Below the pieces are notes generated by a model. The model was not told the origin of the DNA and made no database searches. It was given only the letters and a program-made list of their open reading frames with translations. A DNA stretch of 64,000 nucleotides, from positions 21,058,845 through 21,122,844 of the forward strand of contig NC_049979.1 of assembly GCF_000003815.2 (NCBI RefSeq), given 5' to 3'. Each line of letters opens with the position of its first letter. Positions within the stretch are counted from its first letter, which is position 1. The stretch is from Branchiostoma floridae. Taxonomy: Eukaryota; Chordata; Leptocardii; Amphioxiformes; Branchiostomatidae. Shown here piece by piece: positions 1 to 64,000 of the stretch. Position numbers and translations under genes: made by a program.

Positions 1-319
1 CCGAGTGACTCTGACAATTCATATTTCAACACAGGTTTTGACGGGAGGTCCGCATTTCGGATGCAGGGAACATTATTGGTGATTCTACATATGGAGAGAT
101 ATGGCAGTGACGCTTTACGGATGAGTGGGGGAGAATATTGCAGTGATAAATATTAACCAGAGGTAACTACTTCCATTGGAACTATTAGCTGTTTTGTGAT
201 GAATAGCAGTGCAGTTTGGACAATGCCTAGAGCATTCACACTGTCAATGATATGAACAATGATACCAATAACAATTCTTTGCTGTAATGGTGGATGTTAA
301 TGTTGAGAATACCTTGGTT

Positions 320-713
320 AGGCCTAGGAAAAAAAATGTTGTGTTTCCTGTTTCAGTCCTGAAAAAATTAGGGTCGGTAGGTAGGGATTATCTTCTTTTT
401 TTTTAGTTTTTTTTTTAGGCTGGCCAAAACTCTAGTGATACATATTACAATACTGTTGAACAAAGTAAACTGAAATGCATGATGACACTTGTCTTTCAAT
501 GTCAAACTTTAATTTTGTGCATGATAGATATGTTTATCCTTCATTAGATGGGACAAGCAGTGTTTTACTTCAATAGGAAGCAGGCTACATAAAAATTCTA
601 TCTGGAAGCTATATGTGTGACTCCACTGCCCAACCCAACAAAAAGTCTAGGGTCGGCAGGTTTTTTAGGGTAGGTAGGGAAACAGGAAACACAACATTTT
701 TTTTCCTAGGCCT
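320..713. repeat. MITE-like element with 35-bp perfect inverted ends
   Basis: The left end begins AGGCCTAGGAAAAAAAATG and the right end is its exact reverse complement over 35 bases, including the eight-base A/T run. Inside the arms a second inverted stretch (AGGGTCGGTAGGTAGGG, and AGGGTAGGTAGGGAAAC on the right) suggests a non-autonomous DNA transposon. No coding capacity is visible; the short open frame from 613 runs through its right part and is not a gene. Superfamily not determined; no clear target-site duplication was seen. Confidence 0.7.
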
Positions 714-2235
714 TACTCCACATCATGCATATAAATATAGGCTTTCCCTGGAAACTGCCCATCCTCAAAAACAAATGAGTTCATCACCAGGAAGACTTTC
801 CCAAACCACCCCGGGCTCTTTTTTGGACATGAGCGTCCCTCCAAGGGTATTAACGAGAAAATTGGAAATCTGTAAAACAGAAAATTGTTCACTTTTCCTG
901 GGGTAAGTAAGCCGGGGTCTGGTCATCAATCTGGCAATAGGGATCATCTCAATACCTGGTGAGGCAAGACCTTCTAACAGAAAATCAATACCATTCCTTG
1001 ATTGGGATTTGCTGAGAAAAGATTTGTACTTTTTTTTTTGTCTGACATAAACTACAAATTCTAAGGGCTATGTGCAATTAGATGGCCTATAATATGACAC
1101 CAGTCATTTCTCACAATATGAAATGTGATCTATGCCTTTTGACAATTACCTTGGCTTGAACCAATCTTACATGTTATTTCAACTCATTATCACACACTAT
1201 GCCATAAATCTACATAAACCTAGTTTATAGAAGGATAGAAAATGAACCTTCAAATCAGTACATTCAACCTGAAACCAAAACCAAACAATGATCTCTGCAA
1301 ATCCTACCTTACACCATCATCCCTAATCCTTGGTAGACCAGACATGAATTTTCAGTCCATTGGATGAAAAATTTACTTTTCCTCTGGGTCCACTAAATCG
1401 GATGCAAATGAGAAGAAATAATAATACGGCATCCAGGCTGAGTCATATGCACAGCTGGGGCGGCCATCACATCAACAGATTCATCAGCCAGTCGAGCGTG
1501 GATGGCAACCGCCATGTTGCTACGCCCAAATCCAACCGCTGCCGCTTCTCAATACAGACCCAGACGAGATTCGTTTCCCTTTAATACTGAACCAGGGATT
1601 ATCAATTATCAGCCGCAAGAATCAAACCTCACATTATCACCTCATGTTTACAACAGACTCCAATTCTACAATAAAAATTGTGTTCATTTCATAAAATATA
1701 TACATGAATATTAATATCAAACAGGAGAATTTGTCTGACGACATCTAAGAACATGTTACTAATGATATATAATACTAATGGCTACACATCACAAGCAAGA
1801 TCTATCATATTAGAAGCATTTAGGTTGTACTGTTAGTATCATAACATCTGACAGTAATACAATATAATGAGATATAACTGTATCAAAACATCGCACTTAC
1901 CACTGAAAGAATCACTATCTTACAGACTATAATAAGTATTTTCTGCATTATCAGTCTACATTATGCTGTAAAGCACAAAAATGGGAAGTAAACCTAGGCC
2001 TAACAGCATGAAGTCATTTCCTATACCAAATGTGAACGGAACTGACTCAATCGTATTGCCAAATGCTACTGGAATAGGCACTACATGTATTTTGGAAGCA
2101 AACCTGCATTCATACACTTCATGGGTATCATGCATACTCACAGTGTAATGAAGCAACTGAAACAGAAACTGTAGACGCAAATTGTACAGAGAAAATCCTA
2201 CCTACAATTCAAAATATGCTTTCTCTGCCATTCAG

Positions 2236-2341
2236 ACGTGAAGCCAGGAGAATTCTGCAGGCTCCTAATCCATCAAGCAGGATGCAGCTTCTGACATCTA
2301 CTCCCAAAGGAAAGAGACACATAGACCCTAGGGAGAGCTAA
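2236..2341 (+). CDS. Candidate last coding exon of a plus-strand gene
   Basis: A good acceptor (GCTTTCTCTGCCATTCAG) precedes an open frame of 34 codons that starts REARRILQAPNPSSRM, ends GKRHIDPRES and stops with TAA at 2339-2341. The composition (Arg, Lys, Ser, Pro, with a TPKGKR motif) resembles the basic tail of a nuclear or cytoskeletal protein, but I do not recognise the family. If real, the exon enters with one base completing a split codon and the rest of the gene lies left of the window. The minus strand also has an open stretch here, and a minus-strand gene probably spans the region, so the call is tentative. Confidence 0.3.
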
Positions 2342-5300
2342 TGTACAGTTTTCCAGAGCTGAGGACAGGTCAGAGGACAAAAATATCCTGACAGGCACGC
2401 AGACCAAGCAAGGAGACTGTTCCCATAAAACATGTATAATTAGATGTCCCTCTTTATTTAGTCAGAACTATTTTGCATCCCATTTTACCTCCCACCTTTC
2501 CGTAGCAAACATGCATCTCTTCCGTATGTAAAAAAAAAATTGACTACCACCACATCAACGCTGTAGTTAAAAGCAGTATATTACATTTTTCGGAAGTAGA
2601 CTAGCGTAGCCCGGGGCAAAACTAACTACATAGTAAAACTGGCAGGTAATAACATCATAAATATTCATGAACGGTGCCACTACCATTATCTGGCACTGTA
2701 CATGGATGCAGAGATGTGGAGGAAAATCAATGAGATCAATTTATTGATGTCCTGCCACACTCCTGAAGATTCCAAGGTGATAGGAAATGTCAGAGCAATG
2801 TGTTTAACACATAAACAGCTTCCTAAAACCTTTGCCCTGACAGTCTGACATCTTCTTTGAATGCTAGGGCTGAGATTTCACTTGGTGCTTCACTATCTCA
2901 ATGGTACATCTCAATGGTATACCAAAAATATCTTTGCCATTTCCAATCACAACAGTTTACTTAGTACTGTATGTTTCCATACTAACTAAAAACCAAACAT
3001 GTCTACAAAACAGGTCTGTTTGTGGATAGATGAGTAAATAATAAAAGGGATGATCTAGTATTGTTTACTGTTATGATCAACAGGATGCTACAAATGGAGG
3101 GGAAATCATTACACCCGACAGCTAATCTTCAAAACACTTCAACAGCTTGATGATAATCACACACATTCTTTAAAACTGGCCATATTTCACACATTTTGAG
3201 GCACCGTTACACCTCCCAAATTGGATGTAAACACTGGTATTACTGCAATAGTTTACAGTACTTTCGCACTTATTCAACACATTGACTAGACACTATACAG
3301 ACAATATTTTTGCACTTCTAGTTCTACAACATAATGCTGAAACCTACAAAGCATTGCTGAATATGAATAATTACCGAAACAGGAGGAAGAATACAAGATA
3401 TCCTTTCCTGGCTTCCATAAAAACTCTGCTATGAAGACAGTAACAGTGCCGACAAGATAACCAGCTTCCTGCCCATCCTTGATATTCGTCATTATCAAGA
3501 TTGGACCAGCTTCACATTTCCCAACAACTGTGTATGTATCGTACATCAAACAGATAGCGAACCCTAACTACGCACTTTGGTCACTTCAGAATGTGGAGCT
3601 CAATACATCATCCATAAATACTACTTATCAATGTCATCACAACACCACGCCTGTGGATACAGATAGAAGCACTGGCACACTTATCATTTTTGCTGCAGTA
3701 TATACGTAACATTTTGCATATCAAATGTAGTCAAAAGAGCTTGGTTTTACCGTGATTGTTTCCATTGTACCATTATTCTATCCCAAATTTCTTCAACATT
3801 CTCCACATTATTCTTTAGCCTTGTAAAAGGTCTACAGATTTTGTCAGTAACAACAAGCGCTACATTACATTACAAGTAGCCATTCTCCAGAGTCCTCCCA
3901 GACTTCAGAACTGCTACATACTAACATGCATACCACAGACAAATTTGGTATGATCCATGATGATTTCGTTTGGGAATGAAGCCAAGAAATGCAACATCTT
4001 ACTACTGGGGGGCAATCAAAATTACGTTAAGGAAATACATGTGAGGGTACAATTTTATTACTGCTTTAATGCAAAGGAAATTGAATAGTTTCATGTTGGC
4101 AAGCACTTTTTTGCCAAATCTGTCTTGGGAAGCTTACACCAGCAGACACAGATACCTTGCAAGAGAAAACAGTTGCGGTGGGATCAAAGGGTTTTCCCAG
4201 GTATTGATAGGCGCACTCCACACACAAAAGCATTCATCACACTGAGAAAGTAGGAATACCGCTCAGGGCAAACACTCCACATCTCCTCCTGGCAAATTGA
4301 TCCGCCTTTGCTTGGGTACTACCAATTTGTTCCCTAGCACCTTTTGAGATGTGAGAAGCCGCAGCACTCCAAAGCAGACGGCCGCGGGGTTCCGAAAGCT
4401 TTCTAATCCGGGGATGCAACAGTGAAGTGTTCTCAAACAAAACTGAAGATACCTACTAAGGGGGACCACAAGATCAGGCCTATCAGGCCACAGCATATAC
4501 AGCTCTTGCAAAAAGGACATCCCACTCTTTTAATAAGATGTAACCTTTCTCTGCTAAGATTCAGAATCCATTTGTCCATGCATTAGTGTTTGTAAGAGAA
4601 GGCTTTACTGGGCCTTACTGATAACAGCATCCGAGGATGGGTCAAAGCTTCTGCCACATGCCTAAAGGCATTACCCTACAAGGTCAAGCGCAGATACAGT
4701 AGTCTTATCTCTCAACAATGAATTGGCCACACTTCTGTCCAGCTTTCTGTGTAGCAGAAGAACAAGCCCAAGAAAATCTAGTCTATAGTATGACTGAAAA
4801 TATTTCCTCACGTATAAGGTTGGGAAATCCAAGGCAAAGACTTGTTCAGTGCCTCCCATGAGCAAGTTAACTATTTATAGAAAAACACTACATAGCTTTC
4901 TAACGACTTATTTGTCAATATACAGAGAACATCGGAAATCATGATCCGAGATTGAACAAAGACAGGTGATAGCTATAAAGCAAGCAGTGTTTCAACCTTA
5001 ACAGCTATATCATCACAGTCAAGCCTTGTTGACAGAGAAATAGCACAGCTGATAGGCTGATAGACAATGAAGGACAGGACTTTGGATGTTTTTCCACTTG
5101 GCAAAATTCCAAACGGTTACTTTCAGCTTGTGTTTGCTGCAGACAAACGACAGACATTAACAGTTGCCTGTGAGACATTCTTGTGAACAGTAACCGTTCA
5201 CGTTCCAGAAAACGAGCCAAAACAAGCGTATGACGAGAATTCACTACCTAGTTTACCCAATTTATTATTGCTAGCAGATGAGTACACAAAAACCACTTAG

Positions 5301-8117
5301 GGCTCTTGGAAAATAATCACGACAAGGACACTTCTTTGTGAGTCCAGGATCTTGTTGTAACACCATTTGACAATTCTTGTCAAATAGAGGAGAACCTTGT
5401 TAACTGAAGTGAGTGGCAAGTTTATCTTGAGTTACAGGCTAACATAATTGGATTCGGTGCCATAATTAAAACATACAGGGTTTGGCACTTTTCTCTTGTC
5501 CGTGCATTGGTTGCAGTTACAAAAGGAAACTCGATTGACAAGCTCCATATGAAAACAAAATTCTACCCAGCAGCCTACAAAACAAAGACAGTTCAAGGTG
5601 TTTCTTAAAGAAATGACAAAAAGGATTAGGTTGCCAGGATCCATTTGTTACTAAGACTGAGCAGCTAGGCTACACGAAAACACTGCAACAATAACACCAA
5701 AACAGTCAAAACAAGATTTACATCATTAGCCAACAATGACTTCTTGCATTCAGAATCAACCACAAAGAACTTTCTACTTCAATGTGAAAACCGGATATTT
5801 TTGGAAGGTGCTACCAATAAGAAATAATACTAGATAGTATGATATATGTCTCTGTGATGCAAAATACATCATTAATTTAGGTAAGTGCCCCCCTCCCCCA
5901 TATGACAGTGTCACTGTTTTGAAGCCAATGTGAATGTTGTCAACTTTATTGTCTAACATGTCATTTTAAGGTTATGAAAATACATTTTCTACGGTTTCTT
6001 TATGTTGAGTTGAGATTTTTAAGCATATGAATGAGGGAGGGATGAAGGTGAGGGATGAATCCTGTAAACACTGATCATACATAACAATATCACTTTACAC
6101 AGTACAGAAGATTTGAAACACATGGAGGGAAAGGCCTGTATTGGAAACGCCACATTACAAATCAATACAAATCTTTTCCATACTCTACTTGAACATAATT
6201 AAGACTTCCTCCTTGACATGAGAGGAAGAAGGGAAGCAAAAAAATCCTTGAGACACCAACCAGGATGACGCCAAGGATTTGTAAGGAAAACATTCGGTGC
6301 ATGACTCAGGAGTCTCTCTGGGGTTTCCATCATGGCCAGGAGGAAGGGCTTGACATTTTTTGGTGATTAGCGAACAAATAAACCACACAGGATAAGGCTG
6401 CTCATATACAACATGCTACAGGTGTGCGGTTATGTTGCCTCCTTTTCTTGGGCCAACTTTTGGATTAACTGTTTCCTTCCCCTATATAGGATATCCATTT
6501 TGTCTAGACAATGACTAACTACTACACCCACTTTCTGAATCAAAACAAAGAAATGACTCGATTGTCACATGTACAAGAACACAGGCCAGGAACTTCAGAT
6601 ATTACTCCAAAAGGCAAACAGACATAAAAGAATTAAAGCTTATGTCTCTTCTACAACTGTATTCCCATCGAGCTGTCCCATCCTAACTATATCTTTTGAA
6701 TCTCTTCACCCTACAAGAACAGGCAATGCAACTGCTTTGGTCCTTTCGCCATTTTGTTTTGGAGCTACAAGCATCTAGCATACAAATGGCTTACGCCCAC
6801 AGGTAAGCACTATCACAGTAGCACCCCAAATAGGGCCTCAAAAATTCTCAGATTCAGAAGACCTACCTGTCAAAAACCAGTGATCTCCTCCTGTTCGTTC
6901 ACCATGAAAATTTCAATTGCCAAGCATTTAACCAGACAGCCTTGCATGCATAAAGATGTGGCATCAGCTGTACAAGGGATCCTGATTACATACCAACAGA
7001 TTTACCTTCCCAAATCTGCCCTCCTACCCCCTGACCACTTCAGCACTAATCTCACAGGGGAGCAGGAAGTAGGGTGTCACAGATCTGGAGCATTTCGGGA
7101 TGGGCCATCTCCACACTGCTTACCATTCATGTGGGAACTTTCACACCTTACTGTGGCAACCTTCATGCTGATTTCCCACTCTCCCAAGATCTTTACTGTA
7201 ACTAATACCAAATGTCATGGTGGGGATCTTCAGCCCACCTCACATGCAAGCAAAACATCTCAAACCTGTGGCATCACAGCAGGGGGCTAGTGGACAAGTC
7301 CCAGAACCTTTTTGTTTTTTTACCACAGGTGTTTAAAAGAACCAAAGTAGCCCATATGTGAGAGTTACATTACATCGTTAACACCTTACAACAGTATTAT
7401 TTTCAAATAAATGGACAATAGAGTATTTAAAACTCTGAAGAAAGAGCATGATCGGCCTGATAGTATGTGATACAGTCTGTGAAGGAACTTCTATATTTAA
7501 CGTTTCCCCACATGGCATTGACCTTCTCCTGGCCCAGCCTGTGGGACAGACATGTCAGCAGGCCATGTCCACAGACACCACAACACACAACCTTGGTCTG
7601 GCACCCCATGTGTGGCAACCGGCCAGGCAAACTTTCTGGTGGGAATACTAGTACAACTGACCTTGCTAGCTTCCTCGCCCTTGTACAATGTTGTAACCCA
7701 GTGGAGAAATGACATTAGCGCTGGACAGAACAGAGGCGGCCATTGATTGGGTAGAACTGTAACCACGGCCTTTTCACCCAGCCTTTAACCCCGAACATAC
7801 CATGGGGTATAAACATGACCATGGAGAAATTAGCCTTCCCATTGCTAAATGGAGAGGTTGGATACTTTCCATATCATAATCTATATATATTCTAGCAGAA
7901 CACTCTGACAATCCATAAACACTAATATTTTCCAATGACACCAATTTCAGGTTAACCAATAAGCTTCACAAGTTCTATTTTTTCAGAATATGAAACAAGA
8001 AACTGCCAACAACAGAGAAGTCATTTAACTATAGACTACTTCAGAGAGCCGACCACTCTTCAAAAATTATAGCCCTTTTCTGTGCAATTATGCTGTTGAT
8101 GAGCTATTATTATATAC

Positions 8118-8261
8118 CTGCACGCGACGCAATTTCACCTGGCAGACAGTGATGTCATGCTTGCTCCCAGGTAGACACTCCTCTACTCTTCTCCCACTAG
8201 TGCCGCCACAACAACCATCCACCAATCCCGCACACCCATGTTTAGAATAACCTTTGCTGAC
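8118..8261 (-). CDS. Candidate cysteine-rich exon, somatomedin-B-like
   Basis: Read on the minus strand this GC-richer block gives VSKGYSKHGCAGLVDGCCGG followed by TSGRRVEECLPGSKHDITVC. The spacing of Cys (GC, then GCC-G, then C, then C) resembles the first half of somatomedin-B domains such as that of SBSPON, in which a G-CC-GR segment precedes C-x-CD. The acceptor is weak (TTGTCTGAG), but the entry phase of zero matches the zero-phase donor of the signal-peptide exon at 12125. Two donors are possible, after CTGCCAG at 8139 or after GTGCAG at 8118. The second half of such a domain was not found downstream. An extracellular Cys-rich module would suit a secreted protein, but this is inference. 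Confidence 0.28.
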
Positions 8262-11200
8262 CTCAGACAACATGAATCTTCGCTTCGGCGAGATTGTATT
8301 TCATACACCAGGGCTATTTTCAGAGGAGGGGATTTGATTTCTCTGTCCTCCCTAACATTAAAGGTTGCCGATCCATATTGTGTGCCCTATGATCATATCT
8401 GCCATCCTTTCCAGCCTTGCTATGTAATGGTGAATTCATCGATTTACAAACCAGAAAAGATATGTCACTTTTGTTGGGGATGGAGAAGTGTGGTTTTGTG
8501 GCTGAGCGCTGAAGGTGCGCAACTCTGCAACAAGAAGGTGATTACGCCATGCCTTCTGTGGCTAGACCCAATAATTGGAACATGGGTGTCCAATGACATG
8601 TGTGACACTTTGCCACCAAAACTTTCCATCCACTTTAGCCCGTCTCCTAGCACGATGCGTTACAAGATGTTACACCAAGCAGACATCCAACATAAAGAAT
8701 ACAGTACCATGCATTCAGACAATAAGCTTACCAAGTCTGGACACAAATTGGAACCAGTATGCATGTGTTAGACTTAGTTCTGTTATTGTTTCAGCAAGGA
8801 AAGGATCTAACTAACTTGTGACCCTAAGTCACATCTGCATCCAGTTTGACAAAATCCAGACTGAGAAGTTGAGCCTTGCAAATGCACAAGGTTGAATTTC
8901 TCCCAATTAAAACACAGGAATGCTGCAAATGAAGCAAGGTGGCGTAACCAAATGCCCACTTTCATGATAACAGTAACAGGACTGTTTCTCCCCACTGGAA
9001 AGTTGTCATGGCCAGACCTGCATGGCTGGCATCTCTCAATGTCATTGTCTCATAATGCGAGGCTACAGGTCAGGATGTAGTCATGTTCGTAGCCAAGCAT
9101 GGTCACTTCCTTTCATAGGAAGCGACAGTTGGGACACCCTAATCATTACCCGGGGGTCCACGCTGTCCTGCAGGGCTATGGGAAACAGTAAAGGCAAAAA
9201 AGAGCGGAGGTAGTTATCATTCTACAGTGACATGATGCCGCCGTGGTCCACTGAACGGGTTAATATCAGGATGGGAGACACAAGAATGGAGAAAGCCGGC
9301 ATTATCAAAGGGTTGCTAACCGCAGGTATTCCTGTAAAAACACTGCTTCATTCGGGAGTACGCCGCTATAGCCCTCTGTCTTTTCAGGCAATGGGGTAGG
9401 TCAAATTTCCATCTGGACATGAGCTTCTACAAGTGCCCAAATACCTTGGGGCAAAGGTCATTGGGAAAGAATAATGACTGATTATGACAAACCCTGATGA
9501 CCTCATCCTGTAGTTGTAACCCATGAATGTTCTCTGTGCTGAAACACAGATCATGTTTCTTAAACTCAAGGAGATGCAAAGACCTGAGAAAGTACAGGAG
9601 CCCTTAAACAAATAGTCCAAGAGAATTCCCTCTATTTTGGACATTATCACAGGTTACATGAAGTTTCCACAAATGCTCTCTCTTAGTAGACAGTCTTAGA
9701 CTTAATGCTATTACTAACTACGCCTAATACTACATTTGGTATTCAGCTGACCAAGCAGTTGTTACAAAGTCTGCCAATGACTATGTATTAATACTGGCCA
9801 TAAAAGCATTGGAGGCTAAGCCTAGCCATAGGCTTTAGAGTAAGCAAAGCCCTGAATACACTATTCAACTAGAGTGTGAAATATTGGAAACAACTTGGCA
9901 GCAACACTAAAAACTACTGAAGATACAATCGCTTCTTTAAAGCACTGTCGCCTACATTAGGACTGATACATAAAATGTTGTTAAGTCGGAAAACATGCTG
10001 CACCATAAAATTGTCTATTACACTTGGCAGACGGTCCTTTCATTACATGCGCAAGCACGGTTTTCAATCTGGCAAGATAAATGGGCATGAATATAATGAG
10101 GATCATAAAGAGCACCAGAACCTTATCAATATTTCATGCTGTAATACCCCTATCACACATTTTGCACTGCTTATCCAGGCACTGTAATCTTTCCTGACAG
10201 ACACATTTGCTCAGTCAAGTTCACAGATGCTTGTGCAAAGCCTTCTTGCAGATAGACAGAAAAGTGCAACACCAGAAGGAAAGCCCGCCAAATTTGCGTG
10301 GAAACATCTCAGCAATTTTAATATTGAGAGTCATGTATAATGCAGCGACATGCTGAATATGTATGGTTGTCATAGTAAAAGGAGCCTCCTGTGGAGCTGA
10401 AATGGATTCCCAGGATAAATGGGTTGACATGAAAAAGGACCATTTGGGTCCCCCAACACATCAAAGCTGATGCCTTTGGGGATGCCAATATCCAGATCCA
10501 GACAGCCAAATCCCTAATACAGTATACCAAATACCAATGACTCAGGAATAACCTGGCGATACTTAATATTAAACAGGCATGTTCTGGTCTGAATCTACCA
10601 CCTATGTTGAGTATATTATCTGTAAATTCATCCTAGTTTGCCCTATACACAAGATTTTCTTTCAGAGCCTCAGAACAATACAGGAATAAGCAATTTTGGA
10701 CAAAGAAAATTTCAGTATCGCGAGACCATGTCTAGCAGAAAAAAATAAAAAATAGACGCTAAACAAGGACCACCACCACAACAACGCAAAATTTCCAAAA
10801 CCAATATGACTAGAGGTTTTCAAAGATTGAATACAGCTATACATTCGAAAATAAAACAGATAGAAGTTGATTCACAGTAACTTGCACACTGATATAAACG
10901 TGAAAGCCTGCAGGTTATTCAGAAATGAAAGTCACAATAGTGAGGTAATAATGCTGAAAGCTATAAAGAGACATAATGTCCAAGTGGGTACCTACGACAT
11001 TAGGGTTTACAAGATAATAAAATGGAGACCTTTCTAGCAAAGCCTGCTGACGACATATATGTGTAGTTGCATTTCCCCCTAAAGAGGTTTTATGTTTACC
11101 TCTCCATGCCATTCTCTACTAACTGCATATCAAACAAGGAGGGGCTGCAAATAATGGAAGCAAAATATGGTAACATAAAACATGAGATACGTTATAACCG

Positions 11201-12124
11201 TTTGGTAATAGCAAGTTGTGGTCTGGCTGGGATTAATGATACAGTTAATTGTGTGATTCTAATACTAGGTGCAAAACTGGCTAATGCTATTGTGGAATCC
11301 TTATCGAAGTGGCCAAATCTTATCAACAGACGTGTGAATTACTTTGAATGGTGTAAATCAGCTCCATTCAAATGCATTGCTATTGATTGTACAGCATTTA
11401 ATTTTTTACAGGAGAGTGGGCAAAAATAGGTCCAGGAACAAAACCATGGGATAAGTAAGTAACAAGTTTAGATTTTGAAAAGACTTGTTCATTGGGGTTG
11501 CTGTTAAAAGCTTTTTCTGGTATGCAAAGTCTAATTCCATAGTCTAACTCAGTCTAGTCCAGTCTGCCCAAAAGGATTTCGGCTGGTGCAATGTATTTTC
11601 GGGTGGTGATATGACCTCCGTCTACACTTTCCATTATGGTGTAGGCACATTTGTCTTCATGGTTATTGTGCAAGGGTCAGTATAGCTTAAGATACATCGG
11701 ATAACTGTTGTACAGGGCAGGAAAAGCATACAGTGACAACAGCATAAGTCAATACCATTTCCACATCCAATGGATGCCAATGGCTGCAGCCCTCATCCTG
11801 GTTGCTATTTGAAGGGCAGAGGGCAGATGATTTGCCAATTCATCTCTGCTTTTGGAAGAAAGATGGCGGAACCGAAAGAAAAAAAAACATTCATCAACGT
11901 GTACAATCAATGCACTCCCCCTGTGTGAATGCACCAGAGAACCTCTTTGAAGCCACACAAAACTTGCATTTGGAGTGGGATGATGATAGAGCGAAGAGGG
12001 ATGGAAAGGTTGAGTATGGGTACCAAATCTCATAATCCTAAATGTCATAGGAACCAGGTGAAAAGAAAAAAAATGCTCTCCACGAAACACAAAGACACGG
12101 TCCGTTTGAAACTCACAGACTTAC

Positions 12125-12259
12125 ATCCTCGCACCTGGCCGAAGTGAAAACGCTCAACACAGCGAGCAAAAAAAGTAGACAAAGGCTATCAGATTCCATA
12201 CAAATCAGGACCCTAATTGATGGGAGACCAACCATTTTCAAGCATAGCATGCCTAACAC
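12125..12259 (-). CDS. Signal-peptide exon of a secreted or membrane protein
   Basis: On the minus strand an acceptor with a pyrimidine tract (TTGCTTTCCGCTCCAG) is followed by an open frame with three in-frame ATGs at 12250, 12235 and 12199. The last gives MESDSLCLLFLLAVLSVFTS then ARCED, a textbook signal peptide: short polar start, hydrophobic core, small residues before the cleavage site. The exon ends in codon phase 0 at GAG GAT followed by a perfect GTAAGT donor. I prefer 12199 as functional start because it gives the compact signal peptide, although the upstream ATGs stay in frame. A 5'UTR exon ending at 13231 is the probable preceding exon. Later exons to the left are unresolved, so the mature protein and its function are unknown. 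Confidence 0.6.
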
Positions 12260-13230
12260 CTGGAGCGGAAAGCAACTTCCTGAACTGCTAACCTTCTTGT
12301 CAAATGAAATTACAGAAAAATATAATACAGTTTTAATATACATTCCTAAAATTGCCCAAAATACAGCACAATCCAGATATATACTCAAAGCCCACATTTT
12401 CACACCAACTCACTACCCGTGTTTCATGGCAACATAATTTGACACGCATGTGGCATCTTCCCAGATTTGTAGTTGCCACAAAAATGATACAAGTTATAAT
12501 CTACGGTTGTGGCCAGATATACAAAACTGCTACACCTAAAATATTGCACAGGGGATGCTTCTCAGTGTTATCTTCTTTCCGTTGATCCAAAAAGAGTCTG
12601 ATAATACAGGGATAGTTGGAAGTCGGCCCGTTTTAAAACGACGTGGCAGGCAATTTTGTCTCAGTATATGGAGAGACAGAACTGCCACCATGGCGCCAAC
12701 GTTAGTGTCTGGATAACGTGAAATTGTTTGGAGGATTTAACTTGAGGTTTCAACACCAGAAATCCCGCAATCAACTGACGATTGGCGAAAATTGGGTGGT
12801 TTGTGATGGAGCTTTCAACACCGGGAGATAACGGTTCGCGGACAGGGCAATATCTCTCTCTTTTTCGGCAGGCCAAAAGTCAAAATACTGCGCGCGGCAG
12901 TCGGACCAAAATAGCAAGTCCAGAATGGCAACGACGGACGAAGCCTTCTATAATTTCATCACAAGATTTATAAAAACATTCCTCGGTCGCTATAATGTCT
13001 TCTAGCAACCTACATTTGGCCTGGGTAAAAAAAACGGAGATTCGGAACACTGCATGGGGGTTGTAGTGGCAGATGGCCAAAGAAAAGACCTCGACAGAAA
13101 ATATGCACGTATATTATCCGGGCAAGAACGAGTTCAAACATGTCCAATCTCGGTTTCTGTACACAAAATAACATTCAGATAGACTCTAAGATAAGCATAG
13201 GTACCGTATAATATGATGATTAGGGTATAC

Positions 13231-13520
13231 CTGAATTGCACGCCTTCCTTGGAGAGTTCAAAATCCCAAGCAAACGCCGGCCCGAACACACAACAGAGAT
13301 CTGAGCGGTAGTGTAGTAGTCGCTCCCCGCGTCCTGACAGCTCTGCTCGCTCCTAGTCCTGACCGGAATTTTTCCTCTCTCTTTTCCAACTGAGTCCTAA
13401 CCACGGTAAAAGCAGCTCCGCCAATCTACCATCAACCCTTCGGACGCTCCAATATCCACAGACTTGCCTTTATTTTGACGGGAAAACGCCAGTTTCGGGG
13501 CCCGAGACGTCGTCTGACAC
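13231..13520 (-). promoter_or_regulatory. Probable promoter and 5'UTR exon of the minus-strand signal-peptide gene
   Basis: The block is GC- and CpG-richer than its surroundings. On the minus strand it ends with GTGCAATTCAG followed by GTATAC, a usable donor, and then AT-rich intron. The next downstream acceptor on that strand is the one at 12259 in front of the signal peptide. The right limit (the transcription start) is not defined; 13520 is where the CpG-rich character fades. Confidence 0.4.
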
Positions 13521-16500
13521 TCTGCTTCCCACCATTCAAATCCGAAGTGCGGCTGCCGCATTCACATGTATATCGATAGGCGGATCTACCCTCTGGGCTC
13601 ATTTAGGGTTTTCAGCGAAACCGGTTCATCCGTACAACAACAATATTGTTGTCTTCATTACCGTCAAAAAAGAACAAAAACTTTTTTTAACAATGCTGAC
13701 TATTTGGGAATAAGATTCTGACAGAACGTTGATATCCTTAACGCAAAAAATTCAAAATAAGCGTACTCTTATACACTGTTGGTACCCTCTCATAGCACGG
13801 CGTGTGTTGGTACAGTGACGTCACGCTGGACCACCCGCCTGCGCTGGCCGGGTTGATATAATAGATGGACCCAACCCAAACCAGAACGGGCATAAAAAAG
13901 GAACAAAATTTGTATTTCTTGACTTAACACACGACTGCAGAAATATCACTTGAGGCAAAATGTGTAAAAAATTGACAAAGACTGAACAATATCATTAAAA
14001 TTTGTGACTTGATCATAAAATTTCTATGGAAAACAAAAATGGGGGCAAACATTTTCACCAAAAAAATTCCCCTCACTACAAATGCATCGGATATACGTAT
14101 CTTTCCACCAAAGCCCCTACCCTCATTTTCCTGTTATCTTGCCCTCATTTGATTCTCATTCTAGGGCACCCCTGCTGGACCATCCACTATCACAAACCCT
14201 TATATCAGTTGACCTCGCGGGAGTTGTTCTGTTTTGTCCTGTTTTGTAAGACTACCCTTTCTCAAAGGACCACACAAAAGTGTCTCCACCCATAAGATAG
14301 CATGCTACCATTATGCCATCAACTTTATCTGATAGGAATTGATCTTCTGGATCTTTATCAGGATGGTCTGGTGTACCTCCTGCAGCTTTGCTGTTGTTTT
14401 TGTTTACTTAAATTGCATCTAGTGTAAACACGTTGACATCACCACTTGGGCATCTGAACCAGAGTTTGATAATACAAGGAAAATGATAATAAATGTGAAC
14501 ATTATTTGCTCACCATCCTGTTTCAAGGTTCATTTCCTGTCACCCGTGACAATATCGATTCGTTTACATGATAGTCTTGGGTGTTTGCTTTTTTTTGCTC
14601 AAAGGTCACAATGATAAGTCAAAATAAACAGGAGAGGTATTAACATACAGGTGTCTGTGTACAGAAAATACTGCACCTAGGTCTAATTTTTACCCCCTCT
14701 GTATGGTAATGGCTGACCAAAGGAGAACCTTTTCATATCATACAATGGAGAGTATTATGACATCAAACATCTCTGCGGGTAGGAAAAAGGGGAGAACGAT
14801 TGAGGTCATGCAGATTTTGTTCCATACTTTTGTCATTTTATGTAGGCTAGACAAGGTAACAATGTTCAAACCACATCTACTATTTTGCAAGTGCTTGTAC
14901 TAACAACTTCAAAATATTTCTGATTCTCCTACTGTAATACCTTGAGATTTAGGAACAAAAAAAGAAAATACAATCTCTCCAACCTACTTTTAAACAGCCC
15001 CAATATTGTATTCTATGCGGGAGCCTCCAAGGAAGCATTGTACTCTAAGATTAAACTTTCACCAAGTAACGTTACAGTTGTGCTGTAGACTCAGCTGAAT
15101 ACTAACAGGACCAGGATGTAGAAACAAAGTGTCAATAAAAACATGAACTTTCAATGGGTGTTAAACTTGAATGTGTGCTCAATTTCTTAGCATTTGGGCA
15201 GCAGATTTATACAGTGAGTGGGCGGGACATCTTTTCTTTGGCTCAGCTGCTGCGAAAAAAGTCAAATATCAAATAAATAATGTAGGCCCCCAATGTCACA
15301 GAGCATGTCACCATAATACCTGCACTGATTGAAGTTGCTCAATGTAAAATCATATCAACACAAGTAGAGCATCTATGCAATTATTGTGATAGTTAATTCA
15401 ATCAGACTTGCTTTGAGCAAATTCTTGCAAAAAACACTCTCTTTCCATCAGCAACGTGCCATTCTCACGAGCACGCGCCATGGAGCACGCGTAAAACCAC
15501 ATGTGCCTCCTCTGGCGAATCCTTGTTTGACGCCTTTGTGGTCCCCTATTTGTACATATGGTGTAGGAAAACACGCGCTGGAGAAGATTAGCTCTTAAAG
15601 CTGCAACAGCATGTTTGTTATTGTGAATTAAATTCAAATTACAATTGGAGCATGGGACACAGTTTACGTAGCTGTCACCGTACGCTGAGTACATCCTTTT
15701 CCGATAGTTTGCGTTCACTCCTTTTGATGATACAGTGAAAGGTGCTGACATGAACAGAAGCTACAAGATTATGGTAGACAGAAGGTTGAAGTTGTAACAT
15801 TACAATGAGGATGAAAGAGGAACTAACGTTATAAGAGGAACGTCCAATTTCTTCCTCTTTTAAATTGGGGGAAGGGCCTGGCACAATTACATTTAGTTGC
15901 ATTAGGCTATGAAAATCTGTCAAATCACTTGAAAACTAAGGGGATAGAATTAAACTAGAACAGGAACAAAGAGATCTATAAAGTGCATAATTGCTTAAGA
16001 CTCTTAAGTCTTCAGGTGCAGGGTGGAACATTCTAACTTGACGGGCAGAAAGGCAGTTAAGAAAGGAAAAATTTTGTACTTTCTGCAATATGTTGGAAGT
16101 AGAAATCCATATCTATCATATCTCCCAAATCTTAAGTTAAGTTTGGGGTGTAGATGTTAAAGATATCTACAAACTCAAAATGACTCACTGCCACCACCCC
16201 CACCAACACACACACACCAACACACACTCACACACACCAAGGGGGTCTCCCTATATGATTCTATAACCTCCTTGCACACACCAGCCTCCTTTCGAAACAC
16301 CTTCACACAAAATGGTTTCCCCCTATACCAATTTGCCTTGGGATTCAACTTCCCCCCTTCTCTTTAAACAGGCTCAAGCATAAGATTTTGGCCCTGAGCC
16401 TGATCAAACAACCAATTTGCTGTGCTCTGGATGGTAATCTACAGGCCCCCCAGGTGTCCACTGGCTATTGTTCTACCTGAGGTGGTTATATAAACCATCT

Positions 16501-19500
16501 TACCTGCTTGTTGATGGTAATTAGCAAGTACATGTTGTTTGCAAAAAGGTCTTTTGAAACTGCACAACTTTTCTAGTGACATTTGCCAAATGACTACAGC
16601 ATACCACCTCATGTAAATGCCAATCCAGTTAAATTCGTTGGTTCCCGGATTGAATTGAAAATATGACAATGAAGAAAATGATAAAGACTCTCCAAAAAGC
16701 AGTCACTCAAGCAACTGGATATGATTTTGGAAATGGTCAGATGTTTCAGACAGCCATTCGGCATCTTTCGTCAGTGGGTTGACACTGGAGAAATCTTGTT
16801 GGAGAGAGTTTTAAAAGTTGATAATGACAGTCTGGGAGGAAGGCTGTTCCTTGATAAGTTGATCGATACACAAAGTTTCAGGAACAGTTAGCCTTTGGCC
16901 AGGCTCAAGTTTTCCTCCCAGCCCTCGGTTTCCATCTTTTAAATTTTTACTTCAAACAATCCAAGAACCAAGGAAATAAACTGATATGGCCCATTACATG
17001 ACTACATTTACAGGTAAATGTCTCACTTTATGGCTCACCAATATGATGAAAAGATCAAACAGTTTGATTCAACCATAGACCCATCCAGATGCAATGTTCC
17101 CAGATCATCAAATAGCACTCATTGTGGAAGAAACCTTGATAAGACCAATTCAATGAAATATTTGACACACCCTGAACAAAGATATATGCATCCCATGTGG
17201 TAGAACCAATAAACTGATGCTCAAACTTTTATAACATCCAAAGTTTATGCCAGTGTATAAATTTTGTTTGGCTGGACAGTTTTGCAAGGTCAGCTATTCT
17301 TCTGCAAACATATCCAAGTGGTTTATTATTACCAAAGACCAGCCAGTTTTTAAAGTTTTCAATATACAGTTTAGGCTTTAATCCATCATGTTAAATAAAA
17401 GAAATGTAATTTGATTTTGAAAAATGAGCTATCAGCACTGGAAGTATTTGACAGATCTAAACGTTGCTTCTTTCCAACTTAACATTCTTCACACACTACG
17501 GTCTGTCAAGAAGACAGTGCATTCCGTGTTCAAGACAAACATCTGCTGGATGGCATTCAAGACATCTCGAAAGGTTGCTTTACCAACAATATATTACCTA
17601 TGTTGTGGTTTTGGCCACGACCCATAAAAACTAGTCATTTGTCAGTTGGTACGTTACAAAGGACACAACTCACACTATACATGGCTGTCTTACGACAAAA
17701 GGAACAGCACCCAAGTTAAGACTTCAGTAGGCCGTGGGTAATTAAGGTGTCGGGCTCACCTGTTTGATTTATTACCTGTGTGAACACCTGTGTGACTTAC
17801 CAAACACAAACACATCAATTGTAGATATCCCTACTTTACGGCTGTCAAAAGGCCAATGCCGGAAGTCCATACAAGTTTCACACCTGGAGTTCATAGACTC
17901 AATGGCTAGTCAGGAAACCGGACATCACCTCTAGATACATAGGATTTTAAGTGCCTTTGAGGATCAGTAATCGTATACAAATCAAAACAGCTCTCTTGAA
18001 TTTTGCACAACAACACTGTTTCAGAAAGGAAACAATGGTGGGGTGTGACAGCACTTAACGAAGAATAAAATTGATGATTGATGGGTCTTACTGTGGATAA
18101 AAATTTGCATCCTTACATCCTGACTCCTCTATTTGTTCCTTTATTGGAACAAGCCTGATTTATCATGTATACTTGCAATTAAGTGTTCATTTTTATCCTA
18201 TATACACTCAATATATTTCAACAGTATCTGTACATATACTACCAGTATTTTCTACATTGATACATCTGATGTGACTTATAGATTGTGGCACAACACATAG
18301 ATTGCATGAATGGCAATGATTCAGTCAAAACACACCAAACAATAAAAAAAATACAGTTCATTTCTACCCTTCCATAAAATGGTGTCATCCATAGGCTCCA
18401 TCCAAAAGTGGATCTATTGGCAACGTTCTTTGGCATGACATTCACCCCCCACCCCCCCTTCACACTGTAAAGCAACACAGGAACTACACGGCATAATAAA
18501 GCTATAAATGAACGGTCCTGGTGGCCAGCAGGTGGGTGGATGGAGAACAGGTGTGTATGTTCAGCAATTTCCATTAAATGGTGGTTTACAATTATTGGGG
18601 GTGTTTGCCTTGTAAATTGCACAACGTGCTCGCACCTGTTCTTTGTTGATAGGACAATGATATAGGGAACGACCACTATACATATCCATAAGCCTTTTGT
18701 TTACACTTCAAACACATGACACAGCATGTTGACAACGAAGTCACTAACAAATTTACAAACAAAAACTGTACATAGACAATTAGATAGAATTTGAAGTACG
18801 AACATTAGTATAATTACATCATAATGGTGTTCAAATTATTCCATTTCTGTGATTGCACATTCTAGTATACTTTGTACACTTTATATCAACATTCACAATT
18901 TGCAATGTGACACCTACAACAATGGAACAGGCTTTTCAATGATAGTTTTAAACTATTTCCTGAACTATCAAGATTTGCATGAATGGTCCCTAATTTTTCG
19001 CACCATCTCTGTACATGAGAAACTTTGGAATGTGCCCACAAACAATTACTAATCCAACTGTACATATTTACACCATAGTTTATGTGCAAACGGGCCATTC
19101 AGTACTCCTATACCCTATCCCTAGTGGGGGAGCACCTCTGTGTACTGTTTCTGTGTTGTTGGAGATGCAAAAGACACAACAGACCTTGACATATATATTC
19201 CCAATGGCCTGTTTCTGAGCTGATTCTCAGGTTTTACTGGTGTCACAACATCCCAGGGAATCATAGAGGACAGAAAGATATGTGGACAAAGCATTCGCCA
19301 CAGGAAATGTTTCTTGAAAGGGGTTGTTGCTGGGATTGGGGTTGGGTCAACGGTGCTCTAGTTAGTATGACTTACTTTGTGCACAATATATGCCATGCGG
19401 GCGTGTTATTGCAAACACACAAAGGAAGTGGCCACCTGAAGCCCAGGTGCAGACTGACTAGTGTGGCATGACTTTTAGTAACCTTGGTACCTGGCTGGGG

Positions 19501-19903
19501 TTTAGAAATGTAGGACAGCACAATTGTGCAGGACCAATGAAAAACTTCTAGACCGAGAGGAAAACTTTTTTTAAACAATCAAAATCGTTTCATTGAAACT
19601 TTTTGGATATACGAAGATGATGGTCATTGGAATAACGTTATTGAATACAATGTCTGAAGGTAAAGTCCAACTCATCAAATCACACAATTTCAGGAAGGAA
19701 ACCTAGTCAGACTCATGTTTTGCTCTCAGGACAGGTCTCTTTTTCAATCCTCCTGTCGAATTCTAACTTAAACGTCCAAAAACCAAGGTTATAAATTGGT
19801 CTGTACGAATCGTTCAAAGTAGTTGGTTGTACTGACAGAAGGCAGCTTGCAATGGAAGTTAGAAAAGATGTACATGTATCAACTTAGTCTCCTCCAGCTT
19901 TGA
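13521..19903. other. Intergenic sequence and probable 3'UTR of the jhy gene
   Basis: No exon-like open frame with matching splice sites was found. The right part, perhaps from about 18.1 kb where TTTATT on the plus strand (AATAAA on the minus strand) occurs near 18139, may be the 3'UTR of the minus-strand gene whose stop codon is at 19906-19904. The left part (13.5-18 kb) is intergenic. A CpG-containing patch at 15460-15600 with a short open frame on the minus strand was seen but could not be assigned. Confidence 0.4.
16193..16241. repeat. CA-rich microsatellite
   Basis: An interrupted run of CA/CACCAACA units (for example ACACACACACCAACACACAC) in intergenic DNA. A simple-sequence tract only. 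Confidence 0.85.
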
Positions 19904-20197
19904 CTAAGAGTCTACAACCCCCTGTACTTTGGAGCCCATGTTCCGGCGGATGGCCTCCGCATTTGCTCTGTCCTTTTCGTGTCTCATCCTCATCTTCTGG
20001 ATCTCCGACAGTACAGGGCTCGGCACAGGCTGTGCAGGGTCTTCCCGTTCTATCCTCATTATGTTTGGTGTGTGGTTCTCCATCGGTGGTGGATGATGGT
20101 AGGGGACGGTGTCTGTATGTTGGGTTTCCAGGACAGTCACGGCCTTGGGTGGAGGTGCAGGCTTGGGCTTTGGCACACTCTTGGCATACTGCAAGGC
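19904..20197 (-). CDS. jhy: jhy terminal coding exon
   Basis: After acceptor ACCATTTTCAG the frame reads ALQYAKSVPKPKPAPPPK, continues through a His/Pro linker and IQKMRMRHEKDRANAEAIRR, and stops at TAG (19906-19904). Phase 0 entry matches the microexon before it. The ALEYAK-x-PKP-like start and a final Arg/Lys-rich helix are the C-terminal hallmarks used for the JHY call. Confidence 0.7.
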   Translation of the reverse strand, partial: ALQYAKSVPKPKPAPPPKAVTVLETQHTDTVPYHHPPPMENHTPNIMRIEREDPAQPVPSPVLSEIQKMRMRHEKDRANAEAIRRNMGSKVQGVVDS

Positions 20198-23100
20198 CTG
20201 AAAATGGTCTTACATTACACACTGTCCAACAGCATCCATCTACACAAAAGCATGTTGAGTGCTTACTCAATGATGTAGCAGAGCCATAGATGGTAGGGAT
20301 TCAAGTGAAGAGAGCCCTCTAGTGAAAATAATCTTCACTGCACCCAAGACAACTTTACATGTTCAGTTTGACCAGAAAAATCATCTTATTGCCTGAAATT
20401 AGTTTTTGCATTAGCATTTTGATATGCCATATCTAAATGAGAGTCACTTTAGAATGAAAGTCAAGTCACCAGTTTGTGTGAGCATTTAAGTTATTGACAG
20501 GCACACATAAGTAATATCTTTGCTACCAGAACCATGAATATAAAAAGTACATCATCAAGCTCATGATGTGCATGGGCTCCAGTAGATTAGTCTAGTCTTA
20601 TTCCTTTGAGATGTATATTATGGTTATGCCGGCACCATTCCAAGCTTTTAGTATGAGCAAACTGCAGTGAAGCATCAGAATGAGAGGATTAGTCTGCATG
20701 CATATTAATGAGATGGCATGAGTGGCACATGGCTTTGAAGCCACGTTTGAATATATATGCATCCCATAATACTCACTCTCTTTCTCCTTTTTTGGGCATC
20801 ATCTTCTTCTTCCATCTCCTGCTGCATAATTGGATATTCAATACATGCAAGGATCACTTTGGAATTTTGGAGAGTCTAAATTTCTATGCTTTAAAGAAGG
20901 GAGTTGCAGAGGACACTAGTATAGGGACATTGGTGCATCGTGCATTTTTTTGCTATCTAGGTGCTTTTGGTTAGTGGTGCTTCTCTGCCTATCTACAAAG
21001 GATCCTTACTAGGATTCTACTTTATTACCCTTAACGGCAAAGTATGCATTTTTCTCAAAATAACAGCACTGCACAATGTCTCAAAATCATTTTCAACAAA
21101 ATAGATTTTGAAGTTTCAAACTGCAAGTGTAACGCTAGTTCACCTTTATTCGCGGGGTAACCTTTATCCGTTGTATTTAACACCAGGGTATTTCAGGATA
21201 TCAAGTCGATGGATGGTAGTCTCAAACTGCATTATATTGAAAAAAATGCAATTTGAAACTAGCGTCCATCAACGTGACATCCCTAGGTATCCTGTTTTTA
21301 GGTACAGCGGATATAGGTTACCCTACAAATAAAGGTGAACTAGGGTTAACCGATGTACAGAGATTTGAGAAGGTCAAATTTGTGCTGTGTTGTGTCAATG
21401 AAAAATGCATACCCTGTTGAGAAACAAGAGAGTGTAGTAATGACTCACGACTTCTCTCTTTGAGTAGAGGTCATCCTCCTCCTCCTGTTGGTAGTAAGGC
21501 TGCTCATCTCTCTTCTTCTGCCAGTCTGCCTTCTGTTTGGCATGTTGTTGTCTCAGGGAGTCGGCATATTCCTTCTGTCGGCGCTTCTTGTCAACCTTGG
21601 AAGACATAGCCTGATTATCATCAGGTATGGGACAAAACTTTTGAATCAAAGCTTTAAGTGTTTAGAGCGACAGGAAAGAAATACCACTGTGCCTAGGTGG
21701 CTGCTTGAAGATACCAGTTGAATCTTCCCAGTGTCACAAACCAATCATAACACCTCCGAAAGATGTTACCATTCAAATCTTCCCAGTGTCAAAGACCAAT
21801 CATAACACCCTACTTTTAAATCTACTTGCAAATGTACATGTACATGTCAAACAACAAATGTAGATACCAAAGATGCCAAAGAAGTAAGATTGTTAGAATG
21901 GATGCATATAACATATCTAGTAGACCTTTCAGGTAGGAAACTAATGGCTGAGAGTGCTTGCTTTATTGATATACATTGTATATGCTAACTTTGAGTGCAA
22001 AAATATCAGGCATTTTACAGAAAGGTCCAGTCCAAGCTCTTTGCCTACAGAATGACCAACCTTGTCTTGAACTCTGTCCAGGTCTGGCCCCAGCCCTCCT
22101 AGTCTGATGTCTTTCTTCAGGTTCTTGTAATCTTGAACAGTGTAAGCCTTGTACGTCACTGGCTTCTTCTTTGCCAAGGCCTTACTTTTGGCATAGGAAG
22201 CCAGATAACCTTCTGAGTTGCTCTTGGCCTTCAGAGTTTGTTTGTTTGCATGGTTGATGGTGTTCTTGGCAGCTTTCTTCTCTTCATGAAGGCCTATTGG
22301 TGGGACCTTGCTATACGGGCTGAAGGACTCTCGTCTCACGCCATCCTGCTGGTAGAGGTCCACGATGTCTCCCTCGCTGGAACGTCTAACAACGTTGCGC
22401 AGGTAGGGGGGAAAGGGAGGGTGAGGGGGTTGGTGGGGGTCTACATGCCATTCATGGTGTCCATGTTGTTGGGGGCCATGGTCAGGCCCTTGCATTACTC
22501 TGGCATGTGGCCCATGATGTTGTGATGGGCCAAGATGTTTAGGTTGCTCCTGTGGCCCATAATGTGGCCCATGATGTTGTGGTAGCCCGTGATGTTGTGG
22601 TGGCCCGTGATGTTGTGGTGGCCCGTGATGTTGTGGTGGCACATGATGTGGAGGTGGCCCATGATGTGGAGGTGGCCCTTGATGTGGAGGTGGCCCTTGT
22701 GACCTGTAGTGTGGCCCATGTTGAACACCAGGATGTTGCTGCACCTTACTACGCGACCCTCGAGGACTACCATATTGTTGGGCTCCCTCCTGGTTCCTCA
22801 TTGCTCCATGAATCTCAGCATACGTGTGCGGACCTTCCTCGTATTCTTGAGAACTGTTAAAAGGATCCTCATACTGACCTGCCCTCTGTGCCCATTGCTC
22901 CCTGTGGTCAGGCCTTTCCTGGTGGCCGGCATATGCACCCTGATACGGCTCGACCCTTACACCGCTACCAGGCAGAGACCTCTGTCTGTGCTGCTGTTCC
23001 TCTTGCATCAGCCTCCTTTCGGCTTGGTGAATCTGTGCATACGACCCCTGCACAGGCTCCGAGTCAAAGTCATGACCCTCTTCAAGGGGTTTAGAATATG

Positions 23101-25902
23101 TCCGCTCCCTTCTATAGGCCCGGCTAGACTTGTCAGTAGGGTCGGACAGAGTCGTGTACGCTGTCTCCTTTCTGAGTTGTCTGTCCCTCATTTGAGGGTG
23201 AGACCTGTTGGACTCGGGAGACCTGGGGCCATATCCTCCCATCTCTTCTGGTGGCCCGTGTGTGCTGTTGTAGGCTAACTCCTGTCTATGTCCCAGTGGT
23301 GACCCATCTTGTCTGTGTCTATCTGGAGAATGATGATTTGTGTCAGGAGAGTCCTGATACTCATCCTGCCTCCCTTGTGTATCTACAGTAACTCTGGGGC
23401 TAACTCTGTTCCCTGCCTGTCCGTGTTTCGGACTGTGCTCATTGGGGTCAAAGCTAAGATTGATGTTCACATTAATGGGTGCCTGTTGGCTTGGAAAGGC
23501 ATACATTGGTGGCTGCATAGGTTGATATGCCCGAGGAGATGTCTGAACACCATCAGGATACAAGCCCTGCTGTGATTGGTTCATCTGTGGAGGCAGAGCC
23601 TGTGATTGGTAGCCTGCATCACGAGGGGAGTATTGTGGTGCACCTTGCAACCTGACAGGTGGAGCGTCCACCTGAGTGGTGGTCTGTGAGATGGACCTTA
23701 GCTCCATACTTCCTTGACTTGCCTGTGAGTTCTTAGATGCAGTTGAGCTGGCGCTTGATGCTTTGCTTGGCGGTGAGGCATCAGTCCTGCTATTCTTCTT
23801 GGATTTCTTACCGCTCCTAACACCACTTTTTGCCTCCTTGGCTTGTCTCAGCCTCTCTTGCTTAAGCTGCCACACCTCTTCTGCTGTCATGTTGGAAAAA
23901 TCTTCCACATCTTCTTCTTGATTGGGTTCTGAAACTTCACTCTTTCCACCCTTCTTCCTTCTAGGAGAGGGAGGCTGTTCATGTAGGGCTTTCTTCTGCG
24001 CATACCGTCTGGCGTATGACCCTCCTTTCTTTGCATCCTGCTTGTTCAGCTTTTCTTTGTTCAGTTCTATGAAGGATTTTGGTGCCGGTTTCTCAGTCTT
24101 TGGCGGCCTGGGAAGGGGTGGTTTCTCCACGGCAGGTCTTTGGTTTGTCATGCCACTTGTGATGGTCACGTCTGAGGAAGTGTTGTACTCATCGTTCGGA
24201 AAACTCGACTGTTCAAATTCTTCGGGCGTCGCTGCTTTCTGAACAACGGGACCAACAGCACGTGGGCTTGTATAACCCACAGGCCCAACAGGTCTGTGCT
24301 TTTGCTTGACTTGTTCAGCATCTCTCTTGCTGTGATACCCTGACTCCTCTTCCTCTCCCCCAGCTGGTGGCCAATGGTAGGCATTTGAACTTGGCTGTTG
24401 AGCATAAGGCGCTTGAGGTGGAGAAGGGAAGGGCTTGCTGTAGGGAACAACTCTCGGCTCTCCTACTTTTAGAGCCCTCTGGTACTCCCTTATCTCCTCT
24501 TGCTCAATTGTGTCATCCTCCTCAGGACTAGAGTAACGCTGCTTTCCACCTTTGTGGTCTCTCACTGGTGTTCTGTCTTCAGAACTTCCTCTGGAGACAC
24601 TCCTTTTACCACTGTCTGTTTGAAGAGTGTACCGTGAATCTTCTGATCCCCGACTCTCCTCTCTGCTGTTGTCCTCATCCCTTGTGGGATGGGGTGTTCC
24701 TAACCTTAGTGGGTTTTTGTTCGCAGATTCTAAAGAATCTGCAGGGAAGAAATCCTGTTCAAAATCCACCATTCTAGTCCTGGCTTTCAACTCCTCCTGA
24801 ACGTATGGCGTACTGACAATCAGAGCGCCCCTTTCCTTCCAGTTGGGATCATATCTCAGGTTTGCGTAGGGATCCTTACCGGGGGTTTTGGAACCTCCCT
24901 CTAAGTCCTCATAGCGATCGCTCCCTCGCGTGTCTATTGACAATGGAGAGTGTTCAGAACTATTTCCCCCTCCACTTAGTACTGGTAAATCCAGCGAATC
25001 TGAGGGACTATCCTCCCCTTCTTCTAGACTGTCATCTGATTGTATTCTTTCCTGCTCTTGCCTCAGACGTTCTTTCAGTCGCTGTTGATAATTCTCCTCT
25101 TCTGCTGAATCCTCCTCCTCTTCTAGACTATCTCTCACATCCTCATTGTCATCCTCATCATCGGAATTTCCAAGCTGTCGAACCGTTCGCTGCACAGACC
25201 CGGGACCAGTTCTTTGCTGTCGCGTTGTCTGTTGCGATGTAGAAACCGTATAACGGTCACTTTCTGATGAAACATTTCTGTTGTGGCTGTAGGCTTTTGG
25301 TTGGTTAGGAAGATGGGGGCTGTGTTGTGAGTATTGGTGATTTTGGCCAGGACTGTCCACAGGGTAGCGTTCCTCCTGTTCCTCATCTGAAGATGAGTCT
25401 ACGTTGACGGACCTGAATGAAATAAAGGATCAAATTACACACAGATCATTACCTAAGTTGTATCTGGATTAGGGCATTTGTTAAGAAATAAAATCGTTCA
25501 GTGGTGACATCTGCTGTTATATGGTGTATGATTACATCACAGAATTGCTCTGCTGAAGCGGAATCACAGTCATACAGATTACAATACAAAGGCAACTACT
25601 CTACTATTACTAACTGCACCATCACTCAGATTCATTGTACGGATGTATATTCAAAGAACTTCTTACAGTTTTTGTCAATAACTGCTTTTTTGGTACAATT
25701 TCCTGTCCATAGCCAAGGCATTAACACACTGATAAACTACGATGTACCTGTATGTATCCAGACTGTCCTGTACTCCACTCTTGTTCCTGTCACCAGGACG
25801 ATGATCACTGCCCTGACTCATGACCTCCTGCCGTAACATGTCCAGCAGCTGGTCACTGTTGTGAGTGGTCATCTGTCCACTTCCTCTGGAGCTAGCCATC
25901 AT
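19904..25902 (-). CDS. jhy: JHY-family (juvenile hydrocephalus / C11orf63) protein
   Basis: Five coding exons join in frame to 1339 residues: 25902-25748, 25412-22049, 21610-21449, 20821-20777 and 20197-19904 (stop TAG). JHY is needed for motile-cilium axonemes in ependyma; its loss causes hydrocephalus in mice. The assignment rests on the shape of the protein: a long acidic, Ser-rich, disordered N-terminal part, a YANLRYDPNWK motif near residues 234-244, and a basic C-terminal region with KAYTVQDYKNLKKDIRLGGL near 1139-1158, then DKKRRQKEYADSLRQQ and ALQYAKSVPKPKPAPPPK. These recall vertebrate JHY from memory; I could not align them. At 1339 residues it is much longer than human JHY (about 800), partly through a His-Pro-Gln repeat. 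Start: the acceptor at 25924 lies just before ATG-ATG at 25902. The upstream X-box fits a cilium gene. Alternative: an unrelated disordered cytoskeletal protein. Confidence 0.65.
20777..20821 (-). CDS. jhy: jhy 45-bp microexon
   Basis: On the minus strand TATTGAATATCCAATTATGCAG precedes CAG GAG ATG GAA..., read as QEMEEEDDAQKRRKR, and a consensus GTGAGT donor follows AGA. Length 45 and phase 0 on both sides exactly fit between the neighbouring exons. The acceptor is a tandem CAGCAG, so use of the second site would remove one Gln (exon start 20818). A pyrimidine tract is weak, so inclusion may be regulated. Confidence 0.6.
21130..21348. repeat. MITE family M1, copy 1 (jhy intron)
   Basis: About 219 bp with ends TAACGCTAGTTCACCTTTAT and the near-perfect complement ATAAAGGTGAACTAGGGTTA. 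Inner arms (GGGGTAACC, and GGTTACCC) extend the inverted repeat. A second diverged copy lies at 53057-53275 in an intron of the plus-strand sushi gene. Confidence 0.8.
21449..21610 (-). CDS. jhy: jhy C-terminal basic helix exon
   Basis: 162 bp, phase 0 at both ends. The acceptor is GATGATAATCAG and the donor GTC-GTGAGT. It encodes AMSSKVDKKRRQKEYADSLR followed by a charged Gln/Lys stretch and an acidic YYQQEEEDDLYSKREV end, likely a long amphipathic helix. The RRQKEYADSLR motif is the part that most resembles vertebrate JHY. Confidence 0.7.
22049..25412 (-). CDS. jhy: jhy giant central exon (3364 bp)
   Basis: A single unbroken frame of 1121 codons, flanked on the minus strand by acceptor TTTATTTCATTCAG and donor TCT-GTAGGC. 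It encodes nearly all of the disordered region: acidic clusters (DSLEEEEDSAEEE), the DPYANLRYDPNWK motif, Lys/Ser-rich segments, His-Pro-Gln repeats and the conserved basic C-terminal block. The donor is chosen because it leaves codon phase 0, matching the next acceptor. An alternative donor (ACAAG-GTTGGT, six bases per strand step earlier) would also keep the frame and drop four residues. An exon this long among small ones is notable but typical of disordered-scaffold proteins. Confidence 0.75.
22556..22697 (-). repeat. In-frame 18-bp tandem repeat coding His-Pro-Gln
   Basis: On the minus strand, units close to CACCACAACATCACGGGC recur about eight times and encode repeats of the type PPQHHG or PPPHHG near residues 956-1004 of the JHY-like protein. 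The unit length is a multiple of three, so copy number can change without a frameshift. The same DNA is open in other frames, which explains the shadow open frames on both strands. Confidence 0.85.
25748..25902 (-). CDS. jhy: jhy coding exon with start codon
   Basis: On the minus strand the acceptor TTATCCTTTGCCAG (exon from 25924) is followed by a short leader and MMASSRGSGQMTTHNSDQLL. The exon continues to DSLDTY plus two bases and the donor ACAG-GTACAT at 25748. The two spare bases (AG) join G of the next exon to make Arg, restoring the frame into SVNVDSSSDEEQEERYPVDS. Two tandem ATGs compete as start; both are in frame. Confidence 0.65.
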
Positions 25903-26501
25903 GGAGTTAACTGCATTCAGATTGCTGGCAAAGGATAATGCAACGTGTCAGACAATTTCAAGGGTAACAGTTACTATTTCACTTCAAAAGGTTTCTGATG
26001 TTGTGTCAGTACATCTCTTGAAATCCACTGTTTTTTTTTAAATGGCAGATGTAGGTTGCTGCATTGATAAAGGTCAAACACAACAATTTTGGCAGATTAG
26101 TTATATCGCACATAAGTCCTGTATATCAGTTACATCAAGTGATGTAAAAGCTATCTCATTATTAAAGATGCTTCTACCATATTTGATGGCAATGCTCTGA
26201 ATTGTTTCACAACATTACAAATGATATAAATATCTCTGGGAAGGCTATGAAGGGTAACGGTTACTCAAGAAATTGGACAGAATTTGGAAACAGTTAGACT
26301 TTTCAGACAGCATCACTGTCTTTTGTTTGGAATTGAATGAAAATTATGATTTACCAGATTTTAACCCCAAACTCCAAAACGCCATGGGGAGGATAGCACG
26401 CTCCATTTTCAAACATTTTTTTCTTTAAATTTAGTTTAATTAAGAACACCAAAACTGCTTTTCTTCAAAGTGCTGTGATCGTTGAGGAGATAAGTGCTGT
26501 G

Positions 26502-27332
26502 AATACGCGACAATCCAATCTCGTTGGGAGGTCTCGCGAGACTGTAATCTGGCCGCGCGCGCGCGTGATTTGACAGTCGGACGGTAACAGCCTTTAGCAG
26601 CCCAGCGGCTAACAATGGCTTCTCCCAGCATCGACTCGATCGAGTCAACTTCAGAGATTCGTTGTGCTATTATTTGGCAACATCCGCCGGTAAATCGGCA
26701 TGCCATGAGCAGATGATATTGTTGTGAACCTATGGACTCGATATCGTGCTGTAAATTTGCAAATTTCTGGTCATTTTTCACAATTTTTGACGGGCGGTTT
26801 ATGCTTGCTTGTCGTGAGAAAAACGTGCATATAGGCGCGTCGCCTTACTTGTAGTTACTCGGATAAGTTTGGCTCAAGCCGTAAAAATATCCCACAAAAG
26901 CTTACAAGTACCATCATTGGATCCTTGTAGATCCAAACTCGTAAGACTTTCGGCGATTTTGACCGTAAATTAGTCGATGGCAACATATCGGCCTTTGGGA
27001 GTTTACGCGTACGTGAGATGGGGAGGGGGGCGTGTTTCCGTGTTCGTTTTGATCAAGACGGGGTCACTTTTCCGACTATGTCTATGATTTCAGTTTTCGC
27101 CGGATGAACTCCACAAAAACGTGAACATATCGATGTAGGGTCCTTCTGGGTAGAAATCTAGCATGGTTTCGGCGGCTTTGTGGGCAACTTTTTATTGGTT
27201 AACTTCATACGTGATGAGTGGGTGTGTCTGCAAATGTATAACGTTTGGCATTTGCTGTTCTTTTTCAGATCAACGCGTCGCGATCGAAATTCATCAGGGA
27301 AATACTGCAAATCATATGGTTGCAATAGCCGT
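26502..27332. repeat. Left long inverted terminal repeat
   Basis: This arm is the reverse complement of the right arm at roughly 95 per cent identity by eye. It includes the GCGCGCGCG-containing segment, the GACTCGATCGAGTC palindrome (26633-26646) and, near its inner end, a copy of the THAP exon start (after TTCTTTTTCAG: ATCAACGCGTCGCGATCG), truncated at GCAATAGCCGT. Confidence 0.85.
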
Positions 27333-27549
27333 ATTTCATGTTTTATAAAAGATGTCTTAACATATGTTCTTACTCGATCTCGTAGAGCTTTGCAACTCAT
27401 GCTTTTGAGAAATGATAATTACATGTATATATCATTAGTGTTTTTTCCAAATGATAGACAAGTTCTCACAGCATTTACAGTATTGACGAAAATAAGCATC
27501 CGATAAGTAATACTTTTGGGAAATGGTAATGTTTCATACACATAATCAT

Positions 27550-28037
27550 TCAAATGTACATTGTATTAAAATATGAACTTTCAACATCTCTGACTGTTTT
27601 TGTGTGGCATAATTTTTGCAACAAATGAGACATCGTCCTACTCAGACCTAAGACAGGTAAGCCGTAAGGTGTCCACTTCCCTGTGCTATACATAGTAGTC
27701 CACTGTATTCTGCCGATGCAGTGGTCTGGACACTCTGCATCAACAATCAGTCTTTCTTCATACATACCATAGAGTTTCTTACCTCCTTTGGCTCTTTGAG
27801 TGAACAGCTCCGGTAGTATGGCTGTTTTGTGAAAGTGGTCAAGCTTTGGGATATTCTTCTTCTGCCATTCTGAGTCTACTTTAATTCGTTCGCAGAATAA
27901 ATTATCCCTGCCAAAGTAGACAACGAAGTCCGCCCAATTTAAGTTACAGCAATAGACATTCCCTTGCACTTGGTGGTGGTACCTGTGTGACGTCTTGAGT
28001 GCTGCACTGCTGTCTACCTTTGTTCTTTGGACTGCCT
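27550..28037 (-). pseudogene. YqaJ-like (PD-(D/E)XK exonuclease) fragment of the element
   Basis: The minus strand reads LKTSHRYHHQVQGNVYCCNL, then WADFVVYFGRDNLFCERIKV, then a charged stretch and LDHFHKTAILPELFTQR. The YxxQVQG segment, the (W/C)-DF-VV strand, the ERI motif and the ILPEL helix match YqaJ viral-recombinase-type domains, which occur in many invertebrate mobile or TE-derived proteins. In this nuclease fold the Gln of QVQG is part of the active-site framework. Upstream catalytic Asp/Glu motifs were not found, so it is truncated. A stop follows at the left end. Confidence 0.55.
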
Positions 28038-28159
28038 ATTTTAGCGTGAGTCCTTTCTTTGAATGGGGACACAATGAATACACGAATGCGTTACTGGAAA
28101 TACATGCAGTAGATGTACACATTTCCCGTTAAAAAGTCTAAAAACGCACATTTCTAATT

Positions 28160-28379
28160 TCATGTTCATGGTGAAATTATCCCTTCCGAGCTGTCTTTTT
28201 ACCAGACAATCCCAGTGCTTAAGTAACGTGTTATCATCAAGTACATTTGGGGGGATCTTGAAAAATATGATGCATGTTGGCACTTTCTCTTCATTGACAC
28301 ACTTGGACTGACGGCTATTGCATCCATATGATTTGCAGTATTTCCCTGCTGATGTGAATTTCGATCGCGACGCGTTGAT
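28160..28379 (-). pseudogene. THAP zinc-finger-like fragment of the element
   Basis: After the acceptor TTGCTGTTCTTTTTCAG the minus strand reads KYCKSYGCNSRQSKC, then CIIFFKIPP, then HWDCLVKRQLGRDNF, and finally KLEMCVFRLF. This follows the THAP layout: C-x4-C start, the F-x-F-x-x-P strand, the conserved Trp, and a late Cys. THAP domains are C2CH DNA-binding modules found in P-element-like transposases and host genes. The final His expected two residues after the last Cys appears to be Arg (CVFR), so the metal site may be broken. Assignment is by pattern only. Confidence 0.5.
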
Positions 28380-29146
28380 CTGAAAAAGAACAGCAAATGC
28401 CAAACGTTATACATTTGCAGACACACCCACTCATTACATATTACGTTAACCAAAAAAGTCGGCCACAAAGCCGCTGAAACCATGCTAGATTTCTACCCAG
28501 AAGGACCCTACATCGATATGTTCACGTTTTTGTGGAGTTTCATCTGGCGAAAACTGAAATCATAGTCGGAAAAGTGACTCCGCCTTGATCAAAACGAACG
28601 CATATACGCGGAAACACGCCCCCCTCCCCAACTCACGTACGCGTAAACTCCCAAAGGCCGATATGTTGCCATCGACTAATTTACGGTCAAAATCGCCGAA
28701 AGTCTTACGAGTTTGGATCTACAAGGATCCAATGATGGTACTTGTACGCTTTTGTGGGATATTTTTACGGCTTGAGCCAAACTTATCCGAGTAACTACAA
28801 GTAAGGCGACGCACCTATATGCACGTTTTTCTCACGACAAGCAAGCATAAACCGCCCGTCAAAAATTGTGAAAATGACCAGAAATTTGCAAATTTACAGC
28901 ACGATATCGAGTCCATAGGTTCACAACAATATTATCTGCTCATGGCATGCCGATTTACCGGCGGATGTTGCCAAATAAAAGCACAACGAATCTCTGAAGT
29001 TGACTCGATCGAGTCGATGCTGGGAGAAGCCATTGTTAGCCGCTGGGCTGCTGAAGGCTGTTACCGTCCGACTGTCAAATCACGCGCGCGCGCGGCCAGA
29101 TTACAGTCTCGCGAGACCTCCCAACGAGATTGGATTGTCGCGTATT
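28311..29146. repeat. Right long inverted terminal repeat
   Basis: Mirror of the left arm. Its inner end carries the start of the THAP-like frame, which then continues into unique sequence, so this side looks like the original orientation of the gene and the left arm like the inverted copy. Confidence 0.85.
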
Positions 29147-29471
29147 GGCATTGACACTTGTCAAAACGAGCTAAAATCCGAAGTTAATACAGGAACAGAA
29201 CTTCACATTGAAAAATTGAGGTGAATTTCAAAAGAACTTCAAAAATTCAATCTCGCAATTCAAACCAAGAGACCAGATGTGCGTGTATGTGCGTCATTCT
29301 AACGTGAACAGTCTCTCTTCAGCTCGATCACCACTTCACTCACCCAGCTGCCATTCAAGAGCCAAGAGCACCGAAACAACAACACCTCTGAATGGAAGCT
29401 TTTCACTTCAAAATCACTACTAATGGAACATAATCTGATTAACGTAAATCACGTAAGAAAACTAACCTCAC

Positions 29472-29690
29472 CTCCGAATCTAAGCCCTCGTGACTTAACA
29501 ACGGTTATCCAGACTTCTATGAACATTTGAACTTGTCACGGCCCTTGCCATGGCGTCACAGAAGCAGCCGACCGTTCACAAAACTTCGACTATTACGAGA
29601 AAAGTACGGAGAAAATTTCTCAGATTGTTCGGTTTTGACGCCATCTTGGAATTTACCCACTGTTCCTTGCGCGACTATTGCCGGATGTTG
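29472..29690 (-). promoter_or_regulatory. jhy: Probable jhy promoter and 5'UTR exon
   Basis: On the minus strand a CpG-containing stretch ends with GATTCGGAG followed by GTGAGG, a good donor at 29472. The next acceptor on that strand that leads into the jhy start exon is at 25924, which would make a 3.5-kb first intron holding the transposon. The exon start is not defined by sequence; the X-box at 29693 lies just upstream. Confidence 0.45.
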
Positions 29691-29692
29691 TT

Positions 29693-29706
29693 GTTGCTAT
29701 GACAAC
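29693..29706. promoter_or_regulatory. RFX X-box
   Basis: GTTGCTATGACAAC matches 12 of 14 bases of the palindromic X-box consensus GTTGCCATGGCAAC bound by RFX factors, the master regulators of ciliary genes. It sits immediately upstream of the putative first exon of the JHY-like cilium gene. Confidence 0.6.
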
Positions 29707-31787
29707 ACAAACCACCTGTCAAACAACCTGCCTCAACAGCTCTTTACTTTGACGCTAAGCGGCTTAGCTCTTCTCTGCGTGGTACTTAGATTTTAAACTA
29801 ATTGTTGTGTACTAACGGTTTCTTTTATCCCTCAGTCCGCTAGGATACAAGTTCCACTTCTGAAATATGTATAACGTTACCTGCAAATCTCTAATGCGCT
29901 CTCTTTTACCACCATAGCGGGCGTTAACGAATGAAGTTGCCAAGTTAGTTATCACCATAACATGATCAATCACTCCCTTTCTCGAGGTCAATGAGATTTT
30001 AATCACGACATGCCCGTTTGGTTTGGACGGCGACTATAAAGTATCCGCACGACGAGTTTAATAATTCAAAGGATACTGACTACATTTCTTTAATTATTCA
30101 AGGTTTGCGTGATACCATCCTCACAACTCTGTGCAACCCAGGATTTATCACCATGAGGTATTAAACGAGGTGTGATGGAAGAGTTATTTTCTCCGTGTTG
30201 TTCTTTTGCTAACTATGTTTTCATATCCTTGAAATATAGTTTGGATGATTATTTGTGCACGCAGTTTGTTTGCATCCAAATAAGCAAATAGACAAACCAA
30301 ATCTTCTGGCTTTCATCTAGTATGAGTTTACGTATTAAAGTACGTCATAAAACACTATTTCAAATCATTTATTGGCTTTTAGATGTCAAAGAAGTATTCA
30401 TGACGACACAAACGATGATATCAAACTTTGACGAGTCGTTGGTACCGGTCGGTGCATTTGATTGATAACCGTGAAAAGTCGGATACAGGCGCAAATGCCC
30501 GTACCCGTAGCATTTGAAGGCCTTTTCATTAAAAAAGAATATTAATCTAACTAGCAAACCACACAAAACTGTATTCAATACATCATCCATAGAAGATTCA
30601 GAAAACTAGTTTCAACACACGCAATGTTTCCAACCGCCAGGTTTGTTATCAGTATCAGACTCGTAACACTAAGTGTTGGAGTCAGTAAGCCTCCCCAACC
30701 TTTGCGTGCCTCTGAAAAAAACAAATCATCATCAGACCAAGTGTCCGTAGCCAAATACATATGTGAATACACGTTACATACATGTATGAAACATATCGGC
30801 AGAAATATTGCCTACTGAGGTAACTGAACCCATGCTTCAAATACAGAGCACCGTCTATTGTCTACCAGCCGTGACTCCGCGGGTAAAAAAAAAGTAAAAT
30901 TGGTACACAATTTTCCGTTACAGAAATTCGGCCGTTAAACCTGCACTCCTGTGCACTCAGATGAAATATTTCTCCTTTTCTGGCCATTTTCTTCCAGTCC
31001 GCCAAGAATTACAGTAGAGACCAGGTATAAGTCGTCATAGAATTGTGATTCCTCCTTTTTTCGCACCAGTTTATTCTACGGTTAGCTCAACCGGGGCCCG
31101 GTCGGGCTGGTTGCGGAAATTTTTTTTAAAAAGTAACGTTATATATGTCAATAGATATGCTCAAGCTACGATCCTGAATAATTTTTTGGTACAGTTTGTG
31201 TGTTTTGTTGTCTTTCATATCATACTTTTCGTTCACCAAAACCGGCCGTCGGGCCCCGGATTGGAAATGTGGCCTTAGCATTACTTAAGGCACTTCGAAT
31301 GAGCGTCTTGTTCAGTTTCGTCCCACAATCCTCTTTGTTAACCTTTAGCCTTAACTTGAATAAACAAACTTCGCCAGGTGCCACCAAGCCGAGAGGTGCT
31401 AACTGTGGAATCGTTACCTTGTTTCAGCTCATGGACAAGAAGGTTTGGAACGACATCTTCACGGCAGACCCTGTGTCAAAGCTTGGGAATACTAAAGAAA
31501 CACTGCGTCTTCTCGGAACCCTATGGCTTGTCCTGTGGCAGTGGCAGTGTTAGCAACCTGTATTTGCATAGCCAACAGGTGTCAAAACGCTACGCTGCAA
31601 CTCGGAAGCAAAAAGATAGGAGACCTACCTGCTTTATGTCGGAACTAAAGGAACCCATTCCGACAGTCTAACCGTTTAAAGACTCATGTTGAATGTTCTG
31701 GAAACCACAACTGAACTACTGAGGATACCAGAAGAGTAGTCTTGGTCTTTGACAGCTCACTTCTTATCTTACAAAAAGAAGACCAAG
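29707..31787. other. Intergenic region between jhy and the coiled-coil gene
   Basis: The two genes are divergently arranged, with about 2 kb between the X-box and the next ATG. It contains a MITE (31091-31259). A plus-strand open patch at 31376-31553 follows a possible acceptor (ACTTCGCCAG) and reads FQLMDKKVWNDIFTADPVSK before a Trp-rich end and a stop. It looks somewhat coding but was not recognised and has no donor; it could be a lost exon or transposon debris. Just before the ATG, 31680-31787 is probably the 5'UTR of the coiled-coil gene. Confidence 0.4.
31091..31259. repeat. MITE family M2, copy 1
   Basis: Ends CCGGGGCCCGGTCGGGCTGG and CCGGCCGTCGGGCCCCGG are inverted complements with a few mismatches. 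The interior shares TGTGTGTTTTGTTGTCTTT with the second copy at 34161-34320, on the far side of the coiled-coil gene and in the same orientation. Confidence 0.7.
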
Positions 31788-33917
31788 ATGGCGTCCAAGA
31801 CAGCCACTAAGAAGGGAACAAAGACGTCGGTGAGTCCGTCTGGAGAGAGAGCTTCAGAGGCACGGACGAATGGAGCATTCCTGAAGAACAGAGTAAAAGA
31901 GGTATCTTTTTTTATTCCTCAATATTAGAAACATGCATTTATTTGTTTTAAGTGCCAGCATTCCCGAAAATGTATTGATCGTTGTACGGCGTATTCATAA
32001 TCATAGGCTAAACTACACTCTTGCGTTACCAAACGTCATGGATATCCTGTTACCGTTGTGTCCTTATGAACTATTTTTAGCGTGGTAGTAGTAACATATC
32101 TTGATTTTAATGTAATGGAGAAACAGCATCGTAAAATATCCTGAATTGTCAGTAAATGTTCCCCTGCACGTTTGGCCAGCTAGCTATAAGTCGGTGTGAT
32201 CTGACCAGGGCTGCTTGTGAACTTCTTACTACTTCAAAATGATTTTATTTCTTTTAAGTCGATGCTGTTGACACAACTTTCCAATTTTCTCGTTAACCCA
32301 CTCCTCAATATCTTGTATATCAACATCCTTTCTTCTACTATGGAGTTCGACATCTGATTATCCGATTCCTTGCATAGCTAGAAGAGGAAGTCGCTACACT
32401 AAAGAAACGGCTGGACGAATTGAGGAAGGCCAAGAACACAACTATACTGAAACGAGAGCGGGAGGTCCTCAGTGTAGCAGACCCATTCAGGTGATTCTCG
32501 TTATCAATGTATGACATAGCTTTCTGTAAAGCAGAAATATTGGTTCGGATAACAATGAGATTTCGAGAGGGAGAGAGACTCAAATATTTTACCACAATGT
32601 TCAACAATGATTCCGTTATTTTTCACGCAAAATCCAACATGTTCGTTATTCCAATGAAAGGAGTTTATTTCAGCGAGAATCACGTTTGTATTTAAGATGA
32701 TATCCATCTGGTAGCAGTAATTTGTGGTAGGCTGATACGTCTCTGAACTCCTTGCAGTACAAGACCCGCGAAGTCAGCCGACGATGGTAAGGTTGCAGAG
32801 CTACAGCAGAAGTTAGACAACAGCGCTGCAGAAAGAGACAGGGAAGTCGCTGAGCTGAATAGGCAGTTAGAGAAACTTAAACTGGACCATCAAGCCGAAA
32901 TGGACCGGCTACGGAAGGAAAATCAGGGACAACAGGTAAAAAGTCAAACTTTTAGGGTTCCTACAAACGGACTATGTATGGCCTGACTTTGCTTTCTTTT
33001 AGAAGAGGTTTCATGCAGTATTTTTGAACGAAACCAGTAAAAGTTGTACAATGTAAAGCGTTTTTTTTTATTTTGTGGAAACAAGTACAACATGTTTTGC
33101 ACGAGTTGCATGCAACGCCAAGTTGTTGCTGTTGAAATATCCAGAAAGATAAGAGAAGTATTTCTTTTTTTTTTCCTTCTGGATAGGTACCTCCTTGCGA
33201 TCACGAAAAAGAGCTAGAGGCACTCAGGAAAAAGCTACGGGAAGAAGAAACACTCAACAGGGAGCTGAACGATCAGAACATGGAGCTGAGGTCACGGCTG
33301 TTGATAACGGAGGAGAAGATAGAGGCGCTGTACGAGGAGCTCAGCGTGAAGGAGGCTCACTGGTGCGAGATGGAGGAACAATATCAGTTGAAGGTATGCA
33401 CCTGCAGTTTTGACATTGACCGGAAGAGGACGCTTGTGAGTGGTGGCCCAAATCAATCTTGACTTCCGACGGATTTTAGCGTTCATTGTCATGTTCACTC
33501 TTGCAGTTGAAGACACAGTTTAGTGAAAAGTATCAGGAGTGGATGGAGGCTACAGAAAAGAAGATTGAAGAACTTCAGAGAGCGAATGATTTGTTGTAAG
33601 TAAAATAAATCCAATCACAAATACATGCACCGCAGTGATCACGTACTACATGTATTATTCGTAGCAAGGTCTACTACCCAAGACAATGTTATTTCGGCAC
33701 CTCTTACTGTCTTTTCGAAATTTATGCATAGGTTGAGCGATTCCTTTTTTTTCCTACCGATTGCCAACTTGCTTTTGGAGTAAAGAACAGCAAAACTTGG
33801 CAACCCTACACAAACACAGACACCTGTGTTTTTTCCCTGTGCAGGAGAAACTACGTCCGCCGGTCGGGGAGGGGTTCGTCACAAGATGGGGCAGAAGGAA
33901 GCCAGGATGATAGCTGA
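31788..33917 (+). CDS. Unrecognised 257-residue coiled-coil protein, six exons
   Basis: Exons 31788-31901, 32378-32490, 32758-32935, 33187-33393, 33507-33595 and 33845-33917 join perfectly in phase, each with GT-AG borders, and give 257 residues ending SQDDS-stop (TGA 33915-33917). The ATG has a favourable context (AAGATGG). The N-terminus is basic and Ser/Thr-rich (MASKTATKKGTKTSVSPSGE); from about residue 30 to 235 it is almost continuous heptad-like coiled coil (for example LEEEVATLKKRLDELRKAKN and LRKKLREEETLNRELNDQNM); the tail is Gly/Ser/Asp-rich. There is no signal peptide or membrane segment, so it is probably cytoplasmic or cytoskeletal. I do not recognise the family. It diverges from the jhy promoter region, so co-regulation in ciliated cells is possible but unproven. 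Confidence 0.85.
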
Positions 33918-34020
33918 CCAATAGATGTAATGTTCCTCTAGCTCCACCAAAGACTTAAAAGAGAATGACGCTTTGGTATAACACGTGCGACTTTAAGTTG
34001 AAGTCGGATGTCTTAAACAC

Positions 34021-34026
34021 AATAAA
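34021..34026 (+). terminator. Polyadenylation signal AATAAA
   Basis: A canonical hexamer 104 bases after the stop codon of the coiled-coil gene, followed by a T-rich stretch (CTCTTTTTCAAACTC). This gives a short 3'UTR. Confidence 0.65.
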
Positions 34027-34160
34027 TGCTCTCTTTTTCAAACTCTTTTTCTCTTCCAAAGTCATCTATGACAAATAACACTAGCAGGAGAAGATTGCCA
34101 GAGGAAAAAAGCTAGGCACGTCATTTTTGCAAAATCTTAATTTTTACTCACATTTCCAAA

Positions 34161-34320
34161 CCGGGGCCCCGACTGGGATGTTTGCAGAAACGAAATAGAA
34201 AAGTGTCTATCACGGAATATGCACAAATTGTTCTCTTGACTAATCTTGTTACGTTCTGTGTGTTTTGTTGTCTCTTTTATTGTAATTTTCGTTCCTGAAA
34301 GCTGCCCGGTTGGACCCTGG
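34161..34320. repeat. MITE family M2, copy 2
   Basis: Ends CCAAACCGGGGCCCCGAC and GTTGGACCCTGGTTTGG are inverted complements with mismatches. The interior matches copy 1 at 31091-31259, including TGTGTGTTTTGTTGTCT. From 34321 to 35394 the remaining intergenic DNA holds nothing recognisable. Confidence 0.65.
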
Positions 34321-35394
34321 TTTGGAAACGTGACCTAACCATTACCTAACGTTCTAGAATTGTAAAACTAATGTCTTGTGATAAAGGAAAACTCAATTGT
34401 AAAAAGACAGGTCCTTACCTCTTCCCTTTGGCCCCCCGTTGTACTATCATCCAATAGTTGCTGAAATTCTTGCGTCGTTATTAGCAGGGTACTGATTTCG
34501 TTGACTGACCTTGAGAAGTTATTTTTACCACGGTTGTGCATTTTTTTTAGACAGAAAAAAATAAATGTAAATGTTTGTTATGAAACACTACGCACAATGG
34601 CATGGCGTGGATAGCATGTTATCTCTTTAGTTACATGTATCAGCTGTCTTGATTGGACAAACAGCATGTGGTCACCTCTAACCCTTTCCTCAGGTAATTT
34701 CGTCGTTGCCGAGAGGCCCCACAGGTTATTTCAGCCAAGAATTATCAAATTCTTTCTCCACCGTCGTCTATCTACCATCATATGCTAACATTTTTTCAGT
34801 ATCGTACTAGCGTTATCATAAAAAAACGACATATTACATGCAAATATTTGCATACATTGTGTGCAAATAAACTTACATGTATCAAGCGGTTGAAATTGTC
34901 GTCGTTGTTGCCCCTCGATATCAGTTTGTTTGGCCTTGTTATGGAGTTATTACAATTAGGGAAAGATGGTTAGGAAGATAAGAACACATTTATGGAAGCC
35001 AATTTATACGTTGATATGGCAACATGATTATTTCGACGCGGTTTGGAATATGTGCGATCACGATAAACTGTGTTTTCAAACGTGGGGTGGTAAAGCCCCT
35101 GTTCCGTAGTGGCAATAAATACCATCAGGGTACTCTGAAGCATCTATCTGTAGTTCACATAATATGGATTTCAGTGCGCGCCTACAAAATCCACAAATGC
35201 CCACGACTTTCAGGCCAGGTCAGTGTTCCTGATAATTCCAGAGTGTAACAAAATAAGAATTTATCATCCACTGCAAAACAAAATTGACACGGTTACTCTA
35301 GCGATGATACTTTGTAACGTGGAGTAAGACTAATTATAGCACACGTACATTGTCTACTCTAGACTTTAGACCTGCTGACGTACATCAGGTGCCC

Positions 35395-35466
35395 TATATA
35401 AGCAGGTGGGAGCAGTTGTTTGACCAAGTGTGAGGAAGCACCGCAAGGGTTGGGAGAGAAATCAAG
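35395..35466 (+). promoter_or_regulatory. TATA-box promoter and 5'UTR exon of the sushi/LCCL gene
   Basis: TATATAAG at 35395-35402 is followed about 30 bases downstream by the likely transcription start (around 35425-35432). The short leader ends GAGAGAAATCAAG with a consensus GTAAGG donor after 35466. The next plus-strand acceptor that opens a long frame is at 39509, directly in front of the ATG of the large secreted protein. TATA promoters are typical of inducible or tissue-restricted genes. Confidence 0.6.
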
Positions 35467-38400
35467 GTAAGGTACTTACTGATTGATTACCTCTGTACGC
35501 AAACCGCACGGCCGGTATTGCCTGCATGTATTTAGGTTAAAACTATTGCGAGAAAACTGACTTTTGAACGTTTTTCTTCTGACCAACTTTGTCCCCCGAA
35601 ACAAAACAACTTGTAAATGAATATACACTCTGAGATTTTGCATTGCTCAGCATTTTCTTTCATATTTGTGACGTCAAAATCATACAACAGCCTATGACGA
35701 ATGCAATCCACCACACGGTCACACAGTGAGCAAAGAGCACTGATCACATGTACATGTAACTAGATATCTATACGTACTTTCAACGTTTCTTCAAAGTTGT
35801 CCTACCTTTCTCTCTTTTCATGATGCTAGTAATCATGACTAATGGGCTACGAGTGTAAATCTCTCTCCTTTTTTTTACACATATTATTGTCACAACCATC
35901 GGGGTAAGAAGTGGTCAAGCCTTTGGTGAATATGATGTCTAAAGGTGGTATCTCACTGCACTTGAGGCACCGGTGTGGCATTTGTTGGGTGGTTCGTTTA
36001 CTGCGGCACTGTTGTGTTATTTACGCCGATTTTTTTAATAATCTAGACATTGCGTAATACGTACAAGTATGACTTAGACGCCAACAAAATACACAAAACG
36101 TAAGAAAATTCGTTCTTTATCTCTAAAATTCGTTGAATAATCTTTCGAACCCCGCAGTGCCGCCTCGGTGCCCCGAGTGCAGTGAGATACCACCTTTACT
36201 GCTTTAGCGATAATTGCAAGGGAGGCCGACTGTCGTGTTCTTTAAGGTGCTTGAAAAAGTATGTCATTAATTGCATTTTTGACTTGCCACGAAGTCGGTA
36301 TGTAGTAGAAGAACATTCATCATCGCATTGTATGCTAAACATGAAGCAGGTGTCTACAGTCAAGACAACTAGCTCTTTCATGTTTAGCTGGCATGAAGAT
36401 TGCGTCTAGATGAAAGAATCTTTTGTCATTGCTTTTTTCGTTAGTCAACATTTAGATATCTCATGTTCAAGTTCATTAACGATAAGATAATGATACAGTT
36501 TAATAAGGATAGCTGTGTTTTGTGAAGTCCATATTCACATTACACACAATAGGAGGTCATGTCGCAAGAACATAAATTTATATAGACACTTGGCACACAA
36601 CAGGCAGTATAGAAAACCCGAAAAAATTCATGCTTTTTGAAAACTAAGGAAAGCTAACCAGTCTCCTTAAGGTCCTTCATATCTTGTCAGGTAAACGACT
36701 CGTTCTCATTTAAATGTCGAAATGCTGTCGCCTGACTTTACGCCTTGATATGGAGCAAATTATAGACAACATCACTGGTTCCTTCATTTTTCCACAACCC
36801 CTGTAATGTTTTACAAACGATGCACAACAACATTCGTATTGGTTGATGTCTTAGAAGGTTATTACAGCCTCGGGTGGGATTTCAACTCCTAAAAAATGGC
36901 TGTCGCCTGAGAAGAAACGAAGAATTCAAATAGCAGGCAAACATGTAACAATTCAGTTCCCAGAATAATAGTTCAGTAGGTGAAACCAGCTACCCAGGCC
37001 CTCTGTCCGATCACGTCAGATCGCTACTATCACTGACCTTGGAGGCTGTGTGAGGTGGTTTATGCCTGTCGCCAGATTCTGTAACAAACGTTACCACCAC
37101 TAGTACGATGGTTGCCAAGGTTTTGTTATCCACGTATAAGACTAGAAATTACCGTTTTTGTGACTCTGTACAGTTTTTCCGGCTTCCTAAAGAAACAAGA
37201 AAGGGTTGTTGACTGTTATTTGTATCACACCTTGGTTAAAAAAATGTTGTACAGAAACGACTGTAACAAACGTTACCGGTGTTTGATGCTGTCTAAGCTT
37301 TCTATTTGACCTGGTGTAAAAAAGCTGCCCACTTTTCAAATGTCCCTAGGGACATCCACTTATACCCAAGTGATGTAGTCAATAATGAGTCCTTTAGAAG
37401 AAAACAGGGTAAAGTCTACTGTTGTAACAAACGTTACCGGTAACGTTTGTTACCTGTCCTGTAATGTATTACCAATGGGACCGAAAATAATAAGTTGCCA
37501 TTTTTTGGCTATGGTTAAAAGAGGAATTTTCCTACAAAACCAGGTAGTTTTTACTGAAAATAAAGCGGATTTATTTTTCGACCAAAAAAAATGCCATTTT
37601 CGACATTTCAATGAGAACGAGTAAAACACATCCATGTACACCTATGTAATGACGCACACTTGAGTCTGTCATTGACTTTGAAAAATGGACACTTACAACT
37701 TTATTGTGCGACGCTCTGAAAATCAACATTATACCGCCCTTTAAGGTCATTACTACCAGGGGACGTGTTATACTTATGGTAATTAATGTGGACCGATGAT
37801 AACTCGGTTTGCAGTTAACGACCCATCAAGGTAGCAGAAAACAGTGTGTATCCAAACCACCAAATCCATGACCCGGAGATAGAAATTAATTATTGAAGAC
37901 CAAGCAAGTAGAAAGTCTTATGTGATCTTGAAAGACAACAAGATGTAAAATGTGCTGTGTGCGGTAGGAATTTTTCGGCCTGGAGACTGCAAAATGTTTC
38001 AGTTCGTGTACGAAAGATTTTCTCACGCTTTGAGTTTCGTTGAGCGCTCTACCGTTTTAGCTATAGGCTGTAGGTGAGTCACCGCCTAATACAATGGGGA
38101 GCATGTAACTCATTTTCGGGTTATCATTAAGTTGAGTTGAACTCAGCAGAATTTCAAGTGTGAAAAGACGATGCGCAAACTACATTTTCTTCATTTTAAA
38201 AATATTTTACAGATTGTACACTGAAAACAAACATATTCGTTTCTTAAAGAAACTCGTTTTCTAAAAGCAATTTCAGTGTCGAAGTGGTTCCTGATCAAAG
38301 AAATGAGTGCTGTGAGTATTTTATGTTAGCTCAAGGGCACAAAGAAGGGGAATGCTTACCCAAAAATTACCTCTTTGTGACAGTGGAAAGGAGTTTAACC

Positions 38401-41400
38401 CTATAGATTGTACTTATTTAATTCTGTGAATAATTATTCGTTTCTTCCTCTAGCTTAATGACACAATATTTCCAACACTCTTTTACCCGGGACCTCCAAT
38501 TGCAAATGAAGTAAAACATTGTGTTATTTGCAATAACACACTTGTGGTTTGATGTACATAACACATATAACGAGGTGGATTCAAAAAGTAATACCATTGG
38601 GTTCATAGCAGGATCATTTTTCTTCGAATGAGTTGAAATTACCTTTGTGTCAAATTTAAACTTATTTGACGAAAAGATGAACCTGTTATAAACTTAACGG
38701 TTATAAACCTTTTTGACCCCCCCGTTTTACATGCCATGATTTCAAAGACCACAAAAAAGTCCAGACAAAGTGGGCGGTGATGTTTACTTACATAGATGGT
38801 GTCACATAATTAAGTCGTAATTGATTAGAAGTAAATATATTACAAAGTATTTTGTCAACCTGATACAGAGTTGTTTTCTTTTAGCTTGGCTGCTTGTAAG
38901 TCAAGGTCTAAAATGGAAGGTTGATATATCAGTGGTCAAACTAAACGTAACCAAGCTGAAAGACGCCCAAATCCCTTATATCCCACATCATTTCTCACGT
39001 CAGTGTTGTAACGTTATAGTGTAATTGCTTGCATAACCGGGCAATCGGTAAACGGTGTTAAGTGCCTTTCCTAAAGACCCAATGCTCAGGGGACCTGCTA
39101 GGAATTCGAACTTAGAACCTAAGTCAACTAGCTTATCCAGAAGGCCACCATCATGCCACCATGTCTATTTGTTGCTAACATCGCTATGGTTAACGTTTTA
39201 TACTATACGGTTTTTCTTTCGCCATAGTTATTTTAAAAAGGTACGGTGTATTTATTTGATAAATGTTTTAAGTAATGTTACGTTTGTTTTGTAATGTATG
39301 AAAAAGACTTCAAAACGCAATGCCGAGGTCGATATATACGTAGTAGTCTATTGTGGCACAAAATAACACACGTTAAAAGTATCTCGAGATGTTGTTAAAA
39401 GAACCAAAACTAAAAATTAGACGAATCAACCAAATGTGACCGCCCCATAACAGAGGAAAAGATCTCTCAAATGTGACAAACCAACAGAAACATTTTTTTT
39501 CATTCACAGATGCGAGGAAGAGAAGCCCTCCTGCTCACGGCGGCGGTCCTGACACTGCTGTTGCTCATCGGTCACGAAGTCGACGGTAGCGGTAGTCGCC
39601 GAAGACGTCGGCGCCGAAGCACCACCAGCCCGCCGCCCGTCGACTGCCGGTGGTCGTCCTGGTCTCTGTTCTCCTCCGACTGTGGGAACACCTGCGGGGG
39701 GACGAGAACCTACACCCGGTACCGGTGCAGGCCGGCTGCGAACGGCGGCGCTGATTGTGTTGGGGACACGCAGAAGACTGAACCATGCCCGGGCACGGCG
39801 TGCCAGAACGGGGGACAGTGGAACGGCGCCTCCTGTACCTGCCCGAGTGGCTTCTATGGGTCCTGTTGTCAAACAAGTATGGTTTCTCATATATTGCAGA
39901 GTTTAGTAGTTTGTAGTAGACCATACGAAAGCCTCAGTGTGCTTTTGTGTTGTCAGTAAAGCTTCTATTGAATAGTTTTACAGATCTACTGTGTTGCATA
40001 GATTCTGAAGTAGTTTGAACTCACAAGATAAGGTTCGACATCTTATTAGTCAGTTGCACGTCTGTTGAGGAATCCACATTGTGTAATGGATACTCGACTT
40101 AAAACGTTGTTGGTTCCGATGATACTTGACCTAGACTAATGCAAACACAAAGCTTTGTGAAAATCTCACGTAAAAAAGGCACAATTTCTAGAAGGGTTGA
40201 CCCGGTTTGCTTGATGCTGTAGCGAAGCCGCGATTGCGTGACCACTGGCTATTTGAAAAAAAAAAACGCACATCATGATTCACCTCAACTGCTTTACCTT
40301 TTACCTAACATTTTTCCCCGGCCAGCTCTGATGTGCCCACCTCTGGACGCCCCCTCCAACGGTCAGATCAGCTCTCCGGTCATGACGGGTGGCGACGTGG
40401 TGTACTTCTCCTGTGACCCCGGCTACACGTTGTTGGGTAGCAGCTCGGCGACGTGCGAGTCGTCAGGCAGCTGGTCCAACAACAGACCTATCTGTCAGAG
40501 TAGGTGTCTAGTATCTTGTTATTGATCGTGATGTCAATGCGTTTTGTTACTGATGCGTCGTTCTAATGCATTAATCTGCATCTAGAATACGAAACTGACG
40601 TCAGATTTGTGATGTGTTGTGTCGAAAAATCGATGATTGAGTTTCCGCGCAGCCACTTTGTCTCCCGGCATAAGAGAATCTTTGCCAATGTTGAAAATCG
40701 GCATCGCGAACCAGCTCTCCCTCAAAAAATAAAAGCCAGCACTGCTAGAAGTCTGGGAAGGAGACTAGAATAAGGCCATATTTAGTATTTTTGTGCCGGA
40801 ATTTCTATAACTCATCTACTAGTTGTTATAATATTAAGTAGCTAACGTGTAGGCATTATGACTAACCCTTGTCTCAACATACGATACTTCTTGAAACACA
40901 AACGACTGGGTTCAGTGACCAAAGACACACTAGATCATCCTTAATAAAATGTCTCATCATAATGTTATATTGTTGATTAAACATTTTGATACGAAGTTTG
41001 AGTTTTCTATCCATCTATGATGTCCATGTAGGAGGCTCCTGCCCTGCCCTACAGGTGGTGCCGCACGGCTCGATGTACGGGTCCATGTCCACAGGCTCCA
41101 CCATGACATTCTCCTGTTTACCCGGCTACACTCTGAGCGGTCCCTCCTCCATCACATGTACCCCACAGGGAGTGTGGAGTGCGCAACCTCCAACTTGTAC
41201 AGGTACGTCGAGCGCTAGCAAATACTCAGGCAGCAGCAAAGTAATCGAACAAAGCGGTCTTTTCATCTTCTGTTTTGTGATGCAATTGTAGCATACGGTC
41301 AAACCTTTTGTACAACTGACCGCCCCAACATAAGAACCACTTGGCAAATGTAACTGCTTTTTTGTGGTCACTTCGATAATTTCCTCCATTGACGTAAGCA

Positions 41401-44400
41401 TTAAGAATCCTGTCTATAGTGACTACCTGTCCATGTAGATCAGAGTTTATCGGTCCTCTAAGTGGTCTTCTTGATTTTTAAAGTAATTAAAGGTGATAGA
41501 TGTCCAATACGGTTTATCATTACCAACCAACGACTTCAATACTTCATCAAACTTGAAATCAGAAATCTAGGAAGATTTTCTTTATGAGCAGCGTCTTCTG
41601 ATTGAAAAATAGCTTTGAGAAAACACTTTATGATACGTAAAATTGTATTCAAAGTTTTCTGTCCCTCTGATTCGCCAATTCATCAATGCAGTACAGCAAT
41701 ATATTTTGTTCCAAATTTTATTTCACCAAAACAGCTGTTCAATGCCCGACGCTGTCACCTCCTTCCCACGGAACAATCAGTAGTGTCACAGCGCCATCTG
41801 CCGGGACCTGGAACTCACTGCAGTGTGATACCTCTTTGGTAAACCAAGGCCCGGTCCATACCGTGAACTGTGGAACAGACTCCACCAACTTCAACGGCCA
41901 AACCTTCACGTAAGACAAGATATATAGATACAATGCATTCTTGTTATCTAAGCTGTCTCTCTACTGAATGAAGAGTGAAAGAATGAAGAGGAAACCCACA
42001 GAATCTAAGCTATCTTTTTTACAACCTTCGGCAGGTTCGAATGACCAATCACGTGCACGTGACCTTAGAAACAAGTGACGTATTTGTAAAAGCACCAAGA
42101 GGTTCATGCTACCTGAAGTCATTGGTAGATAATGTAGATTATTTATCAAACAAAGATTTTTTTAAAGATTCACATTATTCTTAATCTCCCTAAAGGTATC
42201 TCTCCAATCATCTTGGAACATTGTTCTACTGTCAGACACAATTTTCCCCCCATTTCACAGAGTGAGTTGTCCTGTCGGGTGCTCTGGGTGCCGAAACTGT
42301 GTCTGGGGGACTGGTGTCTACACTGATGTGAGTACTGTACTCAATACTTAGAACTATTTATTCACAACTGGAAATTATTAGGTGACTGTGTAAATTACAC
42401 TGCAGCTCACCGTTTCCAATGGCTATAGCCTCCTTCGCAGAGCCGCGGCGTTTTAATCTATTTTTGTTGAGGCTGATTCATGGTTTTCAACATGGGCTAA
42501 GGTTCTCCATGCTGGGAAGGGGAGCTTTGATGCAAAAAAAAAAACTATCTTTCCCAGCATAGAGAACCTTAGCCCATGTTGAAAATCCTGAATCAGTGTG
42601 CCCCCAGAAAAAAAACGAAAACGCCACCGCTCCCGAAGTCTGCGAAGGAGGCTAGTTCAGGACTGAGACATTTCTTGGTGTCAACTGAGACTTACAATAC
42701 AGGCAACGCACACTTTGGAATCACTGAAAAGGATGCTCATCTTTGACAGGATTCGAGTATCTGCCATGCTGCTATCCATGACGGTAGGATCACGGATGCA
42801 GGTGGGCAGGTGACCGTGCACAGATGGCCCGGACAGAACTCTTACCATGGATCATGGAAGAACGGCATCCAAACGAATGAGTAAGCCATAGAGGGTTTTC
42901 AGTAACATTTGCCGAAATATTTTCCTTCCTGGATTTCAATATCTTGCCAACAATTTGTTAGTTGGAATATTCTGTGAAGCTAAACGTGTTGTCCATCCTT
43001 TTTTTCAGTTACGGACGATGGGGTAGATCCTTCGCCTTCACACCAGGTAGCTCAACAGTCTATACGTTGTTGAATGCTTGGAAATGAAAGCTTTAGTTAC
43101 ACGTTAGTCGCTGCTGAAAGAATCTTGGTCTTGTGTATGACTCTGAGTCTTTCTACGACGAGGACAATAATTATACCTTTTGCAATATGAGGGGCTCAAG
43201 TATCAAAATTGTCACCTCGATTTGCAAGACATGTTTCTATGGGTGCTTGGTGATGGAGGTAAGATACCTCTAAAGGTGGTATCTCACTACACTTGCGTCA
43301 CTGCTGGGTTCATTCACTGCGTCACTGTTTTGTTATTTTCTCGGATTTTTAAAATGATTTAGATATTGCGTAATACGTAAAAGTAGGACATAAAAGACGA
43401 CAAAATACACAAAAAGAAGAAAATTTGTTCTTTATCTCTGAAATTTGTCAAGTATCTTTCAAACCCCAGTGACGCAAGCGTGACGCAAAGTGCAGTGAGA
43501 TACAACTTTAAGTCTAAAAAAGCAACGCATAAAATAATCATATGATTGTATATCATATACCACCCTATATGACCCTTGCTAAAGCGCTTTTGTGTACTGT
43601 TTACTGTTTATTTTACCATAGTATTGGTTTAAGTATGATGAAATCTTATAAATCTAAACTTTACAGATATCAGTGTAGCCCCAAACCGTAATATTTGTTG
43701 ATGTTACAAAATGCAAAATGATGCAGCAATCCATTGTTCTTCTATAACGTTACTGATAGTTACCAGAGAGGAAAGGTCATCAAGTACTAGCTGCGCTTCA
43801 CCAGGCTACACCAGCTTCAACGGAATCTGCTACAAGGTCTATACCAGAAACAAGAGCTACAGTCGGGCCCGACAAGTTTGTGCCGCGACGGCGGTCTGNN
43901 NNNNNNNNNNNNNNNNNNNNNNNNNNNNNNNNNNNNNNNNNNNNNNNNNNNNNNNNNNNNNNNNNNNNNNNNNNNNNNNNNNNNNNNNNNNNNNNNNNTC
44001 GATTCTCAGTACGACGGGCTTCAGCGCTGGGGCAAGAAGAGCGAGAATCCATCACTCAGGGGCAAGATCTGGATCAGGATCAGGATCAGGGGGACAACTC
44101 CCATTCTAATAATAAAGACTGTGCTCTACTGAGGCGCAGTGGACCAAAGTGGGAGGAGCACGATTGTGGTCATGGCCACAATTTCGTCTGTCAATCAAAT
44201 CATGGTATATGTCTCCTCCAAATTCAAAGTTTCCAACATAATTAAATCCCAAAATTTGATCAAAACTAAAAACGATTATAAATATATGTAGGATGGACTA
44301 ATAAAACACTTTGACGTCTATGAAAATTGTAACTTATATGTCATAATTCACATCATAGTTTTCAAAAAGTTTTAATGTCTAAAAATACCTACTCTTGCAT

Positions 44401-47400
44401 GGACAATCAGTATTGGTGGTGTCTACTGGTGATATTTACTTAATCAATAAGCAGAGTATCTATTCATCCACCCATAAGTCGGTAGATTCTGAGTTATTCT
44501 CAAACTTGTGTCTTGTTTTCAGTGATTCACTCGCAGGTACAGACCCAGTGTACCGTACTGGCGAATCCGGATCCCATAGCTCAGGGAAGCGTGACAGGAC
44601 CGACCCACCTGTACGGCACGACCATACACTTTGCCTGCTCGCCAGGGTATACCATGGTCGGTACACCCGACAGGATGTGTCAAACCAACGGTCAATGGAG
44701 TGGCTCACAACCTACCTGTCATGGTAAATATCAAACATTTAATGGAACAATCATTATCATGAGAGATATAGTATAGAACACAGAATACACTTACATGATT
44801 AACGTATGTAATGTGTAATTGATATATAGCACTTTAACGAAATATGGCAGGCTAACATTTGAGCACTCTAAACTCTAAGTGACTGGCAAATGTGTGGGTG
44901 AACTTGAATTTGGAAGCCAGATAAACCCAGTCAGGGACTTACAATCATATTGTTTCCTCAGCAAACCAAGTTCCACAGTGTACAGCCCTTAGTGCACCTC
45001 ACCACGGAACGATCAGTGGGAGCAACAATCTGGGAGACACTGTGACGTTCTCCTGCGACCTTGGTTACGAGCTAACAGGTTCTGTCACAAGGACCTGTCA
45101 GTCAACATTGGACTGGTCTGGGACACAGCCGACTTGCACCAGTAGGTCACCATACTTGCTCTTTTAGGTTACATTGGCCCGGGTCCAAATTTGTTCCTCA
45201 GACATGCAGGAAATTAATGTTGCTGTTGATGAAGTCTAGAACCCAAGAGAGAGACATATGTTTATACATTTAGTCAAGTCATGTTTATTGCACAACGATT
45301 GCATCAGGTACAATGCATGGCAAGTAACATGTATTATTAACAACTACAAACCATCTACAACAGTACACAACAGTATACTAATCTAACATAACAGAGAATA
45401 TGGTGACATAGTGTATTTCACATTGTTAGAACACTACTTCTCTTTTGCATAGCATTATATAGATTGGCCTATGTGGACAGATATGGTGTCGGGACATGAT
45501 AGGAGTACATTGCAATGAATATTTCCCTGCTTGATTTAGGTAATGTTGTTCTGTTGTTACATATGCCTGGTCAACAACTTTTTCCTTTCTTCATTATAAT
45601 AAGGGCATATCATCAGGAAATGATATTCATGATCTTCAATAGTGACAGTCTTTGCAGATTACACATTCTCTTTTCAGCTGGTACATTTTTGTGATGAGCC
45701 TTTTCAATTTCTGAACAATATGTACAATAGTCATAGTCCTGTAATATGTGTCAGAAATTTACAGGAAATATTTCATGGAAGAGTTATGAGGAAATCAATG
45801 ATTCTTGTTTTCTTGTTCAACAATGCTAGTTCATTGTTTTTTTGTTTTAATCTTGATTAGGTTTAGACATTATCATGCTTTTTTAAATGTAAAGATTGGT
45901 GAAAAAATTTCATTTACGGTGATCCTAAAATGTTCTGATGAACAGAGGTCCAGTGTCCCGTGGTGACCGCTCCCCTCCATGGACAGATGTCTGGTAACCG
46001 CTTTGTATATGGCAAACATCTGCAGTTCTCCTGCGATGCTGGTTATGAACTGGTAGGGGGCAGCGCTATTATAACTTGTCAAGCTGACGGAACCTGGGAT
46101 GGAGCAGTGCCAATATGCAACAGTGAGTTCATGTTAACCTGATTTCAAAGCTTTAATGACAAAATTTTAAAGACAGGATGCTTCTTTATTCTTTACAAAC
46201 CAATTCTTTACAGCTTGAATATCTTAGTGTTGTGTAGTGGCATAATCTGTGTGGTTTTGATTTTTGGCAACACCCCATGGACAGAGCCATATTAAACACT
46301 TTTAAAGGAAACAAAACTATATTGTTATGAATGAAGAGAATGAGACATAAAAAACAGCAACCCCATGTTTGTTGAAAGCCATACTTTAAGCACATTAAAG
46401 AACTCACCACATTTCTTGATTTCATTTCATTTCATTTATTTATTTAGCCAGGGACGACATATCGCCACTACGGCGGTTTTCAATGTGCCCTGCGTTACAT
46501 CATAAAACAAAGGTTCAAAACACTTAAATACATCAAACATAAAGTATAATACAACAAACCAAAGAAAATACATACAGCCAATACAAGCAAACTCATGATG
46601 ATAAGTAAAGTAAATAAGGTAGAATGGAATTTGCATATCAATGATTTATAAACAAAACAAAATAAACTGTTAAGTGGTAAGGCATTCCTTTTTATACATG
46701 TGTTTAAAAGACTCAACAGAGGCTGCTGCTTTCACTCTAGCTGGAAGTGAGTTCCATAATACCGCACCACTACATGAAAGGGATTTCTTTTTGTACTGAA
46801 GATGAGCTTTGGGTAGTTGTAGTCCACCCTGTGCTCTGAGTCGTGTGTTGTGGGAATGAACCCCCCTTAGCTCTGTGAATAGGCCTGAAATGTGGGGAGG
46901 GGACATTCCGTTCAATGCCTTGAAAACAAGTACCGCTTTATTCCTCTTGAGGATGTCCACCACGGGGGTCCATCCAAGTGTATGCATAATGGTTTCACTG
47001 GGTGTGTACAAGTCGCAGCCCAGGATAACCCTACCTGCCCTGTTTTGGAGTTTCTGTAGTTTGTCCATGTAAACCTTGCTACCTTGGTCCCAGACAGTAC
47101 TACAGTACTGTAAGTGTGGAAGGAAAAGTGATGAATACATTGTCAGTAAGGCCTGTTTGTTGATGAAAGGCTTGAGACACTTCATGATACCGATAACTTG
47201 GGAGAGTTTCTTTGTGACATGACTGATGTGATCATTCCACTGTAGAGCACTGTCAAGTACTACACCTAAGTACTTAAATGTGTGTACCTGATCAAGGTTA
47301 AACCCTGCTAATGTGAGATGCAAATTACTGTATGCGGCTTTTGACCTCTGTGTTCCGACAAGCATAGCTTTGCATTTTGTTGGATTTAGGGAGAGTTTAT

Positions 47401-50400
47401 TGGCAGTGAACCACTGCACAAGTAGAGTAGAGTCACATTGAATTGCCTGCTTTATTGTCTCCAGGCTACGGTGTGCAAAGTATATGATAGTGTCATCAGC
47501 GTACATTGCTACCCTGCATGACTGAATACAGTTGGGAAGATCATTGATAAGATTTATTGATAAAAGTATAGGGGTATGAGCCGGTCAAACTTACTTAACC
47601 GTCCAGTGTCTGGGTAGATATCTTGAAAAGGTGATTGTCACAAGTTATGAGTTATGTCAATACTTACACAAATCTAAATCTTAATATATGAACAAAACAA
47701 CCAAACTGCCTTTTTTTAATTGTACTTTTCCCTTACAGAGATACAGTGTCCCCCAGGCCAATCCCCATCGCATGGCCATGTGACAGGTAACATTCAGTAT
47801 GGTGACACCATCAGCTACACCTGTGATGCAGGGTACGTCCTGACCGGCGATGCCACCAGCACTTGTCTCAGTACAGGGGTGTGGAGCAATCAGCCGCCAC
47901 AGTGTACCGGTGAGTTCACTCATGTCTGCCAAAAAACATTGCAAACTTTCAATGTTCTTCCCATACCATATGATGTATAGGGCAGTGCCTATCTCTGTTT
48001 CCCTAACCCTTGGGCCACACAGCAGGGTGCTAGTCCATTGGTGGCACTGTGTGTTCAACACCCATACTCTTTCCTACATGTGCTGAGTGTTAAGCAAAGA
48101 CTGAAGCAGTAATATGTACCATTTTCAAAGTCTTGAGGATGACTTGGTCATGGAACTGAATCTCAGCAACCTAGTGCATGCAAATTCAGCACTCTACCCC
48201 CTAGGCAGTTGCTGTAGTCAACATTCCATACAGAGATAATATATCAAATTAGACATATAGACTTTTTACTTACAGAAATGTGCAATTTCTCTTTGTAAGA
48301 TGTTTGGTGCAGCAAGAAAGTGAAAGCATTTCTGTCTCCCTTCTACAGCATTGGCATGTTCCATGCCCTCTGCCCCTGCACATGGCTCAGTGGCAGGGGA
48401 CACTTTTTCCGGGGGTGTAATAACCTACACCTGTGACCCAGGCTACACCCTGAGTGGAGCCCCCACCCAGACATGTCAGAGTAGCCAGCAGTGGTCAGGC
48501 AGTCCACCAACTTGTCAAAGTAACATCCACTTACATGATGTATTTTACCCTCTAACCCCAACCCTCTTAATACCACTGGATGCCATATTACCACCACATG
48601 AGAAACGTTGCATGGAATTAAAGTCATTTTAAGAGATGTATCAATGTTACATTGGTAATGCTGAGGAGTATACACTTCTGATACTTGGGTGTTTTAGAAA
48701 ATCTTGAGAAGGCCTCCATAACAAAGTTTTTTGATTGTGTAGTATCATGGCGCTCAGTGGAATTATGATAGTTGATGCTTAACAAATTTTTCTTTTAACA
48801 TTTTTTATAACATTCCTCAATGCACAATTTAAAGATGTCCTTCCAGCAGAAGTTTGCAACAAATGCTAATGTGTCATGTAAATCTCATAGTTATGCTGAG
48901 TAGTATCCTATCTGTTTTATAGTACTAATGCAGTGGAAACTGTTTTTCAAAATTGTTAAGAACTTCAGTGTGCCAGCCTGGCTGCACCTAACCATGGGAT
49001 GGTCAGCAGCAGCACCAACCTTGTTGGAGACACCGTTACCTTCTCTTGTGACCCTGGGTTTGAGATTCACGGCTCCACAGATCGGCTCTGTCAAGCAGAC
49101 GGAACATGGTCGGGAAGCCAACCAAGGTGTAGAAGTAAGCCACATCCTCCCTATCATGCAAGCATACTTAAAGTTTGAACTTCCTAAAAATTCTTAAAGC
49201 TGGTTACTACAAACTTATATTAACTTTACAAGTTCAAAATCAGTGCTGTTTGGCAAAAAACAATATCTTTATACAATAGATGACCTTGTATTTGACACTT
49301 AATTGCAAGTGCACTACTCACACTGATATCAACAACTATAGAAAGTTACAAACCTTGTTGTGAAAATACCAATTGATATTGATCAGTATGAGTACTATAC
49401 AAAGTGCTTAAATGTTGGCATAGCATTACATGTACTGTAAGGGTTGTTACTACCTGGTTCCTAGGGATGAATAGGCATAAGGGAGGATTGTGTGTCCATC
49501 AGTAGCCAAAGGGTAAAATGTGAAAGTCATAATTGATACATTATCAGAATAGAACCATTGTTCAGCACCAAGGACAGGGTGAAGAAGGATTCAGGTATTC
49601 ACTGTCCTTGGTGCTGAACTAGGGCTGTAGTAGTGAACTTCTATCTGACATTGAAACTTTTACATAGCAGCATACTGTGGGAATGTGTTGTAGATTTATA
49701 TTAAGGTGTACGTATGCATTGTGCAAAATAATGTTTTTTTTTGCCTGTAACTCTGAAGCCGCCACTCCTCACCAACCACTTTTCCTCAGTCCCTTGAGTG
49801 GTTGTTGAGACAAGATTGTATGTAATTGAATGCAAACATTTTTCTACACCAATATTGTGTAATTATAGCCTAATGTCTTAAGATGATCTGTCTACCATCT
49901 GTTATTGTGAAAATGCCCATTGATTGTAACCCTTCATCCACACAGAGGTAAGATGCCCTGAACTGAGCGCACCAGCCAATGGTGACATGACAGGAGGGAA
50001 CCGGTACCAAAACCAGGTGCACTTCAGCTGTAACACTGGTTATCAGCTGGTCGGCAGCACCACCCTCACCTGTCAGGCTGACCAGACTTGGAGTGGGCCG
50101 GTGCCAAACTGTAGCCGTGAGTTACTGTAAATTCATTTATTTTTGCAGGGACTTACTCTAGCCGTAAAAGAGAAAAGGTGGTTTTTGATGTTCACGGTTA
50201 AAGAATTCTCTATTATAGTAGTAATACAATGGAAGAATGTATCTGAAGTGTCACAATTTTGTTCAAAAATAAAGACCACTACGAACATCTTAAGATTTAG
50301 ATACATTGCGTTTAAAGTCTTTCAAACTGTCAAGTGTCATAAAGTGTCATCAGTTGGTAATCATCTTCAATTTGTCTCATTTTGACTCACCTACAGTGGT

Positions 50401-53400
50401 AAATATGAAAAAAATGAAATAGAGAACTATAACATCAACTCTCCTAATTGACCATCTAGATATCTGAAGTGTACATTGTTGAAGCTACATTAATTGATGA
50501 ACCTCTTTCAATTCAACATATTATTTCCCAGAGGCGGTCTTGGGGGTCCGGTGGTATTATGGGGGTTGACCAAAATTATCCAAAGACTTATTACCTTTGA
50601 AGTTCAAGTTACATTTTGTGCTATATTTCTTGTCTTACAAAATGTGGTACATACTTCTTTCATCCTACCAGCGACTCAGTGCCCCTCAATGCAAGTCTCC
50701 AATGGTTTTATAACTGGAGGAACTGTGTTTGGTACCACGGCCAGCTGTGGCTGTGACCCTGGATATCTCCTGATTGGTCCGGCCACCACCACCTGCCAAA
50801 GCATCGGTACCTGGAGTGCTTCGGCTCCTACATGCACAAGTGAGCAGTACACGATGTAACCTCATAGTAGCTCTTGGAACTAATTTTTCTCACTGTTAAG
50901 TCGCTGTTAAGTCACACAGTCACCAAGACTTAGAAGTATCTGTTGATCCCCAGAAAGTCACCTAAAATTTCTCAGAGCATGTGACCTTCCAGGACATTTA
51001 ATTTGAGCAATCTGGTCCTCAACTTTTCCTGACAAAGACCTATTTTAGAACAAAATTTAATACTTCTCAGTCACTGAAATAAATTGTCTAGGTGAGTTGC
51101 AACATTTTTACTTCTTTTCTCAGGGAAGTGATATGAGGATCTTAAAAAAGTAAAATCTTTCCTCATCATGTACAGACATGCTATGCAGTTCTGGTTGTTA
51201 CTTAGTTCAAGTGAGTAGAATATATGCAGAAGTATATAATTTTTACTTTCACAAAAAGGCTGACATGGTTGAATGCTTTAATTGTGCCATTTCCTTTACT
51301 AGTTAAGGACTGTCAGCCACTTGTGGCTCCAAACCATGGGTCAGTGACTGGTGGGAACACCTACGGGGACGTGGCCACATACGCCTGCGATCCAGGCTAC
51401 GAAATGGTCGGGAGCCCCACCCAGACATGCCAGGACAACCAGCATTGGTCAGGCTCTCCACCATACTGTATTAGTACGTATACTCACTCAATTCTGCATT
51501 TAACACCCTCCGATTTAATTTGGGAATTCCATTATTATTTGGGAGTGACCTTCCAGATCTCAGCAACCGTACACCCAGATGGGCTGATATCGTAAGCTGT
51601 AAGTATAAATGATGTAAGAAATACGTAGCAGCCAATAACGACCCCCTGGGGATTAATCTAAATTGGCATAACTGTACATAATTATGCATAATTATGCATA
51701 ACTTTTGAGGGTTATGCATAATTATGCATAAGTTTCCAATGGTTATGCATAATTATGCATAAGGTTCCAAGAATTATGCATAATCATCAGAACCCTTATT
51801 CATAACCCTTTGAACAAGCATAGTTATGCATAACCCTGGAACCTTNNNNNNNNNNNNNNNNNNNNNNNNNNNNNNNNNNNNNNNNNNNNNNNNNNNNNNN
51901 NNNNNNNNNNNNNNNNNNNNNNNNNNNNNNNNNNNNNNNNNNNNNATCATTTATACTTACAGCTCACGATATCAGCCCATCTGGCTCTACGGATGCTGAG
52001 ATCTGGAAGGTCACTCCCACATAATAATGGACTTCCCAAATTAAATCGGAGGGTGTTATTTAGATTTCGTTTAGCAATAGCCATAAGATGGCTTCATTTG
52101 GGATGTTTCCATGTATTATATAGGCCTGACAAAAACTTGAATATGATATGTGATATCTGATTTATCTGACTGCACCATTATTTGAAAGGAATGGAGTGTG
52201 CAAAACTGGATGCACCCCTGCATGGGTCCATCAGTGGGACAAGCTACGTCGGTGATACTGTGACCTTCTCCTGTGACACTGGGTATGAGATTACCAGCGG
52301 TTCCTCCTCGAGGACCTGTCAATCAACACAGACTTGGACGGGAACACAGCCAACTTGTACAAGTAGGCAAACCTGTTTTACTTCTTGATGATTGACCTTT
52401 TAATAGGCTTAGATCCTTCTTGCCTAGTGGCACATGTCAACCCACAGTTGGTAGCACATCTCCAGGTTAGTTTTGGTTGACATCTATGTATGTTTATATC
52501 ATCAATGATTGTAGAATTGTAACTTAACAGCTCTGCGGAGAAAAACAAGATGTCAACAATATTCAGCTGCTCATGCATTAAGTTTATTATACCTTAGGTA
52601 CAAGGGAATACAGGTACAATATTTTATCATTCTGTGCTGCTCTTGCTTTCTTTTAGACTTTTTAATGATGTCATGCAAATATGGGTTATCATATTTGTTT
52701 TTTTATATCATGACATATTGTGGATATCATCTATTAGTAAGTGCTAATTGTTGATCTGAAAGATGGAAGTTTATCAGATCAGATGAAATATTTGCCTTTT
52801 TTCAACAGGAATCAAATGCCCTACTGTGAGTGCCCCTGCCAATGGTAACATGGTGGGAAGTATAGAGTTTGGTGACCAGCTACAGTTCTCATGTAGTCCT
52901 GGTCATCAGCTCATCGGTAGCAGCACACTGACGTGCCAGGCGGACCAGATGTGGGATGTGACAGTACCAACATGCAGTCGTAAGTAACCTCGCTACTAAT
53001 TTTCACCTCTAAAAATAATAAAAATATGTATGAAATGGTAAGTTACATATCTGAGGTAATGCTAGATCATCTTTATCCTTGGGGTAACCTATATCCGTTA
53101 TATTTGAAAACCATCACTCTGGACATCAAGTCAATGGACGGCGGTTTGAAATTGCAATATTTTCAAAATGTCGCAGTGTTAAAGCAGTATCCCTCGACTT
53201 GATATCACTAAATATCCTGCTGTTTTTAACGACAACGGATATATGTTACTCGGGGATAAAGGTGAACTAGCGTTATAGAGAGACTGGTTTTTGCAATTTT
53301 CTATAACTTTCAAACATTCCTTCAATTTTCATATCTTGAGAATACGTAAGATGAGGAAAATGCAATGTACCAAAGGTCGAGACTTTATTCTTATGTAACG

Positions 53401-56400
53401 TTGATACAAATTAAATAAAATAGATAGGTTCTATAGAGAGCAAGACATTTTTGAATAGCATTCACTATGTGTCATCAATGACATGAAAGTTCAATTAAAT
53501 TCTCAGTCCCTGTCTGAAAGGTCCAACTCTTTAAATTAGAGAACATATCCAGTTGATTGTAATGTTGCATCACATCCTATCAACCTTTGCTCTCAAGTTT
53601 TGCCAGCTCTATATTTCATTGGTATGCAGATGACTCTTTCCTTTCCAAACGCAAACAAAGCCACTATCGCAGTAATAATAAACTGATAAAAAAATGTATT
53701 GTTTATCTTCTTTTCCCTTAGCCATTCAGTGCCCACCTCTACAGTCTCCACAGAACGGCCAAGTCAGCGGTGGCAGCTCCTATGGGGACACAAACACCTA
53801 CACTTGTGACATTGGGTACCTTCTGTTTGGTGACAGCACCACAGACTGCCTCAGTACAGGCACTTGGAGTTCACAGCCACCACAATGTACACGTAAGTCA
53901 CAATTTGTACTTCTGGATGTTTTAATGGTGTCAGAATTGGCCTCTTTTGCAATGTGGGCCAACATATCATATCATATCGTCTTGTAATCTTTGTTTGCAC
54001 CATTTTTTATCACATGGCAAAGCAAAGCAGGTTAGCCAGTAAGAGTTTAATGATAATGTGTTAAACATTTTGTAATTATTTTTCTATAACTGTTACATTA
54101 ACACTTTGTTTTGTTACAAGCTGTAGCTTGTGATTGTCACTTTAAAGTTTTAAGTACTTTAAGTCTTAATTAAGTACTTCAAAAAGACATGGGAGTATGT
54201 TCAAACACCAGGTTTATATCATATACTGCATGCATATGTTCTAGATATCTTCTTTGGTCTTTAAAACATAGCTGTAGTATAGGTATGTCTCTCTTACACT
54301 GATTCTGTCCTTGGTGCTGAACTGGCTGTTAGAAACACTCTGATAAGTCAAATTCAATACATCATCATGGTTGCTTTTTGGATCATTTATCTGCCATTGA
54401 AGATAGCATGATGCCTTGAGAACCCTTTTTATGCTTGTTTGGATGTATGGGGTTTTATGTGGAAAAATAAACAAGCAAGCAAATTTTAGCTGTAATACGT
54501 ATTAAAGCGTAATCAAACTATGACTGTCAGCATGGTTACACACTCGGAACTTTCTTGTTGCTCTCTTTTAGTCAAAACCTGCCCCCCACTGACAGCCCCC
54601 AATCACGGCAGTGTGGTTGGTGGGAACAACTACGGGGATGTGGCCCACTACGCCTGCGACCCAGGCTATGACCTTGTCGGGACACCATCACGGACGTGTC
54701 AGGACAACCAGCTCTGGAGTGGGACAGCACCATCCTGTATTAGTATGTACATGTTGTAACCTATGGCAAAGACCCAATAACTGCAGCTATCTTTATCTAT
54801 TGCTACAAATTTACCTCTAGCTATTTTGGCCCCAGAACATTTGGTACCAATCGTTATTGCTTAGCGCAAGCGGATTAATCAAAAGCTTATTTAAGACTCA
54901 GTGAATAAACAGTCAATAAAGAAGCAAAGCGGACTATATCATTATTTTACCCATACATTAGTTTAACTGTAAAAACTCATGATGGGAATGATTCAGTGCT
55001 ACAGTAGCAGGGAGAAAAAATAACCTTTAAGTTAATTTATCACATGCTGGATGTAAATGTTATTTCATGTGTACTTCCAACTTTCTTTTCTGATTCTTTG
55101 TTGTGTTCACCAACTTCTGCCACTGATAGAATAAACCTATTGCTCACGCTGTATCTAGAAATGGAGTGCGCAATCCTGGACCTACCTACCCACGGGACAG
55201 TAAATGGCACCAACTTTGTTGGGGACACTGTGACCTTTGCCTGTGACCCTGGGTACGAGATCACTGGTACCTCCAACAGAACATGTCAATCAACACTGGA
55301 TTGGTCTGGAAAACAACCAATTTGCACAAGTGAGCTTCAAATTCTAATTTTGCTTATTTTTTGGCATTTTTTCATGTCTGCAAGTGCCCAGTTGGATAAC
55401 ACATTGTGTAGAGTAGGGGTGAGTACCGGTACAAAACCGCTTTTTCTTATTGGACCGATCCGGAAAAACCGGACCTGAAAAAATCAGGTGGACCGGATGT
55501 TGGACCTATTAGAAAATGTACAGATTACTTGATCAGGCATTCACACGTTTTGGCACTTAGCGCACGAAGAAAATAATAATAGTGAAGTACAGTGGAGTTT
55601 ATAGTCATTTCTATCAAAGTCTACAGTCAATCGTACAGAGGCAGTTAGCCTTGTAGGATTTTAAAACGCCAGTGGGAGTCGAATACTCCACCAAACAGAT
55701 TTCTTTGTAGTGAAATGGACCATTGTTGTGAGCACAAGTTTTCACATACTGAATCAGTTCCAGGTTCATGTCCGGACCTGGACCTGATCCTCTGGACCTG
55801 AACCGGACCTGAATTTTCTGTACGGGTACCCACCCCTTAAGTGTAGAGAGATACAATGAATGAACACATGACTATTTCTATCTGTGAACAATCATAACCT
55901 TCTTTACCATACATTCACAGAGATACAGTGTCAGTTCTTCAGTACCTTAGCCAACGGACACATGATGGGTGGTAATAGCTATGGTGACCAGTTACAGTTC
56001 CACTGTAGCACCGGCTATCAGCTGGTGGGAAGCAGCACCCTGACTTGTCAGGCTGACCAAACATGGAGTGATGCAGCCCCAACCTGCACTCGTGAGTTAC
56101 TTTTACTCTATCCCGCTGGTCCATACGAAAAGCATTGTCATGTTATTGGCATAAAAAAAATACAAGTTAGGGGCTTAATTTGTTTGGACATTGATAGACA
56201 TGTCATACTAGTTTTTGACCCTTTGCTGACGTCACACTTCCGGTATGGATGTGTGACTTAGGCTGTGGGTTATTTCAACTTGATAAGGATCAGAGGACTG
56301 ATTGAAAGCTTGTTGGTAAGCGCTTTATTTTGTGTACGGATATAGAGTTTAAGATTGTAACATAATGTTGACTACCGTCACAGATAAACTTACATTCAAG

Positions 56401-59400
56401 TTGACATGTCATACTAATGAGTTTAGAAAAAGCTAGGCCTGTAAAATGACTGAGGTTCAGACTGGTCCAGACTGGGCCACTGGTATCACAGAACAATACA
56501 GTACAGAAACAGTAACTATTTTGCATACATTATTAAAGTCTTGCTGAGTGATTGCCACACCTCTCAGTAAAAAATACACAATTTTATCTGCTCATCTGAT
56601 ATTGTCATTACCAGTAACAGTTGGTTTTCTTTTTATCATATTGTATATTGTATTGGATTTGACACTGTGAGTATCATCTTCAGTAACTATACTTCATTTT
56701 GCATCAGGAATCCAGTGCCCTGCTGTCCAGGCTCCTCTGAATGGTGATGTGACTGGGGGGAACTTTTTTGGTAGCACGGCAACCTACACCTGTGATGTTG
56801 GGTACCTCCTGACTGGCCACAGTACCAGCACATGCCTCAGCACAGGCACCTGGAGCAGTCAGGACCCTCAGTGCACATGTAAGTCCATATCTTATTTCAT
56901 TCAGTTTTACCACATTTGTGGAAGGTGTGACATAACAGGTGACTATCACCTTTGCAAGAAGTCAACCCGAAGACCAGACTGTAAGGTTTGATCCACTCAC
57001 ACCGGGAAGGTCCCCTACTCTTTTCGATAAGTGCAGTGGGTTCTTTAACATGCTCGAGGTGTGGCTCTCCCCAAAGCTAGGTACTCATTTTCACCTGAGT
57101 GAAGTGAGGAAAGGGCACAAGATCCGTGACATGGCAGGTTTCGAATTTGTCACCTCTTGAGACTGAGCCCATAGCGCTGCTGATTACGCCACATGATCTC
57201 ACGTTTGATACATATTGATTTACATAAAAAATGATCAATCCCAGAGGCATTTAATTTTTTGACCAAAATAACCATTTACAGTTATTTGTTGAATTTCCAA
57301 AGTTTGTCACTGCTAGTCAATTTTCATTGATTCATATTCAAGAGAAAAGGCTTCATCCCTTATGTGTTGCCAAAAACGTTTTCCAGTATAGTTTTTTTAG
57401 TCACTATTACTTACTAAGGATGTTTTCCATGGTTGTCAAGTAGAACATGAGAAATGTGTATCAGAAATATATGATCCTATTTGCTTGTTGATATTGTCAT
57501 TCATATTGTTGCTTTTCATGGTTTGTCTAATATCAATGAAGCCACTTCAAAAAGTTGCAATTGAATACCAATGGAAATGTTATATTTCCAAATGCGTCAC
57601 CAACAAAAACATTTTCTCACTACAGTGAAGACCTGTCAACCACTGGCGTTTCCAAACCACGGCACAGTGACTGGTGGAAACAATTACGGAAACGTCGCCA
57701 CCTACACCTGCGATGTCGGCTATGACCTAATAGGAAACCCCACCCAGACGTGTCAAGACAACCAGCAATGGACTGGTTCCCCACCAACTTGTCAAAGTAT
57801 GCATGGTTTAATAGATTCTAAATTTGAAATATCAACCCCCACCAAACTCCTTCTGCTTTGTCACCACAAAAAATCCCATTTGCCCAGTCATTCCTCTTCG
57901 TCCTTATTGGAAATCTGTTTGTCCCCACCCTTCTGCTTTGTCCCCAATGGCCGCCATTCCATGGAACTGCTTATAGTTGACAGGAAAATTATCAAGAAAG
58001 AAACAATAATGATGCAAACCTTAGCTATACTAACAAACTCTGTCCTTGGTACTGAACAATGTTTTAACATATGAAATGTTTTATCTGAAGACAATTCAAT
58101 CGCTACAGCTTCGGACAAAATCTCTGTTGTTCATCCAGTGGTGGAGATTGAATTGTCTTTGAATATTGTTTACTTGTATGTCTAACCAGAAATGTGTGCG
58201 ATGCTTTACTTAGTCACATTTAATGTGTCATGATATTATTTCCTTTCAGCAAAGGAAGCCTGTATAACACATGTTATGAGCATGAAGAGCATAATTGTTT
58301 GGGGTGTTGTTAGTTGTGATATGTGGTTATACATGATCTAATTTTTAAAATATATCTTCTGCCAACTTTGTTAAGAGGTCCAGTGTGCCTCTCTGAGTGC
58401 GCCAACAAATGCAGGCATGACGGGAACGGGAAACGAGTATGGGGACACCGTGCATTTCAGCTGTTTGCCAGGATACACTCAGACAGCAGGAGACACTGAC
58501 CGAACTTGTCAAGCAGATGGCATGTGGAGTGGTCTTCAGCCTTCTTGTACAGGTATGAATACCACAGGAATACATAGCTAAATAGTATCTGGCACAGCAG
58601 CATTTTAGTGACATCCAACGAAGCTCTGCTATTGGTATGCATGATGTAATGTAAATTCTATGTAATTCTGCCAGTAGGTATCCTAAGACTGCAAAAAATG
58701 AAAAATTATTGAGGCCTATTCAAAAATATTTGGAACACCGATATCTGAAGGATGCATACTTTGGGTATTACTAATGCTGCATGAAATAAGATTTTTTTAG
58801 GTGGTGTAAGGGTACCCTGTGGAATTATGCAAGCTTATATTACAAGGTCTTTGCTCATCATTTTTAAGACATTCTCAGTGACTCTCATCATGGACTTTGA
58901 AGTCTGGAAAGCTCAATGATTACAAACAGAAAAGACTTCATGTTGTGCAGTAATTATATGGAACTTAAATGCTCTGACAAAATTGCATGTAGCTTGTAGA
59001 TGCCCTAAAAAATTGCCTCAGGCTGTAACTTGTAGATGCCCTGGCAGAATTGTATGTAACTTGTAGATGCCCTGGAAAAACTGTAACTTGTAGATGCCCT
59101 GGAAAAATTGAATGGAGGGTTTCTCCTTATGATATTGTTTTTAACAGCTTTTATTCCCACTTGCAGTGAATGAATGTCCCCAGCTTGATACACCTACTAA
59201 TGGTCAGTCTTATGGCCAAAATGCCTACAATGGTGTGATGATCTTCTTTTGTAATGATGGATATGAACTGGTTGGTGGTGACGCTGTGCGACAGTGCAAT
59301 CCAGTTGACGGCACGTGGACTGGGATTCAGCCATCTTGTCAAAGTAATCATGTATTATATCTTTAAGTTACTGAATTATCATAGAAATATTGATAGAAAG

Positions 59401-62400
59401 CTCCCATGATTTATGAAAGCTGACACTGTTTACCTGCATGTATGCAGGTATGGTTTTGATGCTGGTGGGAACTTTTCGGTAGCCGGGGATGTAGGGCGCT
59501 GTATCTCGTGAACGGATGGTGCGAGCACGACGATTTTTGGTACGTGGGTTGGGGGTGGTAGCCTAACACTCAGGTTTGATTTTGGGCCTCCTGGCGTTTG
59601 AACTTGACATTGCAGGTGGCATTTTTGGTGTTTTTGGGGCACTTTTGGCGCTGTGTGTCCGGAACGATACGCGCGATTGCGACGATTTTTGGTGCATGGG
59701 TGGGGGGTTGTTGCCTGTTGCCTAGGATTGACTTTGGGCCTTGTCGCGTTTGAACTTGACCCGGCAGGTCGAATTTTGTGTCCGGGAGGGGTGTTTCCGG
59801 AGTTATATCTTCTGAACGGCTGGTGCTGGCGCGATGATATTTGGCACATGTGTCGGCGGTGGCTGAATAATGCTCAATTTTGATTTTGGCGCCCTTGGTG
59901 CTTGAACTTGACATTTTAGGTTACCTTTTGTGCGGGCACGGGGCGTGCGCTGTATCTCCGGAACGCAAGGTACCATTGTGTTGCTATTTGGTACGTGAGT
60001 TGTTTGTGGTGTCCTGGTGGTCAGGTTTGATTTTGGGCCTCCTAGTGCTTGAACTTGATACTGTATACTATTAGGTTGACCCTGTTTTTGTGTGGTTGGG
60101 GCATCCTCCCAATATCTGCTTGGTTTTAAAAACAGATTATGGTTGGGTGTAGAACCATCATCTGGCCTGGGCCACCTTCAATGTATCAGGTTACTTAGTG
60201 GCACTGACAGTTTGCCAGATGACGGGAGTGTACAAGATTATATATCTGTTGGTCAGGTATAATTGGAGTTTGCTTATTACTCTTTGTGGTGTTTCTAGAG
60301 CTGTATAGTACTGAGTTTTAAGTTTCGGTACAAGTTCCTTTACCCTGTTGGCAATCATGGTTGAACTTGAACTTAAACAGAAGAAGATGCAATTTTCTAA
60401 TATGGAGGAGAACTGTATAGAGTGTGGGCATAAGAGAAAGGTATGTGTATGATTTGTCCTGTGTTTCTTTTTGTTTCTTTGGTAATGCCATTTCCATACT
60501 GTATACAGGTAATTTGTTGTTTTGGGCTAGTCATATTCGCTTGGTTTTTGGGCCTGCTTAATCTATGGTACAGGCAGGGTTAAGTGGTGGAGGCTTAGCT
60601 TTGTTCTGTTTTAAATTCAGTATCGTTTGTTGCATTTTGTCGCGGCAAATATATGATGAAATTCCCCTTCTAAGCAACTGCTCATTGGTTTGCGGGGATG
60701 TTTGCTGGGTGTTTGCTCTGACTACAACAGCTTCTGAACTTTTCAAAGCTTCCATTGCCAGCAGCTTGCCATCTATAAATGGGGTTGACAAGGACATTTT
60801 TCATAGTAAATTATGCTGTTAAATTTGGCTTAGATACTACAGGAGATTTAGGTTTGGGTTGGATGGATTGAATGATAATATCATACTCTCCCTGGGGACT
60901 AACTGTTGCTGCTGCATGGGGGCTACCACTATTCATATTGTCTAATGTCTATGGAACTACAGATAAAAGTATCATTGGTCAAATTATGCAAGTAACATTC
61001 CGATNNNNNNNNNNNNNNNNNNNNNNNNNNNNNNNNNNNNNNNNNNNNNNNNNNNNNNNNNNNNNNNNNNNNNNNNNNNNNNNNNNNNNNNNNNNNNNNN
61101 NNNNAGTGAAAAACCCCCCCCAGAAATAAAATCTTTAAATGGAAATTTCATTGGGAGGAACCCCAAACCCAAAGGAGACTTTAGCAGCTGCATTAGGTCA
61201 GTACATTGAAATAGGAAGATATTAGTATATCATGTGACAGAGTAACTACATGTGCATGGGCCATCTGAGACAAAAAAAGGTAGCGTCTCAACAACTTCAA
61301 AGTACTGTGGTTGGTTACATACTTAAGAAATCCAAAATAAGTAATGTTCATCCATGTCCAAACTTACAAATTCAGAAAATGGAATTTCAGAGTCAGACTT
61401 TTGCATGGTGCACAACCAACATGGTAAAAAGCTCATTTTTCCAACCACGTACCACAGACAAAAAGGCAAAAATACACAATAGGTCTACAGAAACCCAATA
61501 CATTTCATGCAGGCCTGAGGTCTACGAACTCTTGTTTATACTGTATGTAAGGTCTTAAATTGTACAACTTACTTAACTTTCTCCTTACGAGAAAAAATGT
61601 GTGTCTGTTTTAAAAGAAATGAGGGTGTTGCTTTAGTTTAAACTTCAGTCCAATGTTTTGACTCAACATGTTATACACCTTACATAGATATCTTAATAGA
61701 CATTTTCACTATGCCATTTGTCATTATTTCTTTCTCTTCTATCAGATGACTTTCACCTGACATTATCTTTTTTACGATATCTTAAACAGGAAAAGAGTGC
61801 CCCCCACTTTCAACACCCAGTAACGGTTTCATGTCTGGCACAAACTTCTATGGCGACCAGGTGACCTTCACTTGCCATTCTGGGTACGAGATCTCCGGAA
61901 GTGCGGTCTTAACCTGTCAGATGAACCAACAGTGGAACGGAACCCAACCAACCTGTGAACGTGAGCGTTCCACTTACCTCGAATTTACCTTGAATTCCAC
62001 AGGTTTGATTAGAATGATTATGTCACCTGTAACTGGTGTTTTTAAAGATATGTTAGAAGGTAACCTTATGTTATCATGACGATGGTAAAAGTAATAATAG
62101 CATTTTTCAGGCTGTAGGGACAGTAGGTTATTATCTACTGTGTTCAGGGCACCTTTTATTTCAGGTATCAAAAATCAGGTATCAATTTCTACACCTTGTT
62201 GGAGTAAGAAAAGCCAAGTAACTATTGCAAGGACAGAACATCTAACGTTAGCCAGGAACACAAGGAATTGATTCAATAGCTTAGCCACTCTGTCATTTGA
62301 TGCCAGTTTGATTCTTTCACTAGGAAAAGAATCTGATAGACATTCACAACATTCACAAAGTGTCAATAGACACAAAAAATCAGCAGGAAACTTGTGAAAA

Positions 62401-64000
62401 ATATCACATCTACTACAATATCTAGTTTTCAATATTCTCACAGTGACTACATTTTCTTCTTAGCTAATTTTTTTTAGTTAATTATTTATATAAATGTAGT
62501 TGAATTACCATCTAGCCTTATGTTACCCGATTTTGCTTTTTTTAAATGTCAAAAGTTGTGCTTCAATCAATGGTTAGCTTTTCTTCACTCCCTTACACTA
62601 TACAGGGATCCATTGTCCACCATTGAGTCCCATAGCCAATGGACAGATGAGTGGAGGTCATCTGTTTGGTGACCAGGTCATGTTTGTGTGCAACTCTGGC
62701 TATGACCTCAGCGGAAGTCCTTCTCGGAAATGTCAGGCAGATGGAACATGGTCCGGAGTACAGCCAGCTTGTGACCGTAAGTTTGAAGTGTAGAAATCCA
62801 TAGATTATTTCAGGAATTGGTGTTGACATGCATTTTTCAAAATCAGCATCAACATAAAAAAAAGATAAACTGTAGAAGCTCATATAATGTTATATAGTAG
62901 AGTGAAATCATTCCTCAGCTAATTGACATCTATTGTACTGCAGTCATCCCTAATTAAGGCATCTGGAGACGCATTGTTCAAGTTTTTGAAGCTTTATTCA
63001 GCCTGCCAAGGCTCATATTACATGTATGTTACTTAGCCATGATGATTACATGTTCGATTTCTCCGATAAGATCCAAACACTTCATTTACATAAAGGTAAC
63101 TCTTTTAGAACATTCAATTAAAGATCTTTAAATGCTCATAGTAGTGTTATTTGCAAATATGCATTTCCATTGCATTTATACTACAACATGAATATTCCAG
63201 CCACACACTTGAAACACGATTAAACCTCCCTCTTCTCCCCTACTGCAAAGAATGGCTTATTGCAAAGAATGGCTTATTTGCAGTAACTGATTTGATATTC
63301 CCGTTGGTTCTATAGGCGTAGTATGCCCAGACACGTCAGCCCCTGCCCACAGCTCAGTGACTGGAGGGCTGTATCTCGGTGACACGGCAACATACTCCTG
63401 TGACCCTGGGTATGAACTGCATGGAAGTGCCACCCAGATATGTCAGGCCGACCAAACATGGAGTGGGACACAGCCAACATGTCACAGTAAATATATGGAT
63501 TTATTTCTTATGACATTATTATTGTAAGATTGTTGTACAATTGCAGACTGAAAGTATTCTTGGAAAGTTGAGCAAAATTCAGCTGTGTTGAGATGAAAAT
63601 TGCTGGCTTGTTGTTGGCTGCCTCACAACCTGCTGGAAAATTCTACAGCATCAATATTGTACAACTACCTAAGACAAATGTTACAAAGCACTATCTGAAA
63701 AGTTCACCTGATTTTTATCTGTACCTTCACAGAAGGAAAACATGATGATTTTGTTCTGTTCCTTGTTCTTCTTCTTCTCCAAAAAAAGGTCAATGACCTT
63801 CACCAGACTGCTGCCACCATGGTAACCGTTGAAGTAGCAGACACCAGTGGCAGTCAATAACACTATGTAGCAATTGGCTTGACACTCAGTAGACAAACAT
63901 AGATATGAATGTGTTTGAGTAAGAATGAACAGGGTATTAGTCTGTTAGACTAAACCATTTGATGATAAACGTTATATATTTGCTTGCAAATGTATCTTTA
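35425..64000 (+). CDS. Factor C-like secreted multidomain protein: TSP1-EGF-CCP-LCCL-CTLD-CCP(n), 3' end outside window
   Basis: The coding part starts at ATG 39510. Order: signal peptide (1-26), Arg7 tract (30-36), TSP1 (46-98), short EGF (93-120), CCP1, CCP2, half-CCP plus LCCL, C-type lectin, then CCP3 to CCP24. Thirty exons are visible; every CCP exon is symmetrical, phase 1 to phase 1. EGF - CCPs - LCCL - C-type lectin - CCPs is the order of the non-catalytic chain of horseshoe-crab Factor C, an LPS-activated coagulation protease; that protein has three CCPs before LCCL, two after the lectin, and then a trypsin-like domain. Here the tail is expanded to at least 22 CCPs and the start has TSP1. 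A secreted recognition or complement-like role is inferred. No stop codon, membrane segment or protease is reached before the window ends; the last visible exon ends at 63486. Alternative: a SVEP1-like or lectin-sushi scaffold lacking a protease. Confidence 0.8.
35940..36198. repeat. MITE family M3, copy 1
   Basis: Ends TAAAGGTGGTATCTCACTGC and GCAGTGAGATACCACCTTTA are exact inverted complements over 20 bases. The interior shares TTGCGTAATACGTA and TTCTTTATCTCT with copy 2 at 43270-43510. Confidence 0.85.
37424..37453. repeat. 30-bp perfect palindrome with upstream half-sites
   Basis: The half-site GTAACAAACGTTACC is followed directly by its exact reverse complement, giving a 30-base perfect palindrome. 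The same 15-mer half-site also occurs at 37081-37095 and 37263-37277, in the same direction, all inside intron 1. Confidence 0.85.
39057..39150. repeat. tRNA-like SINE fragment
   Basis: GTTAAGTGCCTTTCCTAAAG, then GGAATTCGAACTTAGAACCT and GGCCACCATCATG recall a widespread marine-invertebrate repeat (a tRNA-related, TTCGAA-containing element). Diverged. Related fragments lie at 48000-48215 and 57000-57200. Confidence 0.4.
39510..39876 (+). CDS. Start exon: signal peptide, Arg tract, TSP1, short EGF
   Basis: The acceptor TTTTTTTTCATTCACAG ends one base before the ATG, so translation starts at the very first base of the exon. MRGREALLLTAAVLTLLLLI is a strong signal peptide with likely cleavage near Gly26. 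Seven consecutive Arg follow at 30-36, a possible furin-type site or polyanion-binding tract. CRWSSWSLFSSDCGNTCGG is a TSP1 start (WSxWS, CxxTC), ending PCPGTAC; CQNGGQWNGASCTCPSGFYG is a four-Cys EGF of the NGG-x-W type. The exon ends phase 1 at CAA ACA A with donor GTATGG. Factor C has a Cys-rich region rather than a clear TSP1 before its EGF. Confidence 0.85.
40326..40499 (+). CDS. CCP/sushi module 1
   Basis: TLMCPPLDAPSNGQISSPVM opens the module; VVYFSCDPGYTLLGSSSATC and W-SNNRPICQ complete the four-Cys pattern (C-P-L, F-C-PGY, C, W-x-P-x-C). Phase 1 to 1. It is the first of two complete CCPs between EGF and LCCL. Confidence 0.85.
41032..41202 (+). CDS. CCP/sushi module 2
   Basis: GSCPALQVVPHGSMYGSMST, then MTFSCLPGYTLSGPSSITC and GVWSAQPPTC give a complete CCP. 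Acceptor TGATGTCCATGTAG, donor GTACGT, phase 1 to 1. Confidence 0.85.
41735..43046 (+). CDS. Half-CCP plus LCCL domain, four exons
   Basis: Exons 41735-41909, 42261-42327, 42750-42880 and 43009-43046 are joined in phases 1, 2, 0, 2, 1. The first begins like a CCP (AVQCPTLSPPSHGTISS) but lacks the CxPGY and WxxPxC parts; it turns into the LCCL start (LQCDTSLVNQGP, NGQTFTVSCP). The next exons read CPVGCSGCRNCVWGTGVYTD, then DSSICHAAIHDGRITDAGGQ, VTVHRWPGQNSYHGSWKNGI, and YGRWGRSFAFTP. VWGTxxYTxDSSxCxAAIH and Y-GS-x-NGI are LCCL signatures; the four conserved Cys are present. LCCL is named for Limulus factor C, Coch-5b2 and Lgl1, and may bind LPS in factor C. Confidence 0.9.
42426..42654. repeat. 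Hairpin MITE with TA target duplication (LCCL intron)
   Basis: TA-flanked ends GCCTCCTTCGCAGA and TCTGCGAAGGAGGC enclose a second, longer inverted repeat: TTTTCAACATGGGCTAAGGT and ACCTTAGCCCATGTTGAAAA around 42487-42585. The TA duplication suggests a Tc1/mariner-type or other TA-inserting element. Confidence 0.8.
43270..43510. repeat. MITE family M3, copy 2
   Basis: Begins TAAAGGTGGTATCTCACT and ends AGTGCAGTGAGATACAACTTTA-like sequence; same family as 35940-36198 with several small differences. It lies in the intron between LCCL and lectin exons. Confidence 0.85.
43769..44204 (+). CDS. C-type lectin domain exon(s), interrupted by an assembly gap
   Basis: Before the gap: CASPGYTSFNGICYKVYTRN, then KSYSRARQVCAATAV, the start of a C-type lectin domain (C, GYTSFNGxCYK, S-ARxxC). 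After the gap: NNKDCALLRRSGPKW, then EEHDCGHGHNFVCQSN, the final half (xDC, W-x-D-C, FVCQ). The middle, including any sugar- or calcium-binding EPN/QPD and WND motifs, is missing in the 100-N gap or distorted: just after it lies a GGATCA hexamer run (44071-44088) giving DQDQDQ. Whether one or two exons span the gap is unknown. The exon ends phase 1 at CAT G with GTATAT. The 5' border (43769) is chosen to keep phase with the LCCL exon. Confidence 0.75.
43899..43998. other. Assembly gap (100 N) inside the lectin domain
   Basis: Exactly 100 N, a conventional placeholder, so its true size is unknown. It removes the central part of the C-type lectin domain. Confidence 0.98.
44523..44723 (+). CDS. 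CCP/sushi module 3 (first after lectin)
   Basis: VIHSQVQTQCTVLANPDPIA, then TTIHFACSPGYTMVGTPDRM and GQWSGSQPTCHG form a CCP. At 201 bp it is the longest CCP exon, with a longer first loop than the repeated cassettes, so it is probably the ancestral post-lectin module. Phase 1 to 1. Confidence 0.85.
44962..48519 (+). CDS. CCP cassette 1 (modules 4-7, types D-A-B-C)
   Basis: Exons 44962-45141 (D), 45946-46122 (A), 47739-47909 (B) and 48349-48519 (C). Type D reads GDTVTFSCDLGYELTGSVTR with DWSGTQPTC; type A LQFSCDAGYELVGGSAIITC; type B GYVLTGDATSTCLSTGVWSN with QPPQC; type C GYTLSGAPTQTCQSSQQWSG with SPPTC. The cassette is about 0.6-1 kb longer than the others because two LINE fragments sit in its introns. 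All exons are phase 1 to 1. Module 7 is the most diverged type C. Confidence 0.85.
45270..45740 (-). mobile_element. LINE 3' fragment (minus strand)
   Basis: On the minus strand NVPAEKRMCNLC and, after a frameshift, TVTIEDHEYHFLMICPYYNE recall the C-terminal zinc-knuckle-like region (C-x2-C...EDEYHFL-x-CP) of non-LTR retrotransposon ORF2. The end near 45270 reads GCAATAAACATGACTTGAC. It is 5'-truncated and decayed, in the intron between CCP modules 4 and 5. Confidence 0.5.
46418..47580 (-). mobile_element. 5'-truncated non-LTR retrotransposon (jockey/CR1/L2-like)
   Basis: The minus-strand frame 47506-46670 encodes 278 residues beginning at the YADD catalytic box (MYADDTIIYFAHRSLETIKQ), then LSLNPTKCKAMLVG, the FKYLGVVLD motif, LQYCSTVWDQG and the C-terminal AVLWNSLPARVKAA region. 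The frame extends upstream to LINDLPNCIQSC and breaks off near 47580. Only the RT thumb and C-terminal end of ORF2 remain. The 3' end carries an ATGAA-type tail (TTCATTTCATTTCATTTATT on the plus strand). The intact reading frame suggests a fairly young insertion in the intron between modules 5 and 6. Confidence 0.85.
48000..48215. repeat. Diverged SINE-like repeat
   Basis: Contains TGCTGAGTGTTAAGCAAAGA, then TACCATTTTCAAAGTCTTGA, CATGGAACTGAATCTC and CACTCTACCCCCTAGGC. This is the layout of a tRNA-related dispersed repeat common in marine invertebrates. In the intron between modules 6 and 7. Confidence 0.45.
48961..51473 (+). CDS. CCP cassette 2 (modules 8-11, types D-A-B-C)
   Basis: Exons 48961-49134 (D), 49946-50116 (A), 50672-50839 (B) and 51303-51473 (C). 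Diagnostic stretches: D GDTVTFSCDPGFEIHGSTDR; A GYQLVGSTTLTCQADQTWSG; B GYLLIGPATTTCQSIGTWSA; C GDVATYACDPGYEMVGSPTQ. Module 10 (type B) has an additional Cys, TASCGCDPGY where its relatives have TYTCDxGY, giving five Cys in the module, and is the shortest CCP (56 codons). All exons are phase 1 to 1. Confidence 0.87.
49561..49618. repeat. 17-bp perfect inverted repeat, motif recurs in other introns
   Basis: TTCAGCACCAAGGACAG (49561-49577) and its complement CTGTCCTTGGTGCTGAA (49602-49618) with a 24-base loop. The right arm recurs at 54305-54322 (CTGTCCTTGGTGCTGAAC) and, with one change, near 58038 (CTGTCCTTGGTACTGAAC). Confidence 0.8.
51665..51840. repeat. Palindromic TTATGCATAATTATGCATAA array
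   Basis: Several copies of TTATGCATAATTATGCATAA, separated by spacers such as GTTTCCAATGG and GGTTCCAAGAA. Each unit is itself palindromic and contains ATGCAT elements like those in POU-factor sites. The array runs into an assembly gap. Confidence 0.8.
51846..51945. other. Assembly gap (100 N) in the MITE array
   Basis: Placeholder of exactly 100 N where the palindromic array could not be assembled. It lies in an intron, so it probably does not remove an exon. Confidence 0.98.
52189..54742 (+). CDS. CCP cassette 3 (modules 12-15, types D-A-B-C)
   Basis: Exons 52189-52362 (D), 52809-52979 (A), 53722-53892 (B) and 54572-54742 (C). Diagnostic stretches: D GDTVTFSCDTGYEITSGSSS; A GDQLQFSCSPGHQLIGSSTL; B GYLLFGDSTTDCLSTGTWSS; C GDVAHYACDPGYDLVGTPSR. 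Module 12 ends TGTQPTC and module 14 QPPQC, the same endings as the matching types elsewhere. All exons are phase 1 to 1. Confidence 0.87.
53057..53275. repeat. MITE family M1, copy 2
   Basis: Starts TAATGCTAGATCATCTTTAT and ends GATAAAGGTGAACTAGCGTTA-like sequence. The interior shares ACATCAAGTCAATGGACGG-type sequence with the copy at 21130-21348. Intron between modules 13 and 14. Confidence 0.8.
55159..57796 (+). CDS. CCP cassette 4 (modules 16-19, types D-A-B-C)
   Basis: Exons 55159-55329 (D), 55921-56091 (A), 56708-56878 (B) and 57626-57796 (C), each exactly 171 bp. Diagnostic stretches: D GDTVTFACDPGYEITGTSNR; A GDQLQFHCSTGYQLVGSSTL; B GYLLTGHSTSTCLSTGTWSS; C GNVATYTCDVGYDLIGNPTQ. Modules 14 and 18 (B), and 11, 15 and 19 (C), are the closest pairs by eye, so cassettes 2-4 look younger than cassette 1. 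Confidence 0.87.
55414..55840. mobile_element. hAT-type MITE with 8-bp target duplication
   Basis: Ends TAGGGGTGAGTACCGGTACA and TGTACGGGTACCCACCCCTTAA-type complement; flanked by GTGTAGAG at 55406-55413 and again at 55841-55848. An 8-bp duplication with (T)AGGGGTG ends is the hAT pattern. The interior is rich in GGACC/GGTCC repeats and has no transposase. Intron between modules 16 and 17. Confidence 0.8.
57000..57200. repeat. Diverged SINE-like repeat
   Basis: Contains GTGGGTTCTTTAACATGCTC, GAGGTGTGGCTCTCC, CAGGTTTCGAATTTGTCACC and GATTACGCCACATGA, the conserved landmarks of the dispersed TTCGAA-containing repeat also seen near 48.1 and 39.1 kb. Intron between modules 18 and 19. Confidence 0.45.
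58376..63486 (+). CDS. CCP modules 20-24, cassette register breaks down
   Basis: Exons 58376-58552 (20), 59167-59343 (21), 61790-61960 (22), 62606-62776 (23) and 63316-63486 (24). Module 20 is type D by position and by its GDTVHFSCLPGY core. Module 21 (DGYELVGGDAVRQC, with NP-VDGTW insertion) is A-like but diverged. Module 22 is D-like (GDQVTFTCHSGYEISGS), 23 A-like (ANGQMSGG), 24 most like C or D (GDTATYSCDPGYELHGSATQ). B and C types are missing after module 21, where a 2.4-kb intron contains a 100-N gap, so exons may have been lost or unassembled there. Module 24 ends TGT CAC A with GTAAAT, phase 1, so more coding exons follow outside the window. Confidence 0.83.
58990..59110. repeat. Short tandem repeat, AACTTGTAGATGCCCT units
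   Basis: Four copies of a unit containing (A)GCTTGTAGATGCCCT or AACTTGTAGATGCCCTGG spaced 27-45 bases apart, in the intron just before module 21. Confidence 0.8.
59495..60075. repeat. About 150-bp tandem array, four diverged units
   Basis: Each unit carries GCGCTGTATCTC(C)GGAACG, then GACGATTTTTGGTACGTGGG, then TTTGATTTTGGGCCTCCT and GCTTGAACTTGACA. Units start near 59499, 59650, 59800 and 59948. It is GC-richer than the rest of the introns, which creates the long spurious open frames on both strands. Intron between modules 21 and 22. Confidence 0.8.
60076..61789 (+). other. Remainder of module 21-22 intron with unassigned open patches
   Basis: Open stretches with exon-like character are GVEPSSGLGHLQCIRLLSGT up to a GTATAA at about 60264, and MVELELKQKKMQFSNMEENC then IECGHKRK before GTATGT at 60440; past the gap MEISLGGTPNPKETLAAALG reads to a stop near 61225. 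They do not share the symmetrical phase-1 CCP pattern and none resembles a sushi domain. They may be remains of one mobile element. Not recognised. Confidence 0.3.
61005..61104. other. Assembly gap (100 N)
   Basis: Placeholder of exactly 100 N in the longest intron of the CCP tail; the true length is unknown and exons could be missing here. Confidence 0.98.
63487..64000 (+). other. Intron after CCP module 24, window end
   Basis: Begins with the GTAAAT donor after module 24. AT-rich, no acceptor followed by a CCP-like frame before the window ends. Confidence 0.6.

What the first reader, a model, noticed from the sequence alone, without database searches (positions are those of the whole stretch)
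39510..63486. Factor C-like domain order in a deuterostome-type genome
Seen: signal peptide, TSP1, EGF, two complete CCPs, LCCL, C-type lectin, then at least 22 CCPs, on consecutive exons of one strand with continuous phase. Known: in horseshoe-crab coagulation Factor C the order is Cys-rich, EGF, three CCPs, LCCL, C-type lectin, two CCPs, trypsin-like protease, and the protein is triggered by LPS. Inference: this gene is a Factor C relative, or a convergent build from the same modules, with a hugely enlarged CCP tail. If a protease follows, it would be an LPS-sensing protease candidate outside arthropods; if not, a soluble pattern-recognition scaffold derived from one.
Basis: partly seen in the sequence, partly recalled or inferred. 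Interest (0 to 1): 0.92.

Follow-up and report, generated by a model that had tools for sequence, protein, structure and literature searches.

The report
Giant lectin-sushi scaffold, not Factor C
A lancelet-like animal carries three side-by-side copies of a huge secreted protein that looks like the front half of the horseshoe-crab endotoxin sensor Factor C, but no enzyme follows, and a stronger candidate for a Factor C relative sits elsewhere in the same genome.

Summary
The domain order is real. In this copy the lectin exon holds an assembly gap and a frame change; it is open in two tandem paralogues. Extending 200 kb right, no protease follows: 16 more CCPs, 3 atypical CCPs, an unknown module, an ephrin-receptor-like module, 3 EGFs, a second lectin, and a stop shared by three copies. 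dN/dS of 0.35 between copies A and C argues for function. It is probably not the Factor C orthologue: the Cys-rich LPS domain and protease are missing, and LCCL and lectin resemble other genes of this genome more. A better Factor C homologue lies at C5:11.71 Mb: Cys-rich with R-W-K, EGF, CCPs, protease 50% identical to recalled Factor C, no LCCL or lectin found. Best reading: a lineage-specific, non-enzymatic, multivalent recognition or adhesion scaffold. Descent of its head from Factor C is unlikely but not excluded (LCCL AU test p 0.36).

The parts
39510..39876 (+). exon 1: signal peptide, Arg-rich stretch, TSP1-like module, truncated EGF-like segment; ATG at 39510, phase-1 donor
   Evidence: Pfam TSP_1 18.9 bits and TSP1_spondin 21.6 bits, both below cut-off
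40326..40499 (+). CCP 1, exon phase 1-1
   Evidence: Sushi 48.8 bits
41032..41202 (+). CCP 2, exon phase 1-1
   Evidence: Sushi 49.6 bits
   Evidence: no Pfam hit alone; the PDB match of paralogue C to cochlin LCCL starts in this exon
42261..42327 (+). LCCL exon 1 (CPVGC...VWGTGVYTD), phase 2-0
42750..42880 (+). LCCL exon 2 (DSSICHAAIHDG...NGIQTN), phase 0-2
43767..44204 (+). C-type lectin-like exon; holds a 100-N gap (43899-43998) and a change of reading frame downstream of it; open in paralogues B and C. 3' end set at the weak donor-like site at 44204 by comparison with C
44523..63486 (+). 22 CCP exons, all phase 1-1: 44523-44723, 44962-45141, 45946-46122, 47739-47909, 48349-48519, 48961-49134, 49946-50116, 50672-50839, 51303-51473, 52189-52362, 52809-52979, 53722-53892, 54572-54742, 55159-55329, 55921-56091, 56708-56878, 57626-57796, 58376-58552, 59167-59343, 61790-61960, 62606-62776, 63316-63486
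   Evidence: Pfam Sushi on all 22

Best explanation
The gene encodes a secreted-type, non-enzymatic mosaic protein of roughly 3,400 residues: a TSP1-like, truncated-EGF, 2.5-CCP, LCCL, C-type lectin-like head; a stalk of 41 CCPs; then an unknown module, an ephrin-receptor-like module, three EGFs and a C-terminal C-type lectin. It is one of three tandem copies. Shown: order, phase, copies, selection between two copies, no protease motif in the bases read. Inferred: it works as a long multivalent bridge. The CCP stalk holds a head (LCCL plus a lectin-like domain without the EPN/QPD sugar motif) apart from a tail lectin that keeps EPN...WDD, so one molecule could hold two ligands, such as a microbe or matrix glycan and another surface, as a humoral recognition, agglutinating or adhesion scaffold. 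The Factor C-like order of its head most likely arose by exon shuffling of phase-compatible modules from the animal's own LCCL, lectin and CCP pools.
For: Exon chain and shared stop. Tandem copies in the same order. 39 of 39 CCP exons compared collinear reciprocal-best A v C; dN/dS 0.347 on the 33 of 39 pairs of equal length, 1,859 codons. Pfam: Sushi, LCCL, Lectin_C in the head of C; Sushi, Ephrin_rec_like, EGF_CA, Lectin_C in the tail of A. No protease motif in 264 kb, Ns apart; the trypsin matches listed on C1 lie at 8.8 and 29.25 Mb (150 of 368 candidates scored, list cut). LCCL 70% identical to a C7 LCCL, 39-42% to recalled Factor C. Lectin 46-52% identical to other CTLDs of the genome in the 13 best non-family rows. 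Collinear partners of Factor C CCPs 1, 2 and 4 rank 10th, 29th and 21st of 47. EPN in the tail lectin of A, B and C.
Against: No transcript. Copy A's lectin exon is broken as assembled, and the junction of its third EGF with the second lectin gave a stop with the donor chosen. The recalled Factor C aligns collinearly with the head of copy C (171 bits, 25% identity), which descent would also explain. The AU test on LCCL does not reject a Factor C + window clade (p 0.36). A review passage says that the lectin-like domain and CCP4 of Factor C also contribute to LPS binding (PMC10672452), so loss of the Cys-rich part need not mean loss of LPS binding. No binding or expression data. Sugar-motif rules are recalled.
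Confidence: 0.6

Rival explanations
1. The head is a true descendant of Factor C: an ancestral protease with EGF-CCP-LCCL-lectin duplicated, and this copy lost the Cys-rich domain and protease and grew a CCP tail.
For: Order EGF-like, CCP, CCP, half-CCP, LCCL, lectin, CCP; one collinear 171-bit alignment to recalled Factor C. LCCL AU test does not reject the clade (p 0.36).
Against: LCCL and lectin are closer to other genes of this genome. Recalled Factor C LCCL has 14 genome matches, none on C1 (62 of 62 candidates scored); its lectin has 27, none on C1 (150 of 244 scored). CCP ranks show no positional match. The C5 homologue has no LCCL or lectin found.
Confidence: 0.15
2. It is an extracellular-matrix or developmental adhesion protein of the SVEP1/polydom type, not an immune recognition molecule.
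For: CCP stalk joined to ephrin-receptor-like and calcium-binding EGF modules, a combination recalled from SVEP1; no protease found; purifying selection.
Against: No VWA or pentraxin in the two stretches scanned; LCCL and two C-type lectins are not SVEP1 modules (recalled). Tandem copies fit recognition genes, though not only these.
Confidence: 0.25
3. Two neighbouring genes were read as one: a TSP1-LCCL-lectin gene and a separate CCP gene.
For: No transcript evidence; long introns.
Against: Phase fits across the join in copy C, and the copies keep head and tail in the same order.
Confidence: 0.06
4. Copy A is a decaying pseudogene, and only other copies work.
For: Gap and frame change in the lectin exon of A.
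Against: The other exons modelled in A are open, and dN/dS against C is 0.35, though that is an average over both copies; the break lies beside a 100-N assembly gap.
Confidence: 0.2

Closest known systems
Coagulation Factor C of horseshoe crabs (heavy chain)
   Same: Order EGF-like, CCP, CCP, CCP-like, LCCL, C-type lectin, CCP; collinear 25% identity of copy C to the recalled sequence.
   Different: No Cys-rich domain, no basic-Trp-basic tripeptide found, no protease found; third CCP only half; 41 post-lectin CCPs instead of 2; EGFs and a second lectin at the end.
Factor C-like protease gene on C5 of the same genome (L033+L034)
   Same: EGF and CCP modules.
   Different: That gene has the Cys-rich exon with RWK, six CCPs, a further CCP like Factor C's fifth, and protease exons with the triad; no LCCL or lectin found.
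SVEP1/polydom (recalled)
   Same: Many CCPs with ephrin-receptor-like and EGF modules.
   Different: No VWA or pentraxin in the stretches scanned; has LCCL and two C-type lectins.
Cochlin (LCCL in PDB 1jbi)
   Same: LCCL; best PDB match of the half-CCP/LCCL/lectin stretch of copy C (51.8 bits).
   Different: Cochlin is LCCL plus VWA domains (recalled); no VWA in the stretches scanned here.
Other LCCL-lectin genes: SUEL-LCCL-lectin locus on C3 (L035), LCCL loci with lectins on C2 (L029-L032), predicted DEC-205-FUSE of Fugu (PMC514892, passages)
   Same: LCCL and C-type lectin in one locus or predicted gene; the C3 LCCL is 61% identical to that of copy C.
   Different: Other partner domains; no long CCP stalk seen in the stretches read.

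Membership tests
Factor C | N-terminal Cys-rich domain with Arg-Trp-Arg LPS tripeptide | tested here: not met
   Exon 1 holds a TSP1-like module instead; no basic-Trp-basic tripeptide in the head of C or the rough model of A. Role of the tripeptide in T. tridentatus: passages of PMC10672452.
Factor C | EGF-like domain before the CCPs | tested here: inconclusive
   Truncated segment aligns to the recalled Factor C EGF but passes no Pfam cut-off; the EGF of recalled Factor C does not pass either.
Factor C | Three CCPs before LCCL | tested here: not met
   Two complete CCPs plus one half-CCP.
Factor C | LCCL directly followed by C-type lectin | tested here: met
   (scored in copy C).
Factor C | C-terminal trypsin-like protease with His-Asp-Ser | tested here: not met
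   No His or Ser motif in 264 kb, 23,650 Ns apart; stop after lectin 2 shared by A, B, C.
Factor C | Domains closest to Factor C domains (orthology) | tested here: inconclusive
   LCCL and lectin closer to genes of this genome, CCP ranks not positional; AU test on LCCL does not reject.
Factor C | LPS-triggered zymogen activation | not testable with these tools
   Needs protein and assay; no protease domain found.
SVEP1/polydom | VWA and pentraxin domains with many CCPs | tested here: not met
   None in the 649-aa head and 873-aa tail scanned; definition recalled.
Cochlin/vitrin | LCCL followed by VWA domains | tested here: not met
   LCCL is followed by a lectin and CCPs; definition recalled.
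DCBLD | CUB, LCCL and discoidin domains | tested here: not met
   No CUB or discoidin in the head or tail scanned; definition from its full name in a passage of PMC3927609.

The most novel reading that the evidence does not exclude
Split sensor: an early bilaterian Factor C with LCCL and lectin was divided in this lineage into a protease gene (C5: Cys-rich, EGF, CCPs, protease) and a giant recognition scaffold (C1: EGF, CCPs, LCCL, lectin) that presents microbes to it, so that a Factor C pathway survives in a chordate as two proteins.
Probability: 0.08. Interest if true: 0.85.

Novelty: new variant of a known kind. Interest (0 to 1): 0.45.

Why it matters
It shows how a diagnostic-looking domain order can mislead: modules in Factor C order occur in a gene in which no enzyme was found, while the stronger Factor C homologue in the same genome seems to lack the LCCL and lectin that give the order its look. 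If C5 is an orthologue, a protease with a basic-Trp-basic site in its Cys-rich domain predates the split of arthropods and chordates, and LCCL-lectin was gained in one line or lost in the other. The window gene is a large, tandemly copied two-lectin scaffold under purifying selection, open to direct ligand tests.

Tried and rejected
Protease hidden to the right: the motif scan of window + 200 kb found none; only His and Ser motifs were scanned, and 23,650 bases are N.

A 'SAAHC' match in the C2 LCCL loci looked like a protease; read in context it is the start of a C-type lectin. Rejected.

A stretch at about 87.75 kb after lectin 2 looked like a further exon; it holds stops in copies B and C and follows the shared stop. 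Rejected.

LCCL tree: 66 columns, long branches meet (Factor C with cochlin), no starred branch, AU test inconclusive. Rows: 12 sources searched by pattern; 8 gave a second LCCL exon, 1 of these (L007) was dropped for want of its first exon; of the 7 left, L005 and L008 are overlapping loci and show the same C7 exon, so 6 different genome LCCLs (A, B, C, C3, C7, C10) plus recalled Factor C and cochlin. 46 LCCL matches exist in the genome, so most were not in the tree.

A search for other copies of the unknown module (U1-U4) in the genome did not complete. PDB gave no match at E <= 1. No structure prediction was run.

Literature: the ten searches showed, in their listings, no paper on this gene; ('clotting factor C-like' + 'amphioxus') returned 0 papers. 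Listings are cut at 20 or fewer rows and subscription journals are mostly not held. Of five papers I saw passages only (PMC10672452, PMC10090249, PMC514892, PMC3927609, PMC9290674); none was read whole.

Full report
WHERE IT LIES. The window is G000:C1:21058845-21122844 of a 513.4-Mb animal genome in 431 contigs. I fetched the next 200 kb and number it on from the window ('ext').

WHAT IS THERE. Exons were modelled from open frames, a rough splice-site score and comparison of three tandem copies. Copy A, the window gene, starts at 39510. Its exon phases fit from exon 1 up to the lectin, and from the first post-lectin CCP on: TSP1-like/EGF, CCP, CCP, half-CCP + LCCL start, LCCL, LCCL, lectin, CCPs. 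Across the lectin the phase is taken from copy C, whose spliced head reads through without a stop. In the window 24 of 24 CCP exons pass Pfam's Sushi cut-off. TSP1 stays below cut-off. LCCL and lectin were scored on copy C: 74.6 and 55.7 bits. In copy A the lectin exon has a 100-N gap and a frame change.

WHAT FOLLOWS. Right of the window copy A has 16 more standard CCPs (66469-76043), three atypical CCPs (76468-78901), four exons of an unknown module (79347-81577), an Ephrin_rec_like module (82031-82192), EGF exons at 83100, 84655 and 85226, and a second C-type lectin (85760-86020, 86614-86725) ending in YHICQFTF-stop. Of the 16 + 3 CCPs, the last 3 + 3 were given to Pfam and all six count as Sushi; the other 13 were called by pattern only. 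Two places in this chain are not settled: the 5' edge of the exon at 66469 lies in Ns, and the junction of the third EGF with the second lectin gave a stop with the donor chosen. The terminal stop is the same in A, B and C. That is 43 CCPs: 2 before and 41 after the first lectin. The rough model of A has 3,243 residues; adding the codons split by introns and the lectin part lost to the gap gives about 3,400 (my estimate). The first extension segment begins with 2,463 Ns; copy C has no extra CCP between the two flanking exons. No serine-protease motif occurs in the bases read of 264 kb, and in the listed trypsin matches of this genome (150 of 368 candidates scored, list cut) none lies near the gene.

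COPIES AND SELECTION. A (39.5-86.7 kb ext), B (about 94.9-138 kb) and C (145.7-198.6 kb) keep the same module order. Standard CCP exons found: A 40 (one false match removed, one missed by the pattern added), C 40 (one false match removed), B 37 (Ns in B at 107.9, 110.4 and 124.5 kb). One exon of the unknown module looks damaged in B, so I do not call B intact. A and C: 39 of 39 CCP exons compared are reciprocal-best and collinear, 87.3% amino-acid identity over 1,859 codons of the 33 equal-length pairs, dN/dS 0.347. This is purifying selection on average; it does not prove that each copy is active. Within A, best matches among CCPs 9-19 mostly fall at steps of four (9-13-17, 10-14-18, 11-15-19, 12-16), a trace of duplicated four-CCP cassettes.

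IS IT FACTOR C? Its length, 1019, and its Pfam domains (CCP 199-254, LCCL 330-421, lectin 454-565, trypsin 763-1015) agree with values in passages of PMC10090249, but it remains a recalled sequence. It aligns with the head of copy C as one collinear stretch of 25% identity (171 bits, composition statistics off). Tests that separate order from descent go mostly the other way. LCCL of copy C: 70% identical to one C7 LCCL, 61% to a C3 one, 55% to a C10 one, 44% cochlin, 39% Factor C (A and B 42%). Recalled Factor C LCCL has 14 genome matches, none on C1 (all 62 candidates scored). Lectin: the copy C lectin has 46-52% identity in its 13 best rows outside copies B and C (150 of 797 scored); the recalled Factor C lectin has 27 matches, none on C1 (150 of 244 scored). 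CCPs: collinear partners of Factor C CCP 1, 2, 4 and 5 rank 10th, 29th, 21st and 19th of 47. Against this, the AU test on LCCL (p 0.36, 66 columns, long branches) does not reject a Factor C + window clade. I therefore call descent unlikely, not excluded.

THE BETTER FACTOR C HOMOLOGUE. The recalled Factor C protease searched on the genome pointed to C5:11713477-11715312, with a last exon 60% identical. The fetched 20 kb holds, on one strand: a Cys-rich exon 45% identical to Factor C's with RWK at the place of the LPS tripeptide, an EGF segment (38% over 29 columns), six CCPs that pass Pfam, a further CCP, probably split by an intron, that matches Factor C's fifth one (score 137 against 88 for the next best), and protease exons with AAHC, DNDVALL and GDSGGP. 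Joined by hand, the protease is 50% identical to recalled Factor C over 269 columns (289 bits by BLAST) and scores 190 bits as Trypsin. The best trypsin elsewhere was 40% identical over the whole domain (169 bits; another program, so only the identities compare). Neither LCCL nor lectin was found there with either query, and no LCCL match is on C5. The locus ends at the edge of the fetched stretch and has no cDNA, so an exon could have been missed. Passages of PMC10672452 say that the N-terminal part of Factor C binds LPS and that mutation of RWR abolishes this in T. tridentatus, while CCPs 1 and 3 do it in another species and the lectin-like domain and CCP4 contribute. So the best candidate for an LPS-type protease in this chordate is C5; its activation is untested.

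HOW IT PROBABLY WORKS. Shown: a secreted-type protein with a head, a very long CCP stalk and a tail lectin. Inferred: the tail lectin keeps EPN...WDD in A, B and C, the recalled signature of mannose-type calcium-dependent binding; the head lectin lacks EPN/QPD and may bind protein or nothing. Passages of a review (PMC9290674) say that cochlin's LCCL is released on bacterial infection and activates macrophages, which makes an immune role reasonable. The LCCL-lectin pair is not special to Factor C: it also occurs in a SUEL-LCCL-lectin locus on C3, in loci on C2 with LCCL and lectins, and in a predicted Fugu gene (PMC514892, passages).

LIMITS. No transcripts. The Factor C comparison rests on a recalled sequence. 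Introns were not scanned with Pfam.

Noticed in passing
G000:C5:11706001-11716000 (L034): Probable Factor C orthologue of this chordate: Cys-rich exon with RWK, EGF segment, seven CCPs, protease exons with the triad; LCCL and lectin not found.
   Followed up: partly
46670-47506 (-): Reverse-transcriptase fragment in an intron between two CCP exons (Pfam RVT_1 30.3 bits, just over cut-off 29.6).
   Followed up: no
21941-25360 (-): Open reading frame of 1,139 codons with charged and Gln/His/Pro-rich stretches and no Pfam match at E <= 1; looks like an exon of a neighbouring gene.
   Followed up: no
ext 79347-81577 (right of the window, in L010): Unknown module of four exons between the CCPs and the ephrin-receptor-like module, conserved in copy C and partly in B; no Pfam match at E <= 0.1 and no PDB match.
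   Followed up: partly
copy A, CCPs 9-19: CCPs resemble each other mostly at steps of four, a trace of duplicated four-CCP cassettes.
   Followed up: partly
L035 (C3:8826001-8834000): SUEL lectin, LCCL and C-type lectin exons in one locus, LCCL 61% identical to that of copy C.
   Followed up: partly
L029-L032 (C2:32.00-32.02 and 32.14-32.16 Mb): Two copies of an LCCL locus with lectin exons and, read by eye only, CUB-like and discoidin-like exons; resembles the predicted Fugu DEC-205-FUSE.
   Followed up: partly
whole genome: The copy C lectin has 797 first-look candidates (150 scored), so this genome seems to have a very large C-type lectin family.
   Followed up: no
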